Origin: Bacteroidales bacterium
GTDB taxonomy: Bacteria; Bacteroidota; Bacteroidia; Bacteroidales; P3
Direction: 5' to 3'
Assembly (NCBI GenBank): GCA_017480245.1
Contig: JAFVBA010000013.1
Location: 1-64,000 of the forward strand
DNA length: 64,000 nt
Made by a program: the position numbers and the translations under genes. Shown here one piece after another: positions 1 to 64,000 of the stretch (positions are counted from its first letter, which is position 1; every line of letters starts with the position of its first letter). The notes below the pieces were generated by a model. It was not told the origin of the DNA and did not search any database. It worked only from the letters and a program-made list of their open reading frames with translations.

Positions 1-219
1 CAATGCAGCGTTCAGTTTGCAAACATTTACTTCTCTATGCCGAAAATGCAACAGCAAAACGGACAACCTGCACAGCAACCGACACAGCAATATCAACCGC
101 CTGCACAACCGCAATACCAACAACCGCCAGCAATGAATAATTCTGCTGCACAACAACTGCAAGATAATTTCGGCGGAGAGTTTCAATCAATGAAAGATGA
201 CCCCGAATTACCGTTTTAA
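1..219 (+). CDS. ssb: Single-stranded DNA-binding protein, C-terminal part (partial at window edge)
   Basis: The reading frame is open from the first base of the window, so the start is missing; 72 residues are visible. The visible part ends an ordered segment (VQFANIYFSMPK), then runs through a long Q/P-rich linker into an acidic tip ending DDPELPF. A disordered Q/P linker with a terminal acidic-PF tip is the hallmark of bacterial and phage SSB proteins, where it docks repair and replication partners. The OB-fold itself is outside the window, so the call rests on the tail only. The following gene on the opposite strand is convergent, with a hairpin between them. An alternative is another phage recombination protein that has borrowed an SSB-like tip. 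Confidence 0.6.
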   Translation, partial: QCSVQFANIYFSMPKMQQQNGQPAQQPTQQYQPPAQPQYQQPPAMNNSAAQQLQDNFGGEFQSMKDDPELPF

Positions 220-233
220 GTAAGAAAGTTTAT

Positions 234-398
234 TTAACTCTTGTTACCATTATTCATAATTGTTTGAGAGGACGGTTTATTTTGCCGCCCTCTTTTTCTT
301 AAATAGCGTAATTCTTCTGTATAATACCCTACTTTAAAGGCTATCACATATAAAAGTATCAGAAAGATAACGCCAAGTAAAATTATTAAATATACCAT
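234..398 (-). CDS. 54-aa single-span membrane microprotein
   Basis: On the minus strand ATG at 398 opens 54 codons to a TAA at 234-236. The product starts with a strongly hydrophobic segment of about 21 residues (residues 3-22, rich in L, I, V and F), followed by a basic tail with an RKRGR motif, so a single N-terminal transmembrane span with a positively charged cytoplasmic end is predicted. It begins 4 bp after the stop of the 165-aa gene, in the same direction and after the Panacea-domain gene, so it probably belongs to that operon. Small one-span proteins in such a position can be toxins, holins or accessory membrane proteins; I recognise no family. It is supported by close spacing and protein-like composition only. 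Confidence 0.5.
   Translation of the reverse strand: MVYLIILLGVIFLILLYVIAFKVGYYTEELRYLRKRGRQNKPSSQTIMNNGNKS
267..297 (+). terminator. Hairpin with T-run downstream of ssb
   Basis: AGAGGACGG (267-275) pairs with CCGCCCTCT (285-293) with one mismatch and is followed by a T-run, the form of a Rho-independent terminator for the plus-strand ssb. The stem lies inside the convergent 54-aa reading frame on the other strand, so it would be both coding and terminating. Confidence 0.55.
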
Positions 399-402
399 AA
401 CT

Positions 403-900
403 TTATTTAATAGGATTTAATTCGTGATAAGGGTCGTAGAAAACGGGATAGATTGTTCCGTATGCTCCCAATATAAAATATATTCTCGGCGATTTTTCTC
501 CCGTATTTCTGTCTGCTATAACATCTTTATCCGTATATAAAGCAAAGTGATAAAACATTAACTCATTATTATTATAGTCAATAGTCGTTAAATCTTTAAT
601 GGCTTTCTTCAGATTACCTCTTATATCCGTGCGGTACAAATGATATTCCCTACGCCTTTCGTCAATTAACTCATTGAGTGTATAAGATGAAAACTTCTGC
701 ATTATCCTAAAATATGCCGTTGTTTCCCTTTCGCTCATTTCTTGCAAAAAGTTATATTTTGTTTGAGTGTCTATCAATTTATAACTTACAACAATAGGAT
801 AGTTATGAGATTCTGCGATGTCTTCATTTGTAAGAAATTTAGAAAATCCCATTTCATCTCTTGACGCAACCAAATCCTCTTTATCAAGATGATAGTCCAT
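403..900 (-). CDS. Unknown 165-aa protein, candidate partner (toxin?) of the Panacea-domain antitoxin
   Basis: A soluble 165-residue protein with no signal peptide or membrane span. It has a basic central stretch (DERRREYHLYRTDIRGNLKK, about residues 79-98) and an ordered C-terminus (RIYFILGAYGTIYPVF followed by DPYHELNP). I do not recognise the fold. Its start overlaps the end of the upstream Panacea-domain gene by 17 bp, so the two are translationally coupled. Panacea-domain antitoxins (PanA) are known to be paired with highly varied toxins, and the partner is normally the adjacent gene, so this protein or the 54-aa membrane protein after it could be the toxin. That role is inferred from position only. 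Confidence 0.5.
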   Translation of the reverse strand: MDYHLDKEDLVASRDEMGFSKFLTNEDIAESHNYPIVVSYKLIDTQTKYNFLQEMSERETTAYFRIMQKFSSYTLNELIDERRREYHLYRTDIRGNLKKAIKDLTTIDYNNNELMFYHFALYTDKDVIADRNTGEKSPRIYFILGAYGTIYPVFYDPYHELNPIK

Positions 901-1426
901 TAGATTTTAATCTGTTTTCCCTGCGTTGTTTATAGTATGAATACATAGTATCAAGCGATAATTCTTTTTGAGAATACTGATACGGTAACAAATCGCCTCT
1001 TGCTTCAATCCACGGTAATTCCGAGTGGGTCATTAATATAAGTTGATTTTGGGAACGAGAGCCGTAAAGAGTTATAATAGAATCTATACACTTTATTTCT
1101 TCAATATCTAAAGACAATTTATTTACAATATCTTCAACAGCTATCTTCAACGGTTTATCAGAAAAATCCGTAACTTGCAAATGGTCGCACATCCCTTGTA
1201 CTTTACTTCTGTATTTATTATAAATAACAGGATATACTGGACCATTGACCCAAGCCTGAGGTTTTACGGCAAACAATGTATTTCCCCGTCCGAAGAATAC
1301 CATATACCAACATTGTACATAATATAATATCTTCTGTAACTTCAACGGACTAACGGATAACCCTTTTGATAATAAGGATAATCCTACGTACATCGCTACA
1401 TCTTCTATATTTTTGTTACTATTCAT
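884..1426 (-). CDS. panA: Panacea-domain (DUF4065 / SocA-like) antitoxin
   Basis: The 180-residue product has the Panacea core near its N-terminus: PLKLQKILYYVQCWY, then FAVKPQAWVNGPVYPVIYNKY. This is the pattern of DUF4065 proteins such as SocA and the PanA antitoxins. The open frame extends to 1513, but the ATG at 1426 is preferred because the family starts close to this point and a Bacteroidota -7 box (TAATTTTG, 1448-1455) lies just upstream. PanA proteins are known as general antitoxins that neutralise many unrelated toxins, several of them phage-defence modules. Here it heads a probable three-gene operon on a prophage, divergent from the XRE regulator. Seen: domain and layout. Inferred: a toxin-antitoxin role. 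Confidence 0.8.
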   Translation of the reverse strand: MNSNKNIEDVAMYVGLSLLSKGLSVSPLKLQKILYYVQCWYMVFFGRGNTLFAVKPQAWVNGPVYPVIYNKYRSKVQGMCDHLQVTDFSDKPLKIAVEDIVNKLSLDIEEIKCIDSIITLYGSRSQNQLILMTHSELPWIEARGDLLPYQYSQKELSLDTMYSYYKQRRENRLKSNGLSS

Positions 1427-1662
1427 AGTTTTATTGTAATCCGTTTGCAAAATTACAAAAAATGTACAAAAATGAACGGTTTTAAACTGAAAAACGCAAC
1501 ATTTTTGTATCAAATATATTCAAATCCGTTCATTTTACACCAAACTTTAATGCCCTGAGTAATAATTCTATCCTTATTTTTCTAATAAAAATCCGTGTCA
1601 AAACAGTAAAATATTAAAATTTATTTGTAATTTTGCAACGCCAAATCAGAAGAGGAACAACG
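1427..1662. promoter_or_regulatory. Divergent promoter region between panA and the XRE operon
   Basis: Both directions carry the same -7 box in the same context: TTTGTAATTTTGCAA. For panA it is on the minus strand (CAAAATTA on plus, 1448-1455); for the XRE gene it is TAATTTTG at 1628-1635. Neither has a clear TTTG 19 bp further upstream, so an activator or a weak -33 is possible. This is the natural place for an operator bound by the XRE repressor, but I found no clear extended palindrome. Confidence 0.55.
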
Positions 1663-1998
1663 ATGGATTACATTGCAAGGAATATTAAATCATTAAGAGA
1701 GGCAAATAGTTTTACCCAACAGCACGTTGCCGATTTCTTGGGTATAACACGTTCTGCTTATGGTAACTATGAATTAAATTCAAGAGAAATACCATTTAAA
1801 TATTTGGAACGTTTGGCAAATCTTTTCGGCTGTGATTTAGATGTTTTGATTTCAGAAGATGAAGCAGTGTTAAAAGATATGCTTGTTTGCGCTTTCAGAA
1901 CAGATGATATTGACACGCAGGATTTACAGACTATAAGCGAGTTTAAAAAAGTTGTTTTTAATTATCTAAAAATAAGCAGATTGATAAGCAATGAATAA
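1663..1998 (+). CDS. XRE-family HTH transcriptional regulator
   Basis: The 111-residue protein opens with a Cro/CI-type helix-turn-helix: IKSLREANSFTQQHVADFLG, then ITRSAYGNYELNSREIPFKYLERLANLFGCDLDVL (residues about 6-62). The start at 1663 is chosen because GAGGAA stands 8 bases upstream and the frame's earlier ATG lies too close to the -7 box at 1628-1635. It overlaps the ImmA-type peptidase by 8 bp (ATGAATAA). XRE plus ImmA pairs control lysis-lysogeny or mobile-element induction in phages and ICEs, with the peptidase destroying the repressor. So this is the probable phage repressor or regulator. An antitoxin role with the PIN protein is the alternative. Confidence 0.85.
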   Translation: MDYIARNIKSLREANSFTQQHVADFLGITRSAYGNYELNSREIPFKYLERLANLFGCDLDVLISEDEAVLKDMLVCAFRTDDIDTQDLQTISEFKKVVFNYLKISRLISNE

Positions 1999-2701
1999 AC
2001 TTTCTATAACTCAAGCCGAAGAATTATCCTATAAATTAAGAAATATGGCAGGTTTTTCAGATAAAGAACCTATCAATATGAAAACTTTTATAATGAAGTT
2101 AGGTATTCTTTTGTTATATAAACCTATGGGCAGTAACTCTTGCGGAATGTCTTTAATGTCGGCAGACAGACAATACAAATTTATCCTCATCAACAGCAAG
2201 AACTCAAAGGGCAGACAACATTTTACAATAGGACACGAGTTGTATCATCTTTATTATGATGAAAAACCTGAACCTCACGTCTGCAAGTTGTACGAACAAA
2301 ATAAAAATATTTCTGAATATAATGCAGATATTTTTTCATCGGCACTTCTAATGCCACAAAAAAGTATCATTGAAAATATCCCCGATACTGAAATAATTAA
2401 AAAGGATATTTCAATGGCAACACTTTTAAAACTGCAACACTTGTTTTCTGTTTCTTTTCAAGCGTTAGTCATCAGATTAAAACACTTAAAAATGATAACA
2501 GAAAATCAACTGCAACAATTTTTAGGTTTGCCGATAACTGATATTGCCAAAGAATATGGCTATAATACTTCTCTGTATAAAAGAGGAAATGAAAATCTTA
2601 TGATTGGCAACTTTGGGGAAAAAGCAAAGATATTGTTTGATAAAGAGAAAATATCTGAGGGGCATTATACTGAATTACTTAATATGATAAACAATGAATA
2701 A
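1991..2701 (+). CDS. ImmA/IrrE-family metallopeptidase
   Basis: The 236-residue product has a zincin motif in FTIGHELYHLYY (HELYH, about residues 79-83) and a second conserved block, SEYNADIFSSALLMP, in which the N-x-x-A-D-x-F-A/S segment is typical of ImmA/IrrE (COG2856) peptidases. Known members such as ImmA of ICEBs1 cleave an XRE repressor to induce the element. The gene overlaps both neighbours (8 bp each), so it is translated with the XRE regulator and the PIN protein. The C-terminal third (about 165-236) is helical and could be the signal-sensing part. The repressor target is inferred from the neighbour. Confidence 0.82.
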   Translation: MNKLSITQAEELSYKLRNMAGFSDKEPINMKTFIMKLGILLLYKPMGSNSCGMSLMSADRQYKFILINSKNSKGRQHFTIGHELYHLYYDEKPEPHVCKLYEQNKNISEYNADIFSSALLMPQKSIIENIPDTEIIKKDISMATLLKLQHLFSVSFQALVIRLKHLKMITENQLQQFLGLPITDIAKEYGYNTSLYKRGNENLMIGNFGEKAKILFDKEKISEGHYTELLNMINNE

Positions 2702-3202
2702 GAAAACAAAGATAGTTTTAGACAGTGATGTTCTTATTCATTTTTCAAAGGCGAATTGCTTATCTGTTTTGCCTAAAATATTCCCTGAATTTGAATACAT
2801 AATATTAGATATTGTGTATAATGAAATTAAAACACTGCAAGACGAGATTGACAAACATATTCATCATTTTAACTCATTTACTTTTATTGAATTTAATCCG
2901 CAAGGAGATATGTTTAAAGAATATGCACAACTTATCAAATCATTCGGACGTGGAGAAAGCGCCTGTATGTCTTATTGTAAATACAATAATGATATTATAG
3001 GAAGCAGTAATATCAAGGATATAAAAGACTATTGTAAAAAAGAGAAGATTGTATATCTGACAACTCTTGATTTTTATATTATGCCTATGCGAAGAAACTT
3101 CTAACAAAAGAAGAATGCGATACGTTTATAAAAACCGTACAATCAAAAGGCAGTAAATTACCTGATGCAGATATAACAAAATACACCTGCACCAAACTTT
3201 AA
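2694..3202 (+). pseudogene. PIN-domain protein, single-base frameshift near 3071
   Basis: The N-terminal 126 or so residues read as a PIN domain: KIVLDSDVLIHF carries the first acidic residue, then YNEI, then GRGESACMSYC, then a C-terminal KKEKIVYLTTLDF strand. After that the annotated frame stops at 3104. If one extra T is assumed in the T5 run at 3071-3075, the frame continues as LYYAYAKKLLTKEECDTF and so on to a TAA at 3200-3202, giving about 169 residues, the normal ending of this PIN family. So the gene is frameshifted, a sequencing error is present, or -1 slippage occurs. PIN proteins are mostly RNases, often VapC-type toxins. It overlaps the peptidase gene by 8 bp. Confidence 0.7.
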
Positions 3203-3606
3203 TACCCGAACACTAACATTGCGGCGTCCCGTGAGTGTTCGCTGGTGCGTCCTTTGTAGCCCGTAATCTTTTCAAACATCTTTTCGTTAAGTTTTGTTGT
3301 GTTATGTTTGGGTGCAACCATCTCAAATTCCAAGTCTAAATCCTTTAAGAAATCCTCCCATATCCCGCAATCTCTTTTTATGCTTCCTGCTCCTTGCAGT
3401 TGCTCACGACCTGCACTGCCGAACCATTTTCTTTGCCGAGCGTCTTCAAAACGTATCTTTATGTCGGTGCGGTGCTTGACAAGTCCGAGAATCATCTCCA
3501 TTGCCTGATGAATTTTGACTGTCTTGATTAAATCAAAACACTTGTCTTTGTCATTCCAATACGCTATACCTGTATGTACTCCCGTATCTATTCCTATATG
3601 TAACAT
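3199..3606 (-). CDS. RuvC-like Holliday-junction resolvase (phage type)
   Basis: A 135-residue RNase H-fold nuclease. GIDTGVHTGIAYW (residues about 4-16) carries the first catalytic Asp, IRFEDARQRKW (about 51-61) the Glu, and EHSRDAAMLVFGY at the C-terminus the closing acidic residues, matching RuvC and its phage relatives. It would resolve branched DNA before packaging, which fits its position directly downstream of the terminase large subunit and on the same strand. Its stop overlaps the end of the convergent PIN gene by 4 bp. Confidence 0.8.
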   Translation of the reverse strand: MLHIGIDTGVHTGIAYWNDKDKCFDLIKTVKIHQAMEMILGLVKHRTDIKIRFEDARQRKWFGSAGREQLQGAGSIKRDCGIWEDFLKDLDLEFEMVAPKHNTTKLNEKMFEKITGYKGRTSEHSRDAAMLVFGY

Positions 3607-3707
3607 AATTCAAATAATTAAACTTTCTTAACCCGGGCTTAATTTTATTAAAATATTTATTATCAACTTTTTAATAATTTATAACCTCTAAAATTAACCC
3701 CGGGCTT
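3607..3707. promoter_or_regulatory. AT-rich spacer with two CCCGGG-centred repeats
   Basis: The 100-bp space between terL and the resolvase is very AT-rich except for two copies of a word reading TTAACCCGGGCTT at its left end and TTAACCCCGGGCTTTTA at its right end. Both are in the same orientation and include CCCGGG. They could be paired binding sites. I see no clear terminator T-run on the terL strand. Confidence 0.35.
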
Positions 3708-5675
3708 TTATATAAAACTTGGTACTACATAATAACTTTTATCGTCTTGTTTTTTTGGAGTTTCCATCTCTTTTTCGCTTACATACAAGGCTATCATTGA
3801 TGCCATTATTACGTCATCGTGCGACCCTTGTTTAGCATTCATCTTTCTTTTCTCGTCATATTCATAGGTGTTTATCTCCGAAAGCATATTGACGTCATAA
3901 TCAATAAAACGGTTTTCCCTTAGTAACGCTTTAAGATTGACAACCAACGCACTTTTGGTATCTTCCGAAGTGAAGAATCCAAATTTCGGAGGCAGTCCCA
4001 TCTTTATTCTTGTCGGGTCGGTACGTACATACAGGTTATCATATTCGCCCACTATCTCGTCAAAGACAGTATAAGAATTTCCCTCTTCCACATATTGATG
4101 ACGGCTGTCTATCGTATTACTTTCCACTACAAGCAAGGCATCGCAATAGATTTTTGACAGTTGCGCCGCTTTCCATACCACCAAATCCACGTCCATATGT
4201 CCCCGCCAAGTTGCAACAAATGTATCTCCGCCGCCGTTCATTCTGTCCAATCGGTCTAACACTCTTATTACTGTAAAGTCCGAACGCTTACTTGTTCCTC
4301 CTATATCCATAGAAACAACATAACGGTTATTGTATTTTATTTTGTCATCAGGATATTGCCATATAGACAGGTTACCGTTAGGCAAACTCTCAAATTTTAT
4401 ATTCTGCAATGCACTTTCGCCTTTTTGAGCATCTGCCGTTATCTCTCCTCTGAATACAGGTTCTTTTACCATCTGCCGTAGGTTCAGAGTATATTCAACA
4501 GGTATAACTCTTTCGCCCGATGATATAAAGGCTTCTTCAGGCGTTGATGGGTATTCTTCGTGCATCTGCCATTCACTTAAAGACTGTTTTCTTTTGTGTG
4601 AGAAATACCAATTAATACCCTCTAACGTTGCACCGAGCGACCAAAGATACTGTCCGTATGAATCAAGGTTGTTGTAGAACTCCGTCAAATCTTTGGTACT
4701 TTTAAACTCTTTGCGGTACAATTCTATCTCCCACCAAGCGACAAATACAGGCACAAACTCACTTTCTTTGTTTATTGCTTTTATCCATTCCTTATGAAAA
4801 TAATTACCCTCGCCCTTTGCCGTACTTTCCATAACTATGAGGGTATAAGGTTCAGAAGTTATACTACCCGATATAGATGCTATCAAATCTTCGGGCTTTA
4901 GTTTCTCTGTTTGTTCCCATAGTCCTATTTCCGAATAATGAGCCATTGAGTAGTCTCCCGAACGCAAAGCGTCAGGCGACTGCATAGAACCGATATATAT
5001 CTGCGAACCCGTTTCTACAATCTCTTTGACATTTGACGAACCGCCTACATTTTTTAAGTGATATTCTTCATTAGGATAGTTTGCTATTGCACGTTCATAC
5101 ATTGACTTGATTATCGTTGCCTGCGACTTGAATTTAGCGGCTATTGCAGAGTTCCAATTACTACGCCAATATATCTGAATCCACATCATATACAACTGTG
5201 TCAATGTACTTCCGCCCCACTGACGTGCTTTCAGTACTATAACACGCATAGGCTCGCCAGTCTTACGCATTTTCTCCAATGAGTGCAATAGTTTTCTTTG
5301 GGCAGGTCGCAAATAAAACCTTATAAGTTTTCTTGTTTCTTTGTTATGGATACGTCCGCAGGCATACGCCCAATATTCAAAATCATATTTCAAACGTAAT
5401 TTTTGTAACTCCTCCACAAAATCCACTTTCCAATCTTCCTCCGTCAAATCATATTCTTTCAATAGTTTTTTATCAACCGAATATTTGTGTAATCCACCTG
5501 CCTTATATACATCATTTATCTTTTCCAATTGCAACATTTCAACAGGCAAATATAATGAGATTTCATTATCAAGTTTTATCTCAAATCTTTCTTCCCAAGA
5601 ACCTACACCTGTTACTGCGTTGTATTTAGGAAAAAGTTTTTCGTTGCGCTTTATATTCTCTTCTACTATGTTCAT
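3708..5675 (-). CDS. terL: Phage terminase large subunit (TerL)
   Basis: A 655-residue packaging motor. The N-terminal ATPase has a Walker A-like ARQWGGST (150-157; the usual GKS/T is GST), a Walker B-like segment ending YSEIGLW (about 247-253) and an ESTAKG motif (283-288). The C-terminal RNase H-like nuclease has VVSMDIGGTSKRSDFTVIRV with Asp457, and SHDDVIMA (about 618-625) near the end. The length is somewhat above the usual 450-600. The TerS-like gene ends 4 bp upstream, and the resolvase follows downstream. TerL couples ATP hydrolysis to genome packaging and cuts the concatemer. Confidence 0.92.
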   Translation of the reverse strand: MNIVEENIKRNEKLFPKYNAVTGVGSWEERFEIKLDNEISLYLPVEMLQLEKINDVYKAGGLHKYSVDKKLLKEYDLTEEDWKVDFVEELQKLRLKYDFEYWAYACGRIHNKETRKLIRFYLRPAQRKLLHSLEKMRKTGEPMRVIVLKARQWGGSTLTQLYMMWIQIYWRSNWNSAIAAKFKSQATIIKSMYERAIANYPNEEYHLKNVGGSSNVKEIVETGSQIYIGSMQSPDALRSGDYSMAHYSEIGLWEQTEKLKPEDLIASISGSITSEPYTLIVMESTAKGEGNYFHKEWIKAINKESEFVPVFVAWWEIELYRKEFKSTKDLTEFYNNLDSYGQYLWSLGATLEGINWYFSHKRKQSLSEWQMHEEYPSTPEEAFISSGERVIPVEYTLNLRQMVKEPVFRGEITADAQKGESALQNIKFESLPNGNLSIWQYPDDKIKYNNRYVVSMDIGGTSKRSDFTVIRVLDRLDRMNGGGDTFVATWRGHMDVDLVVWKAAQLSKIYCDALLVVESNTIDSRHQYVEEGNSYTVFDEIVGEYDNLYVRTDPTRIKMGLPPKFGFFTSEDTKSALVVNLKALLRENRFIDYDVNMLSEINTYEYDEKRKMNAKQGSHDDVIMASMIALYVSEKEMETPKKQDDKSYYVVPSFI

Positions 5676-5678
5676 ACT

Positions 5679-5939
5679 TTATACCAAATTAGCTACCTTA
5701 TACGCAAAATCACTTTGTTGTACCAAAGCTTTTCTGCATTCTGTAAAAGACATATTTTTTACTTCGGGGTATTCTCTCAAAAGTCTGTACGCTCTGCCTT
5801 GTGTCATACACAACACGTCAGTTGCAAAATACCATTTTTCAAACGAAGTTTTATATCCGTTTTCTTCCGCTATACACAGACGGTATTTTATAATCAACGC
5901 TTTCGTATAAGAATTTTCCGAAGTTTTTATGTCTCTCAT
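5679..5939 (-). CDS. Small phage protein, possible terminase small subunit
   Basis: An 86-residue protein directly upstream of terL (3-bp gap, same strand). It is helical, with SYTKALIIKYRLCIAEENGYKTSFEKWYFATDVLCMTQGRAYRLLREYP, a layout compatible with a small DNA-binding helix-turn-helix. I do not recognise a specific family; the terS call rests on position and size. A -7 box (TACTTTTG on minus; 5957-5964 on plus) lies 18 bp before its ATG, so it probably heads the terS-terL-resolvase transcript. Confidence 0.4.
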   Translation of the reverse strand: MRDIKTSENSYTKALIIKYRLCIAEENGYKTSFEKWYFATDVLCMTQGRAYRLLREYPEVKNMSFTECRKALVQQSDFAYKVANLV

Positions 5940-6067
5940 TTCTGTTTTTATTTATGCAAAAGTAGTCATAGTCAAACAAATGCTTTGATTTTGTCGCAAA
6001 TGAAATTGTTATTTTGACAAAGTAAAGAATATTATTGTACTTATTTTTGCCGCAAAAAAGAAATACT
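5940..6067. promoter_or_regulatory. Divergent promoter region: terminase operon and ejection-protein operon
   Basis: On the minus strand a TACTTTTGC box (5957-5964) stands before the small terminase-like gene. On the plus strand a TATTTTTG box precedes the 256-aa gene by about 16-20 bp. Both match the Bacteroidota -7 consensus TAnnTTTG; neither has a convincing -33 TTTG at the usual 19-bp spacing. Confidence 0.5.
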
Positions 6068-6838
6068 ATGTCTTTAACATTAGGAACAATAGCGGCGTTA
6101 TCTGCTTTGGCTTCTTTAGCAAGTACGGGGATAGGTACATCAAAAGCCGCAAAAAAGAATAAATATACACAACGATTAATACAAAGTAATCTTGCAAGAG
6201 CGGAGGCAGAGCGTAAAGCCAAACCGCAAAATTATCTTGACACTGTAAGCGGTAAAGCAATAGTCAATCAAGCAGGCGAACAATTGAGAGATAATCTCAA
6301 TGCAGTAAATAACAATGCTATTAAGACAGGTGCAACCAATGAACAACGTTTGGCTAATAGTGGTGCGGTGCAAAACGCTTACAATAAGATTATTCAAGGC
6401 GTTGCACAGCAAAGCGAGGGGTATAACAGGTATAATGACGCATTGCTACAAAACGCAAGAAACGAATACACAAAAGGACAGACGGGTATAAATAACCAAG
6501 CGGCGCAGTCGTACGTCAATGCAGGAATAAACACTGCCAACGCAATAGGCAATTTGGCTAACGCTTATATCGGTTATAAAGGTAATTCAACAGCGACAGC
6601 ACCTGCTAAATCCGCAACAGCAACCAGTCCTGCCGTCAAACAGCCTGTACAAAAACCGTTAATCAATCCCGATATAATGGCAACAAGAAGAAATCAAAAG
6701 TTGTTTAATGCCTCAATGTTCAAAATGCCTAACTTTTCAAGCGGTACGCAAGGCTTAATGGAGACTTTAAGAAAACAAGGCAGAATAAACACAACGCCTC
6801 AGTTCAGATACAAATCCGCTTTATTCGGTAATTATTAA
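6068..6838 (+). CDS. Probable internal virion / ejection protein, 256 aa
   Basis: The product begins with a small-residue-rich amphipathic or membrane-active stretch (residues 2-25: LTLGTIAALSALASLASTG), followed by a long Ala/Asn/Gln-rich helical region (30-180) and a low-complexity Ala/Thr/Pro linker. The start at 6068 is preferred over the ATG at 6035 because the promoter -7 box lies between them. First in a three-gene plus-strand operon whose last member is a giant protein, it resembles in size and character T7 gp14-type proteins that are ejected into the host envelope. That role is inferred from composition and position, not from a recognised domain. Confidence 0.55.
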   Translation: MSLTLGTIAALSALASLASTGIGTSKAAKKNKYTQRLIQSNLARAEAERKAKPQNYLDTVSGKAIVNQAGEQLRDNLNAVNNNAIKTGATNEQRLANSGAVQNAYNKIIQGVAQQSEGYNRYNDALLQNARNEYTKGQTGINNQAAQSYVNAGINTANAIGNLANAYIGYKGNSTATAPAKSATATSPAVKQPVQKPLINPDIMATRRNQKLFNASMFKMPNFSSGTQGLMETLRKQGRINTTPQFRYKSALFGNY

Positions 6839-6852
6839 TAGATAAGATAACT

Positions 6853-8164
6853 ATGCGTATAGACAGATTACAAGCATTAAACCCCGACTTTTCAATGAAC
6901 GGTATAGGAACGGATAACAACAATAATCCTACACCGTTAGGACAGCAACAGGGAGTAAGACAAACAGTACAAGATAACACGGTACAGCCAGCAAGCAAAT
7001 CCTGCACCAGTTCAGCAACCGATAATTACAGAACAGACAACAACGGATATTCCGCCTATTGCAAATCCAATAGTTTATTCGGATAAAGAAACAACTCAAA
7101 ACGGAACGACTAACCAGTCTGCGACCACTTCCGTACGCACAACAACGCCTGACACAACCGAAGTCGTGCAAGCAGGATATAAAGACTATGACACCAATAT
7201 AGCCAATCCTACTGAGCAGGCATACGCCAAATACAAACAACAGGCAGATGCTTTATACTCTTTGCTTAATCCTTATAATCCCGAACCTATAAAACAAAGT
7301 AGGGATTTGGCACAACTGCAAGCGTTAGTAACAGCGTTCAACGATTTGGGTAAAGCATTAGGTAAGGATATCGGCAATTCAGAGGGTTTAGGTATGGTAA
7401 CCGTTGATAAATCCAACTATGACAATCTGCGTAAAGAAGCGTTAAAATACCGTGATGCTTACAACCAAGCATTGCAACAAAAAGGTATTGCCGAAATGAA
7501 CCGTCAGATGCAGTTCTTACAGCAAGAGTTAGCAAACAAAAACGCAAACATCAAAGGTCGTTACCAAGCAGGACAACAAGCTAAGAAAGATTTTGAAAGC
7601 AAGAACTACGACCAAACCAAGAGCGGACAGACAACAACCAACGGACAATCCCGCACAAGAACATTGATTGACCCTAACAGTTTAGAAAATCAAAACGAAC
7701 AAAGGATGTTAGCAAATAAAGAAGAACAGACGAGAATAAGTAAAGAAAGAAATAGTATTGCACGGCAAAATCTTCAATATAAAAAGAGCAAAGATGGAGC
7801 TGATGAAGATTTGTTAAACGGATATTATCAAAATGATTTCTTTGACCCTGCTGCTGATGACCAAGAGGGACAATCTTTAAAATATGATGAGAAAAATAAC
7901 AGAATTGCGTCAAATCAAGTAAGTACTGAATTTGTAGATGTATTCTATGATGAATTGTTTGATTATATGAAAAACAATTTATGGGATGATAAGGAAGATG
8001 AAGCTGGTAAGCACAAACCTTATCAAGAGGCTCACACTAAACAGCAAAAAATTCACGATATAAACCGTGTCGTTACGAGAGCAAGAGGCGGAGACAGAAG
8101 TGCGTATGACGCTTACGATAAAGCAAATCAAAGAGTGGAAGAAAAACAAAAAAAGAAAAGGTAA
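6853..8164 (+). pseudogene. Probable ejection protein, about 436 aa, interrupted by one frameshift near 6997
   Basis: One frame (6853-7086) encodes a start with N/P/Q-rich sequence. A second frame (usable from about 6962) continues without a stop to 8164, reading QQANPAPVQQPIITEQ and then a helical Gln/Lys/Asn-rich protein. Joining them with one base removed, most simply an A from the AAA at 6997-6999, gives a single protein of about 436 residues with a continuous Q/P/T linker. The second part alone could start only at a GTG (7166). The C-terminal half has a long polar helix (KGIAEMNRQMQFLQQELANK). Its stop overlaps the ATG of the giant gene (TAATG), so the three genes are coupled. It may correspond to a T7 gp15-like protein by order. 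Confidence 0.6.
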
Positions 8165-11100
8165 TGAGAGGACTGCTTATAACAAAGAAAGGAAAATCTC
8201 CTGAAACGGTAAAAAAAGAAAATAAAGCCAAAATATTAAAAAATAGCGGAATTGTATTAAAAGACAGTGGTAGGTTAGATTTAAGCGGTGTTGATTTAGA
8301 TTCTTTCGGACAAGGCGAAGTCAAACAACAGCAAAAACAACAACCTGTACAGATTACGGCAGACACTTCTATAACAAGTGCTTTTCCGCAAAACGAAGTT
8401 GTAAATAAAATAAAACAGTATAAAGACAATCCGTCAAAGGAGGATTTTCAGACAAGAAATGCCGACCGTTTGCAACGTCTGGAAAATCTAAATTCTCAAT
8501 TGGGCGAAGCAGTCAATACTCTGCAACAATCTACGGATTTGAATATAAAACCCAATACTGCTTCCAAAGAAAAGATTAATCCTTTTTCGTCCGAACAAAC
8601 GGTATATGACAATTGGCAACGTGCCTTAACACAATACGAGTATAATAAGGAAAACGCTTTTGATAATATGCAAAAATCCTATTTAGATAAGAATAGTTTT
8701 GCCAATTATCAGTTAAATGCCAATCCCGAAGATTTGCAATTAACCGAAAAGAAAATCCAACAACTCAAAGAAAGATACAACCCGATAATCGTTGATGAGT
8801 TTTTACAAACACACAAAATTTTAAAAGATGAGTATATAAATGGCGTAGGACAAACATATAAATTTGTTCCTGTTAATCCTGTAGAATATAAATTACAAGC
8901 AGGCAACCGTGAAGAATACAATCAATTAATCTCTGCACTTGAAAAAGACAGACAACGTATCTCTGACAGTAAAGATTTATCAAGAGGAGATAAGATGGCT
9001 ATCAATCATCTTAAAAAACTTACGCAGGAGTTGTATGACGCACCGACCAAAGATGAGGGTATGGCTATAACCAACGCTTTGGAGGGGACATACGAAAAGA
9101 GTATAGGCGACAGGGATTTTTGGACAGCAGGAATTACAGAACTTGCACGAAACTACAAAATAGAAAACTCTGCTGAAAGGTTTAAAAACGAATATCAACG
9201 TTTAGCCAAAGAATACGCAAACAGAGGCGATAAGAATTGGAAAGAAAAAGCAAGGGATAATGCTTTTAACAATCTTTCCGTAAGCGACCGTGAAAAACTT
9301 AACGCTTATATGGACTTTGTTGAGGCTGGGAAGGTAAGAAAAGATGACTTATCAACGGCTTATCAGATAGGAGAAACTATCGGAGGGTCGCTTGGCTTTA
9401 TGGTCAATATGTTTCTCGGCTCGGGTGCTACCAATCTTGTACGTAACGGAGTGCGTAGTATTGCAAAGACAAGCTCCAAAAAGTTCGCTAAATCTATCGT
9501 CAAAGGTATAGACAAACAAATATTAAAAGACGAAGTTGTAGCAAGGGGAATAAACATTCCTGCCAATGCCACCTCAGGCGAAGTTTGGAGGGCAACAGGC
9601 AAATATTTTAAAGAACTCGGCAAAACAGCACTAAAACCAGGGCAGGCAATAATAACAACTGCGGTCAATCCACGCACCTATGCCAATGTTGCAGAAAAGA
9701 AAACACAGAAATTCGTACAAGGTGAAGATGCTACTTTCGGCGATGTTGCCGCTGCCGTTGTAGAATCTCACGTAGAAAATTGGAGTGAAGTTTATGGCGG
9801 AAAGATACTCTCTCCGTTTTTTAAATCCGTATTCAAAGGTACTCCTTTCTTTAAACAAGCAACAAAATTGGGTTCTGAGAAGTTTGGCCGTACTGCAATA
9901 GGTAAAGCCTTTAATGATTTACGGAGCAATAAATTTAATCAATTTTTAAGAAACAAAGGACACTTCGGCGACACTCTGGAAGAGTTTGAGGAAGAATATG
10001 TGGGTGGTTTGGCAACATCATTATACGGAGCGATTGCAGAAAATATACCGTTCTTAAAATCTGAATTTGCTACCGATATGAAAAGTAATTTCTCCGATAT
10101 GTTTTCTTCCGATGAAACTGGAATGCTTGTCGGTAGTATCTTACCTATGGAAATTCTTTTAAAAGGAGTTCCTTTGGCAAGGTCATTCAGGCGTGAGATG
10201 AATATGATGGGATATAATGATGCCGTGTCTAATCTCCGTACTGTATTACAAAATAACGGCTATCAAAATGCAGATAATTTGATAAGTGCCGTTGAAACAG
10301 CCATCGCAACGGATAACGTTTATAAGAAAGATGCTAACGGTAATACTACTAATGATTTTACTGACGATTTTGCGGAGTTGATAGGTGCAACCGTTGAAAC
10401 CTTTAACAATACAGCAGATAATAACGTACAGTCTGCATTCAACAACTACTTGAACGAAGCTAAGAATGTCGGCAAATATATATCTGACAATCTCTCATTT
10501 TTCAATCTTCTTGACGAAGATGAAAAACAGAAGTATCTTAATGATATATTAAAAGAAGTTCAACAAAAAGCAACAACAAATATTCTGTATAACAACCTCC
10601 GCAAAGCAAAGATGTACAATGTCTTCAATTCCGAAACAGGAGAATATGAAAACAGAGTACTGCAAATATATGACAAATCTTCAGGCGAAACATGGGGCAT
10701 TGTTACCGATTATGACAAAGACAGCAAGACCTTTACTATAATACCTGAATACAGCAACAGTCCTGTACAGGTAACAATGGACGATTTCAAGAAAAATAAC
10801 TTAGGTGTTCTGCACGAAAGGGCTGATGTTTTACTTGACGAACTATCGCAAGTTGTTGAATCTAACAGTAAAGAGGGTTCGTATATTCATACCCGTTTAG
10901 CGTTAAATGACTTTATAGAGTATGACGGACAACAGGCTTATATCACCGAGGTACAAGACAAGGACGGAACGCCTTATTTTGTCAAAGACCTTAACAAAGC
11001 ACGTCAGACAGGCGGAACGGTAGGCGTTAAAACTTACAATCCGCAGACTAACACTTGGGACACGCAGATTGTCAATGTTTCCGATTTAGACGAAAGTACA

Positions 11101-14100
11101 GTAAACAGACGATTATTTGATGAATTTGCTGACCAAACTTACCAAACACAAAAAGACCTTATCAATCAAACACGGCAGATAACACAAGAGTTATCGCAAT
11201 CACAACAACAAGCCGAACAGCAAACACAACAACCGCAAAGCGAAACAACAGATAATAACTCCGATTTGATTGACAGTAATATTATTCAGGGCAATGAATA
11301 TGATAAATCCTACACTAACAATTTGAAAGCAGGAGATAAGATAACTATTCACGCTTCAGAAGATAATGATAACGACAATATTGATGAACTTGACGGCAAA
11401 CAAGTCAGCGTTGTTTCTTTGCAAGAGGGTTACCGTAACGATGTAAGAAGTATAACCGTAGAAGATACAGAGGGCAATCGCTATGATTTACCTGTTATTT
11501 CCAACAACAGCGATTGGTCATTTACCTATAACGGTTCGGAAGTTCAAGAAACATCAAAAGAAAGTGCAGAAACAAATAAACCATTATCAAAAGAGCAGGC
11601 AGAAGAATTTATTTCTCAAATAGAACAGAGGGCGGAGATTGCACCCGAAATGGAATTGACACCTGAAAATTGGGAGAAAGAATTTGGAACTGACGGTATT
11701 GTAAATACTCCTGTTGGAGAAGTAAAGATGGGAGAAAACCAATACTTAAAACTTGCAAAACAAGGACGGGACGGCAAGTTAGGTATGATAAAACCTACAC
11801 TTGAAACTCCTGATGTTATTATTGAAGATAAGAGCAAAGCAAAAGACGGACAAACTACAGAAAGAGAAAGTTCTTATATATTCATTAAAGCGTTTCAAAA
11901 ACAGGATGGAAGCAGATTCTATTATTTTACATCCGTAACCGTAGCAAAAGATAATAGAGAAGTGGTGATTTCCAATCAAGAAAAAGGAAAAAGCAGAATA
12001 TCAAATCTGCTTCAAAAAGGAAATATACTTTGGAAATACGCCGATGATATTTCTGCCACTTCAGACGTAGGACAAGGCTTATACTCTGATTCGGAAGAAA
12101 AAACGTCTGATTCCTTATCAGAGGGCACGGATGCACCTCAAAGCACTTCCGAGAGCAAAATTACTACAAAATCTTTGAATGACAAAATAAAATCTGGAGA
12201 AATTTTATCACAAAATGCAGAAGACACTCTTGTAGAGTTGTATTCTCAAATGAGTAAAGAAGATGCTCAGGAGGTTGTAAATGGTATTATCAAACAGGCA
12301 GAAGCCAAACAAAAACAACTTGCAAAGAAATCTATCAACTACGAAGATATTGATAAATTCCAAAAGCACAAACAACAAATCAAAGAAACAGAGAAGAAAC
12401 TTGCTTATTGGAATGAAGTCAAATCTTTATTTACTGCTCCGCAATCTCAAGTAGAAGAAGTCCAAAACTTAAAATCCATCGGCGAAAAAGAAAAAACTTT
12501 AGGTCAGGCATATTCTATGCGGGAGTATATTTTGCGTCATTTAGTATTAGGTGGTAAGTTTATTTGGAATGATAACGAAAACGGAACAAAAGGTTTAGGC
12601 TCTCACTTAGGGTTAAGTAATTCTACTGAGGAAAGAAGAAACTATTTTGCGTTTCTTGCGGGCAAAGATAAAAAAGGCGTTTATCCTGAAGTATATGCAG
12701 AAAACTTATTAACTGATGTTAGAGAAAATATAAATCCAAATGCTGAGTTTGACGAAGTTTTCAACGAAATGATAGATTGCTTATCTTCTTTCAGTACGCC
12801 GACAGCGATGATGAACGAAGCAGTTAGATTGCATTATGAAACTGAAGATGATTTGATTCAAAACGATTTTGAAAAACAGCAACAAGAAATAAACGATAGT
12901 GCCGAAGAGCAAGAAATATCCCGTCTTACAGAGCAACAACTGAAAGAAAATGCTTTATCTCCTGAAGAATATGACAACTTACAACGGCAACGTATAGAAG
13001 AGGAACAAAGAAAAACAGATATTTCAACAAGAAATGAAGAAGTAAAACCTACATTTATTGATGTAGTAAAAGCCTTATACGAAAAAGGCAAAGAGTTTGC
13101 TTCAAATCTTTACAAACAATCATTCTTTGATGTAGCCGAAACTCCTGCATTTATGCAGAAGTTAGGACTTACAGGCGATAAATTTACTATAAGATACGGA
13201 GTAATATCACGTCATTTCGGAAAGGATACTGAGCATAATTTATCAGAGAAAGTTTGGCAACAACTACCGCAGGCAATACAAAATCCGTTTGCAATAACAA
13301 AGTATTATGAAGATGAAAAGAAAGAGAAGCAAAAAGGCTACCGTCTTTATACTTCTTTGACGTTGTCTAACGGTTCATTTGTTGTAGTGAGTGCAGAGGT
13401 AAAGAATGCAGGAAAAGATATTGAAATAAATGCCATTAATACAATATTCGGCAGAAAAAACATATCTGAAACCCACGATGAACTTATTTACAAAGCAAAA
13501 GAAATAACTCCTGAACAGGAGGCACTTCTTAACGGGAACAATCCCCGTCAATATCCATCTGTTCAAGAGTTATCCGACAGCAAAGTTACAACAAATTTAG
13601 AAACTACACAAGAAAAAAATGATATTAATTCGGATATAAAACAAAATAGTAAAGAAATAAAAGAGAAATATCCTAACACTATACCTCTAATAGCAAAGGA
13701 TAATACTTATACCGTAATAGGAAATGATGCCGTTGATTTATCCGACATACTTGATATAGAATTAAAACAAACTAAAGACGGTAAATATTTTGTAAATATA
13801 CCTGTTAAAGATTTTGAACATAAATATTTACCTGAAATAATTAAAAGAGGCAAACGAGTTGCCATCGCATCTTTGGAAACAAGCAAAACTGACAAAGAAA
13901 AAATAAAAAAAGGTCAAAAATATAGAGCTGATTACAAAAACGGTAACTATGTTGAATATGAAATATTAGACACTGACGGAGTTGCAGACAGTATTACAGT
14001 AAGACGTTCCGAATACGACAAGAACGGAAAACTTATTGAAACGCAAGAACAAAAGACATTCCGCAGTTATATTCAAAAGAAAATAGATGATGGAAGATAT

Positions 14101-17100
14101 TATGAAGTAACGGAAAATAACTCTCAAAAACAAGAGGGCGTTTCAAAAAATTCTTCTTCGGAAAGAAATCAACAAAACGGCACTTCACAAAAAACTAAAA
14201 GCAATACTGTTACCGATAATGTCAATAACTATTTACAGACAATAGATAATTTGAAGCGAGATATTGTAGAAAGAGCATTGCAACACTCTACAACATTAAA
14301 CCGAAACGGAGAGAATGTCAAAATGACTGTTGCTGAATATATTGACTATTGCATAAGGAACGGTATTGAAATAGAGGACAACGGAAGATTCCGTCCTGTT
14401 GTGATGGATTATTACAGATGGGCGAAAGACAACTACATTAAACAGCAAAAAGCATCTGACAGCACACAACAGGAAACAACGACAGAAGATAAGGCGTTGT
14501 TAGACGCAGTTGTGGATAAACTCAAAGAAGCCATAGGAGAAGAAAACGTTATTACTGACAACTCAGAGGCTCAAAGAATACTTGACGAGGCAAACGGAAA
14601 AGAAAGACGTATATCTGAACAGATAAAACAGATTTTTGATGATGTTATTAAAGGAAAGATAAAGGGGAAACCTGTAAAAATAGGTAATTTATCTAAAGAT
14701 GGTAAAGCATATTTAGAGCAAATATCTGGATTAAAGTTTAAAGATAATTGCCGTTTTGTTTTAAATCCATCAGATTTGTTGCATATATACAATAATCATT
14801 TTGGAAATAATGAAAAAGATAAAGGTAATAATATACCTTTGACAATGCACGACATCAAAAGAATAGCAGATGTTATTTCATTTCCGACAGAGATTATTGC
14901 AGGACAAAACGAGCAAGGGAAAAATATGTTTTATTTCCTTATGGAAAGTTCTAACGGAACATATAATCTGTTAGAAGTTTATGCAGATAGAAACGGAAAT
15001 TTAACAGCAAAGACATTCTATAAAACAAAAAAGAGCGTTTCCCAACGTGCAATAAATTTAAGAAACTCCCTACACTCTACGTCCTCAACGGATGGGGCAA
15101 CTCTTTCAAATGCAAAGATACCACAAATTTTTGACCTACCAAACAAAAATACTGCAAAACAAAAGAAAATAAACGACGGTTTAGATTTACGGAATGCTAT
15201 CAAAGATATAACGGAAGCAAAAGGATATGGGACAAATTCAGCGTATGTAAGAGGAACGTCAAAAAACGGTACAACTTACGAGATAAGAGTAGGAAATCAT
15301 ATTGCGAACTTTGAGAATTTTGACAGAAATAATGAAGAATTACCGCAAAAGATAGTTTCTATTGTTCTACTTGATGAAAAGTTTGATAGAAAGAATGCCC
15401 GTTTTCAATCTTCCGAAGAAATCAATAGAGAGTTAGACAGTCAAAATATTGATTGCGAATTTGAGCAGGTAATAATAGATGATATTGAGAATAAGACACA
15501 AGAGGAGTTACAACAAATATTAGATAATATCTCTTTTTCAACAAAAGTATTGAAAGAGCGTGGTCGTCTGATGTTTGAGGATGATAGCAATATAAGATTT
15601 CATAAAGTATATCACGGCAGCGGTGCTGAATTTGATACTTTTGACCATTCGCACATGGGCGAGGGAGAGGGTGCTCAGGTTTTCGGCTGGGGAAGTTATG
15701 TAACGGAAGTTGAGGAGATAGGCAGGACATATGCAGAGCAAGCCACACCTATTGTTCGTTACAATGGCAGTACGGCGGACACTTATAAAAATTATAAAGA
15801 CAGGTCCGTAACCGAAGATGCTGCAATTAGAGTGATGGATAATTTCCAAAGGAGCGATTACGATATTGAGCAAGCCATTAGTTTATCTATTGAAGAATTG
15901 GAGAGTTACGGTGGCGATGAGTATTCAGAGGAATTGGATGCACTACAACAGATGAGTGCTGATGATTTTGATGTGGAGATACCTGACCACAATCTTTACA
16001 CCGTTGAGATACCTGATGACAATGGAAAGAATTATTTATTTTGGGAGCAGGATTATGATGAAAATGAAATATCTTCACTTGTTAAACAACTCTCAAAGTA
16101 TGACAGCAATGATTTTGACTTTGACTATTTGTCTGAAAAAATAGAAGACTATTTAGACGAATACAATATGACGGGAGAAGGTCTTTATAAATTAATAAAA
16201 AGATACGGTTTTAATAACAATGCCCAAAAAACAAGTGAACTTTTAAACAAATTAGGACTTGTTGGTATATCTTATCCTACAAATACCTTACACGGCGGTA
16301 ATACTGACGGAACAAGAAATTATGTTATCTTCAACGAAAAGGATTTGAAGATAACAGACCACGTCAAATTCTTTAAGACAAAAGATGGACAGGCTTACGG
16401 ATTTACAGCAAACGGAAAGATATATATTGACACCTCTATTGCAAAAGCAGACACTCCAATACACGAATATACTCACTTGTGGGCAGAGGCATTGAAACAA
16501 AACAACCCTGAGGAGTGGAAGAATATCGTTGATTTGATGAAAAAGGAGAAAATCCTTTGGGACAAAATCAAACAAGACTACCCTGAACTGACTACTGATG
16601 ATGAGTTAGCCGATGAAGTGTTGGCACACTATTCGGGCGAAAACGGCAAAAAACGTTTGGAAGAAGAGGTAAAGAATATCAAAGCAAACAACAAACAGAG
16701 TATCTTTGACAAAGCCAAGATGGTTAATGCCGTCAATAACGTTAAGAAAGCGTTAGAAAGATTTTGGAAAGGTGTAGCAAGTTTCTTTAATGTACATTTT
16801 ACTTCTGCACAGGATTTGGCAGATACAATACTGTCAGACTTTTTAAACGGAGTAAATCCTAATGAAAATATCAAAGAAAAGACGGACGGTAAAGTTAAGA
16901 CTGATAAGGAGAATAACGATATACGATACAATAAAGCCAAACCTACGGACAATAAAGAATTTATTGATGACAACTCTACAACAAAAGATTTTGACGAAAG
17001 GTTGATGGACACCTTGACCTTGAACTTTGACAAAGAGGACGGAGATTATCAACAGTACAACCGCACAACTACAAAGGTAGCCAATTGGTTGGAAGAAAAG

Positions 17101-20100
17101 GTTAAACCTTTGCGTGCAGTTGATAAAGGACACGATTCATTTGCGGGAGTAAGACTTTTGGAACAACGAGTAAGATTAGCCAAATTCAAAAAGTCAAAGA
17201 GTTTTAAAGAAACGCACGAAAGTCCTTACAAAGCACTGAATAAAGCGATAACGTCTGCATACGGTATAAAAACTGCCGTACGTAATATATTTATTGCTAA
17301 AAACTACAGAGCAATAGATAATGTTGTCGGCAAGACTATAACTATCAAAGGAAAGAAAGTTGATATAACAAGAAAACACGTGGCCGAATATCAAGTTATC
17401 AAAGCAATGGCAGACCGTACCGCCAAGATTATAGAGGACAGATACCAAAGATTTACGGAGTTATCCGCTAAATCCAAACTAACGAAAAAAGAGCAGAAAG
17501 AACTTGATAATATTCTGTCAGATATGGGTAAAAATTTCGGACAGGATTTCAAAGCCATATATGACAAAATATCCAATGCAGAAGTCGTGGAACGTTTTGA
17601 GCAAATGAAACATAAATTCAAATCCGATACAACCAAGGGTATCTCTGCTGTAATGGAAGTGCAACTTATGGACGCAATCAAAATGCGTATGGCTGCCGAG
17701 ATATACCGTGATGATTTTGTTTATAACACAGAAAGGAACGGCGGATTTATCAAAGGTATGTTAAGCGGAGAGCAAGACTTGTTCAAAACGGAATTATACA
17801 ACTTATTCTTTAAAGAAAAAGAACCTAAAGGTACAACACACACTCCGCAAGAAGTTATCAATGAAATAGAATCTTATGATTTAGATTTTGATTCTATAAA
17901 CAAGACTACAAATAAACTTATAGAATTTATCAACAAGTTTTCTTTGTCTTCCAAAATGATAGACACTGAAGAATATAATTACAGACAATTAAACGGTGAT
18001 TATTGGGTGCCTCTGCGTGGTTGGGACGGTGAGATGTATTCTGTTTATGGACAGGCAAGCGGAACACAGAAAACAAATATCCGTGCAAACGGAAGAAAGA
18101 CGGTTGCTTCCGACCCTATGCCTTATATTTATGCTATGGTAGAATCAACGGTTGATGACGGAGTTTATTCTTCTGCTAAAAGAGTTTTGAAAGATTATTT
18201 AATGCGTAATGCCGACATTTTGAAAGAAAACGATGAAACTGTTACTTATATGTACCGCTTTTATCCTAACGAAAATGGCAGGAAAGCAATGAATTCTAAA
18301 CGTGGTAACATAACCTTTATTGAGGACGGAGAAACAGGATTTGTTTTAACAGACAAGAAACCTCGTGCAAGTTGGATAGATAACGAAAAAAGTATAATAC
18401 ACGGCAACACAAGTGAGATAACGGACGCAGAGGGCAATAAATACGAACATACCGAAACGGGAAAGGTTGAAGTTGTTGCAGTCAATGAAGATTTTAACAA
18501 ACTGAATAACGGATTAGTTTTTAAAGTGTTCGGTGATGATAAAAAATATGAAAGATTGCATAACGAAACACTGCAACCTTATATATGGACTTTCCGTGAT
18601 ACTGACGGCACAATATTTAGAATAGCCTTACCTGATAAAAGTTTAGTTAAGACATTGAACACTCCGAAGATAAGGTTTAATGAAGCGTTTGCCAATCCGT
18701 TATTAAGAGATGTCGCAATGAATGTTAAGAACCTACAATCTAAAATGGTAACGTCTTATTCATTGAAGTTTGCAATAAACAATATATTCAAAGACTTACC
18801 TATGGCTATGGCAAAAGAAGTGTCTAATACAAACGGATATGTAGGACATTTATTTTCAGAATTTAAGAATATAGGCAGAGTAGCGCAATATATATTCAAT
18901 CCAAGAGGTATTGACATTAATAAGATGAGTACAAAGGATAAGGAAGTTTATTTATCTTGGCTTGAATGGCAGACGTTGGGCGGTATGTCAGGAGTATCAT
19001 CTTTTTATAACAAAGATGTTGATAATGTAATGAAACGTCTTGAAGCCGATATGGATAGGACAAAGTGGTCAAAAGCAAAAAAGGTTGTCGGATTAAAATA
19101 CGTTTCTGATTGTGCGGAACTGGGAGAAAATCTTATCCGTTTTGCCTCATACAGAGCATTTATTAAGAGCGGACTGAATAAGAATGAGGCGGCTTACCAA
19201 TCCAAAGAGGTTACACTTAATTATTCACGGCAAGGTAAGGTTTCTCAAAAAATGAATTTGTTCTATACTTTCTATTCCGCAACGATGAACGCTTGTTATA
19301 AATTAGCAAGACTTCTTATCAATAATCCGAAAGGATATTTCAAATTCTTTACTTATTTTGCTTTAGTAGGAGTAGGAAAGGCTATTATCTCACACTCCTC
19401 GGGAGATGATGACAAAGATAAATCCAAATATACATCACCTTACAAACAACTACGTCATTTATATGTACCTTTCTCTGATGGATTTTATATACCGTTCCCT
19501 CACGAAGCGGCACTGCCTTTTGCATTAGGACAAGATTTAACAAAATGCTTATTTTTTGACGAGATAAACGGAAGTAAAGTTTTGTATGATATGACGCAAA
19601 TTCTACCTGAACATCTGCCACAACCTTATGACGCTCTTCTTAAAGATATGTTTAAATACAATCAAACAACAGGTAATATGGAGATTTCTGTCTTATCAAA
19701 AGATTACAGAAACAGAACGGTCAGCACCTTGTCTCCGTCAGCTATTACTCCGTTAGTTGATGATCTTGTACTAAATGAGGATTTTATGGGAGGTAACATC
19801 ATTTACGATAATTGGAACGGGCAAGAGAAAACAAGGGCAGGACGTTCTCCTTCATATGATAACACTTATATTGCATCTGAATTATTAGCAGAAGGTTATA
19901 ACAAGATATTGAATTGGGATTTAATGGGTAAAAATAAAATAGATTATTTAGATGCAATATCGGACAAAAAGGGCAATATTGTAAGTGATAGCGGAAAGTT
20001 AAACAAATTGCGTACTTTAGCACCTGAAGATATCCAATATATTGCACAACAATACGTACCATACTTTACAGGGGTTGTTGGCAAGGCTGTAGATGTAGGC

Positions 20101-20565
20101 AATATGGTGATAAAAAAGGCTTTCGGTGATGATGCAGGATATAAAGGCAGGGACGGACAAGGACAGACCTTACAACAAGCAAAAGAAGAAACAAGAAAAG
20201 ACAGTAAAGTAAAAGTTCCTCTTTACGATGACCCTATTATCACTCGTGCTTATTCAACTATCAATAAGGAAGTAAAACGTTTGGAAACAAAGTATAAGGA
20301 TATTAAAGAAAAAGATTTAAGCGAGGTTTCCAAACAGGCTCTTGAAAAGAATAGTGAATATCAGGCTTATAAGACAATTAAACGTAAGTCTAAGAAGATT
20401 AGAAACGAGGCTAAAAAAATAGATACAGAAATAGAGAATCTGCAAAAATCCGATATGCCAGATAAAAAGCAAAAAGTTCTTGAACTACAACACAAGAAAA
20501 ATCATCTTTGGGACAATTGGATTAATGACAACGATTTAAAAGCCCTGAAATTATTACCTAAGTAG
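8164..20565 (+). CDS. Giant phage large polyvalent protein (4133 aa) with nuclease, ADP-ribosyltransferase and peptidase-like regions
   Basis: Recognisable parts in order: hydrophobic segments near residues 400-430 and 650-670; a MuF-C-like region (about 1670-1775; QLPQAIQNPFAITKYY, then GSFVVVSAEVK); a Barnase/EndoU/ColicinE5-D/RelE-like nuclease (about 2190-2290; HIYNNHFG, then PLTMHDIKRIADVI, then AKTFYKTKK); an ART-PolyVal-like ADP-ribosyltransferase (about 2480-2730; VYHGSGAEFDTFD, then GEGAQVFGWGSY); a zincin-like segment (PIHEYTHLWAE, about 2763); and an LPD38-like region with a membrane segment (about 3510-3980), then a C-terminal coiled coil. This is the architecture known for polyvalent proteins that are packaged in the virion and enter the host with DNA. 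As the last and largest of three coupled genes it parallels the T7 gp16 position. Domain calls are by motif reading only. Confidence 0.85.
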   Translation: MRGLLITKKGKSPETVKKENKAKILKNSGIVLKDSGRLDLSGVDLDSFGQGEVKQQQKQQPVQITADTSITSAFPQNEVVNKIKQYKDNPSKEDFQTRNADRLQRLENLNSQLGEAVNTLQQSTDLNIKPNTASKEKINPFSSEQTVYDNWQRALTQYEYNKENAFDNMQKSYLDKNSFANYQLNANPEDLQLTEKKIQQLKERYNPIIVDEFLQTHKILKDEYINGVGQTYKFVPVNPVEYKLQAGNREEYNQLISALEKDRQRISDSKDLSRGDKMAINHLKKLTQELYDAPTKDEGMAITNALEGTYEKSIGDRDFWTAGITELARNYKIENSAERFKNEYQRLAKEYANRGDKNWKEKARDNAFNNLSVSDREKLNAYMDFVEAGKVRKDDLSTAYQIGETIGGSLGFMVNMFLGSGATNLVRNGVRSIAKTSSKKFAKSIVKGIDKQILKDEVVARGINIPANATSGEVWRATGKYFKELGKTALKPGQAIITTAVNPRTYANVAEKKTQKFVQGEDATFGDVAAAVVESHVENWSEVYGGKILSPFFKSVFKGTPFFKQATKLGSEKFGRTAIGKAFNDLRSNKFNQFLRNKGHFGDTLEEFEEEYVGGLATSLYGAIAENIPFLKSEFATDMKSNFSDMFSSDETGMLVGSILPMEILLKGVPLARSFRREMNMMGYNDAVSNLRTVLQNNGYQNADNLISAVETAIATDNVYKKDANGNTTNDFTDDFAELIGATVETFNNTADNNVQSAFNNYLNEAKNVGKYISDNLSFFNLLDEDEKQKYLNDILKEVQQKATTNILYNNLRKAKMYNVFNSETGEYENRVLQIYDKSSGETWGIVTDYDKDSKTFTIIPEYSNSPVQVTMDDFKKNNLGVLHERADVLLDELSQVVESNSKEGSYIHTRLALNDFIEYDGQQAYITEVQDKDGTPYFVKDLNKARQTGGTVGVKTYNPQTNTWDTQIVNVSDLDESTVNRRLFDEFADQTYQTQKDLINQTRQITQELSQSQQQAEQQTQQPQSETTDNNSDLIDSNIIQGNEYDKSYTNNLKAGDKITIHASEDNDNDNIDELDGKQVSVVSLQEGYRNDVRSITVEDTEGNRYDLPVISNNSDWSFTYNGSEVQETSKESAETNKPLSKEQAEEFISQIEQRAEIAPEMELTPENWEKEFGTDGIVNTPVGEVKMGENQYLKLAKQGRDGKLGMIKPTLETPDVIIEDKSKAKDGQTTERESSYIFIKAFQKQDGSRFYYFTSVTVAKDNREVVISNQEKGKSRISNLLQKGNILWKYADDISATSDVGQGLYSDSEEKTSDSLSEGTDAPQSTSESKITTKSLNDKIKSGEILSQNAEDTLVELYSQMSKEDAQEVVNGIIKQAEAKQKQLAKKSINYEDIDKFQKHKQQIKETEKKLAYWNEVKSLFTAPQSQVEEVQNLKSIGEKEKTLGQAYSMREYILRHLVLGGKFIWNDNENGTKGLGSHLGLSNSTEERRNYFAFLAGKDKKGVYPEVYAENLLTDVRENINPNAEFDEVFNEMIDCLSSFSTPTAMMNEAVRLHYETEDDLIQNDFEKQQQEINDSAEEQEISRLTEQQLKENALSPEEYDNLQRQRIEEEQRKTDISTRNEEVKPTFIDVVKALYEKGKEFASNLYKQSFFDVAETPAFMQKLGLTGDKFTIRYGVISRHFGKDTEHNLSEKVWQQLPQAIQNPFAITKYYEDEKKEKQKGYRLYTSLTLSNGSFVVVSAEVKNAGKDIEINAINTIFGRKNISETHDELIYKAKEITPEQEALLNGNNPRQYPSVQELSDSKVTTNLETTQEKNDINSDIKQNSKEIKEKYPNTIPLIAKDNTYTVIGNDAVDLSDILDIELKQTKDGKYFVNIPVKDFEHKYLPEIIKRGKRVAIASLETSKTDKEKIKKGQKYRADYKNGNYVEYEILDTDGVADSITVRRSEYDKNGKLIETQEQKTFRSYIQKKIDDGRYYEVTENNSQKQEGVSKNSSSERNQQNGTSQKTKSNTVTDNVNNYLQTIDNLKRDIVERALQHSTTLNRNGENVKMTVAEYIDYCIRNGIEIEDNGRFRPVVMDYYRWAKDNYIKQQKASDSTQQETTTEDKALLDAVVDKLKEAIGEENVITDNSEAQRILDEANGKERRISEQIKQIFDDVIKGKIKGKPVKIGNLSKDGKAYLEQISGLKFKDNCRFVLNPSDLLHIYNNHFGNNEKDKGNNIPLTMHDIKRIADVISFPTEIIAGQNEQGKNMFYFLMESSNGTYNLLEVYADRNGNLTAKTFYKTKKSVSQRAINLRNSLHSTSSTDGATLSNAKIPQIFDLPNKNTAKQKKINDGLDLRNAIKDITEAKGYGTNSAYVRGTSKNGTTYEIRVGNHIANFENFDRNNEELPQKIVSIVLLDEKFDRKNARFQSSEEINRELDSQNIDCEFEQVIIDDIENKTQEELQQILDNISFSTKVLKERGRLMFEDDSNIRFHKVYHGSGAEFDTFDHSHMGEGEGAQVFGWGSYVTEVEEIGRTYAEQATPIVRYNGSTADTYKNYKDRSVTEDAAIRVMDNFQRSDYDIEQAISLSIEELESYGGDEYSEELDALQQMSADDFDVEIPDHNLYTVEIPDDNGKNYLFWEQDYDENEISSLVKQLSKYDSNDFDFDYLSEKIEDYLDEYNMTGEGLYKLIKRYGFNNNAQKTSELLNKLGLVGISYPTNTLHGGNTDGTRNYVIFNEKDLKITDHVKFFKTKDGQAYGFTANGKIYIDTSIAKADTPIHEYTHLWAEALKQNNPEEWKNIVDLMKKEKILWDKIKQDYPELTTDDELADEVLAHYSGENGKKRLEEEVKNIKANNKQSIFDKAKMVNAVNNVKKALERFWKGVASFFNVHFTSAQDLADTILSDFLNGVNPNENIKEKTDGKVKTDKENNDIRYNKAKPTDNKEFIDDNSTTKDFDERLMDTLTLNFDKEDGDYQQYNRTTTKVANWLEEKVKPLRAVDKGHDSFAGVRLLEQRVRLAKFKKSKSFKETHESPYKALNKAITSAYGIKTAVRNIFIAKNYRAIDNVVGKTITIKGKKVDITRKHVAEYQVIKAMADRTAKIIEDRYQRFTELSAKSKLTKKEQKELDNILSDMGKNFGQDFKAIYDKISNAEVVERFEQMKHKFKSDTTKGISAVMEVQLMDAIKMRMAAEIYRDDFVYNTERNGGFIKGMLSGEQDLFKTELYNLFFKEKEPKGTTHTPQEVINEIESYDLDFDSINKTTNKLIEFINKFSLSSKMIDTEEYNYRQLNGDYWVPLRGWDGEMYSVYGQASGTQKTNIRANGRKTVASDPMPYIYAMVESTVDDGVYSSAKRVLKDYLMRNADILKENDETVTYMYRFYPNENGRKAMNSKRGNITFIEDGETGFVLTDKKPRASWIDNEKSIIHGNTSEITDAEGNKYEHTETGKVEVVAVNEDFNKLNNGLVFKVFGDDKKYERLHNETLQPYIWTFRDTDGTIFRIALPDKSLVKTLNTPKIRFNEAFANPLLRDVAMNVKNLQSKMVTSYSLKFAINNIFKDLPMAMAKEVSNTNGYVGHLFSEFKNIGRVAQYIFNPRGIDINKMSTKDKEVYLSWLEWQTLGGMSGVSSFYNKDVDNVMKRLEADMDRTKWSKAKKVVGLKYVSDCAELGENLIRFASYRAFIKSGLNKNEAAYQSKEVTLNYSRQGKVSQKMNLFYTFYSATMNACYKLARLLINNPKGYFKFFTYFALVGVGKAIISHSSGDDDKDKSKYTSPYKQLRHLYVPFSDGFYIPFPHEAALPFALGQDLTKCLFFDEINGSKVLYDMTQILPEHLPQPYDALLKDMFKYNQTTGNMEISVLSKDYRNRTVSTLSPSAITPLVDDLVLNEDFMGGNIIYDNWNGQEKTRAGRSPSYDNTYIASELLAEGYNKILNWDLMGKNKIDYLDAISDKKGNIVSDSGKLNKLRTLAPEDIQYIAQQYVPYFTGVVGKAVDVGNMVIKKAFGDDAGYKGRDGQGQTLQQAKEETRKDSKVKVPLYDDPIITRAYSTINKEVKRLETKYKDIKEKDLSEVSKQALEKNSEYQAYKTIKRKSKKIRNEAKKIDTEIENLQKSDMPDKKQKVLELQHKKNHLWDNWINDNDLKALKLLPK

Positions 20566-20572
20566 CATTTTT

Positions 20573-20600
20573 AACGGCAGAGAATAATCCCTGCCGTTTT
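20573..20600. terminator. Bidirectional hairpin terminator between giant gene and integrase
   Basis: AACGGCAG and CTGCCGTT form an 8-bp stem around a loop of about 10 bases, with T-runs on both sides. It sits between two convergent genes and would stop transcription from either strand. Confidence 0.8.
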
Positions 20601-20601
20601 T

Positions 20602-21918
20602 TCATATTTCCAAATTTCTAACAACTGCTTTCTTAATATCATCTTCTATCTCAAAATATCTTGCAAAAGCCTTGCTATTCGCAGTATGCCCACTCATAGA
20701 AGATATAACTTGTGGCGCTACTCCATTATTAATCAAAATACTGATAAACGTTTTTCTTGCAATATGGGAAGTCAGCACTTCTTTTAATTCTTTTATCTCG
20801 GGCAATCCTTTTGTATTAAAAACAGTAACCTTTCTGTCCAATCCTGCTTTATATGCTATTTGAGTAATTGCTCTATTATAATAATCCATACTACAATCTA
20901 ACGGTAAAGGCTTTTCTTCATCCTTGTATTTCTCTAATATTTCTATTGCTATACTATTTAAAGGCACTCGTAATGTCTTTTGATTACTCTCTATTGTTTT
21001 CTTCGGTATATACGACAAAACTCCATCTTGAATATTATCTCTTGTCAATGACCACAAATCCTCTCTTCTGCAACCAACCATACATTGAAAAACAAAAATA
21101 TCCCTTGCTTTCTCTAAATAGACATTTGCAGACAAATCTAATGAATATATTTTTTTTACTTCTTCGGGTAATAAGAATATTGGCGTTGCATACCTATCTG
21201 TCGGTATTGTGAAAGTATTGAATGGATTTTTCTCAGTATATCCGCTTTTTATAGCCCATAGCCAAAAAGTACGGAACTTCTTTATTCTACCATTAGCCGT
21301 ATTTATATGTCTTTCTGTTTTCCATTGCCTGCACTCCAACCTTGTGTAAAAATCTTGCATTGCAGGATTAGATATATATTGGTATTCATTAATTATAAAA
21401 TAATAATACTCTTGTATTATTATATCATTAATACTATTAAACGATAACACAAACCGCCTGTCTTTAAATGTTTGCATATATTTTTCAAAACGGACAAGAT
21501 TATCTTTGCACTGTATTAAGGCTCTTTGTCCTAAAAAAGAAAGATTGCTTTTTGCTTGCAGAAATTTATCCCAAACAGCAAAAAAATCACTTTTTGCATA
21601 ACGTTCAGGATATATCTGTCTTTCTACACAACGAACGAAATTATCCGATATTATACTGTCTGCACTATGTTTCAAATCATCGTATGCTTTTTCGCAGACA
21701 CGTTTTAACTCTTGTATCTTTCTTATCAATTCTGTTTTCTCTGTTGAGTTAATAGAGATACGGGATTTCACATTCTGTTGTTTCTCGTCCCAATACTCAG
21801 GTTTGATAAGAATATCTGAAGTATAATACAAATCAATCATCCGCCCATCACGGACACGCACACGCACATTTACACGGTCTTTTTTAGAAGCACCCAAATA
21901 AAGTTTTATTGTTGCCAT
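20602..21918 (-). CDS. int: Tyrosine recombinase / phage integrase
   Basis: A 438-residue integrase of the Bacteroidota type, with an N-terminal arm-binding domain (1-90), a SAM-like core-binding domain (about 110-215) and a catalytic domain. The catalytic set is visible: Arg284 in GCRREDLW, His385 and Arg388 in SHIARKTF, His411 in SGHTANS, and the nucleophile Tyr421 in ARYFEIED. It lies 168 bp from the 3' end of the tRNA-Arg gene and points away from it, the normal arrangement for integration into a tRNA. A TATCTTTG -7 box is about 20 bp upstream of the ATG. Confidence 0.93.
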   Translation of the reverse strand: MATIKLYLGASKKDRVNVRVRVRDGRMIDLYYTSDILIKPEYWDEKQQNVKSRISINSTEKTELIRKIQELKRVCEKAYDDLKHSADSIISDNFVRCVERQIYPERYAKSDFFAVWDKFLQAKSNLSFLGQRALIQCKDNLVRFEKYMQTFKDRRFVLSFNSINDIIIQEYYYFIINEYQYISNPAMQDFYTRLECRQWKTERHINTANGRIKKFRTFWLWAIKSGYTEKNPFNTFTIPTDRYATPIFLLPEEVKKIYSLDLSANVYLEKARDIFVFQCMVGCRREDLWSLTRDNIQDGVLSYIPKKTIESNQKTLRVPLNSIAIEILEKYKDEEKPLPLDCSMDYYNRAITQIAYKAGLDRKVTVFNTKGLPEIKELKEVLTSHIARKTFISILINNGVAPQVISSMSGHTANSKAFARYFEIEDDIKKAVVRNLEI

Positions 21919-21920
21919 AA

Positions 21921-22007
21921 TTGTACATAATTTGATTTTGCAAAGATATAAAACTTTTCGAATTTACGCCCCACCACCACACCACAAGTTTGATAAATTA
22001 TGTACAA
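21921..22007. promoter_or_regulatory. 13-bp inverted repeat between integrase and tRNA (candidate int/xis arm sites)
   Basis: TTGTACATAATTT (21921-21933) is repeated as its exact reverse complement AAATTATGTACAA (21995-22007). The pair lies between the integrase start and the tRNA junction, where recombinase or excisionase arm-type sites are expected. One copy overlaps the integrase leader, so autoregulation is possible. Function is inferred from place and symmetry. Confidence 0.5.
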
Positions 22008-22086
22008 ATTTGGATAAATCAAAATCGTTAAATTCTTAAAAATAGTACAATTATATTCAAATATGATTAAACAAAATTAGATTTTG

Positions 22087-22158
22087 TAGCCCCTGGGGGA
22101 ATCGAACCCTCATTTAAAGTTTAGGAAACTTCCGTTCTATCCGTTGAACTAAGAGGCC
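22087..22158 (-). tRNA. tRNA-Arg(CCT), attachment site of the prophage
   Basis: Read on the minus strand, the 72-nt sequence folds as a tRNA: acceptor GGCCTCT with AGGGGCT, D stem GTTC/GAAC, anticodon loop TTCCTAA with anticodon CCT, and T loop TTCGATT. The T stem has one A-C mismatch, and CCA is not encoded. It decodes AGG. Its 3' end faces the prophage, so the phage site must restore the tRNA 3' part; the matching copy at the other prophage end would be outside the window. Confidence 0.93.
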
Positions 22159-22184
22159 GCCTTTAGAATTTCAGTTATTACTGT

Positions 22185-25151
22185 TTATTTTAATGTTCTC
22201 TTAACTTCAATTTCTTCATAACCCTCAATGATGTCGCCGACTTTGATATCATTAAAGTTTTCTATGTTCAGACCACAATCCTGTCCGCTTACAACTTCCT
22301 TGACTTCGTCTTTGAAACGTTTAAGTGATGCCAAGTTGCCGGCATATACCACGATACCGTCCCTAATTACACGCACCTTAGTATTTTTATTGATTTTACC
22401 GTCCAAACACATACATCCAGCAATCGTACCTACCTTGGAAATCTTGAATGTTTCCTTGATTTCCAAGTTTGCAACAACTTTCTCTTTTATTTCAGGCGAA
22501 AGCATACCCTCAATAGCATCTTTCAATTCATTGATTGCGTCATAGATAATAGAATATAGACGTATATCTATCTCTTCCTGCTCTGCCAATCTTCTTGCTG
22601 CCACTGAAGGACGTACTTGGAAGCCTATGATGATAGCGTTTGACGCCGTAGCAAGCAAAACATCCGATTCGGTAATCTGTCCTACTGATTTGTGAATTAC
22701 ATTTACCTGAACTTCCGGAGTAGATAACTTCAATAAAGAATCTGCTAACGCTTCCACCGAACCATCTACGTCCGCCTTGATGATAAGGTCTAATTGTTTG
22801 AAATCTCCTATCGCAATACGTCTGCCGATTTCGTCCAAGGTAATATGTTTCTGAGTTCTCAAGCCCTGTTCTCTTTGCAACTGCAAACGTTTATTCGCCA
22901 AGTCTTTTCCTTCTTTCTCATTAGGAACGACATTAAAGGTATCACCTGCCTGAGGTGCGCCGTTAAGACCCAAAAGTAAAACAGGAGCAGACGGACCTGC
23001 CGATTTCATAAGTTGGTTTCTTTCGTTGTACATCGCTTTAACCCTTCCGAATGTAGCGCCTGCCAATACGAAATCACCTTGATTGATTGTACCGTCCTGA
23101 ACTAATATTTTAGCAACGTAACCACGACCTTTGTCCAAAGAAGATTCTATTACGGTACCTTTAGCCCGCTTATTAGGATTGCCTTTCAAATCCAACATCT
23201 CAGCTTCCAACAATACTTTCTCCAAAAGTAAATCTACGTTAGTACCTTGTTTTGCACTTATTTCCTGAGATTGAATCTTACCGCCCCAATCTTCCACAAG
23301 TAAATTCATATTAGCCAATTCACCTTTTATTCTTTCAGGGTCGGCACCAGGTTTATCTATCTTGTTAAGCGCAAATATAATCGGAACACCCGCAGCTTGC
23401 GCATGGTTGATTGCTTCAATCGTTTGAGGCATTATTTTGTCATCACAGGCAACGACAATTATCGCAATATCCGTCATTTTCGCACCTCTTGCACGCATAG
23501 CGGTGAATGCTTCGTGTCCCGGTGTATCAAGGAATGTTATTTTTCTGCCGTCGGAAAGCGTAACCTCATATGCACCGATATGTTGTGTAATACCGCCCGC
23601 TTCACCTGCGATAACATTGGTTTTTCTTATGTAGTCTAGTAAAGAAGTCTTACCGTGATCCACATGGCCCATTACAGTTACGATAGGAGAACGTGGTTGC
23701 AAATCTTCTTCTCTGTCTTCTTCCTCTTCAGTTTCCAACGCATTGACAACTTCGGCGGAAACAAACTCTATTTTATAACCGAACTCGTCGGCAATCAACT
23801 GTAACGCTTCGGCATCCAAACGTTGATTAATAGAAACAAACATTCCCAATTGCATACAGGAAGCAATAATTTTGGTAACGGGAACATTCATCATCGTAGC
23901 CAACTCATTAGCCGTTACAAATTCCGTTACCTTAAGGACATTTTTCTGTTCCTGCGCTTCCAAAAGTTCCATCTGATGATGTTCTGCAACCTCCTGTCTT
24001 TTCTCTCTTCTGTGCTTGGATGTTTTACTTTTGCCCAACGGCGAAAGTCTGGCAAGAGTCTCTTTGATTTGCTTTTCTATCTCGGTGTTGTCAATTTCAA
24101 CACGTTTTCTCTTGTCCTTCTTCCTGTCTTTCTTTTTATCCTTCTTTACATCCTTATCCTGCGGGATATTTTTGCCTTCTTTATTAACGGCAGTACCAAC
24201 AGCGGTTTTAATACGCTTACGTTTCTTTTTGTTAGCCTGTTTATCCTTACCGTCTTTGCTTTCAACAGAGGCATCTTTCTTTTTATCCATATGTTCAAAT
24301 TGGGAAAGATCTACCTTTTCGCCCGTAAGTTTCGGACCGGTAAGTTTTACGTATGTAGTTTGAATAAAATTATCTTGCTTTTCCTGCGGTTTTGCTTCAG
24401 ATTGTTTAACATCCGCAGGCTGTATTTCTTTTTCAGTTTTAGTTTCTTTCTCCTTAACTTCCTGTTTGATATTAACCTCTTCCTGTTTGTCAGCAGTTTT
24501 ATCTGTTTTCTGTAAATCCGCTTTCTCTTTTTTCTTATCCTGTTTCTTGTCTTTGCGGCTGTCTTTCTTTTCTTTCTTCTTGTCCTGTGCTGACGGTTTT
24601 TCATCCTTCTTTTCTTTGGATTTCTTGTCCGGTTTAGTCTTTGTGTTCAACGAAGAAAGGTCTATTTTGCCCAATATATTGATTTGTTGCTCGCCGACTT
24701 TGATAGATTTCGGCTCATTATCCTCTTCAATGACGGGCTTAACTGCAACAGTCTCCTCTTTTTCGGGTTCGGAGGTTTCCTTTGTTTCTTTTTTCTTAGC
24801 CTTGGAGTTTTTAAAGTCAAGGGTTGAAGATTTTACTATTATATCTTCGGAAGCAGAGGTGCTTTTCGAACTTTCAGTCTTAACCTCTTTGAAATCTTCT
24901 TTTGCAACTACATCCTTCGGTTCATTCTTCTTGGAGATAGATATTTGCAAATTGTCCGCAATATCTTTCTTTTGCTTCTCACTTTGAAACTCTGCCGATA
25001 AAAGTCCATAGGATTCTTCGTCCAGTTTTGCATTCGGGCTGTTTTCAACCTTCTTTCCTTTCTTTGTAAGGAACTCAACAATCGTTGTTATGCCGACATT
25101 AAACTCTTTAGCGGCCTTCTGTAATCTTATAGACTTATTTCCTTCTGGCAT
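22185..25151 (-). CDS. infB: Translation initiation factor IF-2
   Basis: A 988-residue GTPase that delivers initiator tRNA to the small ribosomal subunit. The N-terminus has a short IF2-N domain (about 5-55), then a long Lys/Glu-rich low-complexity linker (about 60-380), and a second IF2-N segment near 415-465. The G domain has G1 GHVDHGKT (about 491), DTPGHEAF (about 540) and NKID (about 595); the C-terminal part has two beta-barrel regions separated by the IF2-type domain III. It is the last gene of rimP-nusA-infB, the conserved order in most bacteria. Its end lies 26 bp from the tRNA-Arg. Confidence 0.97.
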
Positions 25152-25203
25152 TATAGTTACATTTGATTTGGTTAATACTAAATTAATTGCTTGGATAACT
25201 TAC

Positions 25204-26481
25204 TTACTGAATATCCCCGTCTTCTTCATTACTATATTCGTCTTCAAACTCGGCTCTGAGAACTTCTATTATGTGGTCAATAGTTTCCGTCTCCAAATCC
25301 GTACGTACTTCCAAGTCTTCCTTACTAATGGACAGAACATCTTTTGCCGTGTCGCAGCCGATACCTTTAAGCGTGTCAATAATCCACTGATCTATTTCGT
25401 CAGCGAAATCCTGCAAATCAACGTCATCTTCATACTTCATATCGGTATCTCTATACACGTCAATATCATATCCTGTCAATTTGCTGGCAAGTTTAATATT
25501 GTACCCCCCCTTGCCTATCGCCAAAGAAACCTGGTCTGCCTTCATAAATACGTCCGCTTTCTTGGTTTCCTCATTTACATTGACAGAGATAACTTTTGCA
25601 GGAGCCAACGCACGCGAAATATACAAATCGGCATTCGGAGTATATGCTATGACATCAATGTTTTCATTCTTCAACTCCCGTACAATACCGTGGATTCTTG
25701 AACCCTTCATACCAACACATGCACCGACCGGATCTATGCGATCATCATAACTCTCAACGGAAAGTTTTGCTCTCTCTCCCGGCTGTCGTACTGCATTCTT
25801 GATGGTGATAAGTCCGTCGTAAATCTCAGGAACTTCCTGTTCGAACAAACGTTCAAGAAATATAGGGGAAATACGTGATATGATGATGTTCGGAATACCG
25901 TTTCTCATATCTACCTTTAACACTACGGCTTTTACAGTATCCCCTTTATGGAAGAAATCCGACGGTATCTGCTCAGTTCTCGGCAATATAAGTTCAATAC
26001 CATCTTCGTCCTTAGCCAACAGTTCTTTCTTCCAAACCTGATATACCTCGGCGATAACAATCTGTCCCACCTTTTCCTTATACTTCGTATAAACGCTCGC
26101 ACGTTCATACTCCTGAATCTTTCCTATCAAGTTCTGACGGATTGCAAGAATGTCCCTTCGGCCGAAATCGCTTATCTGTATCTCTTCGGCGAACTCGTCT
26201 CCGGCTTCAAAGTCAGGCTCTACCTTAACGGCATCAGACAACGAAATCTCAGATACCGGATCTTTGAAATCCTCGTCTTTCACTATGGTACGGGATCTCC
26301 ATATCTCCAAATCTCCCTTATCCGGATTGACAATGATATCACAGTTCTTGTCCGTGCCGAATTTCTTTGTCAAAAGACCGCGTAACACGTCTTCAAGAAT
26401 TCTCATCAACGTCTCCGTATCTATACCTTTCAGTTCCTTAAACTCCGAAAATGAATCAACTAAACTAATCTTTTCCATCAA
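25204..26481 (-). CDS. nusA: Transcription termination/antitermination factor NusA
   Basis: A 425-residue protein with an N-terminal RNA-polymerase-binding domain (about 1-125), an S1 domain (about 135-200; ends IPNIIISRISP), two KH domains (about 210-350; including GMKGSRIHGI and AIGKGGYNIKLA), and an acidic C-terminal helical tail. It binds RNA polymerase and nascent RNA to modulate pausing. It sits between rimP and infB with 35-bp and 52-bp gaps. The start MMEK was taken as encoded; the second Met is equally possible. Confidence 0.96.
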   Translation of the reverse strand: MMEKISLVDSFSEFKELKGIDTETLMRILEDVLRGLLTKKFGTDKNCDIIVNPDKGDLEIWRSRTIVKDEDFKDPVSEISLSDAVKVEPDFEAGDEFAEEIQISDFGRRDILAIRQNLIGKIQEYERASVYTKYKEKVGQIVIAEVYQVWKKELLAKDEDGIELILPRTEQIPSDFFHKGDTVKAVVLKVDMRNGIPNIIISRISPIFLERLFEQEVPEIYDGLITIKNAVRQPGERAKLSVESYDDRIDPVGACVGMKGSRIHGIVRELKNENIDVIAYTPNADLYISRALAPAKVISVNVNEETKKADVFMKADQVSLAIGKGGYNIKLASKLTGYDIDVYRDTDMKYEDDVDLQDFADEIDQWIIDTLKGIGCDTAKDVLSISKEDLEVRTDLETETIDHIIEVLRAEFEDEYSNEEDGDIQ

Positions 26482-26516
26482 AATTCTATGTCTTGTACTT
26501 TTAAGTCTTATCTGCT

Positions 26517-26948
26517 TTAAAAGTTAATTAATACTCTTGTCTTTAAAACGTTGTCAATAGGAATGTGAATGCTGTCAGCCGTTTCTTTTTTGCCGCTCAA
26601 AACGATTTCACCGCTTCCGATACTCTGCAAAATGCCGACAGTTTTGCCGCCGTCCTTAAGAACCACCTCAACATTTTCTCCCACATTCTTCTTATATTGT
26701 CTTTCCAATGTAAAATATTCTCCCAATCCGAAAGAAGTTACCGTCAATTCGTAATCCTCTTTATCTCTGTCCATCTTACCCGTTACATAACGCGAAACCT
26801 CTATACACTTCTCCACCGCAACACCTTCGTCGCCGTCCAAAATCACCGTAATGACGTTACTTTTAGTTACCTTTACGCCGACAAGAAATACCCCGCCGCC
26901 GTTCAGACATTCATTGACAATATTTTCTACTGACTTTTTATCTATCAT
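26517..26948 (-). CDS. rimP: Ribosome maturation factor RimP
   Basis: The 143-residue product starts at the ATG at 26948 (MIDKKSVENIV). A longer frame to 27035 runs back through the promoter, so the downstream start is chosen. It has the RimP N-terminal alpha/beta domain (VFLVGVKVTKSNVITVILDG; CIEVSRYVTGKM) and the C-terminal Sm-like domain (about 80-143; GENVEVVLKDGGKTVGILQSI). It assists 30S maturation. First gene of rimP-nusA-infB. Confidence 0.93.
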   Translation of the reverse strand: MIDKKSVENIVNECLNGGGVFLVGVKVTKSNVITVILDGDEGVAVEKCIEVSRYVTGKMDRDKEDYELTVTSFGLGEYFTLERQYKKNVGENVEVVLKDGGKTVGILQSIGSGEIVLSGKKETADSIHIPIDNVLKTRVLINF

Positions 26949-27005
26949 ACCAATCTTGCTATGAAAGAAGGGGAACCTTAACCGTCCCCCTTCCATTTCC
27001 GAGTG

Positions 27006-27036
27006 CAAAAGTAGTACATTATTTTGAATTGACAAA
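27006..27036 (-). promoter_or_regulatory. Bacteroidota promoter of rimP-nusA-infB
   Basis: On the minus strand TTTG (plus 27033-27036) and TACTTTTG (plus 27006-27013) are separated by 19 bp, the canonical -33/-7 layout. The leader to the rimP ATG would be about 50 nt. Confidence 0.75.
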
Positions 27037-27138
27037 ACATTTTACGGATTTTTTTTGAACATACAGTGATTTTTGCTCTTTTTTCCCGCAAAGCAGTCCT
27101 TACAATGCGCAAAAAATTCCTGACAAATTGCCGTTAAA

Positions 27139-27400
27139 TGCAGTCAATTTCCGATTATTTGCTGCCAATTTGGAAACAAATGCCGATAGGAAAGAATTAT
27201 TTGCCGACAAATTAAATCAAAAGACCTGGTTTTTCGCTTCAAATAACCTGGTTTTTCAAAGTCAATAACCTGGTCTTTTGCATCAAATAACCAGGTCTTT
27301 TGATTTAAATTGGCGGCATTTGATTCGTTTTGTGCGGCATTGGGTTCTGAAATTGCGGCAGTTATGTCGGTTTCTGCACCTTTTGTTTTATAAGATTGCA
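27139..27400. repeat. Palindromic phased word array (21/22-bp spacing), locus A
   Basis: Between rimP and the hexosaminidase, TGC words recur at 27139, 27160, 27181 and 27202 (exactly 21 bp). CCTGG words follow at 27225, 27247 and 27269, and CCAGG at 27291 (exactly 22 bp); then GCA words at 27316, 27337 and 27358 (21 bp), with weaker ones at 27376 and 27398. The whole is symmetric about 27260: TTAAATCAAAAGACCTGGT (27212-27230) is perfectly complementary to 27290-27308. An 85-codon minus-strand frame through it is a by-product of the repeats. The function is unknown; a large hairpin or a phased protein-binding array are possible. The rest of the 700-bp spacer shows only promoter boxes. Confidence 0.85.
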
Positions 27401-27621
27401 ATACTGAATTTCTTAATTACAAGTTTTCTCCCCTCGCCGTTAAGTAATTTTTACGGGAAGATACGTTTTCTTAATTAAAGATTAAGGATTCTTCAACGGA
27501 AGGTAAGTTTGCTTAATAAAATGGTAAAAAATCTCAAGGAGAAGGTAAAGGTGTTTGATAAATATGTAAAGATTTTTATCGGATTGTAAGGACGGTAAAA
27601 AGAAATATTAAAAATTTTTGT

Positions 27622-27629
27622 TAATTTTG
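27622..27629 (+). promoter_or_regulatory. -7 box of the hexosaminidase gene
   Basis: TAATTTTG followed by C stands 26 bp before the ATG, matching the Bacteroidota -7 consensus. No TTTG is seen at the expected upstream spacing. Confidence 0.5.
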
Positions 27630-27655
27630 CGGTTTCAATTTAAATAAGCAGTGTT

Positions 27656-30001
27656 ATGAATTTTAAATCATCAATATTTATTGCCTTGACGTTGGCATTT
27701 GTGTATATTAATAATGTATGTGCCCAGAAAATTGCGGTGGTTCCGCAGCCAAGTAATGTTCTGATTAAAGAAAATGCACGGGATTTTGTCTTCAGTGCGG
27801 AAAAAACCAAGATATTTGCACCTAAAGATTGCAAAACGGCACAGATTCTCGCCGAAAGCCTACAATATTTTTATCCCGAAAGAGAAGGCGTTATGCCAAA
27901 AGATGACAATATGCGGCAGAATATGGATAACAGTATTATTTTCGTAACTACTGCGATGCGGAACTTAGGCACCGAAGGCTATGTTATCGACGTTAATGAC
28001 CGAAGAATCACCATTGAAGCCAACGATGAAACGGGATTTTTCTATGCGCTTCAGACGTTATGGCAACTTATCGGAACTGATTTCTATTTAGACAGGTACA
28101 ACGGGAATTTTACCGCCGTTAAAGGTTATCAAAGAAGCATTGCTCCGTGCAGGATAGAGGATTATCCGCGTTTTGCTTACAGAGGAAAACATTTGGACTG
28201 CGCCCGCCATTTCTTTGACGCCTCTTATATCAAAAAGTATATAGATTTGTTGGCATTTCATAAGATTAACGTATTCCATTGGCACCTTACCGATGACCAA
28301 GGGTGGCGTTTGGAGATAAAGAAGTACCCCAAATTGCAGGAAGTAGCGGCCTACCGTAACGGAACGTTAATCGGACATTACTCCGACCGCCCCGAAAGCG
28401 AACATATCTACGACACAATCCGCTACGGAGGGTATTACACTCAGCAAGAAGTGAAAGAAATAGTAAAATATGCGGCAGAGAGGCATATAACCATTATTCC
28501 TGAGATTGAGTTGCCAGGACACAGTATGGCGGCGATAGCGGCTTATCCCGAGTTGTCATGCCGCGGCGAGCAGATAGAAGTTTGCAAGACTTGGGGCGTA
28601 CTGGACGATGTCTTCTGTCCGAAAGAAAAGACGTTCAAGTTTATATTTGACGTGCTGGACGAAGTTATGGATTTGTTCCCGTCAGAGTATATTCACATAG
28701 GGGGAGATGAGTGTCCTACGGTGAGATGGCAAGAGTGCAAGAATTGTCAGAAACTTATGAAAGAGAAAGGTTTTACTTCCGAAAATCAAATACAGGGTTA
28801 CTTCACCACACGTGTTGAGGACTATTTGAATGCACACGGCAGGAAGATTATAGGTTGGGACGAGATATTGGAAAAGGGAGTGCGTCCGAGTGCTACCATT
28901 CTTTCCTGGCAGGGAGAACAGGGCGGCATAAATGCAGCAAAACAGGGCAACGACGCTATTATGGCGGCAAGTGCGTATCTATATTTTAACTTCTATCAAG
29001 GAGTTGCTTCCACCGAGCCGCTTAGTTTCGGCGGATTCACTCCTCTGAAGAAGACATATCTGTTTGAACCCGTTGCAAAGGAACTTTCTTCTGACGAAGC
29101 GTTACATATAATAGGTATGCAGGCATGTACCTGGACTGAATATATAGACAATACGGATTTGTTGGAATATAATGATTTGCCGCGTATGTCAGCCCTTAGC
29201 GAAAGAGCATGGAGTAAGAAAGAGATTAATGATTACGAGGGCTTCGTGAAACGTCTGGACAACGTATTGAAAATATATGAAGACGCAGGGTTTAATTATT
29301 CCAAATCACACTATGCAGTTTTGGCTCAGAGTTCAAGTACTGAGGGCAAAATACAAATCTCTCTTTCCTCTGCATTACAGGACGGAAAAATCTATTACAC
29401 AATAAACGGCGGCGTGCCTACGGAAAACAGTACCGAATACACACGTCCTTTTACCATAAACAGTGATGCCGTTATTCAGGCGGCGGCATATAAGAACCAC
29501 AAGTTATATTCTCCGCTTTTCAAGGCAGAATATCATATCAATAAGGCTACGGGAAAACCTTACGAGATGAGCGATGTTAATCCTCAGTACAACGCAGGCG
29601 GCGGTTTTGCATTGACTGACGGCATAAGAGGCAACAAAAAATCCTATGACTCATGGGTCGGAACCTATGGTAAGGACTTTTGTCCCGTTTTGGATATGGG
29701 AAAATCCACCGATATAAGCTCCGTAAGTATTAACTTCTTGGACGAAGAGGGTAGTTGGATATTTTTGCCTAAGGAAGTGAAGTTCTACGTTTCCGAAGAT
29801 AAGGTCAATTGGAAAGAATTGGCGGGCGTAATCAAACAAGACGTGGAAGGAAATCCTAAAGTAGTGAATTACTCTGTGTATTGTCAGCAAAAAGCACGCT
29901 ATGTCAAAGTATTGGGCATAACAATTGGAAACTGCCCTGAAGGACATTCGGGAGCAGGTTATCCTTCACACATGTTCGGCGACGAAATTGAGGTCAGATA
30001 A
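27656..30001 (+). CDS. Exported beta-N-acetylhexosaminidase, GH20
   Basis: A 781-residue glycosidase releasing terminal GlcNAc/GalNAc from glycans. A signal peptide (residues 1-24, ending NNVCAQ) is followed by a GH20b N-terminal domain (about 28-165). The GH20 barrel has HWHLTDDQGWRLEIKKYP (about 200-220) and the catalytic pair in HIGGDECP (Asp351-Glu352), with TWTEYIDNTD further on. After about 530 comes a chitobiase C-terminal Ig-like module (YYTINGGVPTENS, then AAAYKNHKLYSP) and a discoidin/F5-8 type C carbohydrate-binding domain (about 640-781). This is the common gut-Bacteroidales arrangement for mucin or host-glycan use. It appears monocistronic. Confidence 0.95.
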   Translation: MNFKSSIFIALTLAFVYINNVCAQKIAVVPQPSNVLIKENARDFVFSAEKTKIFAPKDCKTAQILAESLQYFYPEREGVMPKDDNMRQNMDNSIIFVTTAMRNLGTEGYVIDVNDRRITIEANDETGFFYALQTLWQLIGTDFYLDRYNGNFTAVKGYQRSIAPCRIEDYPRFAYRGKHLDCARHFFDASYIKKYIDLLAFHKINVFHWHLTDDQGWRLEIKKYPKLQEVAAYRNGTLIGHYSDRPESEHIYDTIRYGGYYTQQEVKEIVKYAAERHITIIPEIELPGHSMAAIAAYPELSCRGEQIEVCKTWGVLDDVFCPKEKTFKFIFDVLDEVMDLFPSEYIHIGGDECPTVRWQECKNCQKLMKEKGFTSENQIQGYFTTRVEDYLNAHGRKIIGWDEILEKGVRPSATILSWQGEQGGINAAKQGNDAIMAASAYLYFNFYQGVASTEPLSFGGFTPLKKTYLFEPVAKELSSDEALHIIGMQACTWTEYIDNTDLLEYNDLPRMSALSERAWSKKEINDYEGFVKRLDNVLKIYEDAGFNYSKSHYAVLAQSSSTEGKIQISLSSALQDGKIYYTINGGVPTENSTEYTRPFTINSDAVIQAAAYKNHKLYSPLFKAEYHINKATGKPYEMSDVNPQYNAGGGFALTDGIRGNKKSYDSWVGTYGKDFCPVLDMGKSTDISSVSINFLDEEGSWIFLPKEVKFYVSEDKVNWKELAGVIKQDVEGNPKVVNYSVYCQQKARYVKVLGITIGNCPEGHSGAGYPSHMFGDEIEVR

Positions 30002-30090
30002 TTTCTCTTCGGCGGCAATGGTTTTGAAAATGTAAAGGTACGAATAACCGAAGGTAAGATAATAACGGTGAATACATAAAACGGGTGCTT

Positions 30091-30603
30091 ATGAATATAA
30101 AAGTAAAGAGAATATTGGTAAGAATTTTTGACAAATCTATAAAAACGGGTTGGTTTTTCAGACTTATGGTTGTTTTGTCGGCACTGTACGGATTGTTTTT
30201 TACGCTGTTTAACGGCGGGGTGTTATTCCTGCGCAATTATCTGACGGAATATCTTTCCCAAACATCTGTTCCCGATACTCTGTTCTTTTATAAGGAGAAT
30301 CTGCTGTTCTTTGTTACTGCCAACAGGGTAATGTATCTTATCTGTTTTGCGGCAGGAATTTTCATACTGTATGGTTGCCATCTTCTGTTCAGAGGATATA
30401 AATGGGGATTGTTTTTTTATACCGTTGCAAAGATATTTCAAGTTATCACGCCGGTAGTTTTTCTCGGCTGGAGGGCATTTGCTGTCGGTGATGTGATGAT
30501 AATTCTTTTTTTCTTGGTATTTTACTATTACTATTCCTTTACTCACAATATAGAAAAGGCACTTCGCAAGTACAACCAAATTAAACCGCAAGACGAAAAC
30601 TAA
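30091..30603 (+). CDS. Unknown four-span membrane protein
   Basis: About 170 residues from the ATG at 30091 (a GTG two codons earlier is possible). Hydrophobic spans lie near residues 22-45, 75-98, 110-130 and 135-150, and the C-terminus is a polar helix. I recognise no family. Its TAA overlaps the ATG of the following methylase gene (TAATG), so they are translated together, though a functional link is not evident. Confidence 0.6.
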   Translation: MNIKVKRILVRIFDKSIKTGWFFRLMVVLSALYGLFFTLFNGGVLFLRNYLTEYLSQTSVPDTLFFYKENLLFFVTANRVMYLICFAAGIFILYGCHLLFRGYKWGLFFYTVAKIFQVITPVVFLGWRAFAVGDVMIILFFLVFYYYYSFTHNIEKALRKYNQIKPQDEN

Positions 30604-31307
30604 TGGCTGCTTTATATTTATTCCCTACTTTATTAGCCGATATTCAATGGCAGGAATGCATACCCGTAAAGAATGCAGAGAAGATTCTTTGCTGCGAATG
30701 TTTTATCGTAGAAGAATTACGGACTGCACGCAGGTTTCTTCGCAAAATAGGTTACAACAAATCCTTTGACCAAGTAACCTTCTTTGTCCTCAATGAGCAT
30801 ACAACCGATATTGAGATGACGAACTATTTGTATCCTATCAACGAAGGCAAAGATATATTCCTTATGTCCGAAGCAGGACTACCCTGCGTAGCTGACCCTG
30901 GGAGCAAAATAGTAAAGAAAGCCCATTCATTAGATATTGAAGTAATCCCTTTAACAGGTCCGTCTTCTATATATATGTCATTGATGGCAAGTGGTTTCAA
31001 CGGACAGAACTTTGCTTTCTTAGGATATCTTCCCGTTAAGGATAATGACAGGGAAAAGAAACTAAGACAAATTGAAGACAGATGTTATAAGGAAAATCAA
31101 ACTCAAATATTTATTGAAGCGCCGTACCGTAATGATAGAATGTTTCAAACGATGATGAAAGTTTTAAATGATAATACATTACTGTGTATTGCAACCGATA
31201 TTACATCTGAGCAGCAGAATATAAAAACTCATTGCGTTGCCCAATGGAAAAAGAAAAAAGACTTCACTATCGGCAAACGCAATACAATATTTTTATTATA
31301 TAAGTAA
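30603..31307 (+). CDS. RsmI-like tetrapyrrole-methylase-family SAM methyltransferase
   Basis: A 234-residue protein of the tetrapyrrole (corrin/porphyrin) methylase fold. LFLMSEAGLPCVADPGSKIV-type sequence (about 92-112) and IPLTGPSSIYMSLMASGFNG (about 118-137) are the diagnostic SAM-site blocks, as in RsmI, which 2'-O-methylates 16S rRNA C1402. FIEAPYRND matches the later RsmI block. The N-terminus is divergent and the length is shorter than canonical RsmI (about 280), so it may be the Bacteroidota short paralogue. It starts in the stop codon of the preceding membrane-protein gene. Confidence 0.8.
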   Translation: MAALYLFPTLLADIQWQECIPVKNAEKILCCECFIVEELRTARRFLRKIGYNKSFDQVTFFVLNEHTTDIEMTNYLYPINEGKDIFLMSEAGLPCVADPGSKIVKKAHSLDIEVIPLTGPSSIYMSLMASGFNGQNFAFLGYLPVKDNDREKKLRQIEDRCYKENQTQIFIEAPYRNDRMFQTMMKVLNDNTLLCIATDITSEQQNIKTHCVAQWKKKKDFTIGKRNTIFLLYK

Positions 31308-31333
31308 GTAAAAGACAATTATAAGATACTATT

Positions 31334-32590
31334 ATGAGACCGCTGGCGGAAATATTGAGACCTCAAACCCTTGATGAGTATATAGGACAGAAACATTTGG
31401 TAAATAAGGGCGCTATATTGCGTAATGCTATTGACAAAGGCGTTATTCCTTCCATGATTTTGTGGGGTCCTCCCGGCGTTGGCAAAACTACGCTGGCTAA
31501 TATCATAGCCAATACTCTTTTGATGCCGTTTTATTCTCTCAGTGCCATAAATTCGGGCGTTAAAGATGTAAGAGACGTTGTCGATAGGGCAAAACAGCAC
31601 GGCGGTAACTGCATTCTGTTTATTGATGAGATACATCGTTTCAGTAAATCGCAACAAGATTCTCTTTTGGGAGCAGTTGAAAAAGGTATAGTTACTCTTA
31701 TCGGCGCCACAACCGAAAATCCGTCTTTTGAAGTCATATCTCCTTTACTTTCAAGGTGTCAAGTTTATGTTCTTAAGTCGTTGGAAAAAGATGATTTGGC
31801 TATTCTTATTGACAAAGCCAAGACTTACATTGAGAAAACCGAGAAACGCAATATCAATATCAAAGAGACGGAGGCTTTAATGCGGATTTCAGGAGGCGAT
31901 GCCCGCAAGTTACTCAATGCAATTGAGGTTGTATGTTCGCAAATGGGCGGAGATATTGAGATAACTAATGATTTGGTCGGACATATTATTCAACAGAATT
32001 TGTCAATGTATGACAAAAAAGGCGAAAATCATTACGATATTATCTCGGCATTTATAAAGAGTTTGCGAGGTTCTGACCCCAATGCAGCGGTATATTGGTT
32101 GGCAAGAATGATTGACAGCGGCGAAGACCCGTTATTTATTGCCCGAAGAATGCTTATCCTTGCCAGTGAAGATATTGGCAACGCCAATCCGAACGCACTG
32201 CTATTGGCTAATGCATGTTTTGATGCCGTCAATAAAATCGGCTATCCTGAGTGCCGAATTATTCTTTCCCAAACAGCGATATACCTTGCCACTTCCAAGA
32301 AATCAAATGCCAGTTACATGGCTATTGATACTGCGCTGGCGGAAGTTAAAAACAGCGGAGATTTGCCCGTACCTTTGCATATAAGAAACGCACCGACCAA
32401 ACTTATGAAGCAATTAGGTTACGGCGACAACTACAAATATGCCCACGATTACGAAGGAAACTTCGTTCAACAGCAGTTTCTTCCCGACCGGTTGCAAGGA
32501 AAAATTTTCTATGACCCGTCAGATAACCGCAAAGAGAATGAAATCCGCAACGATTTGCGCCAAAAATGGAGCGGAATATACGATTATTAA
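31334..32590 (+). CDS. rarA: Replication-associated recombination protein A (RarA/MgsA)
   Basis: A 418-residue AAA+ ATPase of the clamp-loader clade that acts at stalled forks. Walker A is GPPGVGKTT (about 45-53), Walker B is LFIDEIHRF (about 95-103), and sensor 1 lies in IGATTENPS. The C-terminal MgsA oligomerisation region is seen in YDIISAFIKSLRGSDPNAA (about 235-253) and the ending SDNRKENEIR. The gene follows the methylase by 26 bp, probably in one transcript. Confidence 0.95.
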   Translation: MRPLAEILRPQTLDEYIGQKHLVNKGAILRNAIDKGVIPSMILWGPPGVGKTTLANIIANTLLMPFYSLSAINSGVKDVRDVVDRAKQHGGNCILFIDEIHRFSKSQQDSLLGAVEKGIVTLIGATTENPSFEVISPLLSRCQVYVLKSLEKDDLAILIDKAKTYIEKTEKRNINIKETEALMRISGGDARKLLNAIEVVCSQMGGDIEITNDLVGHIIQQNLSMYDKKGENHYDIISAFIKSLRGSDPNAAVYWLARMIDSGEDPLFIARRMLILASEDIGNANPNALLLANACFDAVNKIGYPECRIILSQTAIYLATSKKSNASYMAIDTALAEVKNSGDLPVPLHIRNAPTKLMKQLGYGDNYKYAHDYEGNFVQQQFLPDRLQGKIFYDPSDNRKENEIRNDLRQKWSGIYDY

Positions 32591-32652
32591 AATAAATTAG
32601 TACCCCCCCGCACAGGCAATTTGGATTTATTAACTACCTATGTTCCAGTATT

Positions 32653-32738
32653 AAAATAAAGTGCCGAATCACGAGATTCTTTTCAAAAAAGAGTAAAATG
32701 TTTTCAGAAAAGAATTTACTGATTCGGCACTTTATTTT
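32653..32738. repeat. Intergenic palindrome with AATAAAGTGCC arms, locus B
   Basis: AAAATAAAGTGCCGAATCA (32653-32671) is an exact inverted repeat of 32720-32738. Inside it ATTCTTTTC (32676-32684) pairs with GAAAAGAAT (32707-32715) about the same centre, and TTTTC words at 32680 and 32701 are 21 bp apart. It lies in the 342-bp space between rarA and panB, which otherwise holds only the panB promoter. It could act as a terminator for rarA, but similar copies elsewhere (42415, 48509) point to a repeat family. Confidence 0.85.
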
Positions 32739-32841
32739 GATTAAATTTTATTGCCTACGCGAGTTGCACCGGGTTATTTTTAGAAATACTTAAGTGTTTA
32801 TTGCTAAATAATGAATGGTAGGTATTATATAACAGTTTTGT

Positions 32842-32872
32842 TTTGTCAGTTTATAAAATTAATGTACTTTTG
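32842..32872 (+). promoter_or_regulatory. Promoter of panB
   Basis: TTTG (32842-32845) and TACTTTTG (32865-32872) are 19 bp apart, the canonical Bacteroidota -33/-7 pair. The leader to the ATG at 32933 would be about 55 nt. Confidence 0.75.
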
Positions 32873-32932
32873 CAGGACGAATTCTAATTGAGAGTAATTT
32901 TTGATATACTAATATATAATAAGGAAATAAAG

Positions 32933-33754
32933 ATGTCAGCAGTTACAGAGACAAATGCGAAAAAGGTTACCGTCCATACGCTTGAGAATATGGCACACAG
33001 AGGAGAGAAAATCTCAATGCTAACAGCCTATGATTTCTCTATGGCAAAGCTTGTGGATGCTTCAAATATAGATGTAATTTTAGTCGGAGACAGTGCGGCG
33101 AATGTTATGGCTGGTTACGAAACAACGCTGCCTATTACTTTGGAAGAGATGATTTACCACGCAAGAAGCGTTGTCCGTGCCGTTAATCGTGCATTGGTTG
33201 TTGTGGATATGCCTTTCGGAACATATCAAGGCAACAGCAAAATGGCGTTACAGAGTGCTATTCAGATAATGAAACAAACGGGAGCAGGCGCAATTAAACT
33301 TGAAGGCGGAAAAGAAGTATTGGAATCCATAGCAAGAATACTCTCGGCAGGTATTCCCGTTATGGGACATTTGGGTCTAACTCCGCAGTCAATAAATAAG
33401 TTCGGTACTTACGCCGTACGCGCAACCACTCAGGACGAAGCCGAAAGAATTTTAGCCGATGCACACGCCTTGGAAGACGCAGGCTGTTTTGCTTTGGTAT
33501 TGGAGAAAATACCTGCCGTGCTTGCAAAACGCATTTCAGAGGAATTAACAATCCCCGTAATAGGTATAGGAGCAGGTAAATATACTGACGGTCAGGTTTT
33601 GGTACTTCACGATATGTTGGGAATTACACAAGATTTCTCTCCGCGTTTTCTTCGCCGCTATCATTCTTTAGGCGATGAAATCCGCTCAGCAGTAAGACAG
33701 TATTCCTCAGATGTGAAAAACGGTAATTTCCCTAATGATAATGAACAGTATTAA
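32933..33754 (+). CDS. panB: 3-methyl-2-oxobutanoate hydroxymethyltransferase
   Basis: A 273-residue TIM-barrel enzyme forming ketopantoate from 2-oxoisovalerate and methylene-tetrahydrofolate, the first step of pantothenate synthesis. [20 protein letters not shown] then VGDS (about 30-55) carries metal ligands; AIKLEGGKE (about 119-127) and GHLGLTPQS (about 144-152) are family signatures; and [21 protein letters not shown] is conserved. The ATG at 32933 is chosen because it follows an AAGGAAATAAAG leader and matches the family start; the frame extends to 32888. No other pantothenate genes are adjacent. Confidence 0.95.
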
Positions 33755-33775
33755 TCTATAATCAGATTATTTATA

Positions 33776-33813
33776 ATAGGTCATATAGGGCTTTTAAGAC
33801 TTATATGGCCTAT
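33776..33813 (+). terminator. Hairpin downstream of panB
   Basis: ATAGGTCATATA (33776-33787) pairs with TATATGGCCTAT (33802-33813) with one G-T pair. No long T-run follows directly, so termination is probable but not certain. Confidence 0.5.
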
Positions 33814-33855
33814 AAATCTTATAAAAATTTAAAAAAAATCTATTTTCAGTGTAAC

Positions 33856-33896
33856 TTTTTTGTGTTTCGTGCATTTTACTTATAGAAACACAAAAA
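33856..33896. promoter_or_regulatory. Perfect 12-bp inverted repeat upstream of the outer-membrane barrel gene
   Basis: TTTTTGTGTTTC (33856-33867) and GAAACACAAAAA (33885-33896) are exact complements around a 17-bp loop, ending 12 bp before the ATG at 33909. It could be a leader hairpin or a dimer operator controlling the sigma-factor operon. No normal -7 box is seen here, which would fit an alternative-sigma promoter. Confidence 0.5.
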
Positions 33897-33908
33897 TTTT
33901 ATAATAAA

Positions 33909-34589
33909 ATGAAAAAAGTAATAGTAACTTTAGCAGTCGTAATTATGGCATTAGGTCTTTCAACTCAGAATTTGAAAGCACAGGAAAACAATAACGGACA
34001 AAATCCTGCAGAATCAGGATATAACATCGGGTTAGGATTCCATCTGTCTATGGATTTCTTCAATCCTAACAAAGATTTAAACTCCCAGTTGGGAATAAAG
34101 ACAAAAGGTATTGGCTACGGAGCTGGCTTTAGTATCTTTTTAGCACACCAAAACTTCAAGGCTTATTTCGGATTTGACTTCAACCATTCGTCAAACTTCC
34201 AAAAAGAAAATTCCTATCACATCTACACTCCTAAAACTTCCTTCAACTTGTCTTATTCCTTCGCTTTGGACAAAGATAATCTATTTGAAATGTCCCCTCA
34301 TGTAGGAATAGGTTATGCAAACAACATCATATCTTTCGGACATAACGTAAAACTTGACAATCTAAGCATAACAGACGCACAGAATGCAACGGGAGCATTC
34401 TCACAAACCAATTGGTACATTCCTGTAGGAGTGTTATTCCGTTTTAACGTCATTTCGTTTGGAGTAGGTATAGACATTCCTGTTCATTATAATGATGTAC
34501 ATCCTTTAGGCAGCAAAGATACTAAAGTAACAGGACTATCCAACATAAAGAACTTACCTACCAGTTTGACAATCGGCGTTAGTTTCTAA
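33909..34589 (+). CDS. Outer-membrane beta-barrel protein
   Basis: A 226-residue protein with a clear signal peptide (MKKVIVTLAVVIMALGLS up to LKAQ, about 1-25). Alternating aromatic/polar strands follow (YNIGLGFHLSMDFFNP; AYFGFDFNHSS; HVGIGYANNIISFG), and the protein ends in SLTIGVSF with a terminal Phe, as in porin-like barrels (OMP_b-brl type). It is the first of four close-set genes with an ECF sigma factor and probable anti-sigma factor, 8 bp ahead of the sigma gene. It could be a target of that sigma factor. Confidence 0.75.
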   Translation: MKKVIVTLAVVIMALGLSTQNLKAQENNNGQNPAESGYNIGLGFHLSMDFFNPNKDLNSQLGIKTKGIGYGAGFSIFLAHQNFKAYFGFDFNHSSNFQKENSYHIYTPKTSFNLSYSFALDKDNLFEMSPHVGIGYANNIISFGHNVKLDNLSITDAQNATGAFSQTNWYIPVGVLFRFNVISFGVGIDIPVHYNDVHPLGSKDTKVTGLSNIKNLPTSLTIGVSF

Positions 34590-34597
34590 GTACATCA

Positions 34598-35080
34598 ATG
34601 GACCGCAGCGATTATAACAACAGTGTAAAACTTTACTCCTCACGTCTCCATCAGTTTATCAAGAAACTGACGGGAGATGAGGAACAAACAAAAGATTTTG
34701 TGCAGGATTGTTATATGAAATTGTGGATTAACAATAAGCAAGTGGAAACGGATAAAGTTCGTGCGTGGTTATTTCAAACTGCATACAGGGAAGTTTTGAT
34801 GGATAGGAGAAAACAGTCTTATCATAACACATATATTGAAACTCTTAAGGAAGAAACAACTGACAATACTTACAACGGAGCAAGGGAAGCGTTGAATACA
34901 ATGATTGAATCCTTACCTGCCTCTTACAAAGCCGTACTTCTGTTAAAAGATGAGGAAGGTTACTCTTACGAAGAGATTGCTCAGCAGACGCAAATGACAA
35001 TAGAACAAGTTAAGATAACGCTTTACCGTGCTAGAGTGAAGATGAAACAAATGATTGGCAAGAAAGAAAATATTATATAA
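34598..35080 (+). CDS. ECF-type RNA polymerase sigma factor
   Basis: A 160-residue sigma-70-family factor of the extracytoplasmic-function type. The sigma-2 region is in LTGDEEQTKDFVQDCYMKLW (about 25-44) with VRAWLFQTAYREVLMDRRK after it, and the sigma-4 helix-turn-helix in LLLKDEEGYSYEEIAQQTQ then MTIEQVKITLYRARVKMKQ (about 113-152). The next gene, 2 bp downstream, has the profile of its anti-sigma factor. Confidence 0.93.
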   Translation: MDRSDYNNSVKLYSSRLHQFIKKLTGDEEQTKDFVQDCYMKLWINNKQVETDKVRAWLFQTAYREVLMDRRKQSYHNTYIETLKEETTDNTYNGAREALNTMIESLPASYKAVLLLKDEEGYSYEEIAQQTQMTIEQVKITLYRARVKMKQMIGKKENII

Positions 35081-35082
35081 AG

Positions 35083-35805
35083 ATGATAACAAAAGAAAAT
35101 TACGAGGCATATCTTTTAGATAAGGCAGAGGGAAATTTAAGTGAGCAGTTGCTTAAAGAATTAGAGTTTTTTTTGAAAGCAAATCCCCAATTGCAACCCG
35201 AAGAAGACGCTTACGATGAGGCGTTCGTTATGAAATATAATTCATACGAGCCATTGCCTTACGAAAATGAACTTTTGAAGAAACCTGTTATCATTCCGTT
35301 GGTTTGGAAAACGGTTTCAATAGCAGCAAGTATAGCTTTATTAATCGGAGTTTTCTTTTTCTTGCAACCAAATAACAACACCTCCTCTCCTATTGCCAAA
35401 ACACAACCTTTAGATAGCGTTTCACCAAAGCAAAATAACATATCTTCAAAACAAAATAACTCTTTAGTTCAAGAAAATAAGGTTTTAATTTCTTCAAATG
35501 TAATTGCGAAAAAAACAAATGCTAAGGAAATTCAAACTAATGAGGATTTTAATACGATAAAAGAGGAAAACATTATTGCGGAAAGTGAAAACGAAACGGT
35601 AAACAATGAAATAACGGGCGTAAATCTTATTGCGTATGAACCTAATCTTATTGCTTACGAAACAAAAACGGAAAATAACAACGAGATACAAGTAGAAAAA
35701 GGATTGATTGAGTATGAAAAACAACCTATATTCACCATTCCGAAACCTATACGGATAAATATCTCGGCAAAATTTGAAAATATTAACATAGCATCAAATA
35801 AATAA
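35083..35805 (+). CDS. Probable anti-sigma factor (single membrane span)
   Basis: A 240-residue protein with a cytoplasmic acidic N-terminus (about 1-65; YEAYLLDKAEGNLSEQ and ANPQLQPEEDAYDEAF, typical of Bacteroidota anti-sigma N-termini), one transmembrane helix (about 73-90; VSIAASIALLIGVFFFL) and a long low-complexity Asn/Lys/Ser/Glu-rich periplasmic region. A short internal duplication NLIAYEP/NLIAYET occurs near 183-197. It is placed between the sigma factor and an exported barrel protein with gaps of 2 and 6 bp. The role is inferred from layout and topology. Confidence 0.75.
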   Translation: MITKENYEAYLLDKAEGNLSEQLLKELEFFLKANPQLQPEEDAYDEAFVMKYNSYEPLPYENELLKKPVIIPLVWKTVSIAASIALLIGVFFFLQPNNNTSSPIAKTQPLDSVSPKQNNISSKQNNSLVQENKVLISSNVIAKKTNAKEIQTNEDFNTIKEENIIAESENETVNNEITGVNLIAYEPNLIAYETKTENNNEIQVEKGLIEYEKQPIFTIPKPIRINISAKFENINIASNK

Positions 35806-35811
35806 GCAGCA

Positions 35812-37233
35812 ATGAAAGCAAAAAAAATTATAATAGCGTTAATCGTTACCGTGTTGTGTGCAAACGCTTCGGCACAACAAACAGTTTATGAAACGTTGTT
35901 TGGTAAAATCAATCACGTTAAAGTTATCGGTAACACAAAACTGTCTCTTACGTTCAACCCTTCTTATTCTGAAAACAGAGTTGGGGTAATAAGTATGTTA
36001 ATTGATGAAAAACAAGCCAAATCATCAAATACTACCTTCTCAAAAAGCGCTGTCAAGAATATGAAATACCTTGACACGGCGGAAACAAAACAATATTTCA
36101 GGGTAATAGGCGATACTCTTATTGTGGAAGGAAAAGTATTTGACTCCGTATGGAAAGACGGTAAAATGACTGCCACAATGCCGACCTTGGAATTTAAAAA
36201 TATGCCTGCAAATATATATATAAGCGAACAATCTTTCGTAAATACAATTCTGCATGGCGATATTAACAAACTGAATGTATATGCTGACAAAAATTCCAGT
36301 CTTGTCTGCGCCTCGGTATCGCAAAAAACTATCGGCGATATTGAAATTCATCAAAAGGATAACGCAATGGTTACTCTTGCTCTTCTTAATATAAAAAATA
36401 GTTTGACACTTGACATTGCCGATTCCTCTTCCCATTTCATTGCAACCAATATAACGATTGACTCTTTGGCAAAACAATCTTATATTGCGCCTTATTATCC
36501 TCTTAACAACGTAAATATCTTTGGCAAACATCCGACAGAAAACATCTACACTTGCGATTACAAAACTTACAAGACAAGATTTTCAAATAATATGCTATCA
36601 CAAAGCGAGGGTAAGCCGTCAGAAAAAGATTTTTACATTGAATGGGCGACTTCTTTAGGGTTGGATTATGGTTTTATCGCACAGGAAGGCGACATTTTGG
36701 GAAAAGGCGAAGGTCTTAACGTTGATTGGGACTTTTATTACCTAATGCACGGGGGAAAACACTCATCTATTGGTTGGGGAATCGGATTCGGTTACAACGA
36801 AAAGATGTTTAACAACAATCAACCCGTATATTCCTCCAGTCAAAACTTCTCTTACGACAACAAATATTATATCGGAGCATGGTCATTGCGCATACCGATA
36901 ATTTATCAATACAAGTTCTATCCTAAACATTCGTTCCCGATTTCTTTAGAAGTAGGTTTAACGCCTTATTGGAACCATTACTTACATTTTATTAACGGAA
37001 AAGATGCTTCTTATATGCAATTGCCTACAAAAAGTGCGAACGAATTGCCGACTTTTGACGAATGTTTCAATTCTTTTCAGTTGGACGCACATTTAGGTCT
37101 GCAATTAGGAGAGCGATTTACTATTTACAGTCGCTTTGCCTTGAGGTCTGCAACGAAAAAAGACAATTTGGATAAAGCAAACTTGATTTCCTTCGGTATT
37201 AAATACAAGTTAGGATACTACAAAGACAACTAA
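35812..37233 (+). CDS. Exported protein with adhesin-like N-domain and C-terminal outer-membrane barrel
   Basis: A 473-residue protein with a signal peptide (about 1-22, ending NASAQ). Residues 30-230 form beta-rich repeats with a GIN/DUF2807-like feel (VFKLNVYADKNSSL-type turns; LTLDIADSSSHFIA). From about 270 it has barrel strands: WATSLGLDYGFIAQEGD, SSIGWGIGFGYNEKMF, AWSLRIPIIYQYKFYP and a last strand ISFGIKYKLGYY. It closes the sigma-factor operon and is likely a regulon member or surface sensor. The DUF2807 similarity is a weak impression. Confidence 0.65.
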   Translation: MKAKKIIIALIVTVLCANASAQQTVYETLFGKINHVKVIGNTKLSLTFNPSYSENRVGVISMLIDEKQAKSSNTTFSKSAVKNMKYLDTAETKQYFRVIGDTLIVEGKVFDSVWKDGKMTATMPTLEFKNMPANIYISEQSFVNTILHGDINKLNVYADKNSSLVCASVSQKTIGDIEIHQKDNAMVTLALLNIKNSLTLDIADSSSHFIATNITIDSLAKQSYIAPYYPLNNVNIFGKHPTENIYTCDYKTYKTRFSNNMLSQSEGKPSEKDFYIEWATSLGLDYGFIAQEGDILGKGEGLNVDWDFYYLMHGGKHSSIGWGIGFGYNEKMFNNNQPVYSSSQNFSYDNKYYIGAWSLRIPIIYQYKFYPKHSFPISLEVGLTPYWNHYLHFINGKDASYMQLPTKSANELPTFDECFNSFQLDAHLGLQLGERFTIYSRFALRSATKKDNLDKANLISFGIKYKLGYYKDN

Positions 37234-37239
37234 CTCATT

Positions 37240-37360
37240 TAGTATATAGAATGTAGTATGTAGCATTTGATTTATTTAGAATGTAGTAAGTAGAATGTAG
37301 TATATATAGGGGGTGCCATTAGGCTATATACTACATTCTACATGCTAAATACTACATAAA
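37240..37360. repeat. Heptad-word inverted array between convergent genes, locus C
   Basis: TAGAATG, TAGTATG, TAGCATT, then TAGAATG, TAGTAAG, TAGAATG and TAGTATA follow each other with a 7-bp step. After a GGGGGTGCC centre the complement appears as CTATATACTACATTCTACAT and further CTAC words at 37331, 37338 and 37352. The unit lies between the sigma operon and the hydrogenase gene, so it could also terminate transcription both ways. Confidence 0.8.
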
Positions 37361-37372
37361 AATGCCTATTTT

Positions 37373-38800
37373 TTATTTCGTTGTCGGCATAATCTGTTTG
37401 GCTGCAGTCTTTGGCAATGCTATTGTATCGCAACCATTAACGCATCCGCCCGGACAGGACATCACCTCAATAAAGTTACCCGGTGCTGCGCCTTTTTTAG
37501 CCCACAGTTTCAAATCTCTTATACTCTGTTTATTCAGTCCGTCAATAACAATATCGTTTATTATACTTGGATCTTTGGCAGTTGCTTTCACCGAAGCCGT
37601 TACGCCGGCTACCATAGCAAATCCCCTACCGTGTCCCAAGATATGTTCATCCAATACGGTTTCTTCCATATCTGCTATATTTATTTCGGCGGCTTTCAAC
37701 AGCGCTTCCAATTCTTCGTAGGACAAAACGTAATTTACATCCGGATTTGTATGACATTCGCTTCGTTTTCCCACACAAGGAGAAACGAAAACCAATACTG
37801 CATCTTTCTTAGTCTCTCTTAACCATTTTGCAGTGTAACCCATAGGCGTCAGAGCATCGGAAACATAAGGCTGAATCTCGGGAATATGTTTTTTATACAA
37901 CTCTCTCCACGCCGCACAACAAGAAGTAGTCATAAAACTCTCCCCTTTCTCCATACGTTCCTCAAACTCACGGGTTTCATTCTCGGTTGTCATGTTAGCA
38001 CCTTTAGCAACCTCAACAACATCCGTGAATCCTAACTTTTTAATTGCCGTCAAAACCTTTCCGTACGGTTGGTTGAACTGACCACCCAACGAAGGAGCAA
38101 CCATAGCTATGACTTCCTTACCCTCTTTTATAGCCTTTATAATCTCAAACATAAAACTCTTTTCGTATATTGCGCCGAAAGGACATGCAACCATACATTT
38201 ACCGCAATAAATGCACTTTTCAGGGTCTATATGTTCCACTCCGTCTTCGCGTTTGGAGATAGCGCCGACAGGGCAAGCCTCCTCACAAGGCACAGGTTGG
38301 AAGATGATAGCGTGATAAGGACAAGCCTGCATGCACAATCCGCAGTTGATACACTTATCCGGGTCTATATGCGCCTGAGAGTTCTCATGCTTAGTTATAG
38401 CCTCCTTCTTACAAGCGTAAGTACAAGGATGAGCTATACAAGAACGGCAAAGATTGGTTACAATATACGATGCCTTAACGCAAGATGAACAAGCCTCATC
38501 AACAACGGTGAGCATAACCTCCGTATTATTCTCCTGCTGTTTTTTAAGTTTGACATAATGGGAAAGATTGTCAAACTCATCTACCTCATCATCTGCATTG
38601 AAACCAAGAACTGCCATAGTTTTGTATTTAGCTTCGGCTCTGGCTTTATGAATACAACAACGGGTATGTTCAGTCTTCTTTGTGTACATATCGTATGGCA
38701 AACGGTCAATTTTCTCTTCCACATTGCCCTGGTAAATCATCTTCGCCAGCATCTGAAGTATAGTTCTTCTGATTTCTACTACATTATTAAATGTTGCCAT
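37373..38800 (-). CDS. Monomeric [FeFe]-hydrogenase (group B-like)
   Basis: A 475-residue iron-sulfur enzyme for H2 evolution or uptake. A Cys-rich N-terminus (SSC, CRSC, HPCTYACKK; about 105-137) precedes two [4Fe-4S] ferredoxin motifs (CINCGLCMQACP and CIYCGKCMVACP) and a C-terminal H-cluster domain. The three H-cluster motifs are TTSCCAAW (variant of TSCCPAW), SPCVGKRSE and EVMSCPGGCVNGC. The variants fit group B hydrogenases common in Bacteroidales rather than the classical Clostridium type. It is the last gene of the hydrogenase cluster, 203 bp after the second ferredoxin gene, so it may have its own promoter. The maturases HydEFG are not in the window. Confidence 0.85.
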   Translation of the reverse strand: MATFNNVVEIRRTILQMLAKMIYQGNVEEKIDRLPYDMYTKKTEHTRCCIHKARAEAKYKTMAVLGFNADDEVDEFDNLSHYVKLKKQQENNTEVMLTVVDEACSSCVKASYIVTNLCRSCIAHPCTYACKKEAITKHENSQAHIDPDKCINCGLCMQACPYHAIIFQPVPCEEACPVGAISKREDGVEHIDPEKCIYCGKCMVACPFGAIYEKSFMFEIIKAIKEGKEVIAMVAPSLGGQFNQPYGKVLTAIKKLGFTDVVEVAKGANMTTENETREFEERMEKGESFMTTSCCAAWRELYKKHIPEIQPYVSDALTPMGYTAKWLRETKKDAVLVFVSPCVGKRSECHTNPDVNYVLSYEELEALLKAAEINIADMEETVLDEHILGHGRGFAMVAGVTASVKATAKDPSIINDIVIDGLNKQSIRDLKLWAKKGAAPGNFIEVMSCPGGCVNGCDTIALPKTAAKQIMPTTK

Positions 38801-39003
38801 TTTGTGTTTTCTATTTCTTTTTTAGTTATAAACCTTTTTAACTTACTTCTTTTTATCTACTTTTCACTTATATCATTTTATAACAGTTGCATTATTGCCG
38901 AAAAATACTAAGTCTTTCATTTGAAAGTACCGAAAATCACGGCACTTCCTTATAAACTCTTCCCTACTTTCTGCAACACATACTTTTTTTTGCAACTCCT
39001 AAT

Positions 39004-39258
39004 CTACAACTCCAAGTCTCCTTGCAATTGTTTTTCTATTTCTTCAATTATTTTCTCTGTTGTTGCTCTTTCTATCAAGACATCGCCTACTTTTACGTAA
39101 GGAGGTTTTGCCGTGTCTTCTTTACAACCCAAACAAGCAGAACCTAAAAATGTTACTTTGTCCTGCAAATGACTTGGAACATAATTTTTCCATTGTGCAA
39201 GCTGTTGTCCGCCCTGCAAATAGCAATACGTTCCCACGCAAACTTTAACTGTTACCAT
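39004..39258 (-). CDS. Thioredoxin-like [2Fe-2S] ferredoxin (NuoE-type), second copy
   Basis: 84 residues from the ATG at 39258 (MVTVKVC); the frame extends further but through a repeat-bearing spacer. VCVGTYCYLQGG carries the first two Cys (C-x4-C), and SACLGCKEDTAKPPYVKV the second pair (C-x2-C), the NuoE/TRX-ferredoxin arrangement. Such small domains pass electrons between hydrogenases and NAD- or redox-linked partners. It lies between the SpoIIE-type phosphatase and the [FeFe]-hydrogenase. Confidence 0.8.
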   Translation of the reverse strand: MVTVKVCVGTYCYLQGGQQLAQWKNYVPSHLQDKVTFLGSACLGCKEDTAKPPYVKVGDVLIERATTEKIIEEIEKQLQGDLEL

Positions 39259-39280
39259 AATTGTTCCTTTCTGTTTAAAA

Positions 39281-39370
39281 TATTTGACTTTTAATATTTG
39301 ATACTTGTCTTTTCGTTGTGCCGTTTTGTCAAATCCAACTCTCAATATCAAATATCCGAATGCCAAATGT
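39281..39370. repeat. Heptad-word array with TTTGA/TCAAA arms, locus D
   Basis: TATTTGA occurs at 39281 and 39295 (14 bp apart) and is mirrored by TCAAAT at 39329, TCAAATA at 39349 and CCAAATG near 39363. It occupies the spacer before the second ferredoxin gene. Confidence 0.6.
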
Positions 39371-39372
39371 AT

Positions 39373-40569
39373 TTATATAAATTCCAAATTCACTGTTTTT
39401 AACAATTTCTCCTCAATTAAATATTTTATTCTCTTCATCACGTTACGCCTAATCTCCAACTCAACGGGCAAAGACGGGTCTTGATGGGCTACATTTATCT
39501 TCGTACCGACCAGAATATCTATAATATCCGCATCCATTACGTACTTGAGGATATTCCATGCAGCATCGTCTTTGGCAGGTTCGTTATAACGGTCTTCTTC
39601 CAATATCTTACCCAAAGCACCGAGCGTAATAATGCCTTCTGTTACCAAATCAATTCCTTCAATATGGGATTCAGGAGGCAGCCCTGAGGCAATTTTATCC
39701 AAATCCAAATCAACCTCAATTTCTTTATTCAATTCACGGGCGATAATCTGCGATGTAGTTCCTCCGCATACGATTTTCTTACCCTCGTATGAAGAAATAA
39801 CCTCGGCTAAATACTTATCTTTTTCTTCAGTAAAGGGAGGACCTGAACAAATTAACAACTTTCTCGGCTCACGTACGTACAAACAAACGCAGGATGTATC
39901 ATCTTTGGATTTTAAGGCGTCATTCATCTCCGCCTTTTTAACAATCTTTTTAGTCAAATCCCTTGCGGAAATGTTGTTATCCTCTGCCACCAACTCCTCA
40001 ATAAAAGTCTCCGCACCGTCTTCCCAACCGAACGGTTTATTAGGGTTTCCTATACCGCTCTGACTTACTCCGTCCGAATAGACTACTAATCTGTCGCCCT
40101 TTTGGAGTGATAACAACGAATGTTTTACCACTCTCTCGTAAGAGGTTTCACCGTTTTTTTCGTTGATTTTGAATGTCTCGGAATTGATATGTTGCACCTT
40201 TCCGTTACGCACTAACAACAACGGCGGATTGTCAAACTCCACAACACGCGTTTCCCCATTTTCGTCAATATCTATTATTGTAAAAGTAGAATATGATATA
40301 TTGCGTTTGCTATCTACTGGAAGCGTGTCCATAATTATTTGTGCCGTTCTTAAGATTGGCTCTCTTTTGATACGGAAATTCATAGCCATAGAAGCAGTCA
40401 TAGTACTTAGTACATTGGCTTTAATTCCGCTGCCCAAACCGTCAGACAGCACTGCAATACAACGTTCTTGCTTCGGAAACTTACGCAACAACACAGTATC
40501 GCCACAAGCAATGTTACCGTACTTGTTTAATTGAAAACTACCCGCTTCTACAAATATATTATCCGACAT
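39373..40569 (-). CDS. SpoIIE-family (PP2C-type) serine phosphatase
   Basis: A 398-residue protein. The N-terminal half is a PP2C/SpoIIE phosphatase domain: CIAVLSDGLGSGIKANVLST (about 34-53) holds the metal-binding Asp in the D-G-x-G motif, LVVYSDGVSQSGIG (about 157-170) the second, and KDDTSCVCLYV (about 219-229) the third. The C-terminal half is uncharacterised. It overlaps the sensory hydrogenase gene by 11 bp; HydS-type sensors next to a PP2C phosphatase are a known pairing thought to pass an H2/redox signal to protein dephosphorylation. Confidence 0.85.
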   Translation of the reverse strand: MSDNIFVEAGSFQLNKYGNIACGDTVLLRKFPKQERCIAVLSDGLGSGIKANVLSTMTASMAMNFRIKREPILRTAQIIMDTLPVDSKRNISYSTFTIIDIDENGETRVVEFDNPPLLLVRNGKVQHINSETFKINEKNGETSYERVVKHSLLSLQKGDRLVVYSDGVSQSGIGNPNKPFGWEDGAETFIEELVAEDNNISARDLTKKIVKKAEMNDALKSKDDTSCVCLYVREPRKLLICSGPPFTEEKDKYLAEVISSYEGKKIVCGGTTSQIIARELNKEIEVDLDLDKIASGLPPESHIEGIDLVTEGIITLGALGKILEEDRYNEPAKDDAAWNILKYVMDADIIDILVGTKINVAHQDPSLPVELEIRRNVMKRIKYLIEEKLLKTVNLEFI

Positions 40570-42409
40570 TCAAATCAAAAGTTATAGGTTGGTTTTCTTC
40601 TTCCTCTTTTCCCTGATGGGACTCCACAATTGAGTTAAGCATACTCTCGGTATAAGAAGCATTCTCTCCTAATAGGAAAGCAATCTGCTGAACGACCTTC
40701 ATATTTTGCTTAATCACGTCTTGGGTTCTTGTAAGTACTATATCCTTACGCACTTCAGGGGCATGCATATTTTCTATTATGCCGCAAACTTGTTGATGGT
40801 CCTGGACGGAAAACACACTCAACCGATAGTAATTTTCTCCGTCCCTAATATCCTGCTCAAGTATATCCGCACAAGTGTTAAGTACCCTTGAAAAATACTT
40901 ATGGAAGGAAAGTTCCTTTGTAATATCCAATCCCGCAAGTCCTGGTTTGATTCTGTAAAGTTCTTCCATCTCTTTGCCGAGTGTAACCGCAAATTTCTCG
41001 TTTGCCTGTATTATCTTAAGGTTTTCATCTACGATTACCACACCTTGAGGCATCTTTTTAAGCAAAATATTTGTCTTATCTCTTGCAACACGTCTCATAT
41101 AAGAAACGCACATATCATTTTCTGCCAAACCGTCCAATAATGCACAAGCAAAAGACTTGCAGTTGTCATATCCACAACCTCCGCAATTCAAATAATCCTC
41201 ATCACTGACCTTATTAACCCGCTTCAAAGCCTGCACAATGTCTTTTTGAGTGTAGGTTTTTCTGTCAAAAGTATCTATATTATTGAAATCCGTTGTAATA
41301 TCCGTCGTATTCAAAACATAACGTGCGTTTTGCAAATCATCGTTTCCGTTTTCAGAAATATTAACTGCAACATTATCCAGATTATACTGAGCATTGTCTA
41401 TAACCTGCATACGTTTAACAAGGGAAGAGGTCTTTTTAATAGCCTGAGGTCCCATAACACAACCGCCTTGACACCCTAAAATCTCAATAAAATACTTTTT
41501 ACTGTTGTCAAACTGCTCAGCATCTTCCAAAACTTCCCGTACATTATCAACACCTGACACTGTAAGGTATTGATTGCTTTGTCCGTCAGATTTAGGATAC
41601 GAAACATTGCTTTCAAATCCTGTATTGAGTTTATCCTGTCCAATATTCATCATACAGGTAAGCATACCTCCGTCAGTAGGATACAAATTACCCATACCCG
41701 CTTTAGCTGGTATGAATACGTCTTCTTCATTAGGACGTTGAAATTCAAAATCAACTCCAATAGTTTCAAATAATTCTTTAATCTCACGGAAAGTCAGTAC
41801 ATAATCAAGGAAATTGTCTTTCAAATCAAGTTCAGTCTTTTTGGCAATGCACGGTCCTACGAAAGCAATCTTACAATCGGGATAAACTTGTTTTAAAAAC
41901 TTTGCGTGTGCTTCCACAGGTGAGGCTATCGGAGAGAGATTTTGTGCATATTGAGGATAATATTTCCTTACCAACTGCACTGTTGTAGGACAGCAAGAGG
42001 AGAAATAAACTCCGTTTTGCTGATTATCAAACCACTCTTTCGCTTTTTTTGCCACTAACTCCGCACCTAATGCCGTTTCACTCACACCGTAGAAGCCTGC
42101 GTCCTTGAAAGCAGCAATCAAAACATCATTTTCTATATCCGCAAACTCGCTTAAATAACTCGGAGCCAATGAAACTATGATTTGTTCTTTGTTTTTCAAA
42201 GCTCTAAGAACCAAATCCTCGTCGTTTCTTACCTTTTTGGCATCAACAGGACATATTTCCACACAAGCACCACACCAAATACAACGTTCAGGAACTATAC
42301 TTGCAGAATAATCCTCAAATTTAATTGCCTTGACCGGACAAACCTTTATACATTTGTAGCAGTCTTGACAATTATTCTTCTCTGTATATATTGGATATAT
42401 GTTGCTCAT
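40559..42409 (-). CDS. Sensory [FeFe]-hydrogenase with PAS domain (HydS-like, group C)
   Basis: A 616-residue protein. Two [4Fe-4S] motifs start it (CQDCYKCIKVCP, CIWCGACVEICP; about 14-55). The H-cluster domain (about 70-345) has SSCCPTT, GPCIAKKTE and ILGCQGGCVMGP. A Cys-rich cluster CGGCGYDNC (about 404-412) follows, then a PAS domain (about 450-550; MPQGVVIVDENLKIIQANEKF) and an acidic C-terminal tail. This is the HydS plan, in which the H-cluster senses rather than catalyses. It overlaps the phosphatase gene by 11 bp and follows a thioredoxin-like ferredoxin gene. Confidence 0.88.
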   Translation of the reverse strand: MSNIYPIYTEKNNCQDCYKCIKVCPVKAIKFEDYSASIVPERCIWCGACVEICPVDAKKVRNDEDLVLRALKNKEQIIVSLAPSYLSEFADIENDVLIAAFKDAGFYGVSETALGAELVAKKAKEWFDNQQNGVYFSSCCPTTVQLVRKYYPQYAQNLSPIASPVEAHAKFLKQVYPDCKIAFVGPCIAKKTELDLKDNFLDYVLTFREIKELFETIGVDFEFQRPNEEDVFIPAKAGMGNLYPTDGGMLTCMMNIGQDKLNTGFESNVSYPKSDGQSNQYLTVSGVDNVREVLEDAEQFDNSKKYFIEILGCQGGCVMGPQAIKKTSSLVKRMQVIDNAQYNLDNVAVNISENGNDDLQNARYVLNTTDITTDFNNIDTFDRKTYTQKDIVQALKRVNKVSDEDYLNCGGCGYDNCKSFACALLDGLAENDMCVSYMRRVARDKTNILLKKMPQGVVIVDENLKIIQANEKFAVTLGKEMEELYRIKPGLAGLDITKELSFHKYFSRVLNTCADILEQDIRDGENYYRLSVFSVQDHQQVCGIIENMHAPEVRKDIVLTRTQDVIKQNMKVVQQIAFLLGENASYTESMLNSIVESHQGKEEEENQPITFDLNVG

Positions 42410-42412
42410 AAA

Positions 42413-42475
42413 TTAAAGTGTCATTTCAGTAAATTCTTTCTTGAAATTAGTAAATTCTTTTCTGAAATTAATTTT
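42413..42475. repeat. Two-unit 21-bp repeat with AAAGTGTCATTTCAG start, locus E
   Basis: AGTAAATTCTTTCTTGAAATT (unit 1, from 42428) is repeated as a near-identical unit from 42449, exactly 21 bp on; each unit is three heptads. It is preceded by AAAGTGTCATTTC, close to the arm of loci B and G. It lies inside the hydrogenase operon between ferredoxin and HydS genes. Confidence 0.75.
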
Positions 42476-42529
42476 GTAAAACGCCGTCTTATTACAATGT
42501 TTTCTTATCTACTGTTAATCAATCGTATA

Positions 42530-42778
42530 TCAATTAGCGAAAGTCTTATCCAAAATATCTTCCAAAGTAATCTTATTAACCTCTTTGTAGGTAACCCCGT
42601 TAATAATCATAACAGGACCTTCGTTACACAACTTGCTGCATAACTGTCCTTTGAAATTAACGTTTGCAGTTAGGTTTCTACTTTTCAAATATTCCTGAAT
42701 AAATTTAAGATTCTGCTGGTTGCCTCTTGCAAAACAAGAAGAACCTAAACAAATGGTTATATCTACTTTATTTTCCAT
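42530..42778 (-). CDS. Thioredoxin-like [2Fe-2S] ferredoxin (NuoE-type), first copy
   Basis: 82 residues. ITICLGSSCFARGNQ has the first Cys pair (C-x4-C) and GQLCSKLCNEGPVMIING the second (C-x3-C), as in NuoE/TRX-ferredoxins. It begins 3 bp after the recJ stop, so it is in the mfd-recJ transcript, and leads into the HydS gene after a 120-bp spacer with a repeat. It probably delivers or takes electrons for the sensory hydrogenase. Confidence 0.8.
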   Translation of the reverse strand: MENKVDITICLGSSCFARGNQQNLKFIQEYLKSRNLTANVNFKGQLCSKLCNEGPVMIINGVTYKEVNKITLEDILDKTFAN

Positions 42779-42781
42779 ATC

Positions 42782-44569
42782 TTAATAATTGCTATCTTCA
42801 GATTCTCTGATATCTTTCACGTTCAATTGCAATTCCCTTCGCCCTTGCCACAAATTTTCCTCCACTGTATAGCACATATCTATCTTTCTGCCGAAATATA
42901 ACAAGTCATAAAACTCGGCAAGAGAGAATCCTATACAAGAAATAGGCAATATGTTTTCATTAATAGGGATTGCAGAAAATTTTAAATGATTTCTGCCGAC
43001 CTTACGTACCTTGTTGGCATCATAAATTTCGGAAGAATAGAAAATAGGTTCGTTGTTTTCCGGTCCGAACGGTTCAAACTGTTGAAGGATTCTAAGTAAC
43101 TTCTCGCTTACATCACCAAGTGATATTTCCATATCAATATTAATCTCAGGGGTTACGTCTTCCTCCTGCAGATTATTCTCAATCTCTTTTTCAAATAAAG
43201 ACTGGAATTCCTCAAAGTTATCTTCCTTTAAAGACAATCCTGCAGCAAATTTATGACCTCCGAAATGTGTCAAAAGATGTCTGCACTTTTCTATTGCAGA
43301 ATAAATATCTACATTCTTTACACTTCGTGCCGAACCTGTCATTATGCCGTTGCTTTTGGTAAAGATAATAGTAGGTTTGTAATCTTCCTCAGCTATTCTT
43401 GAAGCAACTATACCTATTATGCCTTGATGCCAATTCTCGTTGCAAAGTACAATACATTTCTTGTCTTTAAGTCCTCTGTTCTCTATCTCTTCCCTTGCCT
43501 CTTTGGTAGCCTGCTGGTCTTTCTCCTTACGGTCTTCATTGCTTTCGTTGATTTCCTCAGCTATTCTCTCGGCTTTCTCTTTCTTTCGGGTTTTAAGCAA
43601 TGCCACTGCCTCACGTGCAGATTTCATTCTTCCCGCAGCATTGATACGCGGACCGATAAGGAAACTTAAATCCTGAATAGTTAATGCCCTGTTGAAATAA
43701 AAAGGACTGTTACCCTCTTCGTGAAGAATGTTGGCACAGGCAAGAATAGCCTCCAAACCAACACGCGGTTTATGATTGATAACTCTCAATCCGTGGTAAG
43801 CAAGTATGCGGTTCTCTCCCGTCAATGGCACAACGTCTGCCGCAATACTTATAGCCACCAAATCCAAGTACTGTTTTAAATCATCGGCAGGCTTTTCTCT
43901 TTTTTGCTGTAGGGCTTGTATAAGTTTGAATCCTATACCGCAACCGCTTAATTCGTCATAAGGATAATGGCAATTGTCTAATTTCGGGTCTAATATAGCA
44001 TATGCCTTCGGTAATTCCTTACCTGGCAGATGATGGTCGCAAACAATGAAATCTATTCCCTTATCATTGGCGTATGCAATCTCTTCTGTAGCTTTTATTC
44101 CGCAATCCAAACAAATTATTAACGTAACTCCTTCTTCTTCTGCCTCATCTACACCTTTGAAAGACACACCGTAGCCTTCTTCGTAGCGGTCTGGAATATA
44201 ATATCTCAAATCATCGTAAAATGTAGAAAGATAAGAATACACTAATGCCACAGCCGAAGTTCCATCTACGTCATAATCACCATACACCATTATCTTTTCT
44301 TTCGCTTGTACGGCAATCATTATTCTTTCTACCGCACGTTCCATATCCTCCATCAAAAATGGACTGTGCAGTTTATTCAAATCTGGACGGAAAAAGTCTT
44401 TTGCTTTATCATAAGTGTCTATACCGCGTTGTACCAACAGATTTGCAATTATCCTATAGCAACGTAAATCTTTCTCTGTCGGATTGTCTTTAGGCATACA
44501 CAGACCTTGGGCAAGTTTCTCTACTTTTTCATCATCCCCACTCTCTTTATATTTCCATATTCGGTTCAT
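42782..44569 (-). CDS. recJ: Single-stranded-DNA-specific exonuclease RecJ
   Basis: A 595-residue 5'-3' exonuclease of the DHH phosphoesterase family. The catalytic motifs are VYGDYDVDGTSAVALVY (about 94-110), ICLDCGIKATEE and VCDHHLPGKELP (about 175-186), followed by INAAGRMKSA. The DHHA1 domain carries GSARSVKNVDIY and LLTHFGGHKFAAGLSL (about 417-432), and a C-terminal OB-like domain follows. It acts in recombination repair and mismatch repair. It lies 17 bp after mfd, forming a DNA-repair pair. Confidence 0.95.
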   Translation of the reverse strand: MNRIWKYKESGDDEKVEKLAQGLCMPKDNPTEKDLRCYRIIANLLVQRGIDTYDKAKDFFRPDLNKLHSPFLMEDMERAVERIMIAVQAKEKIMVYGDYDVDGTSAVALVYSYLSTFYDDLRYYIPDRYEEGYGVSFKGVDEAEEEGVTLIICLDCGIKATEEIAYANDKGIDFIVCDHHLPGKELPKAYAILDPKLDNCHYPYDELSGCGIGFKLIQALQQKREKPADDLKQYLDLVAISIAADVVPLTGENRILAYHGLRVINHKPRVGLEAILACANILHEEGNSPFYFNRALTIQDLSFLIGPRINAAGRMKSAREAVALLKTRKKEKAERIAEEINESNEDRKEKDQQATKEAREEIENRGLKDKKCIVLCNENWHQGIIGIVASRIAEEDYKPTIIFTKSNGIMTGSARSVKNVDIYSAIEKCRHLLTHFGGHKFAAGLSLKEDNFEEFQSLFEKEIENNLQEEDVTPEINIDMEISLGDVSEKLLRILQQFEPFGPENNEPIFYSSEIYDANKVRKVGRNHLKFSAIPINENILPISCIGFSLAEFYDLLYFGRKIDMCYTVEENLWQGRRELQLNVKDIRESEDSNY

Positions 44570-44586
44570 ATATATTATTGTTTTTA

Positions 44587-47500
44587 TTATTCAGCAAAAC
44601 GACAAAGTATTTTCTTTGCCACAGAAACCTCTTTAACTTTGTCAATCATCAGTTGCAAAGTCTCGCCAGTCTCTTTCAATTGACAATGTTGCGGATATTG
44701 ATTGACAAAAAGCAAAACATTTTTGAATTTTCCCTCATCGGTAAAGCTAACCTTGGAAGAGGTAAAATAAAGTGTCATCTTTCCGCGTTTCAATGTCAAT
44801 TTCTCAATTCCCAATGACGTTGCAATCTTACGTATTCTCACAATATCAAACAAATCCAATGTTTGAGAAGGAATTTTCCCAAAACGGTCAGTCAGTTCTC
44901 TTATCAAAGCAGTCAGTTCCGCCTCTTCGGTCATAGAATCCAACTCTTTGTAAATCTTTAAACGCTCAGTAATATTAGTAATGTAGTAATCCGGTATCAA
45001 AACTTCCAAATCCGTTTCAATAGATGTTGAATGTTGAAGATTGAATGCAGAATAATCCGCACTTTCCCTGCTGTCAGTTCCCAATTCTTCGTTTAACTCT
45101 TGCATAGCCTCAGCAAGAATTTTATTATACATATCGTAGCCTATTTCAGATATGAATCCGCTTTGTTCTGCTCCCAAAATATTACCAGCACCTCTAATAT
45201 CCAAATCTCGCATTGCGATTGCAAATCCGCTTCCTATGGAAGAAAACTCCTCAATTGCTGACAAACGTTTGTGAGCCTGCTCTGTCATAATATCTTTTCC
45301 CGGTACGAGCAAATAACAATAGGCTTTCTTATTGCTTCTTCCCACTCTGCCCCGTAATTGATGCAAATCACTCAAACCATAGTTCTGTGCATCATTTATA
45401 ATTATAGTATTGGCATTCGGAATATCCAATCCGTTTTCAACAATGGTCGTTGCAACCAAAACATCATACTCTTCATTGATAAAATCCATCATTATGTTTT
45501 CCAATTGCTGTCCTTCCATCTGACCGTGTCCCACACAAACCCTTGCACTCGGCACCAAACGTTCTATAAGTGAAGCAACTGAATAAATATTTTGCACTCT
45601 GTTATGAACAAAGAACACTTGACCACCACGAGATACCTCTTGCATGATAGCATCTCGGATAACAGCTTCGTTAAACGTGCAAACTTCGGTAGTAACAGGC
45701 TGACGGTTAGCGGGAGGTGTGGAAATAACGGACAAATCCCTTGCTCCCATAAGAGAAAACTGCAATGTACGCGGAATAGGTGTAGCCGTAAGAGTGAGAG
45801 TATCCACATTGACTTTCATTTGACGCAATTTCTCTTTCATACTTACGCCGAACTTCTGCTCTTCGTCTATAATAAGAAGCCCTAAGTCCTTAAACTGAAC
45901 TTCTTTTCCGACAATCTTCTGCGTACCTATCAATATATCTATTTTACCTTCCTTAAGATCTTTGAGAACTTTGGTTTTATCTTTGGCAGTTCTAAATCTA
46001 TTAAGGTAATCTACCCTGCAAGGCATATTTTGCAACCTTTCGGAAAAGGTCTTGTAGTGTTGGAAAGCGAGAATAGTCGTCGGGACTAAGACTGCTACCT
46101 GTTTGGAATCGCAAACGGCTTTAAAGGCTGCACGGATTGCCACTTCGGTTTTTCCGAAACCTACATCACCGCATATTAATCTGTCCATAGGATAAGGTTT
46201 CTCCATATCATTTTTGACAGCCTTCGTTGCTTTGTATTGGTCTATCGTGTCCTCAAACATAAAGGAGGCTTCCAGTTCGTGTTGTAAGTAATTATCCTGC
46301 GAATATTGAAATCCTTTGCTCGCTTTTCTCTCGGCATAGAGTTTTATCAAGTCTTTAGCAATATCTTTAACCTTTTTCTTGGTTTTTTGTTTCAATTGCT
46401 GCCAAGCATTAGACCCTAAACGGTTAAGTTTCGGCTCAGTACCCTCGGCGCCTGTGTATCTGCTGATTTTATGCAAAGAATGAATGGAAACATACAACAC
46501 GTCATTATTTTTATATATCAAACGTATTGCCTCCTGCCACTTACCGCCGACATCAATCTTCTCCAAACCGGAAAACATTCCCACTCCGTAATCTATATGT
46601 GTAATATAATCTCCGGGTTTTAAGGTTACAAGGTCTTCCAAAGTCAGTTTCTCGTTGTCATCTGCCGAATCCTGCAATATATATCGGTGATAACGGTTGA
46701 ACAGTTGGTGGTCGGTATAATAAACTTCCTTTGTTTCATTATCAACAAAGCCTTTGGAAATACTAAACGGCAGATAATCAACTTTAATTATCCTATCGTT
46801 TGAAGTATATTGTTCAATTATCTTCTCTATTCGTTGTTTCTGCTTATCGTCTTTGACTAAGAAATAGTTTTTATAGCCTTCCAATGTCAGTTGTTCCAAA
46901 TTGTCGGCAACCAAATCAACATTCTTATTAAACATTGGCTGCTCCTGGGTGGAATATTCAAACTTTAAGTAGCCGCCATCAAAATAAGACAAACCTGATT
47001 CTACAATATTGTATCTGCTTATTTGATTTATTACCTCTTGTTTGGTTGAAAAGATTTCCTTAGGCGGCAATTTCTCTATCGCACTCTCACTTTCTTTGTA
47101 AATACTCTCGGCTAAAGAATAGTAATCTGCAATCTTCTGTGTTGTAATTGCCAATTCCTTAGTCCAAATAACCGTATCGGCATCAAAATAAGATAAAAAA
47201 TTCTCAGGTTTTGTCTCTTGAGTATTTTTAGTATCCTGAAGATTAGGAACAATAACCAATTTATCCATTTGATTTATACTCATCTGAGAGACAACATCAA
47301 AACTCCTTATACTCTCAACCTCATCGCCTGACATCTCTATACGATAAGGTTTCTGCAATGAATAAGAAAATACATCTATTATACCTCCCCTTATTGCATA
47401 TTCGCCGCTACGGGTAACGAAATCAACTCTTTCAAAACCAAATTCATCTAATATATCAATCAAATTATCTACCGATAGCACATCTTTACGTTTTATTGTC

Positions 47501-47943
47501 GTGGAGTGCGATTCTATTTGTTTTTTGCCTGCAACCTTTTCACACAATGCCTCTGCGTAAGTTACAACTATCAATTTCTCGCCGTTATTTAGCCTATTGA
47601 GTGTTTCTAAACGCAATATAACGTTGGCACTCTCGGTTAAATCACTACTGTAGGGTTTCTTATTGGTCGCAGGATAGAAAAGAACGGATTTTTGAGTGTA
47701 ATCCAACTCAGTTTCATCAAAAAGAGCTTCCAAATCATTGGAAAAATATGCCGCACTTTCCTTATCTGGTAAGATAACCAAGTGATTGAATTCCTTAGTC
47801 ATTTGTCTGGCAGCGGCAACAATAAAAGCAAAAGAAGAACCACCCAAAGAATTTATATTGACTTTGGAATTATTCTTTGTAATCTCCTTTACCAACTCCT
47901 TTATTCTAATACTCTGAAAGTACTTTGCCACTACCTCTTTCAT
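44587..47943 (-). CDS. mfd: Transcription-repair coupling factor
   Basis: A 1118-residue DNA translocase that removes stalled RNA polymerase and recruits UvrAB. The N-terminal UvrB-like modules (about 1-400), the CarD-like RNA-polymerase interaction domain (about 445-520; TLKPGDYITHIDYGVGMFSG), and the RecG-type motor with Walker A GDVGFGKTE (about 590), DEEQKFGV and SATPIPRTL-type motif are present; the TRCF domain ends it (about 960-1118). A -7 box ends only 7 bp before the ATG, so the transcript is nearly leaderless. Confidence 0.96.
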   Translation of the reverse strand: MKEVVAKYFQSIRIKELVKEITKNNSKVNINSLGGSSFAFIVAAARQMTKEFNHLVILPDKESAAYFSNDLEALFDETELDYTQKSVLFYPATNKKPYSSDLTESANVILRLETLNRLNNGEKLIVVTYAEALCEKVAGKKQIESHSTTIKRKDVLSVDNLIDILDEFGFERVDFVTRSGEYAIRGGIIDVFSYSLQKPYRIEMSGDEVESIRSFDVVSQMSINQMDKLVIVPNLQDTKNTQETKPENFLSYFDADTVIWTKELAITTQKIADYYSLAESIYKESESAIEKLPPKEIFSTKQEVINQISRYNIVESGLSYFDGGYLKFEYSTQEQPMFNKNVDLVADNLEQLTLEGYKNYFLVKDDKQKQRIEKIIEQYTSNDRIIKVDYLPFSISKGFVDNETKEVYYTDHQLFNRYHRYILQDSADDNEKLTLEDLVTLKPGDYITHIDYGVGMFSGLEKIDVGGKWQEAIRLIYKNNDVLYVSIHSLHKISRYTGAEGTEPKLNRLGSNAWQQLKQKTKKKVKDIAKDLIKLYAERKASKGFQYSQDNYLQHELEASFMFEDTIDQYKATKAVKNDMEKPYPMDRLICGDVGFGKTEVAIRAAFKAVCDSKQVAVLVPTTILAFQHYKTFSERLQNMPCRVDYLNRFRTAKDKTKVLKDLKEGKIDILIGTQKIVGKEVQFKDLGLLIIDEEQKFGVSMKEKLRQMKVNVDTLTLTATPIPRTLQFSLMGARDLSVISTPPANRQPVTTEVCTFNEAVIRDAIMQEVSRGGQVFFVHNRVQNIYSVASLIERLVPSARVCVGHGQMEGQQLENIMMDFINEEYDVLVATTIVENGLDIPNANTIIINDAQNYGLSDLHQLRGRVGRSNKKAYCYLLVPGKDIMTEQAHKRLSAIEEFSSIGSGFAIAMRDLDIRGAGNILGAEQSGFISEIGYDMYNKILAEAMQELNEELGTDSRESADYSAFNLQHSTSIETDLEVLIPDYYITNITERLKIYKELDSMTEEAELTALIRELTDRFGKIPSQTLDLFDIVRIRKIATSLGIEKLTLKRGKMTLYFTSSKVSFTDEGKFKNVLLFVNQYPQHCQLKETGETLQLMIDKVKEVSVAKKILCRFAE

Positions 47944-47950
47944 AAGACTG

Positions 47951-47958
47951 CAAAGTTA
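47951..47958 (-). promoter_or_regulatory. -7 box of mfd, implying a leaderless or near-leaderless mRNA
   Basis: On the minus strand TAACTTTG followed by C ends 7 bp before the mfd ATG. Since transcription starts a few bases past this box, the leader would be zero to a few nucleotides. Confidence 0.6.
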
Positions 47959-48115
47959 CGAATAAAAAACGTAATAGTCTTACAATACAGCAATTTTTTT
48001 TCAACAAAGCAAAGAGTTTATCCAAATATCTTTATTTTGAGTTCTACTGCATTAAGATTTTCTTAGAACAAGTCCCCGACTGAGTTTCTATTTTCTGACA
48101 AAAAACTTTATTTAT

Positions 48116-48470
48116 TAAAGAATGGGACGTTATATTTGGGGATTAGAGGTGTAAAAAGGCAAAAGATTTTTGGAACGTTATCTTTTATGAAACGTTGTAT
48201 TTAAGGTTCTATAAATATTATATTAATTAATAATCAGCTATTTGCACACCATCAGTTAAACTTTACGTTTAAGTATATATTTTTTCATAAATACAGAAAA
48301 AAAGTTTAAAACTAAAAAAAGGTTACATAACGTTCCGGAATCCTTATGTACAATGGGCTTGGAACCTGTATGAAACCTCAAAATAACGTTCCATAGGTTA
48401 CATACTTTTTCGCCGATTTTCCCAAAAAACGCCGAAAAACGTAGGAACCTTACAAACATTAACGTTCCAA
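48116..48470. repeat. Interspersed GGAACGTTA / TAACGTTCC words, locus F
   Basis: GGGACGTTAT (about 48124), GGAACGTTAT (48172) and GAAACGTTG (about 48189) stand on the left. Their complements ATAACGTTCC (about 48328), ATAACGTTCC (about 48383) and TAACGTTCC (48460) stand on the right, with GGTTACATA words next to two of the right-hand copies. This is part of a 1036-bp stretch (47944-48979) with no convincing gene; a 75-codon minus-strand frame here follows the repeats. Confidence 0.65.
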
Positions 48471-48508
48471 AAATTCGCAACAATACAACAATCTTTTAAC
48501 CACTAAAA

Positions 48509-48589
48509 ATAAAGTGCCATTTCAGTAAGTTATTTTCTGAAATTAGTAAAATGTTTTCAGAAAAAGATTGCGTGATTCGGCTCTTTATT
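48509..48589. repeat. Palindrome with AATAAAGTGCC arms, locus G
   Basis: AATAAAGTGCC (48509-48519) is mirrored by GGCTCTTTATT (48579-48589) with one mismatch. Between them TTTCAG pairs with CTGAAA, and TTTTC words at 48533 and 48554 are 21 bp apart. It is the same family as loci B and E. Confidence 0.8.
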
Positions 48590-48649
48590 ACCCTTAATTT
48601 ATATTGACTGTGCGGCTCGTAACATTTTATTATAAGAAATTTCGGCGAA

Positions 48650-48852
48650 AAAGGGAGACACCTCTATGAAGTGTCACCCAGGTGTCACCAAGTTGCAACG
48701 CCTTTGTACATAAGGCTTGAGACACATGGTGACACCTTTTTTTAAAATTAAACTTTTTTTTTAAAAGAAAAATAATAAAAATTATCTCAGAGGTATCACC
48801 GATTATTTATAAGATATTGATTTCTATTTTATATGATAGGGTGATACTTCTT
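48650..48852. repeat. GTGTCACC / GGTGACAC inverted words, locus H
   Basis: GTGTCACC at 48671 and 48682 (11 bp apart) is mirrored by GGTGACACC at 48728-48736 around a TTTGTACATAAGG centre. The same core in reverse, CCTTATGTACAA, lies in locus F. A second, weaker pair is AGGTATCACC (48791) and GGTGATACTT (about 48839). Confidence 0.65.
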
Positions 48853-48879
48853 AGCAGACGTGGCACAAAAAAAAGAGTT

Positions 48880-48978
48880 TAAAATTTAGGGTCTAAAATT
48901 TAGAGCAGTACTCCGACTCTTTAAACTCTAAACATTAAACCCTAAACCTAATAAACTCTAAAGTCCTAAACTCTAAAT
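48880..48978. repeat. 7-bp CTCTAAA/CCCTAAA tandem words with inverted partner, locus I
   Basis: TAAA recurs at 48922, 48929, 48936 and 48943 (7-bp steps), then 48952, 48959, 48967 and 48974, giving CTCTAAA, CATTAAA and CCCTAAA heptads. The left side carries the complement, TTTAGGGTCTAAAATTTAGAG. It lies directly downstream of the SLC13 transporter gene and could also act as its terminator. Confidence 0.75.
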
Positions 48979-48979
48979 A

Positions 48980-50443
48980 TTATCCAAAATATCCGACTTG
49001 TCCTAATAAGAACAACAATACATATCCTAATACCATTCCTATGATACCCATCAACAAACCTATACGAAGCATTTGTTTTTGTTCCACCAAACCGGTTGAA
49101 TACGCGATAGCGTTAGGAGGAGTTGAGATAGGCAAACACATAGCACACGAAGCACTGATAGCAATACCGATAAGGATTGTAGCAACGCCGCCGATACCGT
49201 TGATAGTATCACCCATACCTTTAGCAACTAATGCAAGTATTGGAACCAACAGAGCAGCCGTTGCTGTGTTTGATATAAAGTTGGAAAGCAAATAGCATAT
49301 AAGTCCGGAGATAACCAATATCAACAACGGAGAGAATGAACCGAAAGGTATGCTTTCTATCATCGCTTTAGCCAAACCTGAACTGTTCAAAGCCAAACCT
49401 AATGCAAAACCGCCGGCAACCATCCACAAAACGTCCCAACTCAATCCCTGTAAATCCTTTGCTTTAATAACACCCGTGATTGCAAATACTGCTATCGGCA
49501 ACATTGCAACAGCGTTTGCGTTTATACCTGTTACACGGTCAAGTAACCACAACAAAACGGTAACTATAAACGTTACGGCAACAACAACAGTTCTCCAATC
49601 TTTCTTAACTTCACCCTCTATTCTCAAATCAATAGTCTTTGCTTTGAACGGGAACATCTTTTTCAAGAAGAACCAACCTATCAAAAGCAAAAGAATAGCG
49701 TAAGGCATCATTACTATCATCCATTGCCCGAAACCTATATTCATATTCAAACCTTCAGGATCATTCAAATATTTAAGCGCAATCATGTTAGGAGGAGTAC
49801 CGATAGGAGAACCCATTCCGCCGATATTTGCAGCGACAGGAATAGCCAATGTCAAGGCTATACGCCCCTTTCCGTCAGCAGGCAATGCCTTAAAAACGGG
49901 AGCAAGAAACGTTAGCATCATTGCTGCAGTTGCGGTGTTGGAAACGAACATTGAGAAAACGCCTGTTACAAGTAAGAAACCTAAAAGCACAATCTCGCTT
50001 TTCTTTCCGAAAGGTTTTAATAAGGAACGTGCAAATACAACGTCCAATCCTGTTTTACTTGCAGCCTCTGCCAATATAAATCCGCCTAAGAACAGAATTA
50101 CGATAGGGTCTGCAAATGTTGCAAGCAAGGCTTTGTAAGACAATAATTCTTCTTTCTCAAAACCTGTTGTCATCCATGCCAATGCGCTGTCGGAAGCAGT
50201 GAATAACAAAATACCGATAACTGCCACGGAAGTAGCCCAAGCAGGTATGCATTCGGTTATCCAGCTAATGATGGCAAAAGCAAATACTGCGATAATTCGG
50301 CGGTGAATAACGGTCAAGCCGTCTATACCGAATGAATTTAAGGGTAGATTCCAAATAATAAGTGTTATCAAACATGCCACGGCAAAGGAGATAAACTTTT
50401 TGGTTTTTAACCCTTGTACAAATTGTTGTGTTGATGTTGACAT
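48980..50443 (-). CDS. DASS/SLC13-family anion (dicarboxylate) transporter
   Basis: A 487-residue membrane protein with about 11-12 spans. The two signature repeats are NIGGMGSPIGTPPNMIALKY (about 210-229), with the second repeat's LPISTPPNAIAYSTG (about 434-448), and the SNTATAA motif occurs twice (about 169-175 and 394-400), as in the Na+/dicarboxylate VcINDY family. Probable substrates are C4-dicarboxylates or other anions. It has its own spacer of about 240 bp upstream, with an ACAGGTC/GACCTGT inverted word pair. Confidence 0.93.
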   Translation of the reverse strand: MSTSTQQFVQGLKTKKFISFAVACLITLIIWNLPLNSFGIDGLTVIHRRIIAVFAFAIISWITECIPAWATSVAVIGILLFTASDSALAWMTTGFEKEELLSYKALLATFADPIVILFLGGFILAEAASKTGLDVVFARSLLKPFGKKSEIVLLGFLLVTGVFSMFVSNTATAAMMLTFLAPVFKALPADGKGRIALTLAIPVAANIGGMGSPIGTPPNMIALKYLNDPEGLNMNIGFGQWMIVMMPYAILLLLIGWFFLKKMFPFKAKTIDLRIEGEVKKDWRTVVVAVTFIVTVLLWLLDRVTGINANAVAMLPIAVFAITGVIKAKDLQGLSWDVLWMVAGGFALGLALNSSGLAKAMIESIPFGSFSPLLILVISGLICYLLSNFISNTATAALLVPILALVAKGMGDTINGIGGVATILIGIAISASCAMCLPISTPPNAIAYSTGLVEQKQMLRIGLLMGIIGMVLGYVLLFLLGQVGYFG

Positions 50444-50628
50444 ATTGTTAATAAGTAATATTTTAAAATCTTTTACAGGTCTTATATTCTTTAAAGTTAA
50501 TAATAGATTTTACCGCTTTAGCGACCTGTATTAACCAAGTAGTAAAATCTTTGTAAAAAACAAGTTGCAAAAATAATAATTTTTTGCATTCTGACAATAA
50601 TTTATTGGATTATTTTTTAATAAAAACA

Positions 50629-50660
50629 GCGGACTTAAGTTAATCATTCCTCAAGTCCGC
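50629..50660 (-). terminator. Terminator of the AspT-like transporter gene
   Basis: GCGGACTT (50629-50636) pairs with AAGTCCGC (50653-50660). Read on the minus strand it follows the 50682-52391 stop by about 20 bp and is followed by a T-rich run. Confidence 0.75.
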
Positions 50661-50681
50661 AAATATAATTATTTCAAATCA

Positions 50682-52391
50682 TCAAAGACTAATAAGAATC
50701 AATATCTGTGCGGCAAAGATTCTTAAGAACATACTCAAAGGATAGACCGTTGCGTATGCAGTTGCAGGTTGGTCAGTTTCGGTTGCGCCATTCAAAAAGG
50801 CAAGTGCAGGCGGGTCGGTATGCGAACCTGCAATCATTCCTGCAATCGTATAATACGGGAATTTGAATACCAATCTTGAAACAAGTGATACTATAAATAT
50901 AGGAACAACGGTAATTAAAAATCCGTACAATACCCACATATAACCGCCATTGACGATAGTTTCTACAAAGGTATCACCGCAGGTCAGACCTACTGCCGCC
51001 AAAAACATGGCAATTCCTATTTCCCTTAACATCATATTGGCAGAAGAAGTAACGAATGTAACAACTTTGTACATAGGACCGAATCGCGAAAGAAGTATTG
51101 CCACAATCAACGGACCTCCTGCCAAACCTAATTTAACGGGTTGCGGTATGCCTGGGAATTTTATAGGAATCAAACCCAATACAACTCCCAAAAAGATTCC
51201 TAAGAATATAGGAATAAGGTTAGGAACGTCCAATTTCTTAAGCGAATTACCCAAGATGGAAGCCGCTTTGTTGATATGGTCTTCACTTCCAACCACTTTC
51301 ACACGGTCCCCTAACTGAAGTTGCAGATGATCATTAGGGACAAGTTCCACACCAGCACGAATAACGCGCGCAATAGTGATATTGTACAGCGTTTCAAGGT
51401 GTAAACTACCTAAAGTCTTACCTTGTATGGCTTTATTGGTAACAACTATACGGTGGGCTTCCAATCTGCCGTGGTCAATATTCCATTCCTTTTCTTTAAC
51501 CTCGCATTGTTCGCCCAATACCTTGATTATTTCGTCTTTATATTCGGGTAAAACCACAACGCGAAGGGTATTTCCTGTATTGATTACAGTATCTTTTGTA
51601 GCAGGAACTATTAAACCTTTGTCGTTTTTAATTCTCGTTATCGTAGCAGGCTTATCAAATAATTTAAGGAACTCTCCTATCGTCAGTTTGTCCCATTTGT
51701 CGTTGGTAACACGTATTGCTATGCCGTCAGGTTTCACTTTCGCTTTGTTTTTTGCGGCATCTTCTTCATTTTTTACGTTGATATGACAAATGCCTCTTAC
51801 TATCATTGGAACAAATATTATTCCTATAACAGCCAATGGGTATGCCACAGCGTAGGCTGAGGATAAAAACGCACTCTCTTTGCCAGCGTCATTAAGGGTT
51901 TGTTGTGCCGCACCTAAGGACGGGGTATTGGTTACTGCACCTGTCATTATTCCTGTCATAACATCCAACGGCGTATCAGTTACAACGCTTATCACCGCTG
52001 TAACAATGCACGCAAGGATAATGACACTCAATGCCATCATATTCAGACTTAATCCCCCTTGACGCAATGAGGAAAAAAAGTTAGGACCGACTTGCAAACC
52101 GATAGCATAAACGAAAAGAATCAAACCAAATTCCTTTATAAATCCGAAAATCTTAGGATCTACAAACATACGGTCGGTTATTCCGTTTGCGATAAGCAAT
52201 TGGTGTCCGAAATGGCTTAATATGATACCCACAAACAGCACCCACGTTATGCCTAAACTAATTCCTTTGATTTTGAATTTTCCTAAATAAATACCCAGAC
52301 AGATAGTTATTGCCAACATCAGCATTGTCTGTCCGATAGTTGAGGCTTTGTCTCCGATATTAAGGAAAATTCCTTCTAACCATTCATTCAT
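50682..52391 (-). CDS. AspT/YidE-like AAE-family transporter with RCK domains
   Basis: A 569-residue membrane protein: an N-terminal half with about five spans (EFGLILFVYAIGLQVGPNFF; GAVTNTPSLGAAQQTL), two central TrkA-C/RCK domains (about 215-370), and a second membrane half repeating the pattern (GLAGGPLIVAILLSRFG; GSHTDPPALAFLNGAT). The paired TNTPSLGA / HTDPPALA motifs are typical of the aspartate:alanine exchanger family (YidE, YbjL, AspT). The substrate cannot be told. The 261-bp upstream spacer holds a CGGATAA/TTATCCG inverted pair (52532-52576). Confidence 0.9.
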   Translation of the reverse strand: MNEWLEGIFLNIGDKASTIGQTMLMLAITICLGIYLGKFKIKGISLGITWVLFVGIILSHFGHQLLIANGITDRMFVDPKIFGFIKEFGLILFVYAIGLQVGPNFFSSLRQGGLSLNMMALSVIILACIVTAVISVVTDTPLDVMTGIMTGAVTNTPSLGAAQQTLNDAGKESAFLSSAYAVAYPLAVIGIIFVPMIVRGICHINVKNEEDAAKNKAKVKPDGIAIRVTNDKWDKLTIGEFLKLFDKPATITRIKNDKGLIVPATKDTVINTGNTLRVVVLPEYKDEIIKVLGEQCEVKEKEWNIDHGRLEAHRIVVTNKAIQGKTLGSLHLETLYNITIARVIRAGVELVPNDHLQLQLGDRVKVVGSEDHINKAASILGNSLKKLDVPNLIPIFLGIFLGVVLGLIPIKFPGIPQPVKLGLAGGPLIVAILLSRFGPMYKVVTFVTSSANMMLREIGIAMFLAAVGLTCGDTFVETIVNGGYMWVLYGFLITVVPIFIVSLVSRLVFKFPYYTIAGMIAGSHTDPPALAFLNGATETDQPATAYATVYPLSMFLRIFAAQILILISL

Positions 52392-52652
52392 AATCTTGTT
52401 ATTTTTTCAATTGTTGCTTATTATTTCTATTTTAATAAACCTCAATAACGGAATAAACATTTTTTTATTACATTTCAGTTTTGCTTTTTTTGAATTTTTT
52501 TTTGCTTTTTCTCATCATTACTCCACTCCTTCGGATAAAATTTCATTGAAAATTCTTTCTATTAAAACCTTATCCGATAGGGCGGCAAAAATATTCCCTA
52601 AAGTGTCATTATTATGTAAAAAAGCAAGTGAATTTTGCGAGATAAAGCAATT

Positions 52653-54935
52653 TTATTTCTGTATTGCTCCGATATCAATACTATTTACGTTCTCCCAACC
52701 CTGCATAGTGTTCTCTTCACCGTAACCGATAACAACAACATTCTCTTTACTCATTCCTTCTCTAACCAATATATCGGCGATTTGTATTGCCTGTTTGTCC
52801 GAAAGAGCTTTGGCTTCCAATTTTTGTGCAGGTTTTACAGCATGAACACTTATTGTCAGAATGTAAGGCGTGTTTTTGAAACCGTTTGCCAATAATCCCA
52901 AATTCTTTTTACCAATCTGAGTGATATTTCCCGATTCGTCAAAAGGAGAATGCAGAGTTACCAGATTTTGTTTTGTAACCATCTGTTCTATATTGTACAT
53001 CTGCGGATTGTTATCACTAATCGGTGAGAAATAATTGCGCCGGTGGCAATTCATTACCACATTCTTTTCAGGTTTAAGAAATGCAAAAAATCCTTTTTCA
53101 TTAGGGTGAATAATATTTTTCAGAGCCAAAGTCTGTTTATCGTAAATAAGAATTGCAGTAAGTTGAGGCGAAGTCAGATTTTTGGTATCAATTTTACCTG
53201 TAACCCATTCAAAATCCGTCTTTCCTTCCAAATAAATATTGTTTTCTTCTTTAAATCCGTCATCTTGCGATATTACTATCATATTATCCGACAATGCCAC
53301 CACATAATCGTTATCCTTTGTGTTGAAATCCTCACTCAACAAAACTGGTTCGCTCCACGATTCCCAATCATTTACATCTTGGCGGAATGAAACGTAAATA
53401 TCTTTCTTGCCGAAGTTGAATCCACGGTCGGAAGAGAAGAACAGAGTTTTTTTATCCTTGGAAAGAACAGGATTACATTCATCATAACGGCTGTTAATCA
53501 TTGAAGGCAATACAAAAGGTTCGCTCCATTGTCCGTTTTCAAGCAAAGAAACGAAAATATCTCTGTTTGTCGTTCCTGCAAACCAACCGTAGCCGTTGGT
53601 ATCTGCAAGAGCAAAGATTTTAACGTCATTATGCCCTGTTTTTATCTCACCGTTTTTTTCCGTCAATACGAAATTCATCTCCATATTCTGCGCATTTTTG
53701 AATTGCAAATAGGAATAATCGCTGTTTAATCCAAAATTCACTGCCTTATTCTTAGGTTGCTGAAAATTTAATTCCTCAAAGGTTTCAAAAATCTTTGCAG
53801 AAGTATGGGCATTAAGGTTTTTAAACATATTTTTATTCTTTTTGTAGTCTTCCAATGTAAGTTTCGGTTTGTTTTTAAGCGCTTCCAATATCTCGGCTTT
53901 GGATTTTGCTTCCGCTACATCATTATTCTCCGCTAAAGATGGAAATGTTTCAATAAGCATATTAATATGGTGCAAATCCAAATCGGAAACGTATCTCTTG
54001 GCAAACTGTTTCAAAAGGTTTTCATCGGGTTTTATCTCCTGAATCTTCTGCATAGCAATCAAAGAATAATGCTCTGTTGCGGTAAATGTAAGTTTGTCAA
54101 TTACCTCTTTGTAATTCTTATCTGAGGAAGTGGTGTTATTCAAATAAAACAACATATCGGTAATACTTCCTTGCGCTACGTATTGTTCATATTGCACTTT
54201 CTCTATATTTGTTCTCGCCATACGGACATAATCGCCCTCAGGAAATTCCTTAATATAGTTCATATACGAATCAATAGTGTTTAACTTAAGCGCTTTTGAG
54301 AATGAAAGACGGTCAATTTCGCTTAAGGCTTTGGATTTGTAGGTATCAGAAGAAGTAGTTGCGGCAAAAGATTTCAAAGAATCAATATTACCTTGCTGAA
54401 TATAGTATTCCAACAAATGTTCATTCAACCAAACCAATGCATCTTCCCTTTGTGGTGCGTCAGGATAGGAGTCTATGAATTTTTTATACTCTTCGATGGA
54501 TTGATTTTCCTGTAATCTGTCGTAAGCTAACTGGTTGCGGATACGTTTAGCCTCTTTATTCAAGTCAGGTAAGTCCTGCGTCAGTTCAATATACCTGTTA
54601 AATCTATCAATACTCTTACTTTGATATACATTTGCCAATACCTCTTTTGCAAGTGCAGAAGTTTCTGTTTTTTTCTTCGCAACCTTATTATATTCTACCA
54701 AATAATGATAAGCAATTAAAGAATCTCTCTCCGCATTATCCTTATTAATATAATAATTGTACATTATATAATAGTAATCGTCGGTATTAGTGTCCTGAGC
54801 AAAGGCTTTGCCCGCAAGAGATTTAGCTTTTGAAAATTCTCCTTTATCAATCAATTTGATTATATCGTCAGTCTGCGCAAAACATAGCGTTGGCAAAACA
54901 CTTAAAGCAAATATCACTACAATTATTCTTCTCAT
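52653..54935 (-). CDS. TPR-like / WD40-PD40 / OmpA-like envelope protein
   Basis: About 760 residues from the ATG at 54935 (an earlier ATG gives 771 and would overlap the next gene). Signal peptide MRRIIVVIFALSVLPTLCFA. Residues 25-360 are helical, TPR-like repeats. A PD40 propeller follows (about 385-600; YDECNPVLSKDKKTLFFSSD and NDYVVALSDNMIVISQDDGF). The C-terminus (about 690-760) is OmpA-like (LSDKQAIQIADILVREGMS, then VVVIGYGEEN), suggesting peptidoglycan binding. The order TPR, propeller and OmpA recalls type IX secretion PorE-like proteins, without proof. It ends 7 bp after the adjacent 878-aa gene. Confidence 0.75.
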   Translation of the reverse strand: MRRIIVVIFALSVLPTLCFAQTDDIIKLIDKGEFSKAKSLAGKAFAQDTNTDDYYYIMYNYYINKDNAERDSLIAYHYLVEYNKVAKKKTETSALAKEVLANVYQSKSIDRFNRYIELTQDLPDLNKEAKRIRNQLAYDRLQENQSIEEYKKFIDSYPDAPQREDALVWLNEHLLEYYIQQGNIDSLKSFAATTSSDTYKSKALSEIDRLSFSKALKLNTIDSYMNYIKEFPEGDYVRMARTNIEKVQYEQYVAQGSITDMLFYLNNTTSSDKNYKEVIDKLTFTATEHYSLIAMQKIQEIKPDENLLKQFAKRYVSDLDLHHINMLIETFPSLAENNDVAEAKSKAEILEALKNKPKLTLEDYKKNKNMFKNLNAHTSAKIFETFEELNFQQPKNKAVNFGLNSDYSYLQFKNAQNMEMNFVLTEKNGEIKTGHNDVKIFALADTNGYGWFAGTTNRDIFVSLLENGQWSEPFVLPSMINSRYDECNPVLSKDKKTLFFSSDRGFNFGKKDIYVSFRQDVNDWESWSEPVLLSEDFNTKDNDYVVALSDNMIVISQDDGFKEENNIYLEGKTDFEWVTGKIDTKNLTSPQLTAILIYDKQTLALKNIIHPNEKGFFAFLKPEKNVVMNCHRRNYFSPISDNNPQMYNIEQMVTKQNLVTLHSPFDESGNITQIGKKNLGLLANGFKNTPYILTISVHAVKPAQKLEAKALSDKQAIQIADILVREGMSKENVVVIGYGEENTMQGWENVNSIDIGAIQK

Positions 54936-54942
54936 TTTTTTC

Positions 54943-57579
54943 TTACATTTCAAATTTAATTTCTTCACTCCACGTTCCGTTTATCAGGAAACTTATATCG
55001 TATTTTCCTTTATTCAAATTACGTACCAAAACTTCGTTATCCGTAATTTGTTCTACCATCACAAGATTGTTATTCTTCTCTATCTTGATTTTTTCAACCT
55101 TATTGTTTCCGTCAGTAAAGAACAAAATTCTGTCTTTGTCCTTCCAAAGATACATTCCGCTCAATAAGGATTTTGATTCTTTGATTTCAATGGATTTTAA
55201 TATATGTATGCGGTAGTTTTCTGTCGTTCCGCCGGACAGATACAACTTTATACCGTCATCTTCGCACATATCATAGAATCTTTTTTCGCTTTTGTCCTCT
55301 ATAAATATCTTAACATAATCGGGCATTATGGAAAGATTGTTAAGATTTATCTCCACATCGGACGGATTGCCGATATAAAGACCTATATCATACACCGCAG
55401 GATAGTCAGGAAAGACATTAACGGAATATTCATCGTAATCATCTTTCAGATATATGTCGGGCATATCTTCATTATTGCCGAACATCTTATGACAATCCAA
55501 CGCATCAAATTCATATACCGCCGAAGAATCCATTCCCAACAACACATACTGCCAACTTTTGTTCTTAGTTACCGAAAGATTCAAATAATTGGTATTAGTC
55601 CATTCCTGCTTTGCCGTTCTCGGAATATACTGGTGGCTTCTTTTGAAAGTAATCTCAGTAGGTTGCTGCAAAGCCTCCACAAAGAACGATTCCAAAGACG
55701 GAATCATCACTTCCTCTTTCGGATCTACGATAACAGGGTTATACACTTTGGTTTCACGGTCAAAAAGCATTATGGCATTGCCTTGTATTCTGCCCTCAAT
55801 ATCATCAAATAACTTCTTGCTGGACAAAGGCGCCGTATAAGGATTACCAACTAAGTTCCAACGGTCTTCCTTTGTGGAAACGAGCGGTACAATTACGGCA
55901 GAAGAACATAAAAGTCCCTCATACTTGACATCCATCGGCTGATGGGTATAGACAGCATAGCCTTTACCCGGTTGAAGTGCAAATTCAGGGTCAGTAATGT
56001 ACTCACTCCAATAATCATCTAACTTACTGCGTTTGCCGGTATTGTATTGCATAAGCCAAGTGTCGTTATCCTTTTGCAGATTCTTCATAGAAAAGATTGC
56101 AGCCCTCGCTTGATTGACAGGAGATGAGATATAATTCCAACGTGTCGGCAAAAGATATTGATGAACTGAGAACCACGCATTCTTATTGTAGAAAATATCG
56201 TTGGAAATATAGAATGTCTTGCCTGTATTTATGGAAACGTTGGCGCTGTCTGACAAAATAAGCATACTGCAAGCCACGTCATTATCCACTTTTGCCTTAA
56301 CGCCTTTGTCAATCACCACAAAATCTTCCGTATTTGGCAAAGACTTAGGCTGCCAATTGTTAATATCCGACCAAGAACCCGATTTAACCATTGTTTTTAC
56401 CCTCGGCGAGCCGAAATAATAGTCATTCAATACAATGTTATCACGAGCCGATAGTTCAATATCAAGTTTAGTTGCTCCGTCAGGGGATTTTAACGCTGCG
56501 CAATACTCACTTTTCTTTACTGTATCGCGCATTGTGAATAGTAACTTGTCTTCCCGATACCATTTATAAAGGATATTAATTCTTTGAAATTTGGTTTCAC
56601 TCTGCGAAATTCGGTATTGATAATCGGTATTTGAGAAAACAGGAATATTGTATGAACAATTATTACCTTGTGTTAAGTTTTCAGGTAAAAGATTCTCGTT
56701 ATAATCTGTATGAGTTGCCGCCATACCTTCCAAAATTACCTCAATAGGTTGTTTAAGTTTGGAAGTATTGATAACAAGTGTTGCGCTATGTTTTCCTTCT
56801 TTCTTCGGAGTGTATGCAATGCTTATATTTTTAAGCAGAGATTGGTTGTCAATACTTGTTTGTGAGATTGTAAAACAATTAGCGTCCGCTCCGACAACTC
56901 TAAGTGTGATACTGTCTCTTATATTCTTGCTTTCAACGGCAATTCTCTTTGTTTCAGGGAAAACATACGGCAAAGGAATTTTGTTAAAATCAATATTGGC
57001 AAGTTGTTTTTTTGCTTCGTCATTGTGTCTATAGACTTTAACAACGGCAGGTACGCCAAGAAATTCGTCATATTCGGAAATAATTTGCAGATTTCTGAAA
57101 ACAATTTCCGGATATCCGGTTTTCTTTCTTGAATACGTGTCAATAAGCCAACTAACCTGCACAAATTCTTTATTATTGCAAGATTCAGGCAAAACAATGT
57201 TGTCAAAATTCCTCGAATAGCGCTTTTGAGTAGTTACAAACTCCACGTTATGCCCTCTTTTGTCCTTAACATCTTTCCAATCTTCGTCTTCACTCAATCG
57301 GTATTGCAAACGGACAAACCATTTAGTCTTTGTTTTCTTGTGAAATGAATTTTGCCAAGACAAAGTTATGTTTTCTTGATTGAGAGTGGAGAGATTATAA
57401 GTTAATCTATTGGGAACGGGAGAATATTCTTTGACATCAACGGTTTTAATTATCAAAGGCTCTTGCAAATCATACAAATTATCATTTTGCGCTGTCAATT
57501 CACAGCCGTAAAACAGGCAAAAAACTGCACAAATACACAATATAATATATATTATCTTCTTTTTCAGAAACTCCAACAT
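54943..57579 (-). CDS. Large exported envelope/surface protein, 878 aa
   Basis: An N-terminal membrane/signal segment (about 8-30, KKIIYIILCICAVFCLFYGC) is followed by beta-rich Ig-like regions (THSATLVINTSKLKQPIEVI, about 255-280) and a surface-protein module (GSWSDINNWQPKSLPNTEDF, about 388-407, then VDNDVACSMLILSDSANVSI). The C-terminal 90 residues form a small beta-domain like a secretion-sorting domain. I recognise no enzyme. It overlaps the preceding PBP-like gene by 16 bp and is followed by the OmpA-like gene, so the three probably form one operon for the envelope. Confidence 0.65.
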   Translation of the reverse strand: MLEFLKKKIIYIILCICAVFCLFYGCELTAQNDNLYDLQEPLIIKTVDVKEYSPVPNRLTYNLSTLNQENITLSWQNSFHKKTKTKWFVRLQYRLSEDEDWKDVKDKRGHNVEFVTTQKRYSRNFDNIVLPESCNNKEFVQVSWLIDTYSRKKTGYPEIVFRNLQIISEYDEFLGVPAVVKVYRHNDEAKKQLANIDFNKIPLPYVFPETKRIAVESKNIRDSITLRVVGADANCFTISQTSIDNQSLLKNISIAYTPKKEGKHSATLVINTSKLKQPIEVILEGMAATHTDYNENLLPENLTQGNNCSYNIPVFSNTDYQYRISQSETKFQRINILYKWYREDKLLFTMRDTVKKSEYCAALKSPDGATKLDIELSARDNIVLNDYYFGSPRVKTMVKSGSWSDINNWQPKSLPNTEDFVVIDKGVKAKVDNDVACSMLILSDSANVSINTGKTFYISNDIFYNKNAWFSVHQYLLPTRWNYISSPVNQARAAIFSMKNLQKDNDTWLMQYNTGKRSKLDDYWSEYITDPEFALQPGKGYAVYTHQPMDVKYEGLLCSSAVIVPLVSTKEDRWNLVGNPYTAPLSSKKLFDDIEGRIQGNAIMLFDRETKVYNPVIVDPKEEVMIPSLESFFVEALQQPTEITFKRSHQYIPRTAKQEWTNTNYLNLSVTKNKSWQYVLLGMDSSAVYEFDALDCHKMFGNNEDMPDIYLKDDYDEYSVNVFPDYPAVYDIGLYIGNPSDVEINLNNLSIMPDYVKIFIEDKSEKRFYDMCEDDGIKLYLSGGTTENYRIHILKSIEIKESKSLLSGMYLWKDKDRILFFTDGNNKVEKIKIEKNNNLVMVEQITDNEVLVRNLNKGKYDISFLINGTWSEEIKFEM

Positions 57580-58763
57580 GATTTTATTTTATAGTTATCC
57601 AATTTGTAAATAACAGCATTAGTATTTGTCCAACCTCCGCTTTCATTTGTTTTGACAAATCTGTATCTGGTTATCATCTTTTGTTGATTTGTATTGACGG
57701 GAGAAGAAATAAATTCCTTACCGTACGATTTCAACAAAGGCACAAAGTAATTTATTATATCATATCCCAAAGAGGCGTAGATTTTATCAGGTTCTGTCTT
57801 GAAATTATCACGGTACAGTTGAACGAAGTCCGTAAAATTTCCGTTAGTGTAATCATTATAATAAGTAAGTGCGAAATGAAGGTTCATATCCTGCAATTGC
57901 TTGAAATCATTTCCCACATAATCCAACCAGTCATACTTAGCAAAAAGTGTAATCTGACATTTGCTTTGGCGCAATGTATTCAAAAGCGTTTGCGCATAGG
58001 ATTTATTCTCCCCAGCAGTCTTCTTATCGGTCAGATTCACCACAAAATTATTCTCGTTTTTAGAAAGATAATTTTTTAGTTTCGCCGCACTCTTTCTATA
58101 ATTCAATATAGTCCATTTATCCGTAATCTTAGGCAAGTTTTCTTTCCAATAATTGACAACAGATTGCGCAACATCTTTATCATCATAGATTACTACTATT
58201 TTAGATGAAGATTGCTTTTGTTGAATATACTTCAAAAGCGATGCAGACGAAGCTTCAGCGTCAGGTTGCAACTTAAAAACGTACGGATTTAACAATATAC
58301 TGTTATCGGGCGACATAGGATTAATCAAAGGTATCTGATTAACCTGACAAAAACTGCTTACAAGAGCAAAACTATTCTTAAAGACAAGAGAAATTATCAA
58401 ATCCATATCTTTCATTGCGTCATAGTTCAACGCTTTTTGCATCTTGTTTTCGTCATTCTCCCCTACGTCAAAGACATATAAGGAAACCTTATAACCCTGC
58501 CGCTCCAAATTATCCAAAGCAATCCTCGCACCTTCGTAAAAAGAGATATAAGTAAAACATTTGTAGTTTTTGCCTCTGCGTTCATCTATATTGTACTCAT
58601 TAAACGACAATTCATCGATGTTTTCATAGAATAACGGCAAAAGCATTGCAACCTTTATGTTTTTATGTTCTATGTTGTATGTATTATGTACTATGTTAGC
58701 CTGACGGCAGTATAAACTTACTGACGCAAATACTAACAATATTATGACAAATATCCTTTTCAT
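57564..58763 (-). CDS. Exported periplasmic-binding-protein type 1 (receptor ligand-binding-like)
   Basis: About 399 residues from the ATG at 58763 (MKRIFVIILLVFASVSLYC, signal peptide); an ATG five codons upstream is possible. The PBP type-1 fold of amino-acid/branched-chain receptors is seen: KVAMLLPLFYEN, FYEGARIALDNLERQGYKV, NQIPLINPMSPDN (about 145-157) and KIVVIYDDKDVAQSVVNYW. The first 20 residues after the signal peptide are encoded by repeated ACATAnn heptads. No transporter genes lie beside it; with its envelope neighbours it may be a ligand-binding scaffold rather than a transporter component. Confidence 0.75.
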   Translation of the reverse strand: MKRIFVIILLVFASVSLYCRQANIVHNTYNIEHKNIKVAMLLPLFYENIDELSFNEYNIDERRGKNYKCFTYISFYEGARIALDNLERQGYKVSLYVFDVGENDENKMQKALNYDAMKDMDLIISLVFKNSFALVSSFCQVNQIPLINPMSPDNSILLNPYVFKLQPDAEASSASLLKYIQQKQSSSKIVVIYDDKDVAQSVVNYWKENLPKITDKWTILNYRKSAAKLKNYLSKNENNFVVNLTDKKTAGENKSYAQTLLNTLRQSKCQITLFAKYDWLDYVGNDFKQLQDMNLHFALTYYNDYTNGNFTDFVQLYRDNFKTEPDKIYASLGYDIINYFVPLLKSYGKEFISSPVNTNQQKMITRYRFVKTNESGGWTNTNAVIYKLDNYKIKSCWSF

Positions 58764-58839
58764 ATCAATATATTTCAATTTGACTTACTGAATATGACCT
58801 TTTACATAGTACATACAACATAATACATAGTACATAATA
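58664..58839. repeat. ACATAnn heptad arrays flanking a gene start, locus K
   Basis: 58804-58839 reads ACATAGT, ACATACA, ACATAAT, ACATAGT, ACATAAT, five heptads in a row, with ACATAGTAC at 58804 and 58825. About 58664-58697 carries the inverted equivalent (GTACTATGT, GTTCTATGT, 21 bp apart), inside the coding sequence of the PBP-like gene. The gene's start codon and signal-peptide codons lie between the two arms. The outer array occupies nearly all of the short spacer to guaA. Confidence 0.8.
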
Positions 58840-58842
58840 TAA

Positions 58843-60369
58843 TTATTCCCATTCTATTGTTGCAGGAGGTTTGGAAGATATGTCATAACAAACTCTATTC
58901 ACCCCTTTAACTTGGTTGATTATCTTATTGGAAACCTCAGCCAAGAATTCGTAAGGCAGATGACACCAATCGGCAGTCATACCATCCACACTCTCAACGG
59001 CACGTAAGGCAACAACACGTTCGTATGTTCTTTCATCACCCATAACTCCCACACTCTGAATAGGAAGTAAGATTGCGCCTGCCTGCCATACCTTATCATA
59101 CAAATCCCATTGCTTCAAAGAAGATATAAATATGTTATCAACCTCCTGAAGTATGGCAACTTTTTCTTCTGTTATATCTCCAAGAATACGGATTGCCAAT
59201 CCCGGACCAGGAAAAGGATGTCTGCCCAACAGTTCTTGCTTCAAACCAAGTTCTTTTCCGACTTTACGGACTTCATCTTTAAATAAGAGTCTCAAAGGTT
59301 CTACTAACTGCAATTTCATATAGTCAGGCAATCCGCCGACATTATGATGCGATTTGATAGTTTGCGAAGGTCCTTTAACACTGCTTGATTCTATTACGTC
59401 AGGATATATAGTTCCCTGTCCTAACCACTTAACATCTTTAAGTTTATTGGCTTCTCTGTCGAATACGTCTATAAATGTCTTTCCTATTGCCTTACGTTTC
59501 TTTTCAGGTTCGGTAACTCCTGCCAATACTTTGTAGAAATCCTGTTTTGCATCCACACCTATGACATTTAAACCCATATCTTGATAAGATGCAAGTACGT
59601 CTGAGAACTCGTTTTTACGCAAAAGGCCGTTATCAACAAAGATGCAAGTAAGATTTTTCCCGATTGCACGGTGCAAAAGCATAGCAGCAACGGAAGAATC
59701 TACGCCTCCGCTAAGCCCAAGTACCACTTTGTCATCGCCAAGTTTAGCTTTCAAATCCTCAACTGTTGATTTCACAAAACCAGCAGGCGTCCAAGAACCG
59801 TCGCAACGGCAAATATCCAAAACAAAGTTCCTTAGTAACTGACTTCCGAACTCACTGTGATGTACTTCAGGGTGGAATTGGATTGCGTAAGTTTCCTCTC
59901 CTTTTATTTTATAGCCTGCATTTTCGACGTCCTTGGTAGAACAAATTATTTCAAAGTCTTCAGGCAACTGCAAGATGGTATCTCCGTGCGACATCCACAC
60001 TTGAGAGCCTTGTTTTACGTCTTTTAGCAACGCACAATCCTCATTTACAGACACTAAATTGGCACGACCGTATTCTCTTATAACACTTTTTTCAACTTTT
60101 CCGCCCGATTTATGAACCATATACTGCGCTCCGTAACATATACCCAAAACAGGTAATTTGCCTTTGAATAAAGACAAATCCGTATCGGGTGCTTGAGGGT
60201 CGGTTACCGAATAAGGACTTCCCGAAAGCACAATTCCTTTTACGTCTTCTGTAATTTGTGGAATTTTGTTGTAAGGATGTATTTCGCAATAAACGTTTTG
60301 TTCCCTTATCTTGCGGGCTATCAATTGTGTATATTGACTGCCGTGGTCTAAAATCAATATTGTCTGCAT
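58843..60369 (-). CDS. guaA: GMP synthase (glutamine-hydrolysing)
   Basis: A 508-residue enzyme converting XMP to GMP. The class-I amidotransferase domain has the nucleophile Cys in [12 protein letters not shown] (about 75-86) and the His/Glu pair in [14 protein letters not shown] (about 160-173). The PP-loop ATPase domain has [13 protein letters not shown] (about 218-230). The C-terminal dimerisation domain ends IEWE, as usual. The 543-bp upstream spacer contains the large repeat array, locus L. Confidence 0.97.
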
Positions 60370-60554
60370 TGTTATCTTTGTTTTTTATTATAATCCGTTA
60401 TCTAAACTTTGCGGTATTACAACTCGTAATAACACTTTCAAATTAAAACTTCAAAATTACAACATTTTTTACAATTAAACGTCATTTTGGCAATATAGTA
60501 TTATAAAAAACGGTAATACGACGATTATTTATTGCAACAAATCAATGAAATAAA

Positions 60555-60769
60555 TTTGCAATCTCTTGTAAAATTTTTGTAACATCGCATAACATTTTTG
60601 TAATTTCAAGAAAGATTTTTGTTCAGACCGTCCAAAATACACTTTTGAACCGTCTAAAAGTATATTTTGAACGGTCTAAAATATACTTTTAGACCGTTCA
60701 AACAAAAATCTTTCTTGAAATTACAAAAATCTTTCTTCCGATTGCAAAATTCTTTTGAGAAATTGCAAA
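60555..60769. repeat. Palindromic phased word array (21/22-bp spacing), locus L
   Basis: TTTG words end at 60558, 60579, 60600 and 60621 (21 bp). Central words ACCGTCC (60627), ACCGTCT (60649), ACGGTCT (60671) and ACCGTTC (60693) are exactly 22 bp apart. CAAA words start at 60703, 60724, 60745 and 60766 (21 bp). All are symmetric about 60662. The inner arms TTTCAAGAAAGATTTTTGTT (60604-60623) and its complement 60701-60720 are perfect. The plan matches locus A though the words do not. It lies between divergent guaA and the transferase gene, in a 543-bp spacer with no gene. Confidence 0.88.
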
Positions 60770-60863
60770 CTTATTATTTGATTTTACGCTAATTACATCT
60801 CAAAAAACGAAAAAGGACCTAAAAAAAAACAACTAAGAAGAGTTGAAGAATTATTTTTTTTCA

Positions 60864-60871
60864 TAAATTTG
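60864..60871 (+). promoter_or_regulatory. -7 box of the MraY/WecA-type transferase gene
   Basis: TAAATTTG followed by C lies about 40 bp before the ATG, matching the Bacteroidota -7 consensus. No -33 TTTG at 19 bp is seen. Confidence 0.45.
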
Positions 60872-60912
60872 CAACTTCAACGTTGAATATTTATTAAACA
60901 ACAACAAAGGTT

Positions 60913-62073
60913 ATGACATTAGGACTGACAGTTATTACGTTTTTATTGAGTCTGGGGATTTCTCTTGTACTTATGCCTCCGTTTATTAAACTAATGGAGA
61001 AATACAAAATACTGGATAAGGCAGGCGGAAGAAAAATCCACACAGGTTATACTGCACACATGGGCGGAATTGTAATCTTTATATCATTTATGCTGACAGT
61101 TTGCGCAATGTTGTTTGCCTATGCAACGGATATTCAACGCCCTAAACTATTGTATATGGGGATTGTCTTATTCGTTATGCTCATTGTCGGCGTAAGGGAT
61201 GATATGCACAATATTTCTCCTTGGACTAAACTGTTTTTTGAAATACTTATAGGTATATTTATGTCATATATCGGAGTGAGATTGGATAGTTTGGGCGGCT
61301 TTTTAGGAATATATGAAATACCTAAATGGTTCAGTTTCGGAATTACTACATGCTTTTTCATCGTTGTAGTAAATGCTTACAATTTGATTGACGGTATTGA
61401 CGGACAAGCAGGAATGCAGGCGGTAAATGTATTTCTTTTCTGCCTGTTGTTCTATGTGGTTATAGTAGGAAGTCATTTCAACAATTCTTCTGTGGTATCT
61501 CCTACCCTAATGTATCTTTCTGCTTTGGCAATATTGGGTGCCATTACAGGATTTTTACGTTACAATTGGCAGAAAGCAAGAATCTTTATGGGAGATACGG
61601 GAAGTTTGTTCATAGGAACGTTGATTACTATTTTTATTATAACATCCTCTAAATACGCTATGCTTTGCAATGTATGGGACGGCGCAAACAATTCGTTTGA
61701 ACATACATTCTTCGGTTTGCATTTAAAAGCTACTCTTGCACCTTTCCTAACCCTGTTCTATTTACCTATGGCTGATACCTTAAGAGTATTTATCAACAGA
61801 GCAAGAAGAGGCAAAAGTCCTTTCCATCCTGACAAAACCCATATACATCACCTGTTTATCCGATTGGGATATTCACACCAAAGATGCACTCTTACAACTT
61901 TCACAATATCTTTCTGTATCTCAATAATAGGTTTTGTTTGTGCCTTGTTGTTTAATGATAATATTTGCATACCTCTGATAATCGTATCATGGTTTTTATA
62001 TGTTAAACTATTGCATTTTATTGTGATTGAGCGGTTTAGGGGGGGGGTATTTAATAAGACGACAACAAAATAA
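60913..62073 (+). CDS. MraY/WecA-family polyprenyl-phosphate sugar-1-phosphate transferase
   Basis: A 386-residue membrane protein with about 10-11 spans that moves a sugar-1-phosphate (probably GlcNAc-1-P) to undecaprenyl phosphate on the inner face of the membrane. Signatures: GGRKIHTGYTAHMGGI (about 37-52), VVVNAYNLIDGIDGQAG (about 149-165), MGDTGSLFIGT (about 226-236) and the HHLFIRLGYSHQR block (about 312-324). This is the WecA-like clade for O-antigen/capsule or surface glycans. Nine consecutive G (62039-62047) lie 12 codons before the stop. It ends 12 bp before ftsE. Confidence 0.9.
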   Translation: MTLGLTVITFLLSLGISLVLMPPFIKLMEKYKILDKAGGRKIHTGYTAHMGGIVIFISFMLTVCAMLFAYATDIQRPKLLYMGIVLFVMLIVGVRDDMHNISPWTKLFFEILIGIFMSYIGVRLDSLGGFLGIYEIPKWFSFGITTCFFIVVVNAYNLIDGIDGQAGMQAVNVFLFCLLFYVVIVGSHFNNSSVVSPTLMYLSALAILGAITGFLRYNWQKARIFMGDTGSLFIGTLITIFIITSSKYAMLCNVWDGANNSFEHTFFGLHLKATLAPFLTLFYLPMADTLRVFINRARRGKSPFHPDKTHIHHLFIRLGYSHQRCTLTTFTISFCISIIGFVCALLFNDNICIPLIIVSWFLYVKLLHFIVIERFRGGVFNKTTTK

Positions 62074-62085
62074 AACAAATGCATA

Positions 62086-62763
62086 ATGGAAAACAACAAA
62101 GAACAATTATCGGTTTATCTTAAGAACGTCTGTATCGCTTATGATAAGACAGTATTAACCGATGTTAATTTAGAAATCAGTAAAGGTGAATTTGTCTATC
62201 TTATCGGCAAGACAGGAGCAGGCAAATCAACACTTCTGCGCAGTCTTTACGCAGATGTTAATATAGGAAGCGGAGAAGCCTCTGTCTGCGGTTTTTCTCT
62301 GAAAGATATTTCCAAAAAAGACATTCCTCTGTTGAGAAGAAAACTTGGCATAGTCTTTCAGGATATTCAACTTTTGACCGACCGCAACGTTTATGACAAC
62401 CTTGCTTTTGTCTTGAAGGCAACGGGAACCAAAGACAAGGCAGTTATAAATGAAAAGGTAACAAATGCGTTAAAGATGGTGGGATTGGAAGACAAAGCAA
62501 ACGTATTTCCTTACACTCTTTCCGAAGGTGAAAGTCAGAGAATCACTTTGGCGAGAGCTATTGTCAATAATCCCGAAATGATTATCGCCGATGAACCTAC
62601 TGGAAACCTTGACCCTATCACCAGTGAGGAGATTGTCAAACTGCTTTTCAAACTTAATAAAGAGCAAGGGACAACTATCCTTATGGCAACGCACGATTAT
62701 TTGATTATAAACGATTTCCGTTCCCGTATCATCTCATGCGAAAACGGTAAGATAGTGGAATAA
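62086..62763 (+). CDS. ftsE: Cell-division ABC ATPase FtsE
   Basis: A 225-residue ABC ATPase. Walker A GKTGAGKST (about 42-50), Q-loop VFQDIQLL, ABC signature LSEGESQRITLARAI (about 146-160; SEGES in place of SGGEQ) and Walker B MIIADEPTGNLD (about 166-177) with the D-loop. FtsE works with the membrane protein FtsX to regulate cell-wall hydrolases at the septum; ftsX is not next to it here, which is common in Bacteroidota. The signature variant SEGES should still be functional. Confidence 0.85.
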   Translation: MENNKEQLSVYLKNVCIAYDKTVLTDVNLEISKGEFVYLIGKTGAGKSTLLRSLYADVNIGSGEASVCGFSLKDISKKDIPLLRRKLGIVFQDIQLLTDRNVYDNLAFVLKATGTKDKAVINEKVTNALKMVGLEDKANVFPYTLSEGESQRITLARAIVNNPEMIIADEPTGNLDPITSEEIVKLLFKLNKEQGTTILMATHDYLIINDFRSRIISCENGKIVE

Positions 62764-62968
62764 AATCACAGCATAACAAAACACAGAAATAATCAACCAT
62801 AATAACCTAATAACCACGCAAAATAACCTACAATAATGCGTAGTTATTATATTTTTGCGGCAAATAGAATTTCCAAATAGTTGCTTTAATGTATTTTTAC
62901 CGAATGAGTATTACTTAACTCACACAAACAAACCTATCTTTCCTAACCTTGCAAACCTGTAATGAATA

Positions 62969-63035
62969 ATTGATTTTGAATATCTAATATTTGATTTACC
63001 TAATGGCTCCATGATAAATTCAAAATCAAATATCA
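62969..63035. repeat. Heptad-word palindrome with TTGATTTTGAAT arms, locus M
   Basis: TTGATTTTGAAT (62970-62981) is exactly complementary to ATTCAAAATCAA (63018-63029). The flanking words TATTTGA and TATCAAAC continue the pattern in 7-bp steps. It lies in the 483-bp space between ftsE and the leucine-rich-repeat gene; the rest of that space holds the hairpin at 63065 and a -7 box. Confidence 0.7.
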
Positions 63036-63064
63036 AACGTCTAATATCACAAAACTATATCTTC

Positions 63065-63097
63065 AAAGATACAATTTTTACCATTTTTTGTATCTTT
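63065..63097. repeat. AAAGATACAA/TTGTATCTTT hairpin
   Basis: AAAGATACAA (63065-63074) and TTGTATCTTT (63088-63097) form a 10-bp perfect stem with a 13-nt loop. It stands about 150 bp before the leucine-rich-repeat gene; it could be a terminator or an operator. Confidence 0.45.
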
Positions 63098-63246
63098 AAA
63101 GAAACAATTTTGTGTAATGATAAGTCCTTATAATATTTTTAATCTCCAAATATGACAATTTCATTAATTTTTCTTAACTTTGCAATCTCTATAAAAGCAA
63201 GAAGATATAAATATAATAAATCAACCACTAAACATATAAAGAAAAA

Positions 63247-64000
63247 ATGATACAAGACATACTACAAAAAGAAAATCTTTCTACAGAAGCGACACAAGAA
63301 GATTTGGCAAATGGAGTAAAAGACGAATACGGAGTAATTTATTCCAAAGATGGGAAAAGGCTACTCAAAAGTACCAACAATAAATTAGAAACTTACAAGT
63401 CGGCTTTTTTGCGTATGTTATCCATTAAACTCAAAAGCACCAACAATGAATTAGAAACTTACAAGATAAAAGAAGGTTGCAAGGTTATATGTGACAGTGC
63501 TTTCTTTTTACATGGAAAATTAAGTACAATAAAGATACCAAATAGCGTTACTAACATCGGGAAGAATGCATTTTATGCATGCACTGGTTTAACAAGCATA
63601 ACTATACCGAACAGCGTTATCAAAATTGGTAGTCATGCATTCTATGATTGTACAGGCTTAACAAGTATCAATATACCAAATAGTGTTACTAAAATTGGAA
63701 AGAGTGCATTCTCTCATTGTACAGGTTTAACAAGTATTAACATCCCTAACAGCGTTCATGGAATTGAAGAGAGTGCATTCGATGGTTGTACAGGCTTAAC
63801 AAGTATCAATATACCAAATAGCGTTACTGGAATTGGATATAATGCATTCTCTCATTGTACAGGTTTAACAAGTATAATTATACCAAACAGCGTTACTGCA
63901 ATCGGAGATGATGCATTCCGTGAGTGTATTAGTTTAACAGGGGTAAATATACCTAACAGTGTTCATTGGATTGGAGAGGGAGCATTTTCTGGTACTGGTT
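63247..64000 (+). CDS. BspA-like leucine-rich-repeat protein (partial, runs off the window)
   Basis: ATG at 63247 opens a frame without a stop to the window end (about 251 residues). After an N-terminal region it runs through repeats of 23 residues of the type IPNSVTxIGxxAFxxCTGLTSI, at least seven, the LRR_5 / BspA family used in surface adhesion. Ahead of the repeats KSTNNKLETYK and KSTNNELETYK are a near-exact duplication separated by SAFLRMLSIKL. No signal peptide is evident at the encoded start. A -7 box (TAACTTTG, about 63176-63183) precedes it with a 60-nt leader. Confidence 0.85.
   Translation, partial: MIQDILQKENLSTEATQEDLANGVKDEYGVIYSKDGKRLLKSTNNKLETYKSAFLRMLSIKLKSTNNELETYKIKEGCKVICDSAFFLHGKLSTIKIPNSVTNIGKNAFYACTGLTSITIPNSVIKIGSHAFYDCTGLTSINIPNSVTKIGKSAFSHCTGLTSINIPNSVHGIEESAFDGCTGLTSINIPNSVTGIGYNAFSHCTGLTSIIIPNSVTAIGDDAFRECISLTGVNIPNSVHWIGEGAFSGTG

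Follow-up and report, generated by a model that had tools for sequence, protein, structure and literature searches.

Bacterial DNA contains several systems in which short sites are repeated at regular steps or are bound by small DNA-bending proteins. Ordinary HU binds DNA with little regard to sequence, and IHF recognises one consensus at single sites; in the arrays described here, paralogues of the HU/IHF family go with different phased arrays. New HU/IHF clades were reportedly described in 2017. Plasmid iterons are direct sites about two helical turns apart that are bound by a self-regulating protein, whereas the present arrays are chromosomal and dispersed, come in many classes and have no replication gene known to be involved. 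The STRR repeats of cyanobacteria are 7-bp tandem words between genes.

The BrickBuilt element of Porphyromonas gingivalis, proposed to be MITE-like, shares with the present arrays, in the passages of its description covered here, occurrence in Bacteroidales, intergenic position, imperfect tandem units of about two helical turns (23 nt in BrickBuilt), flanking parts and many copies, and one copy, BrickBuilt_14, has a membrane-protein gene on one side and, on the other, a gene listed as DNA-binding protein PF00216 (PMC4596501). Unlike the present arrays, it has 23-nt instead of 21/22-nt units and one word class, as well as separate leader and tail parts that carry small inverted ends, and the same passages contain no link to HU (PMC4596501). 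REP/BIME sequences and their RAYT transposases, as far as the covered parts of two papers describe them, likewise combine arrayed palindromes scattered between genes with a cognate family of proteins (PMC2817692, PMC3733652), but differ from the arrays here, which have fixed two-turn spacing, many word classes per genome and an HU partner. TAACTGA heptamer repeats, found also in five Bacteroidetes, resemble a minor heptamer class of this genome in being 7-bp tandem words between genes (PMC4679880, in part). That class differs from STRR and TAACTGA repeats in its degenerate inverted words, and the 21/22-bp arrays are not heptameric.

Intergenic DNA repeats at lags 21 and 22

We analysed a 64,000-nucleotide window (the whole stretch of DNA) from a Bacteroidales genome, together with a first sample of 464 kb of that genome (144 kb of contig C12, a part that includes the window, and 320 kb of C9) and a second sample of a further 397 kb, giving 861 kb in all. 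The initial annotation of the window had proposed a single family of inverted arrays built on 7-bp words with 21/22-bp phasing. In the host-side intergenic DNA of the window (4,841 bp), lags 7, 14, 21, 22, 42 and 44 alone reached z>3 among lags 3–45 against dinucleotide shuffles. Intergenic 6-mer self-matches in the first sample numbered 625 at lag 21 versus 53 in shuffled sequence (z 76) and 398 versus 52 at lag 22 (z 39), with lesser excesses at lags 7, 11, 14, 20, 23, 28, 42–45 and 63; 59 of 213 intergenic regions lay above the 99% shuffle threshold. The second sample gave 516 versus 51 at lag 21 (z 52) and 382 versus 54 at lag 22 (z 26), with lesser excesses at lags 23, 42, 44, 47 and 63. 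The predicted excess at lags 7, 21 and 22 is therefore present in the window, and lags 21 and 22 were replicated in both samples; lags 7 and 14 had z-scores of 6.1 and 12.6 in the first sample and below 3.5 in the second. A 23-nt direct repeat of the BrickBuilt kind does not account for the signal, as lags 21 and 22 dominate and lag 23 has z-scores of 6.4 and 4.1 in the two samples.

In coding DNA, 751 kb of sequence had no excess at lag 22 (356 versus 330) or lag 44 (288 versus 323), and its high values at lags 21 and 42 fit codon periodicity. Intergenic position is thus a property shared with BrickBuilt. The reported absence of arrays from the prophage half of the window could not be confirmed, because the test covered 641 bp of intergenic sequence in that half, where about 0.7 arrays would be expected, and so had no power. 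The repeat pattern is real, yet it comprises two separate phenomena, namely 21/22-bp arrays and fewer heptamer arrays (23 of 122 arrays), so that the single family on 7-bp words does not stand.

Geometry and word classes

A typical 21/22-bp array consists of three to five near-palindromic 22-bp core units with 21-bp directional words on either side, inverted around the centre. The words are conserved at 21-bp steps, with almost no information in the intervening letters (class-1 arm profile, best lag 21). Several word classes coexist in the genome and the same words recur at many loci; the view that words vary by locus and that spacing and inversion stay constant was borne out across the loci of the samples. 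As the core unit is a 22-bp dyad rather than a tandem 7-bp unit, and only the 23 arrays above are heptameric, STRR repeats lose the place of nearest analogue that they had been given. The following 21/22-bp elements were located in the window:

27126–27215, strand +: left arm of array A, in the spacer between rimP and a GH20 gene; words ATTTGCCG, TTTGCTGCC and ATGCCG at steps of about 21–22 bp (read from the sequence)
27216–27304, no strand: core of array A; four near-palindromic 22-bp units on CCTGG/CCAGG (tandem repeat finder; lag-22 score 34)
27305–27375, strand −: right arm of array A; inverted words GGCGGCA and GCGGCA at steps of about 21–22 bp (read from the sequence)
60527–60626, strand +: left arm of a class-1 array, in the spacer between guaA and a GT4 gene; words TTTTTGCAAT and TTTTTGTAA at 21-bp steps (class-1 arm profile)
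60627–60699, no strand: core of the class-1 array; 22-bp units with ACCGTC and GACGGT in either orientation (tandem repeat finder)
60700–60775, strand −: right arm of the class-1 array; CAAAAATCTTTCTTGAAATTA units at 21-bp steps (lag-21 score 27)
52463–52509, no strand: weak T-rich 21-bp repeat, which may be chance (tandem repeat finder score 50)
62788–62830, no strand: weak 21-bp repeat with AATAACC words, possibly also chance (tandem repeat finder score 58)

Arrays of the ACTCT and ACCGTC classes thin out word by word towards the outside, with free letters between the words and no sharp end, and have no leader or tail with terminal inverted repeats as in BrickBuilt. The TTCTGAA class has sharp boundaries; most of its 23 aligned copies have inverted ends of 19 bp. 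It is found twice in the window:

42410–42493, no strand: TTCTGAA-class inverted-repeat element, a degenerate copy with an internal 21-bp dimer (aligned with 22 other copies)
48505–48589, no strand: second TTCTGAA-class copy (by eye against the class consensus; outside the 23 scored matches)

Runs of A and T flank the inverted ends in the alignment, 9 of the 23 copies are convergent and 6 lie ≤40 bp from a stop codon. The element resembles a two-way intrinsic terminator. This class is likely a transcribed RNA hairpin (terminator or attenuator), and neither it nor the AAAGTGCG class has an HU partner in view.

For the elements as a whole, the same explanation is highly unlikely, even though the terminator-like TTCTGAA copies fit it. 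Folding energies are far beyond those of shuffled sequence (mean z −6.8 to −9.9 for the ACTCT, ACCGTC, CCTATG and TTCTGAA classes, −2.5 for heptamers), which is uninformative because any inverted repeat would beat shuffles. The two inverted arms within an element resemble one another no more than arms taken from separate elements do: outside the shared words, the observed pairing was reached by 113 of 2,000 shuffles in class 1 (14 elements) and by 575 of 2,000 in class 2 (7 elements). Arms that do not covary make selection for a hairpin unlikely, and we rejected it on this ground. Of the two forces first suggested, selection on structure or on a phased protein array, the latter fits words that are kept between free spacer letters and the former does not fit the arms. 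Compensatory changes within an element were looked for and not found; the changes consist of whole word sets that differ between species.

Many HU-HIG genes carry their own arrays

Array centres lie a median of 205 bp from the start codon (quartiles 165–268; 75 genes). The 70 array-facing proteins, with 106 Pfam families, have no functional theme among the best 25 families besides HU-HIG and Por_Secre_tail, which tie for first place with three proteins each. The HU-HIG genes linked to arrays lie outside the window. All 13 matches to HU-HIG (PF18291) in the genome exceed the family cut-off, 9 of 9 proteins match HU_rel (TIGR01201) at E≤0.001 (first member 83.9 bits against a cut-off of 68.6), and profile comparison matches HU-HIG to HU and IHF structures (best E 7e-8). 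In this genome, 7 of 11 non-canonical HU genes (HU-HIG/HU_rel) have an array within 450 bp upstream versus 105 of 657 genes (p=0.0006). Across 14 genomes of the genus the figure is 35 of 80 HU-HIG genes versus 220 of 1,276 genes of three genomes (p=1e-7), a count whose members are not independent as it includes clusters and orthologues. No array at threshold was found in the tested interval for 4 of the 11 genes here and 45 of the 80 in the genus, some of them inner genes of clusters.

The linkage of this genome's HU-HIG genes to upstream arrays, each with a different core, is new; none of the papers listed in literature searches ties HU proteins of Bacteroidota to 21/22-bp arrays. Seven HU-HIG genes' own arrays have seven different cores, and the related paralogue pairs L209/L213 and L210/L216 have arm words in common but different core words. 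An arm word of array A also occurs upstream of L209 and L213, and its CCAGG/CCTGG core upstream of L213. Class-1 array matches (up to 18 candidates scored per genome) are found in 3 of the 14 genomes, this one included, and the same three have the class-1 HU-HIG orthologue (70–88% identity; next best 43%). With the class-3 array upstream of L210 as query, 4 of 14 genomes gave matches, the best of which, in G001 (92%) and G013 (90%), lie directly upstream of the HU-HIG orthologue; G004 has class-3 matches, and a class-3 HU-HIG orthologue was not found in it. An HU-HIG gene with an ACTCT-type array is present in G001 and G013 and was not found in this assembly, which is 70% complete. Dyad symmetry of the unit consensus was significant in only 13 of 35 HU-side arrays. 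Words common to the own arrays of orthologous HU genes may reflect common descent of the flank. A search of viral contigs with one HU-HIG protein found no relative; phage records gave seven distant HU matches, in unannotated faecal records.

In each of seven further Bacteroidales families, the best self-repeat in one flank of the top HU-HIG gene was at exactly lag 22 (lags 12–40), a score reached by 0 of 100 shuffles, whereas lag 22 was seen in 0 of 21 canonical HU controls. One control flank (L289) repeats at lag 21 to a degree that 0 of 100 shuffles reached, and three of the seven families have the array downstream of the HU-HIG gene instead of upstream. A 20–22-bp array accompanies only 3 of 9 HU-family genes in named records of Bacteroides, Parabacteroides, Phocaeicola, Prevotella and Treponema. 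The lag-21/22 excess was slight or absent in nine sampled families without HU-HIG, apart from one clear exception; 20 kb of G032, whose only match is one ordinary HU, show an excess at lag 21 (11 versus 0.5, z 8.8), and the excess in G034 is weak (z 3.1).

Arrays often stand beside HU-like genes and their word sets differ between species, which suggests that each protein reads a private array. We give a probability of roughly 0.6 to the reading, drawn from sequence comparison, that the 21/22-bp arrays are operator arrays for paralogous sequence-specific HU-type proteins (Pfam HU-HIG, NCBIfam HU_rel). The arrays might instead be read by other regulators, such as an AraC- or Lrp-type protein or some general nucleoid protein, with HU-HIG genes merely among those regulated; the array-facing genes are mostly diverse and include two proteins with an AraC ligand domain. 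We consider this improbable, as it leaves unexplained the differing cores at one genome's HU-HIG genes, the arm words common to paralogues, the occurrence of class-1 arrays in just the three genomes that have the class-1 gene and lag 22 at HU-HIG genes of seven other families.

Positions are often kept and words change between species

In sister species the same gene is often preceded by an array that is built from different words. Orthologous genes with an upstream array in both genomes, in this one only, in the other only or in neither numbered 8, 3, 6 and 17 against G001 (odds ratio 7.6, p=0.023) and 13, 5, 8 and 24 against G013 (odds ratio 7.8, p=0.0024), in a test that is confounded by spacer length and may count a divergent spacer twice. 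A strict test of 31 syntenic spacers against G001 gave 1, 1, 3 and 26, respectively, and was not significant (p=0.25). The words CCTATG (this genome) and ACATATGT (G013) stand in for one another at two orthologous genes, one of them the HU-HIG gene. The comparison of rimP flanks quotes only genomes with a visible array, and in G004, G010 and G003 the gene is by its frame apparently not rimP.

These data also bear on whether the arrays are non-autonomous, MITE-like mobile elements, with arms and core as sites for a transposition machine and HU-HIG as an IHF-like accessory carried along, so that dispersal and not regulation would explain copy number. In favour of this are the many dispersed intergenic copies with inverted ends, the sharp bounds of the TTCTGAA class and the finding of different array classes in the same spacer of sister species. 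The class-3 HU protein is 98% identical to its G013 counterpart, compared with 87% for GuaA and about 90% for the array, which looks like horizontal transfer of gene and array. We nevertheless regard this explanation as unlikely, given that the ACTCT and ACCGTC classes lack sharp ends, that arrays are retained upstream of orthologous genes and that the four dyad classes are seldom in convergent spacers (2 of 43 versus 79 of 401 for all spacers).

Heptamer arrays are separate

The heptamer arrays differ from the 21/22-bp arrays in length, place and class, and a single heptad family for all loci was rejected. Those in the window, identified with a tandem repeat finder and without strand, are:

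37240–37358: heptamer inverted array with TAGTATG/TACTACA words and convergent genes on either side
48883–48977: heptamer inverted array with CCTAAAC/GTTTAGG words
58654–58697: inverted heptamer words inside a periplasmic-binding-protein gene, past the signal peptide (by reading)
58803–58836: heptamer array TACATAG, directly past the guaA stop codon
62976–63050: heptamer inverted array with ATCTAAT/ATCAAAT words

Most loci do lie between host genes or at gene edges, as initially described, but the arm at 58654–58697 falls, judging from the sequence, within the coding region of the gene at 57564–58778. In the 10 congeners compared, the orthologous hydrogenase gene is followed by sequence other than that of the convergent spacer 37234–37372; the G001 spacer orthologous to that of the TACATAG array also has a heptamer array (L065:15262-15295). 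The heptamer arrays are probably simple repeats near gene ends, with a mutational origin (slippage) as the default reading.

Could slippage or template switching with a two-turn footprint, together with DNA curvature, make or keep the 21/22-bp repeats without any function? Heptamer repeats are a known bacterial class for which slippage has been proposed (cited in PMC4679880, in part), and phased A- or T-tracts could curve DNA. A mutational origin of the 21/22-bp arrays is already unlikely, and as an overall explanation this has a very small probability, as identical words occur at many loci, spacing is kept despite the free letters, position is retained between species and coding DNA lacks lag 22.

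Discussion

If the 21/22-bp arrays are operators for HU-HIG proteins, each paralogue would have its own word set, and its dimers would bind the near-palindromic 22-bp core units and adjacent 21-bp directional words on one helix face. Bound dimers would bend or wrap the DNA ahead of promoters over some 150–250 bp, forming a regular nucleoprotein structure that may tune or insulate those promoters. Because many HU-HIG genes carry their own array, they are probably self-regulated through it. In evolution, array positions upstream of genes would persist and words would change together genome-wide, either by co-evolution of reader and sites or by takeover by a new reader. A wider proposal, which we hold tentatively and at somewhat less than even odds, is a private-code bacterial chromatin, in which many HU-HIG paralogues would each nucleate a phased two-turn array at their own word set upstream of many genes. 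Gene and array would move between species as a cassette, an arrived or changed reader would rewrite the words genome-wide with positions staying in place, and BrickBuilt would be the P. gingivalis version.

HU proteins are textbook DNA binders of low sequence preference. A branch of HU with phased word arrays owned by single paralogues would, if true, be a new layer of regulation or chromosome architecture in Bacteroidales, which are major gut and rumen bacteria. It would account for abundant unexplained intergenic repeats and would make the joint change of words between a DNA-bending protein and its many sites testable.

Periodicity of host intergenic DNA

The window spans bases 1-64000 of contig C12 in the source assembly (1.75 Mb, estimated completeness 70%), which has rumen Bacteroidales metagenome-assembled genomes (MAGs), for example RGIG9295 and RGIG4929, as near relatives. 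All genomes compared are draft MAGs, and gene calling followed a simple longest-ORF rule. Phage-type genes lie in the left part of the window, where a phage-type polyvalent protein of 4,133 residues (8164-20565) has matches to PBECR2, MuF_C and MutS_I. Close to the end of the window are 69-bp tandem repeats (63529-63986) that on reading resemble leucine-rich BspA-like repeats.

In the host intergenic DNA of the window (4,841 bp), exact self-matches of 5-mers rose above z = 3 only at lags 7, 14, 21, 22, 42 and 44 among lags 3-45, which bears out the excess over shuffled sequence proposed for lags 7, 21 and 22 in the initial annotation. In a 464-kb sample of the genome (C9:1-320000 and C12:1-144000), six-mer matches numbered 625 versus 53 in shuffles at lag 21 and 398 versus 52 at lag 22; a second sample of 397 kb gave 516 versus 51 and 382 versus 54, respectively. 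Coding DNA (751 kb) showed lags 21 and 42, expected from codon structure, with no excess at lags 22 and 44.

Array anatomy and word classes

Arrays reached threshold in 122 of 401 intergenic regions flanked by a gene on either side. Of these, 89 were of the 21/22 type, 23 heptameric and 10 other. The earlier proposal that all loci form one family built on 7-bp words was abandoned. Two arrays of the window are referred to below:

27126-27375, array A, rimP / GH20 gene spacer, CCTGG core units and TTTGCCG arms
60527-60775, class-1 (ACCGTC) array, guaA / GT4 gene spacer

Table. Word classes of the arrays, sorted by pattern; some of those under 'other' are ACCGTC elements caught in an arm.
Class, arrays
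ACCGTC (class 1), 13
ACTCT (class 2), 17
CCTATG, 9
GGGGGTA (class 3), 4
TTCTGAA, 23
AAAGTGCG, 8
Other, 25
Heptameric, 23

In the main elements, 3-5 near-palindromic 22-bp units form the core, flanked by arms whose 21-bp units carry a directional word that is inverted across the centre. Across 22 half-elements of the ACTCT arm, conservation falls on words that recur every 21 bp, and the letters in between carry nearly no information; the spacing is therefore kept even though the letters filling it are free to vary. The information profile repeats at lag 21 both here and across 52 half-elements of the ACCGTC arm. Outside the words, arms showed no clear excess of own-element over other-element matching, either for ACCGTC (0.560 versus 0.530, reached by 113 of 2,000 shuffles; n = 14 elements, which is few) or for ACTCT (0.435 versus 0.419, reached by 575 of 2,000; n = 7, likewise few). 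Array centres lie a median of 205 bp upstream of the start codon that they face (75 genes).

The TTCTGAA class has 19-bp inverted ends and more closely resembles a bidirectional terminator or a small mobile element. Short repeats make up the heptamer arrays, which mostly occupy small gaps; 15 of 23 lie at most 40 bp from a stop codon, and a start codon is equally close in 12 of 23. Heptamer repeats belong to the known repeat classes of bacteria, and slippage has been proposed for them (PMC4679880). Another dispersed repeat, of TATAAGGCCTATAGG type and stepping by 9 or 18 bp, was seen at 33776-33836 of the window, at C12:107974 and at C2:30739. Repeats with GATCTACATGAGTAGAAATTC were found 3' of a hydrogenase gene in the congener G006 (locus L154), and these resemble a Cas12a-type CRISPR repeat.

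Positions and words across congeners

An excess at lag 21 or 22, with words of its own, was found in 10 of 12 congeners (11-40 kb sampled each) and was missing from the samples of G002 and G003. Arrays upstream of orthologous genes coincided with those of G001 (8 genes with an array in both genomes, 3 in the source genome alone, 6 in the other alone and 17 in neither; P = 0.023) and G013 (13, 5, 8 and 24; P = 0.0024), in a test that is confounded by spacer length and in which a divergent spacer can count twice. Downstream regions were not significant (1, 5, 6 and 23 for G001; 4, 3, 10 and 26 for G013), nor was a stricter retention test on 31 syntenic spacers.

Words at shared upstream positions often differ, with ACCGTC kept at two genes in G013. 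By reading, the guaA-GT4 spacer contains a class-1 element in G004, an ACTCT-type element with different cores in G001, another such element in G013 and no element in G005, G008, G011 and G012, the remaining genomes having a different neighbour or a contig end. Upstream of rimP, arrays with four further word sets occur in G001, G013, G008 and G012.

Association with HU-HIG genes

Linkage, co-occurrence and shared words connect the arrays with genes for HU-HIG proteins (PF18291), which are non-canonical HU-like DNA-binding proteins. HU-HIG was the top Pfam among 70 array-facing proteins, with 3 members, tied with Por_Secre_tail. Two of the 13 PF18291 matches in the source genome are ordinary HU and lack arrays; an upstream array was present at 7 of the 11 non-ordinary genes versus 105 of 657 background genes (P = 0.0006). 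These seven arrays have seven cores (ACCGTC, AAACGG, GGGGGTA, CCTATG, CCAGG, CGGGGT and AAAGTATATACTTT). Related paralogues have arm words in common and different core words, TTTGCCGAC being common to loci L209 and L213 and TTTTGCCACTTG to L210 and L216. PF18291 matches number 30 in G002 and 16 in G006, several of them tightly clustered.

Over the 14 genomes of the genus, arrays were found at 35 of 80 HU-HIG genes (part of 91 HU-type genes recovered) versus a background, taken from three of these species, of 220 in 1,276 genes (P = 1e-7). The counts contain orthologues and clustered genes and are thus not independent, and the threshold missed at least one real array (L252 in G013).

Class-1 matches occurred in 3 of the 14 genomes (no more than 18 candidates per genome scored); the one other match was weak, 35 bases long and in a different genus. 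Orthologues of the class-1 HU gene are present in exactly the class-1-matching genomes (identities of 88 and 70%, against 43% for the next best). Class-3 matches were found in the source genome, G001, G004 and G013, and the class-3 HU gene in the source genome, G001 and G013 (96-98% identity); it was not found in G004 despite the matches there. In both G001 and G013 the strongest class-3 match sits immediately upstream of this gene; because the array in front of L210 served as query, this partly reflects common descent of gene and flank. The L210 protein and its G013 counterpart share 98% identity, versus 87% for GuaA, a difference that points to horizontal transfer of the class-3 HU-HIG gene along with its array.

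Arrays beyond the genus

An excess at lag 21/22 was detected in 5 of 8 other genera of the same family (9-20 kb sampled). G024, from another genus of this family, has two HU-HIG genes, each adjoining a large 21/22-bp array. When one genome was taken for each Bacteroidales family (60 genomes), PF18291 exceeded 50 bits, above the level of ordinary HU, in eight. For the top HU-HIG gene in the seven of these other than the source genome, the best one-flank self-repeat among lags 12-40 was at lag 22 in 7/7, reached by 0 of 100 shuffles, with four arrays upstream and three downstream. Lag 22 was found at 0 of 21 ordinary HU control loci (22 taken, one gave no frame); one control had a lag-21 repeat reached by 0 of 100 shuffles. 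Nine other families (5-20 kb each) had no HU-HIG match above 50 bits, and seven of these had no lag-21/22 excess, the exceptions being G032 (lag 21, z = 8.8) and, weakly, G034 (z = 3.1).

The link was weaker in named records, where 3 of 9 HU-family genes had a 20-22-bp array: two in Bacteroides finegoldii, at lags 22 and 20, and one in Treponema saccharophilum, at lag 21. In the named strain B. finegoldii TSDC17.2-1.1 (L309, NZ_OY725913.1), the HU gene for WP_195399327.1 is preceded by a 22-bp TTATCA-TGATAA dyad array. The other six genes had no such array, two of them having 14-bp repeats. In Porphyromonas gingivalis, the repeat element BrickBuilt_14 is located beside a gene of the HU family. 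Separately, a very regular 22-bp array of palindromic AAACCTAGGTTT units in the Bacteroidales MAG Md513_bin13 (L090:14648-14938) had the highest score (119) in the lag survey of more distant genomes; no HU-HIG gene was found at this locus.

Proposed role of HU-HIG proteins

Over about positions 30-120, the HU-HIG sequence profile has matches among HU/IHF structures. We infer that HU-HIG proteins are putative readers of the dyad classes. Their dimers would bind every two helical turns, and the bound protein would bend or wrap DNA upstream of promoters, where it may act in regulation.
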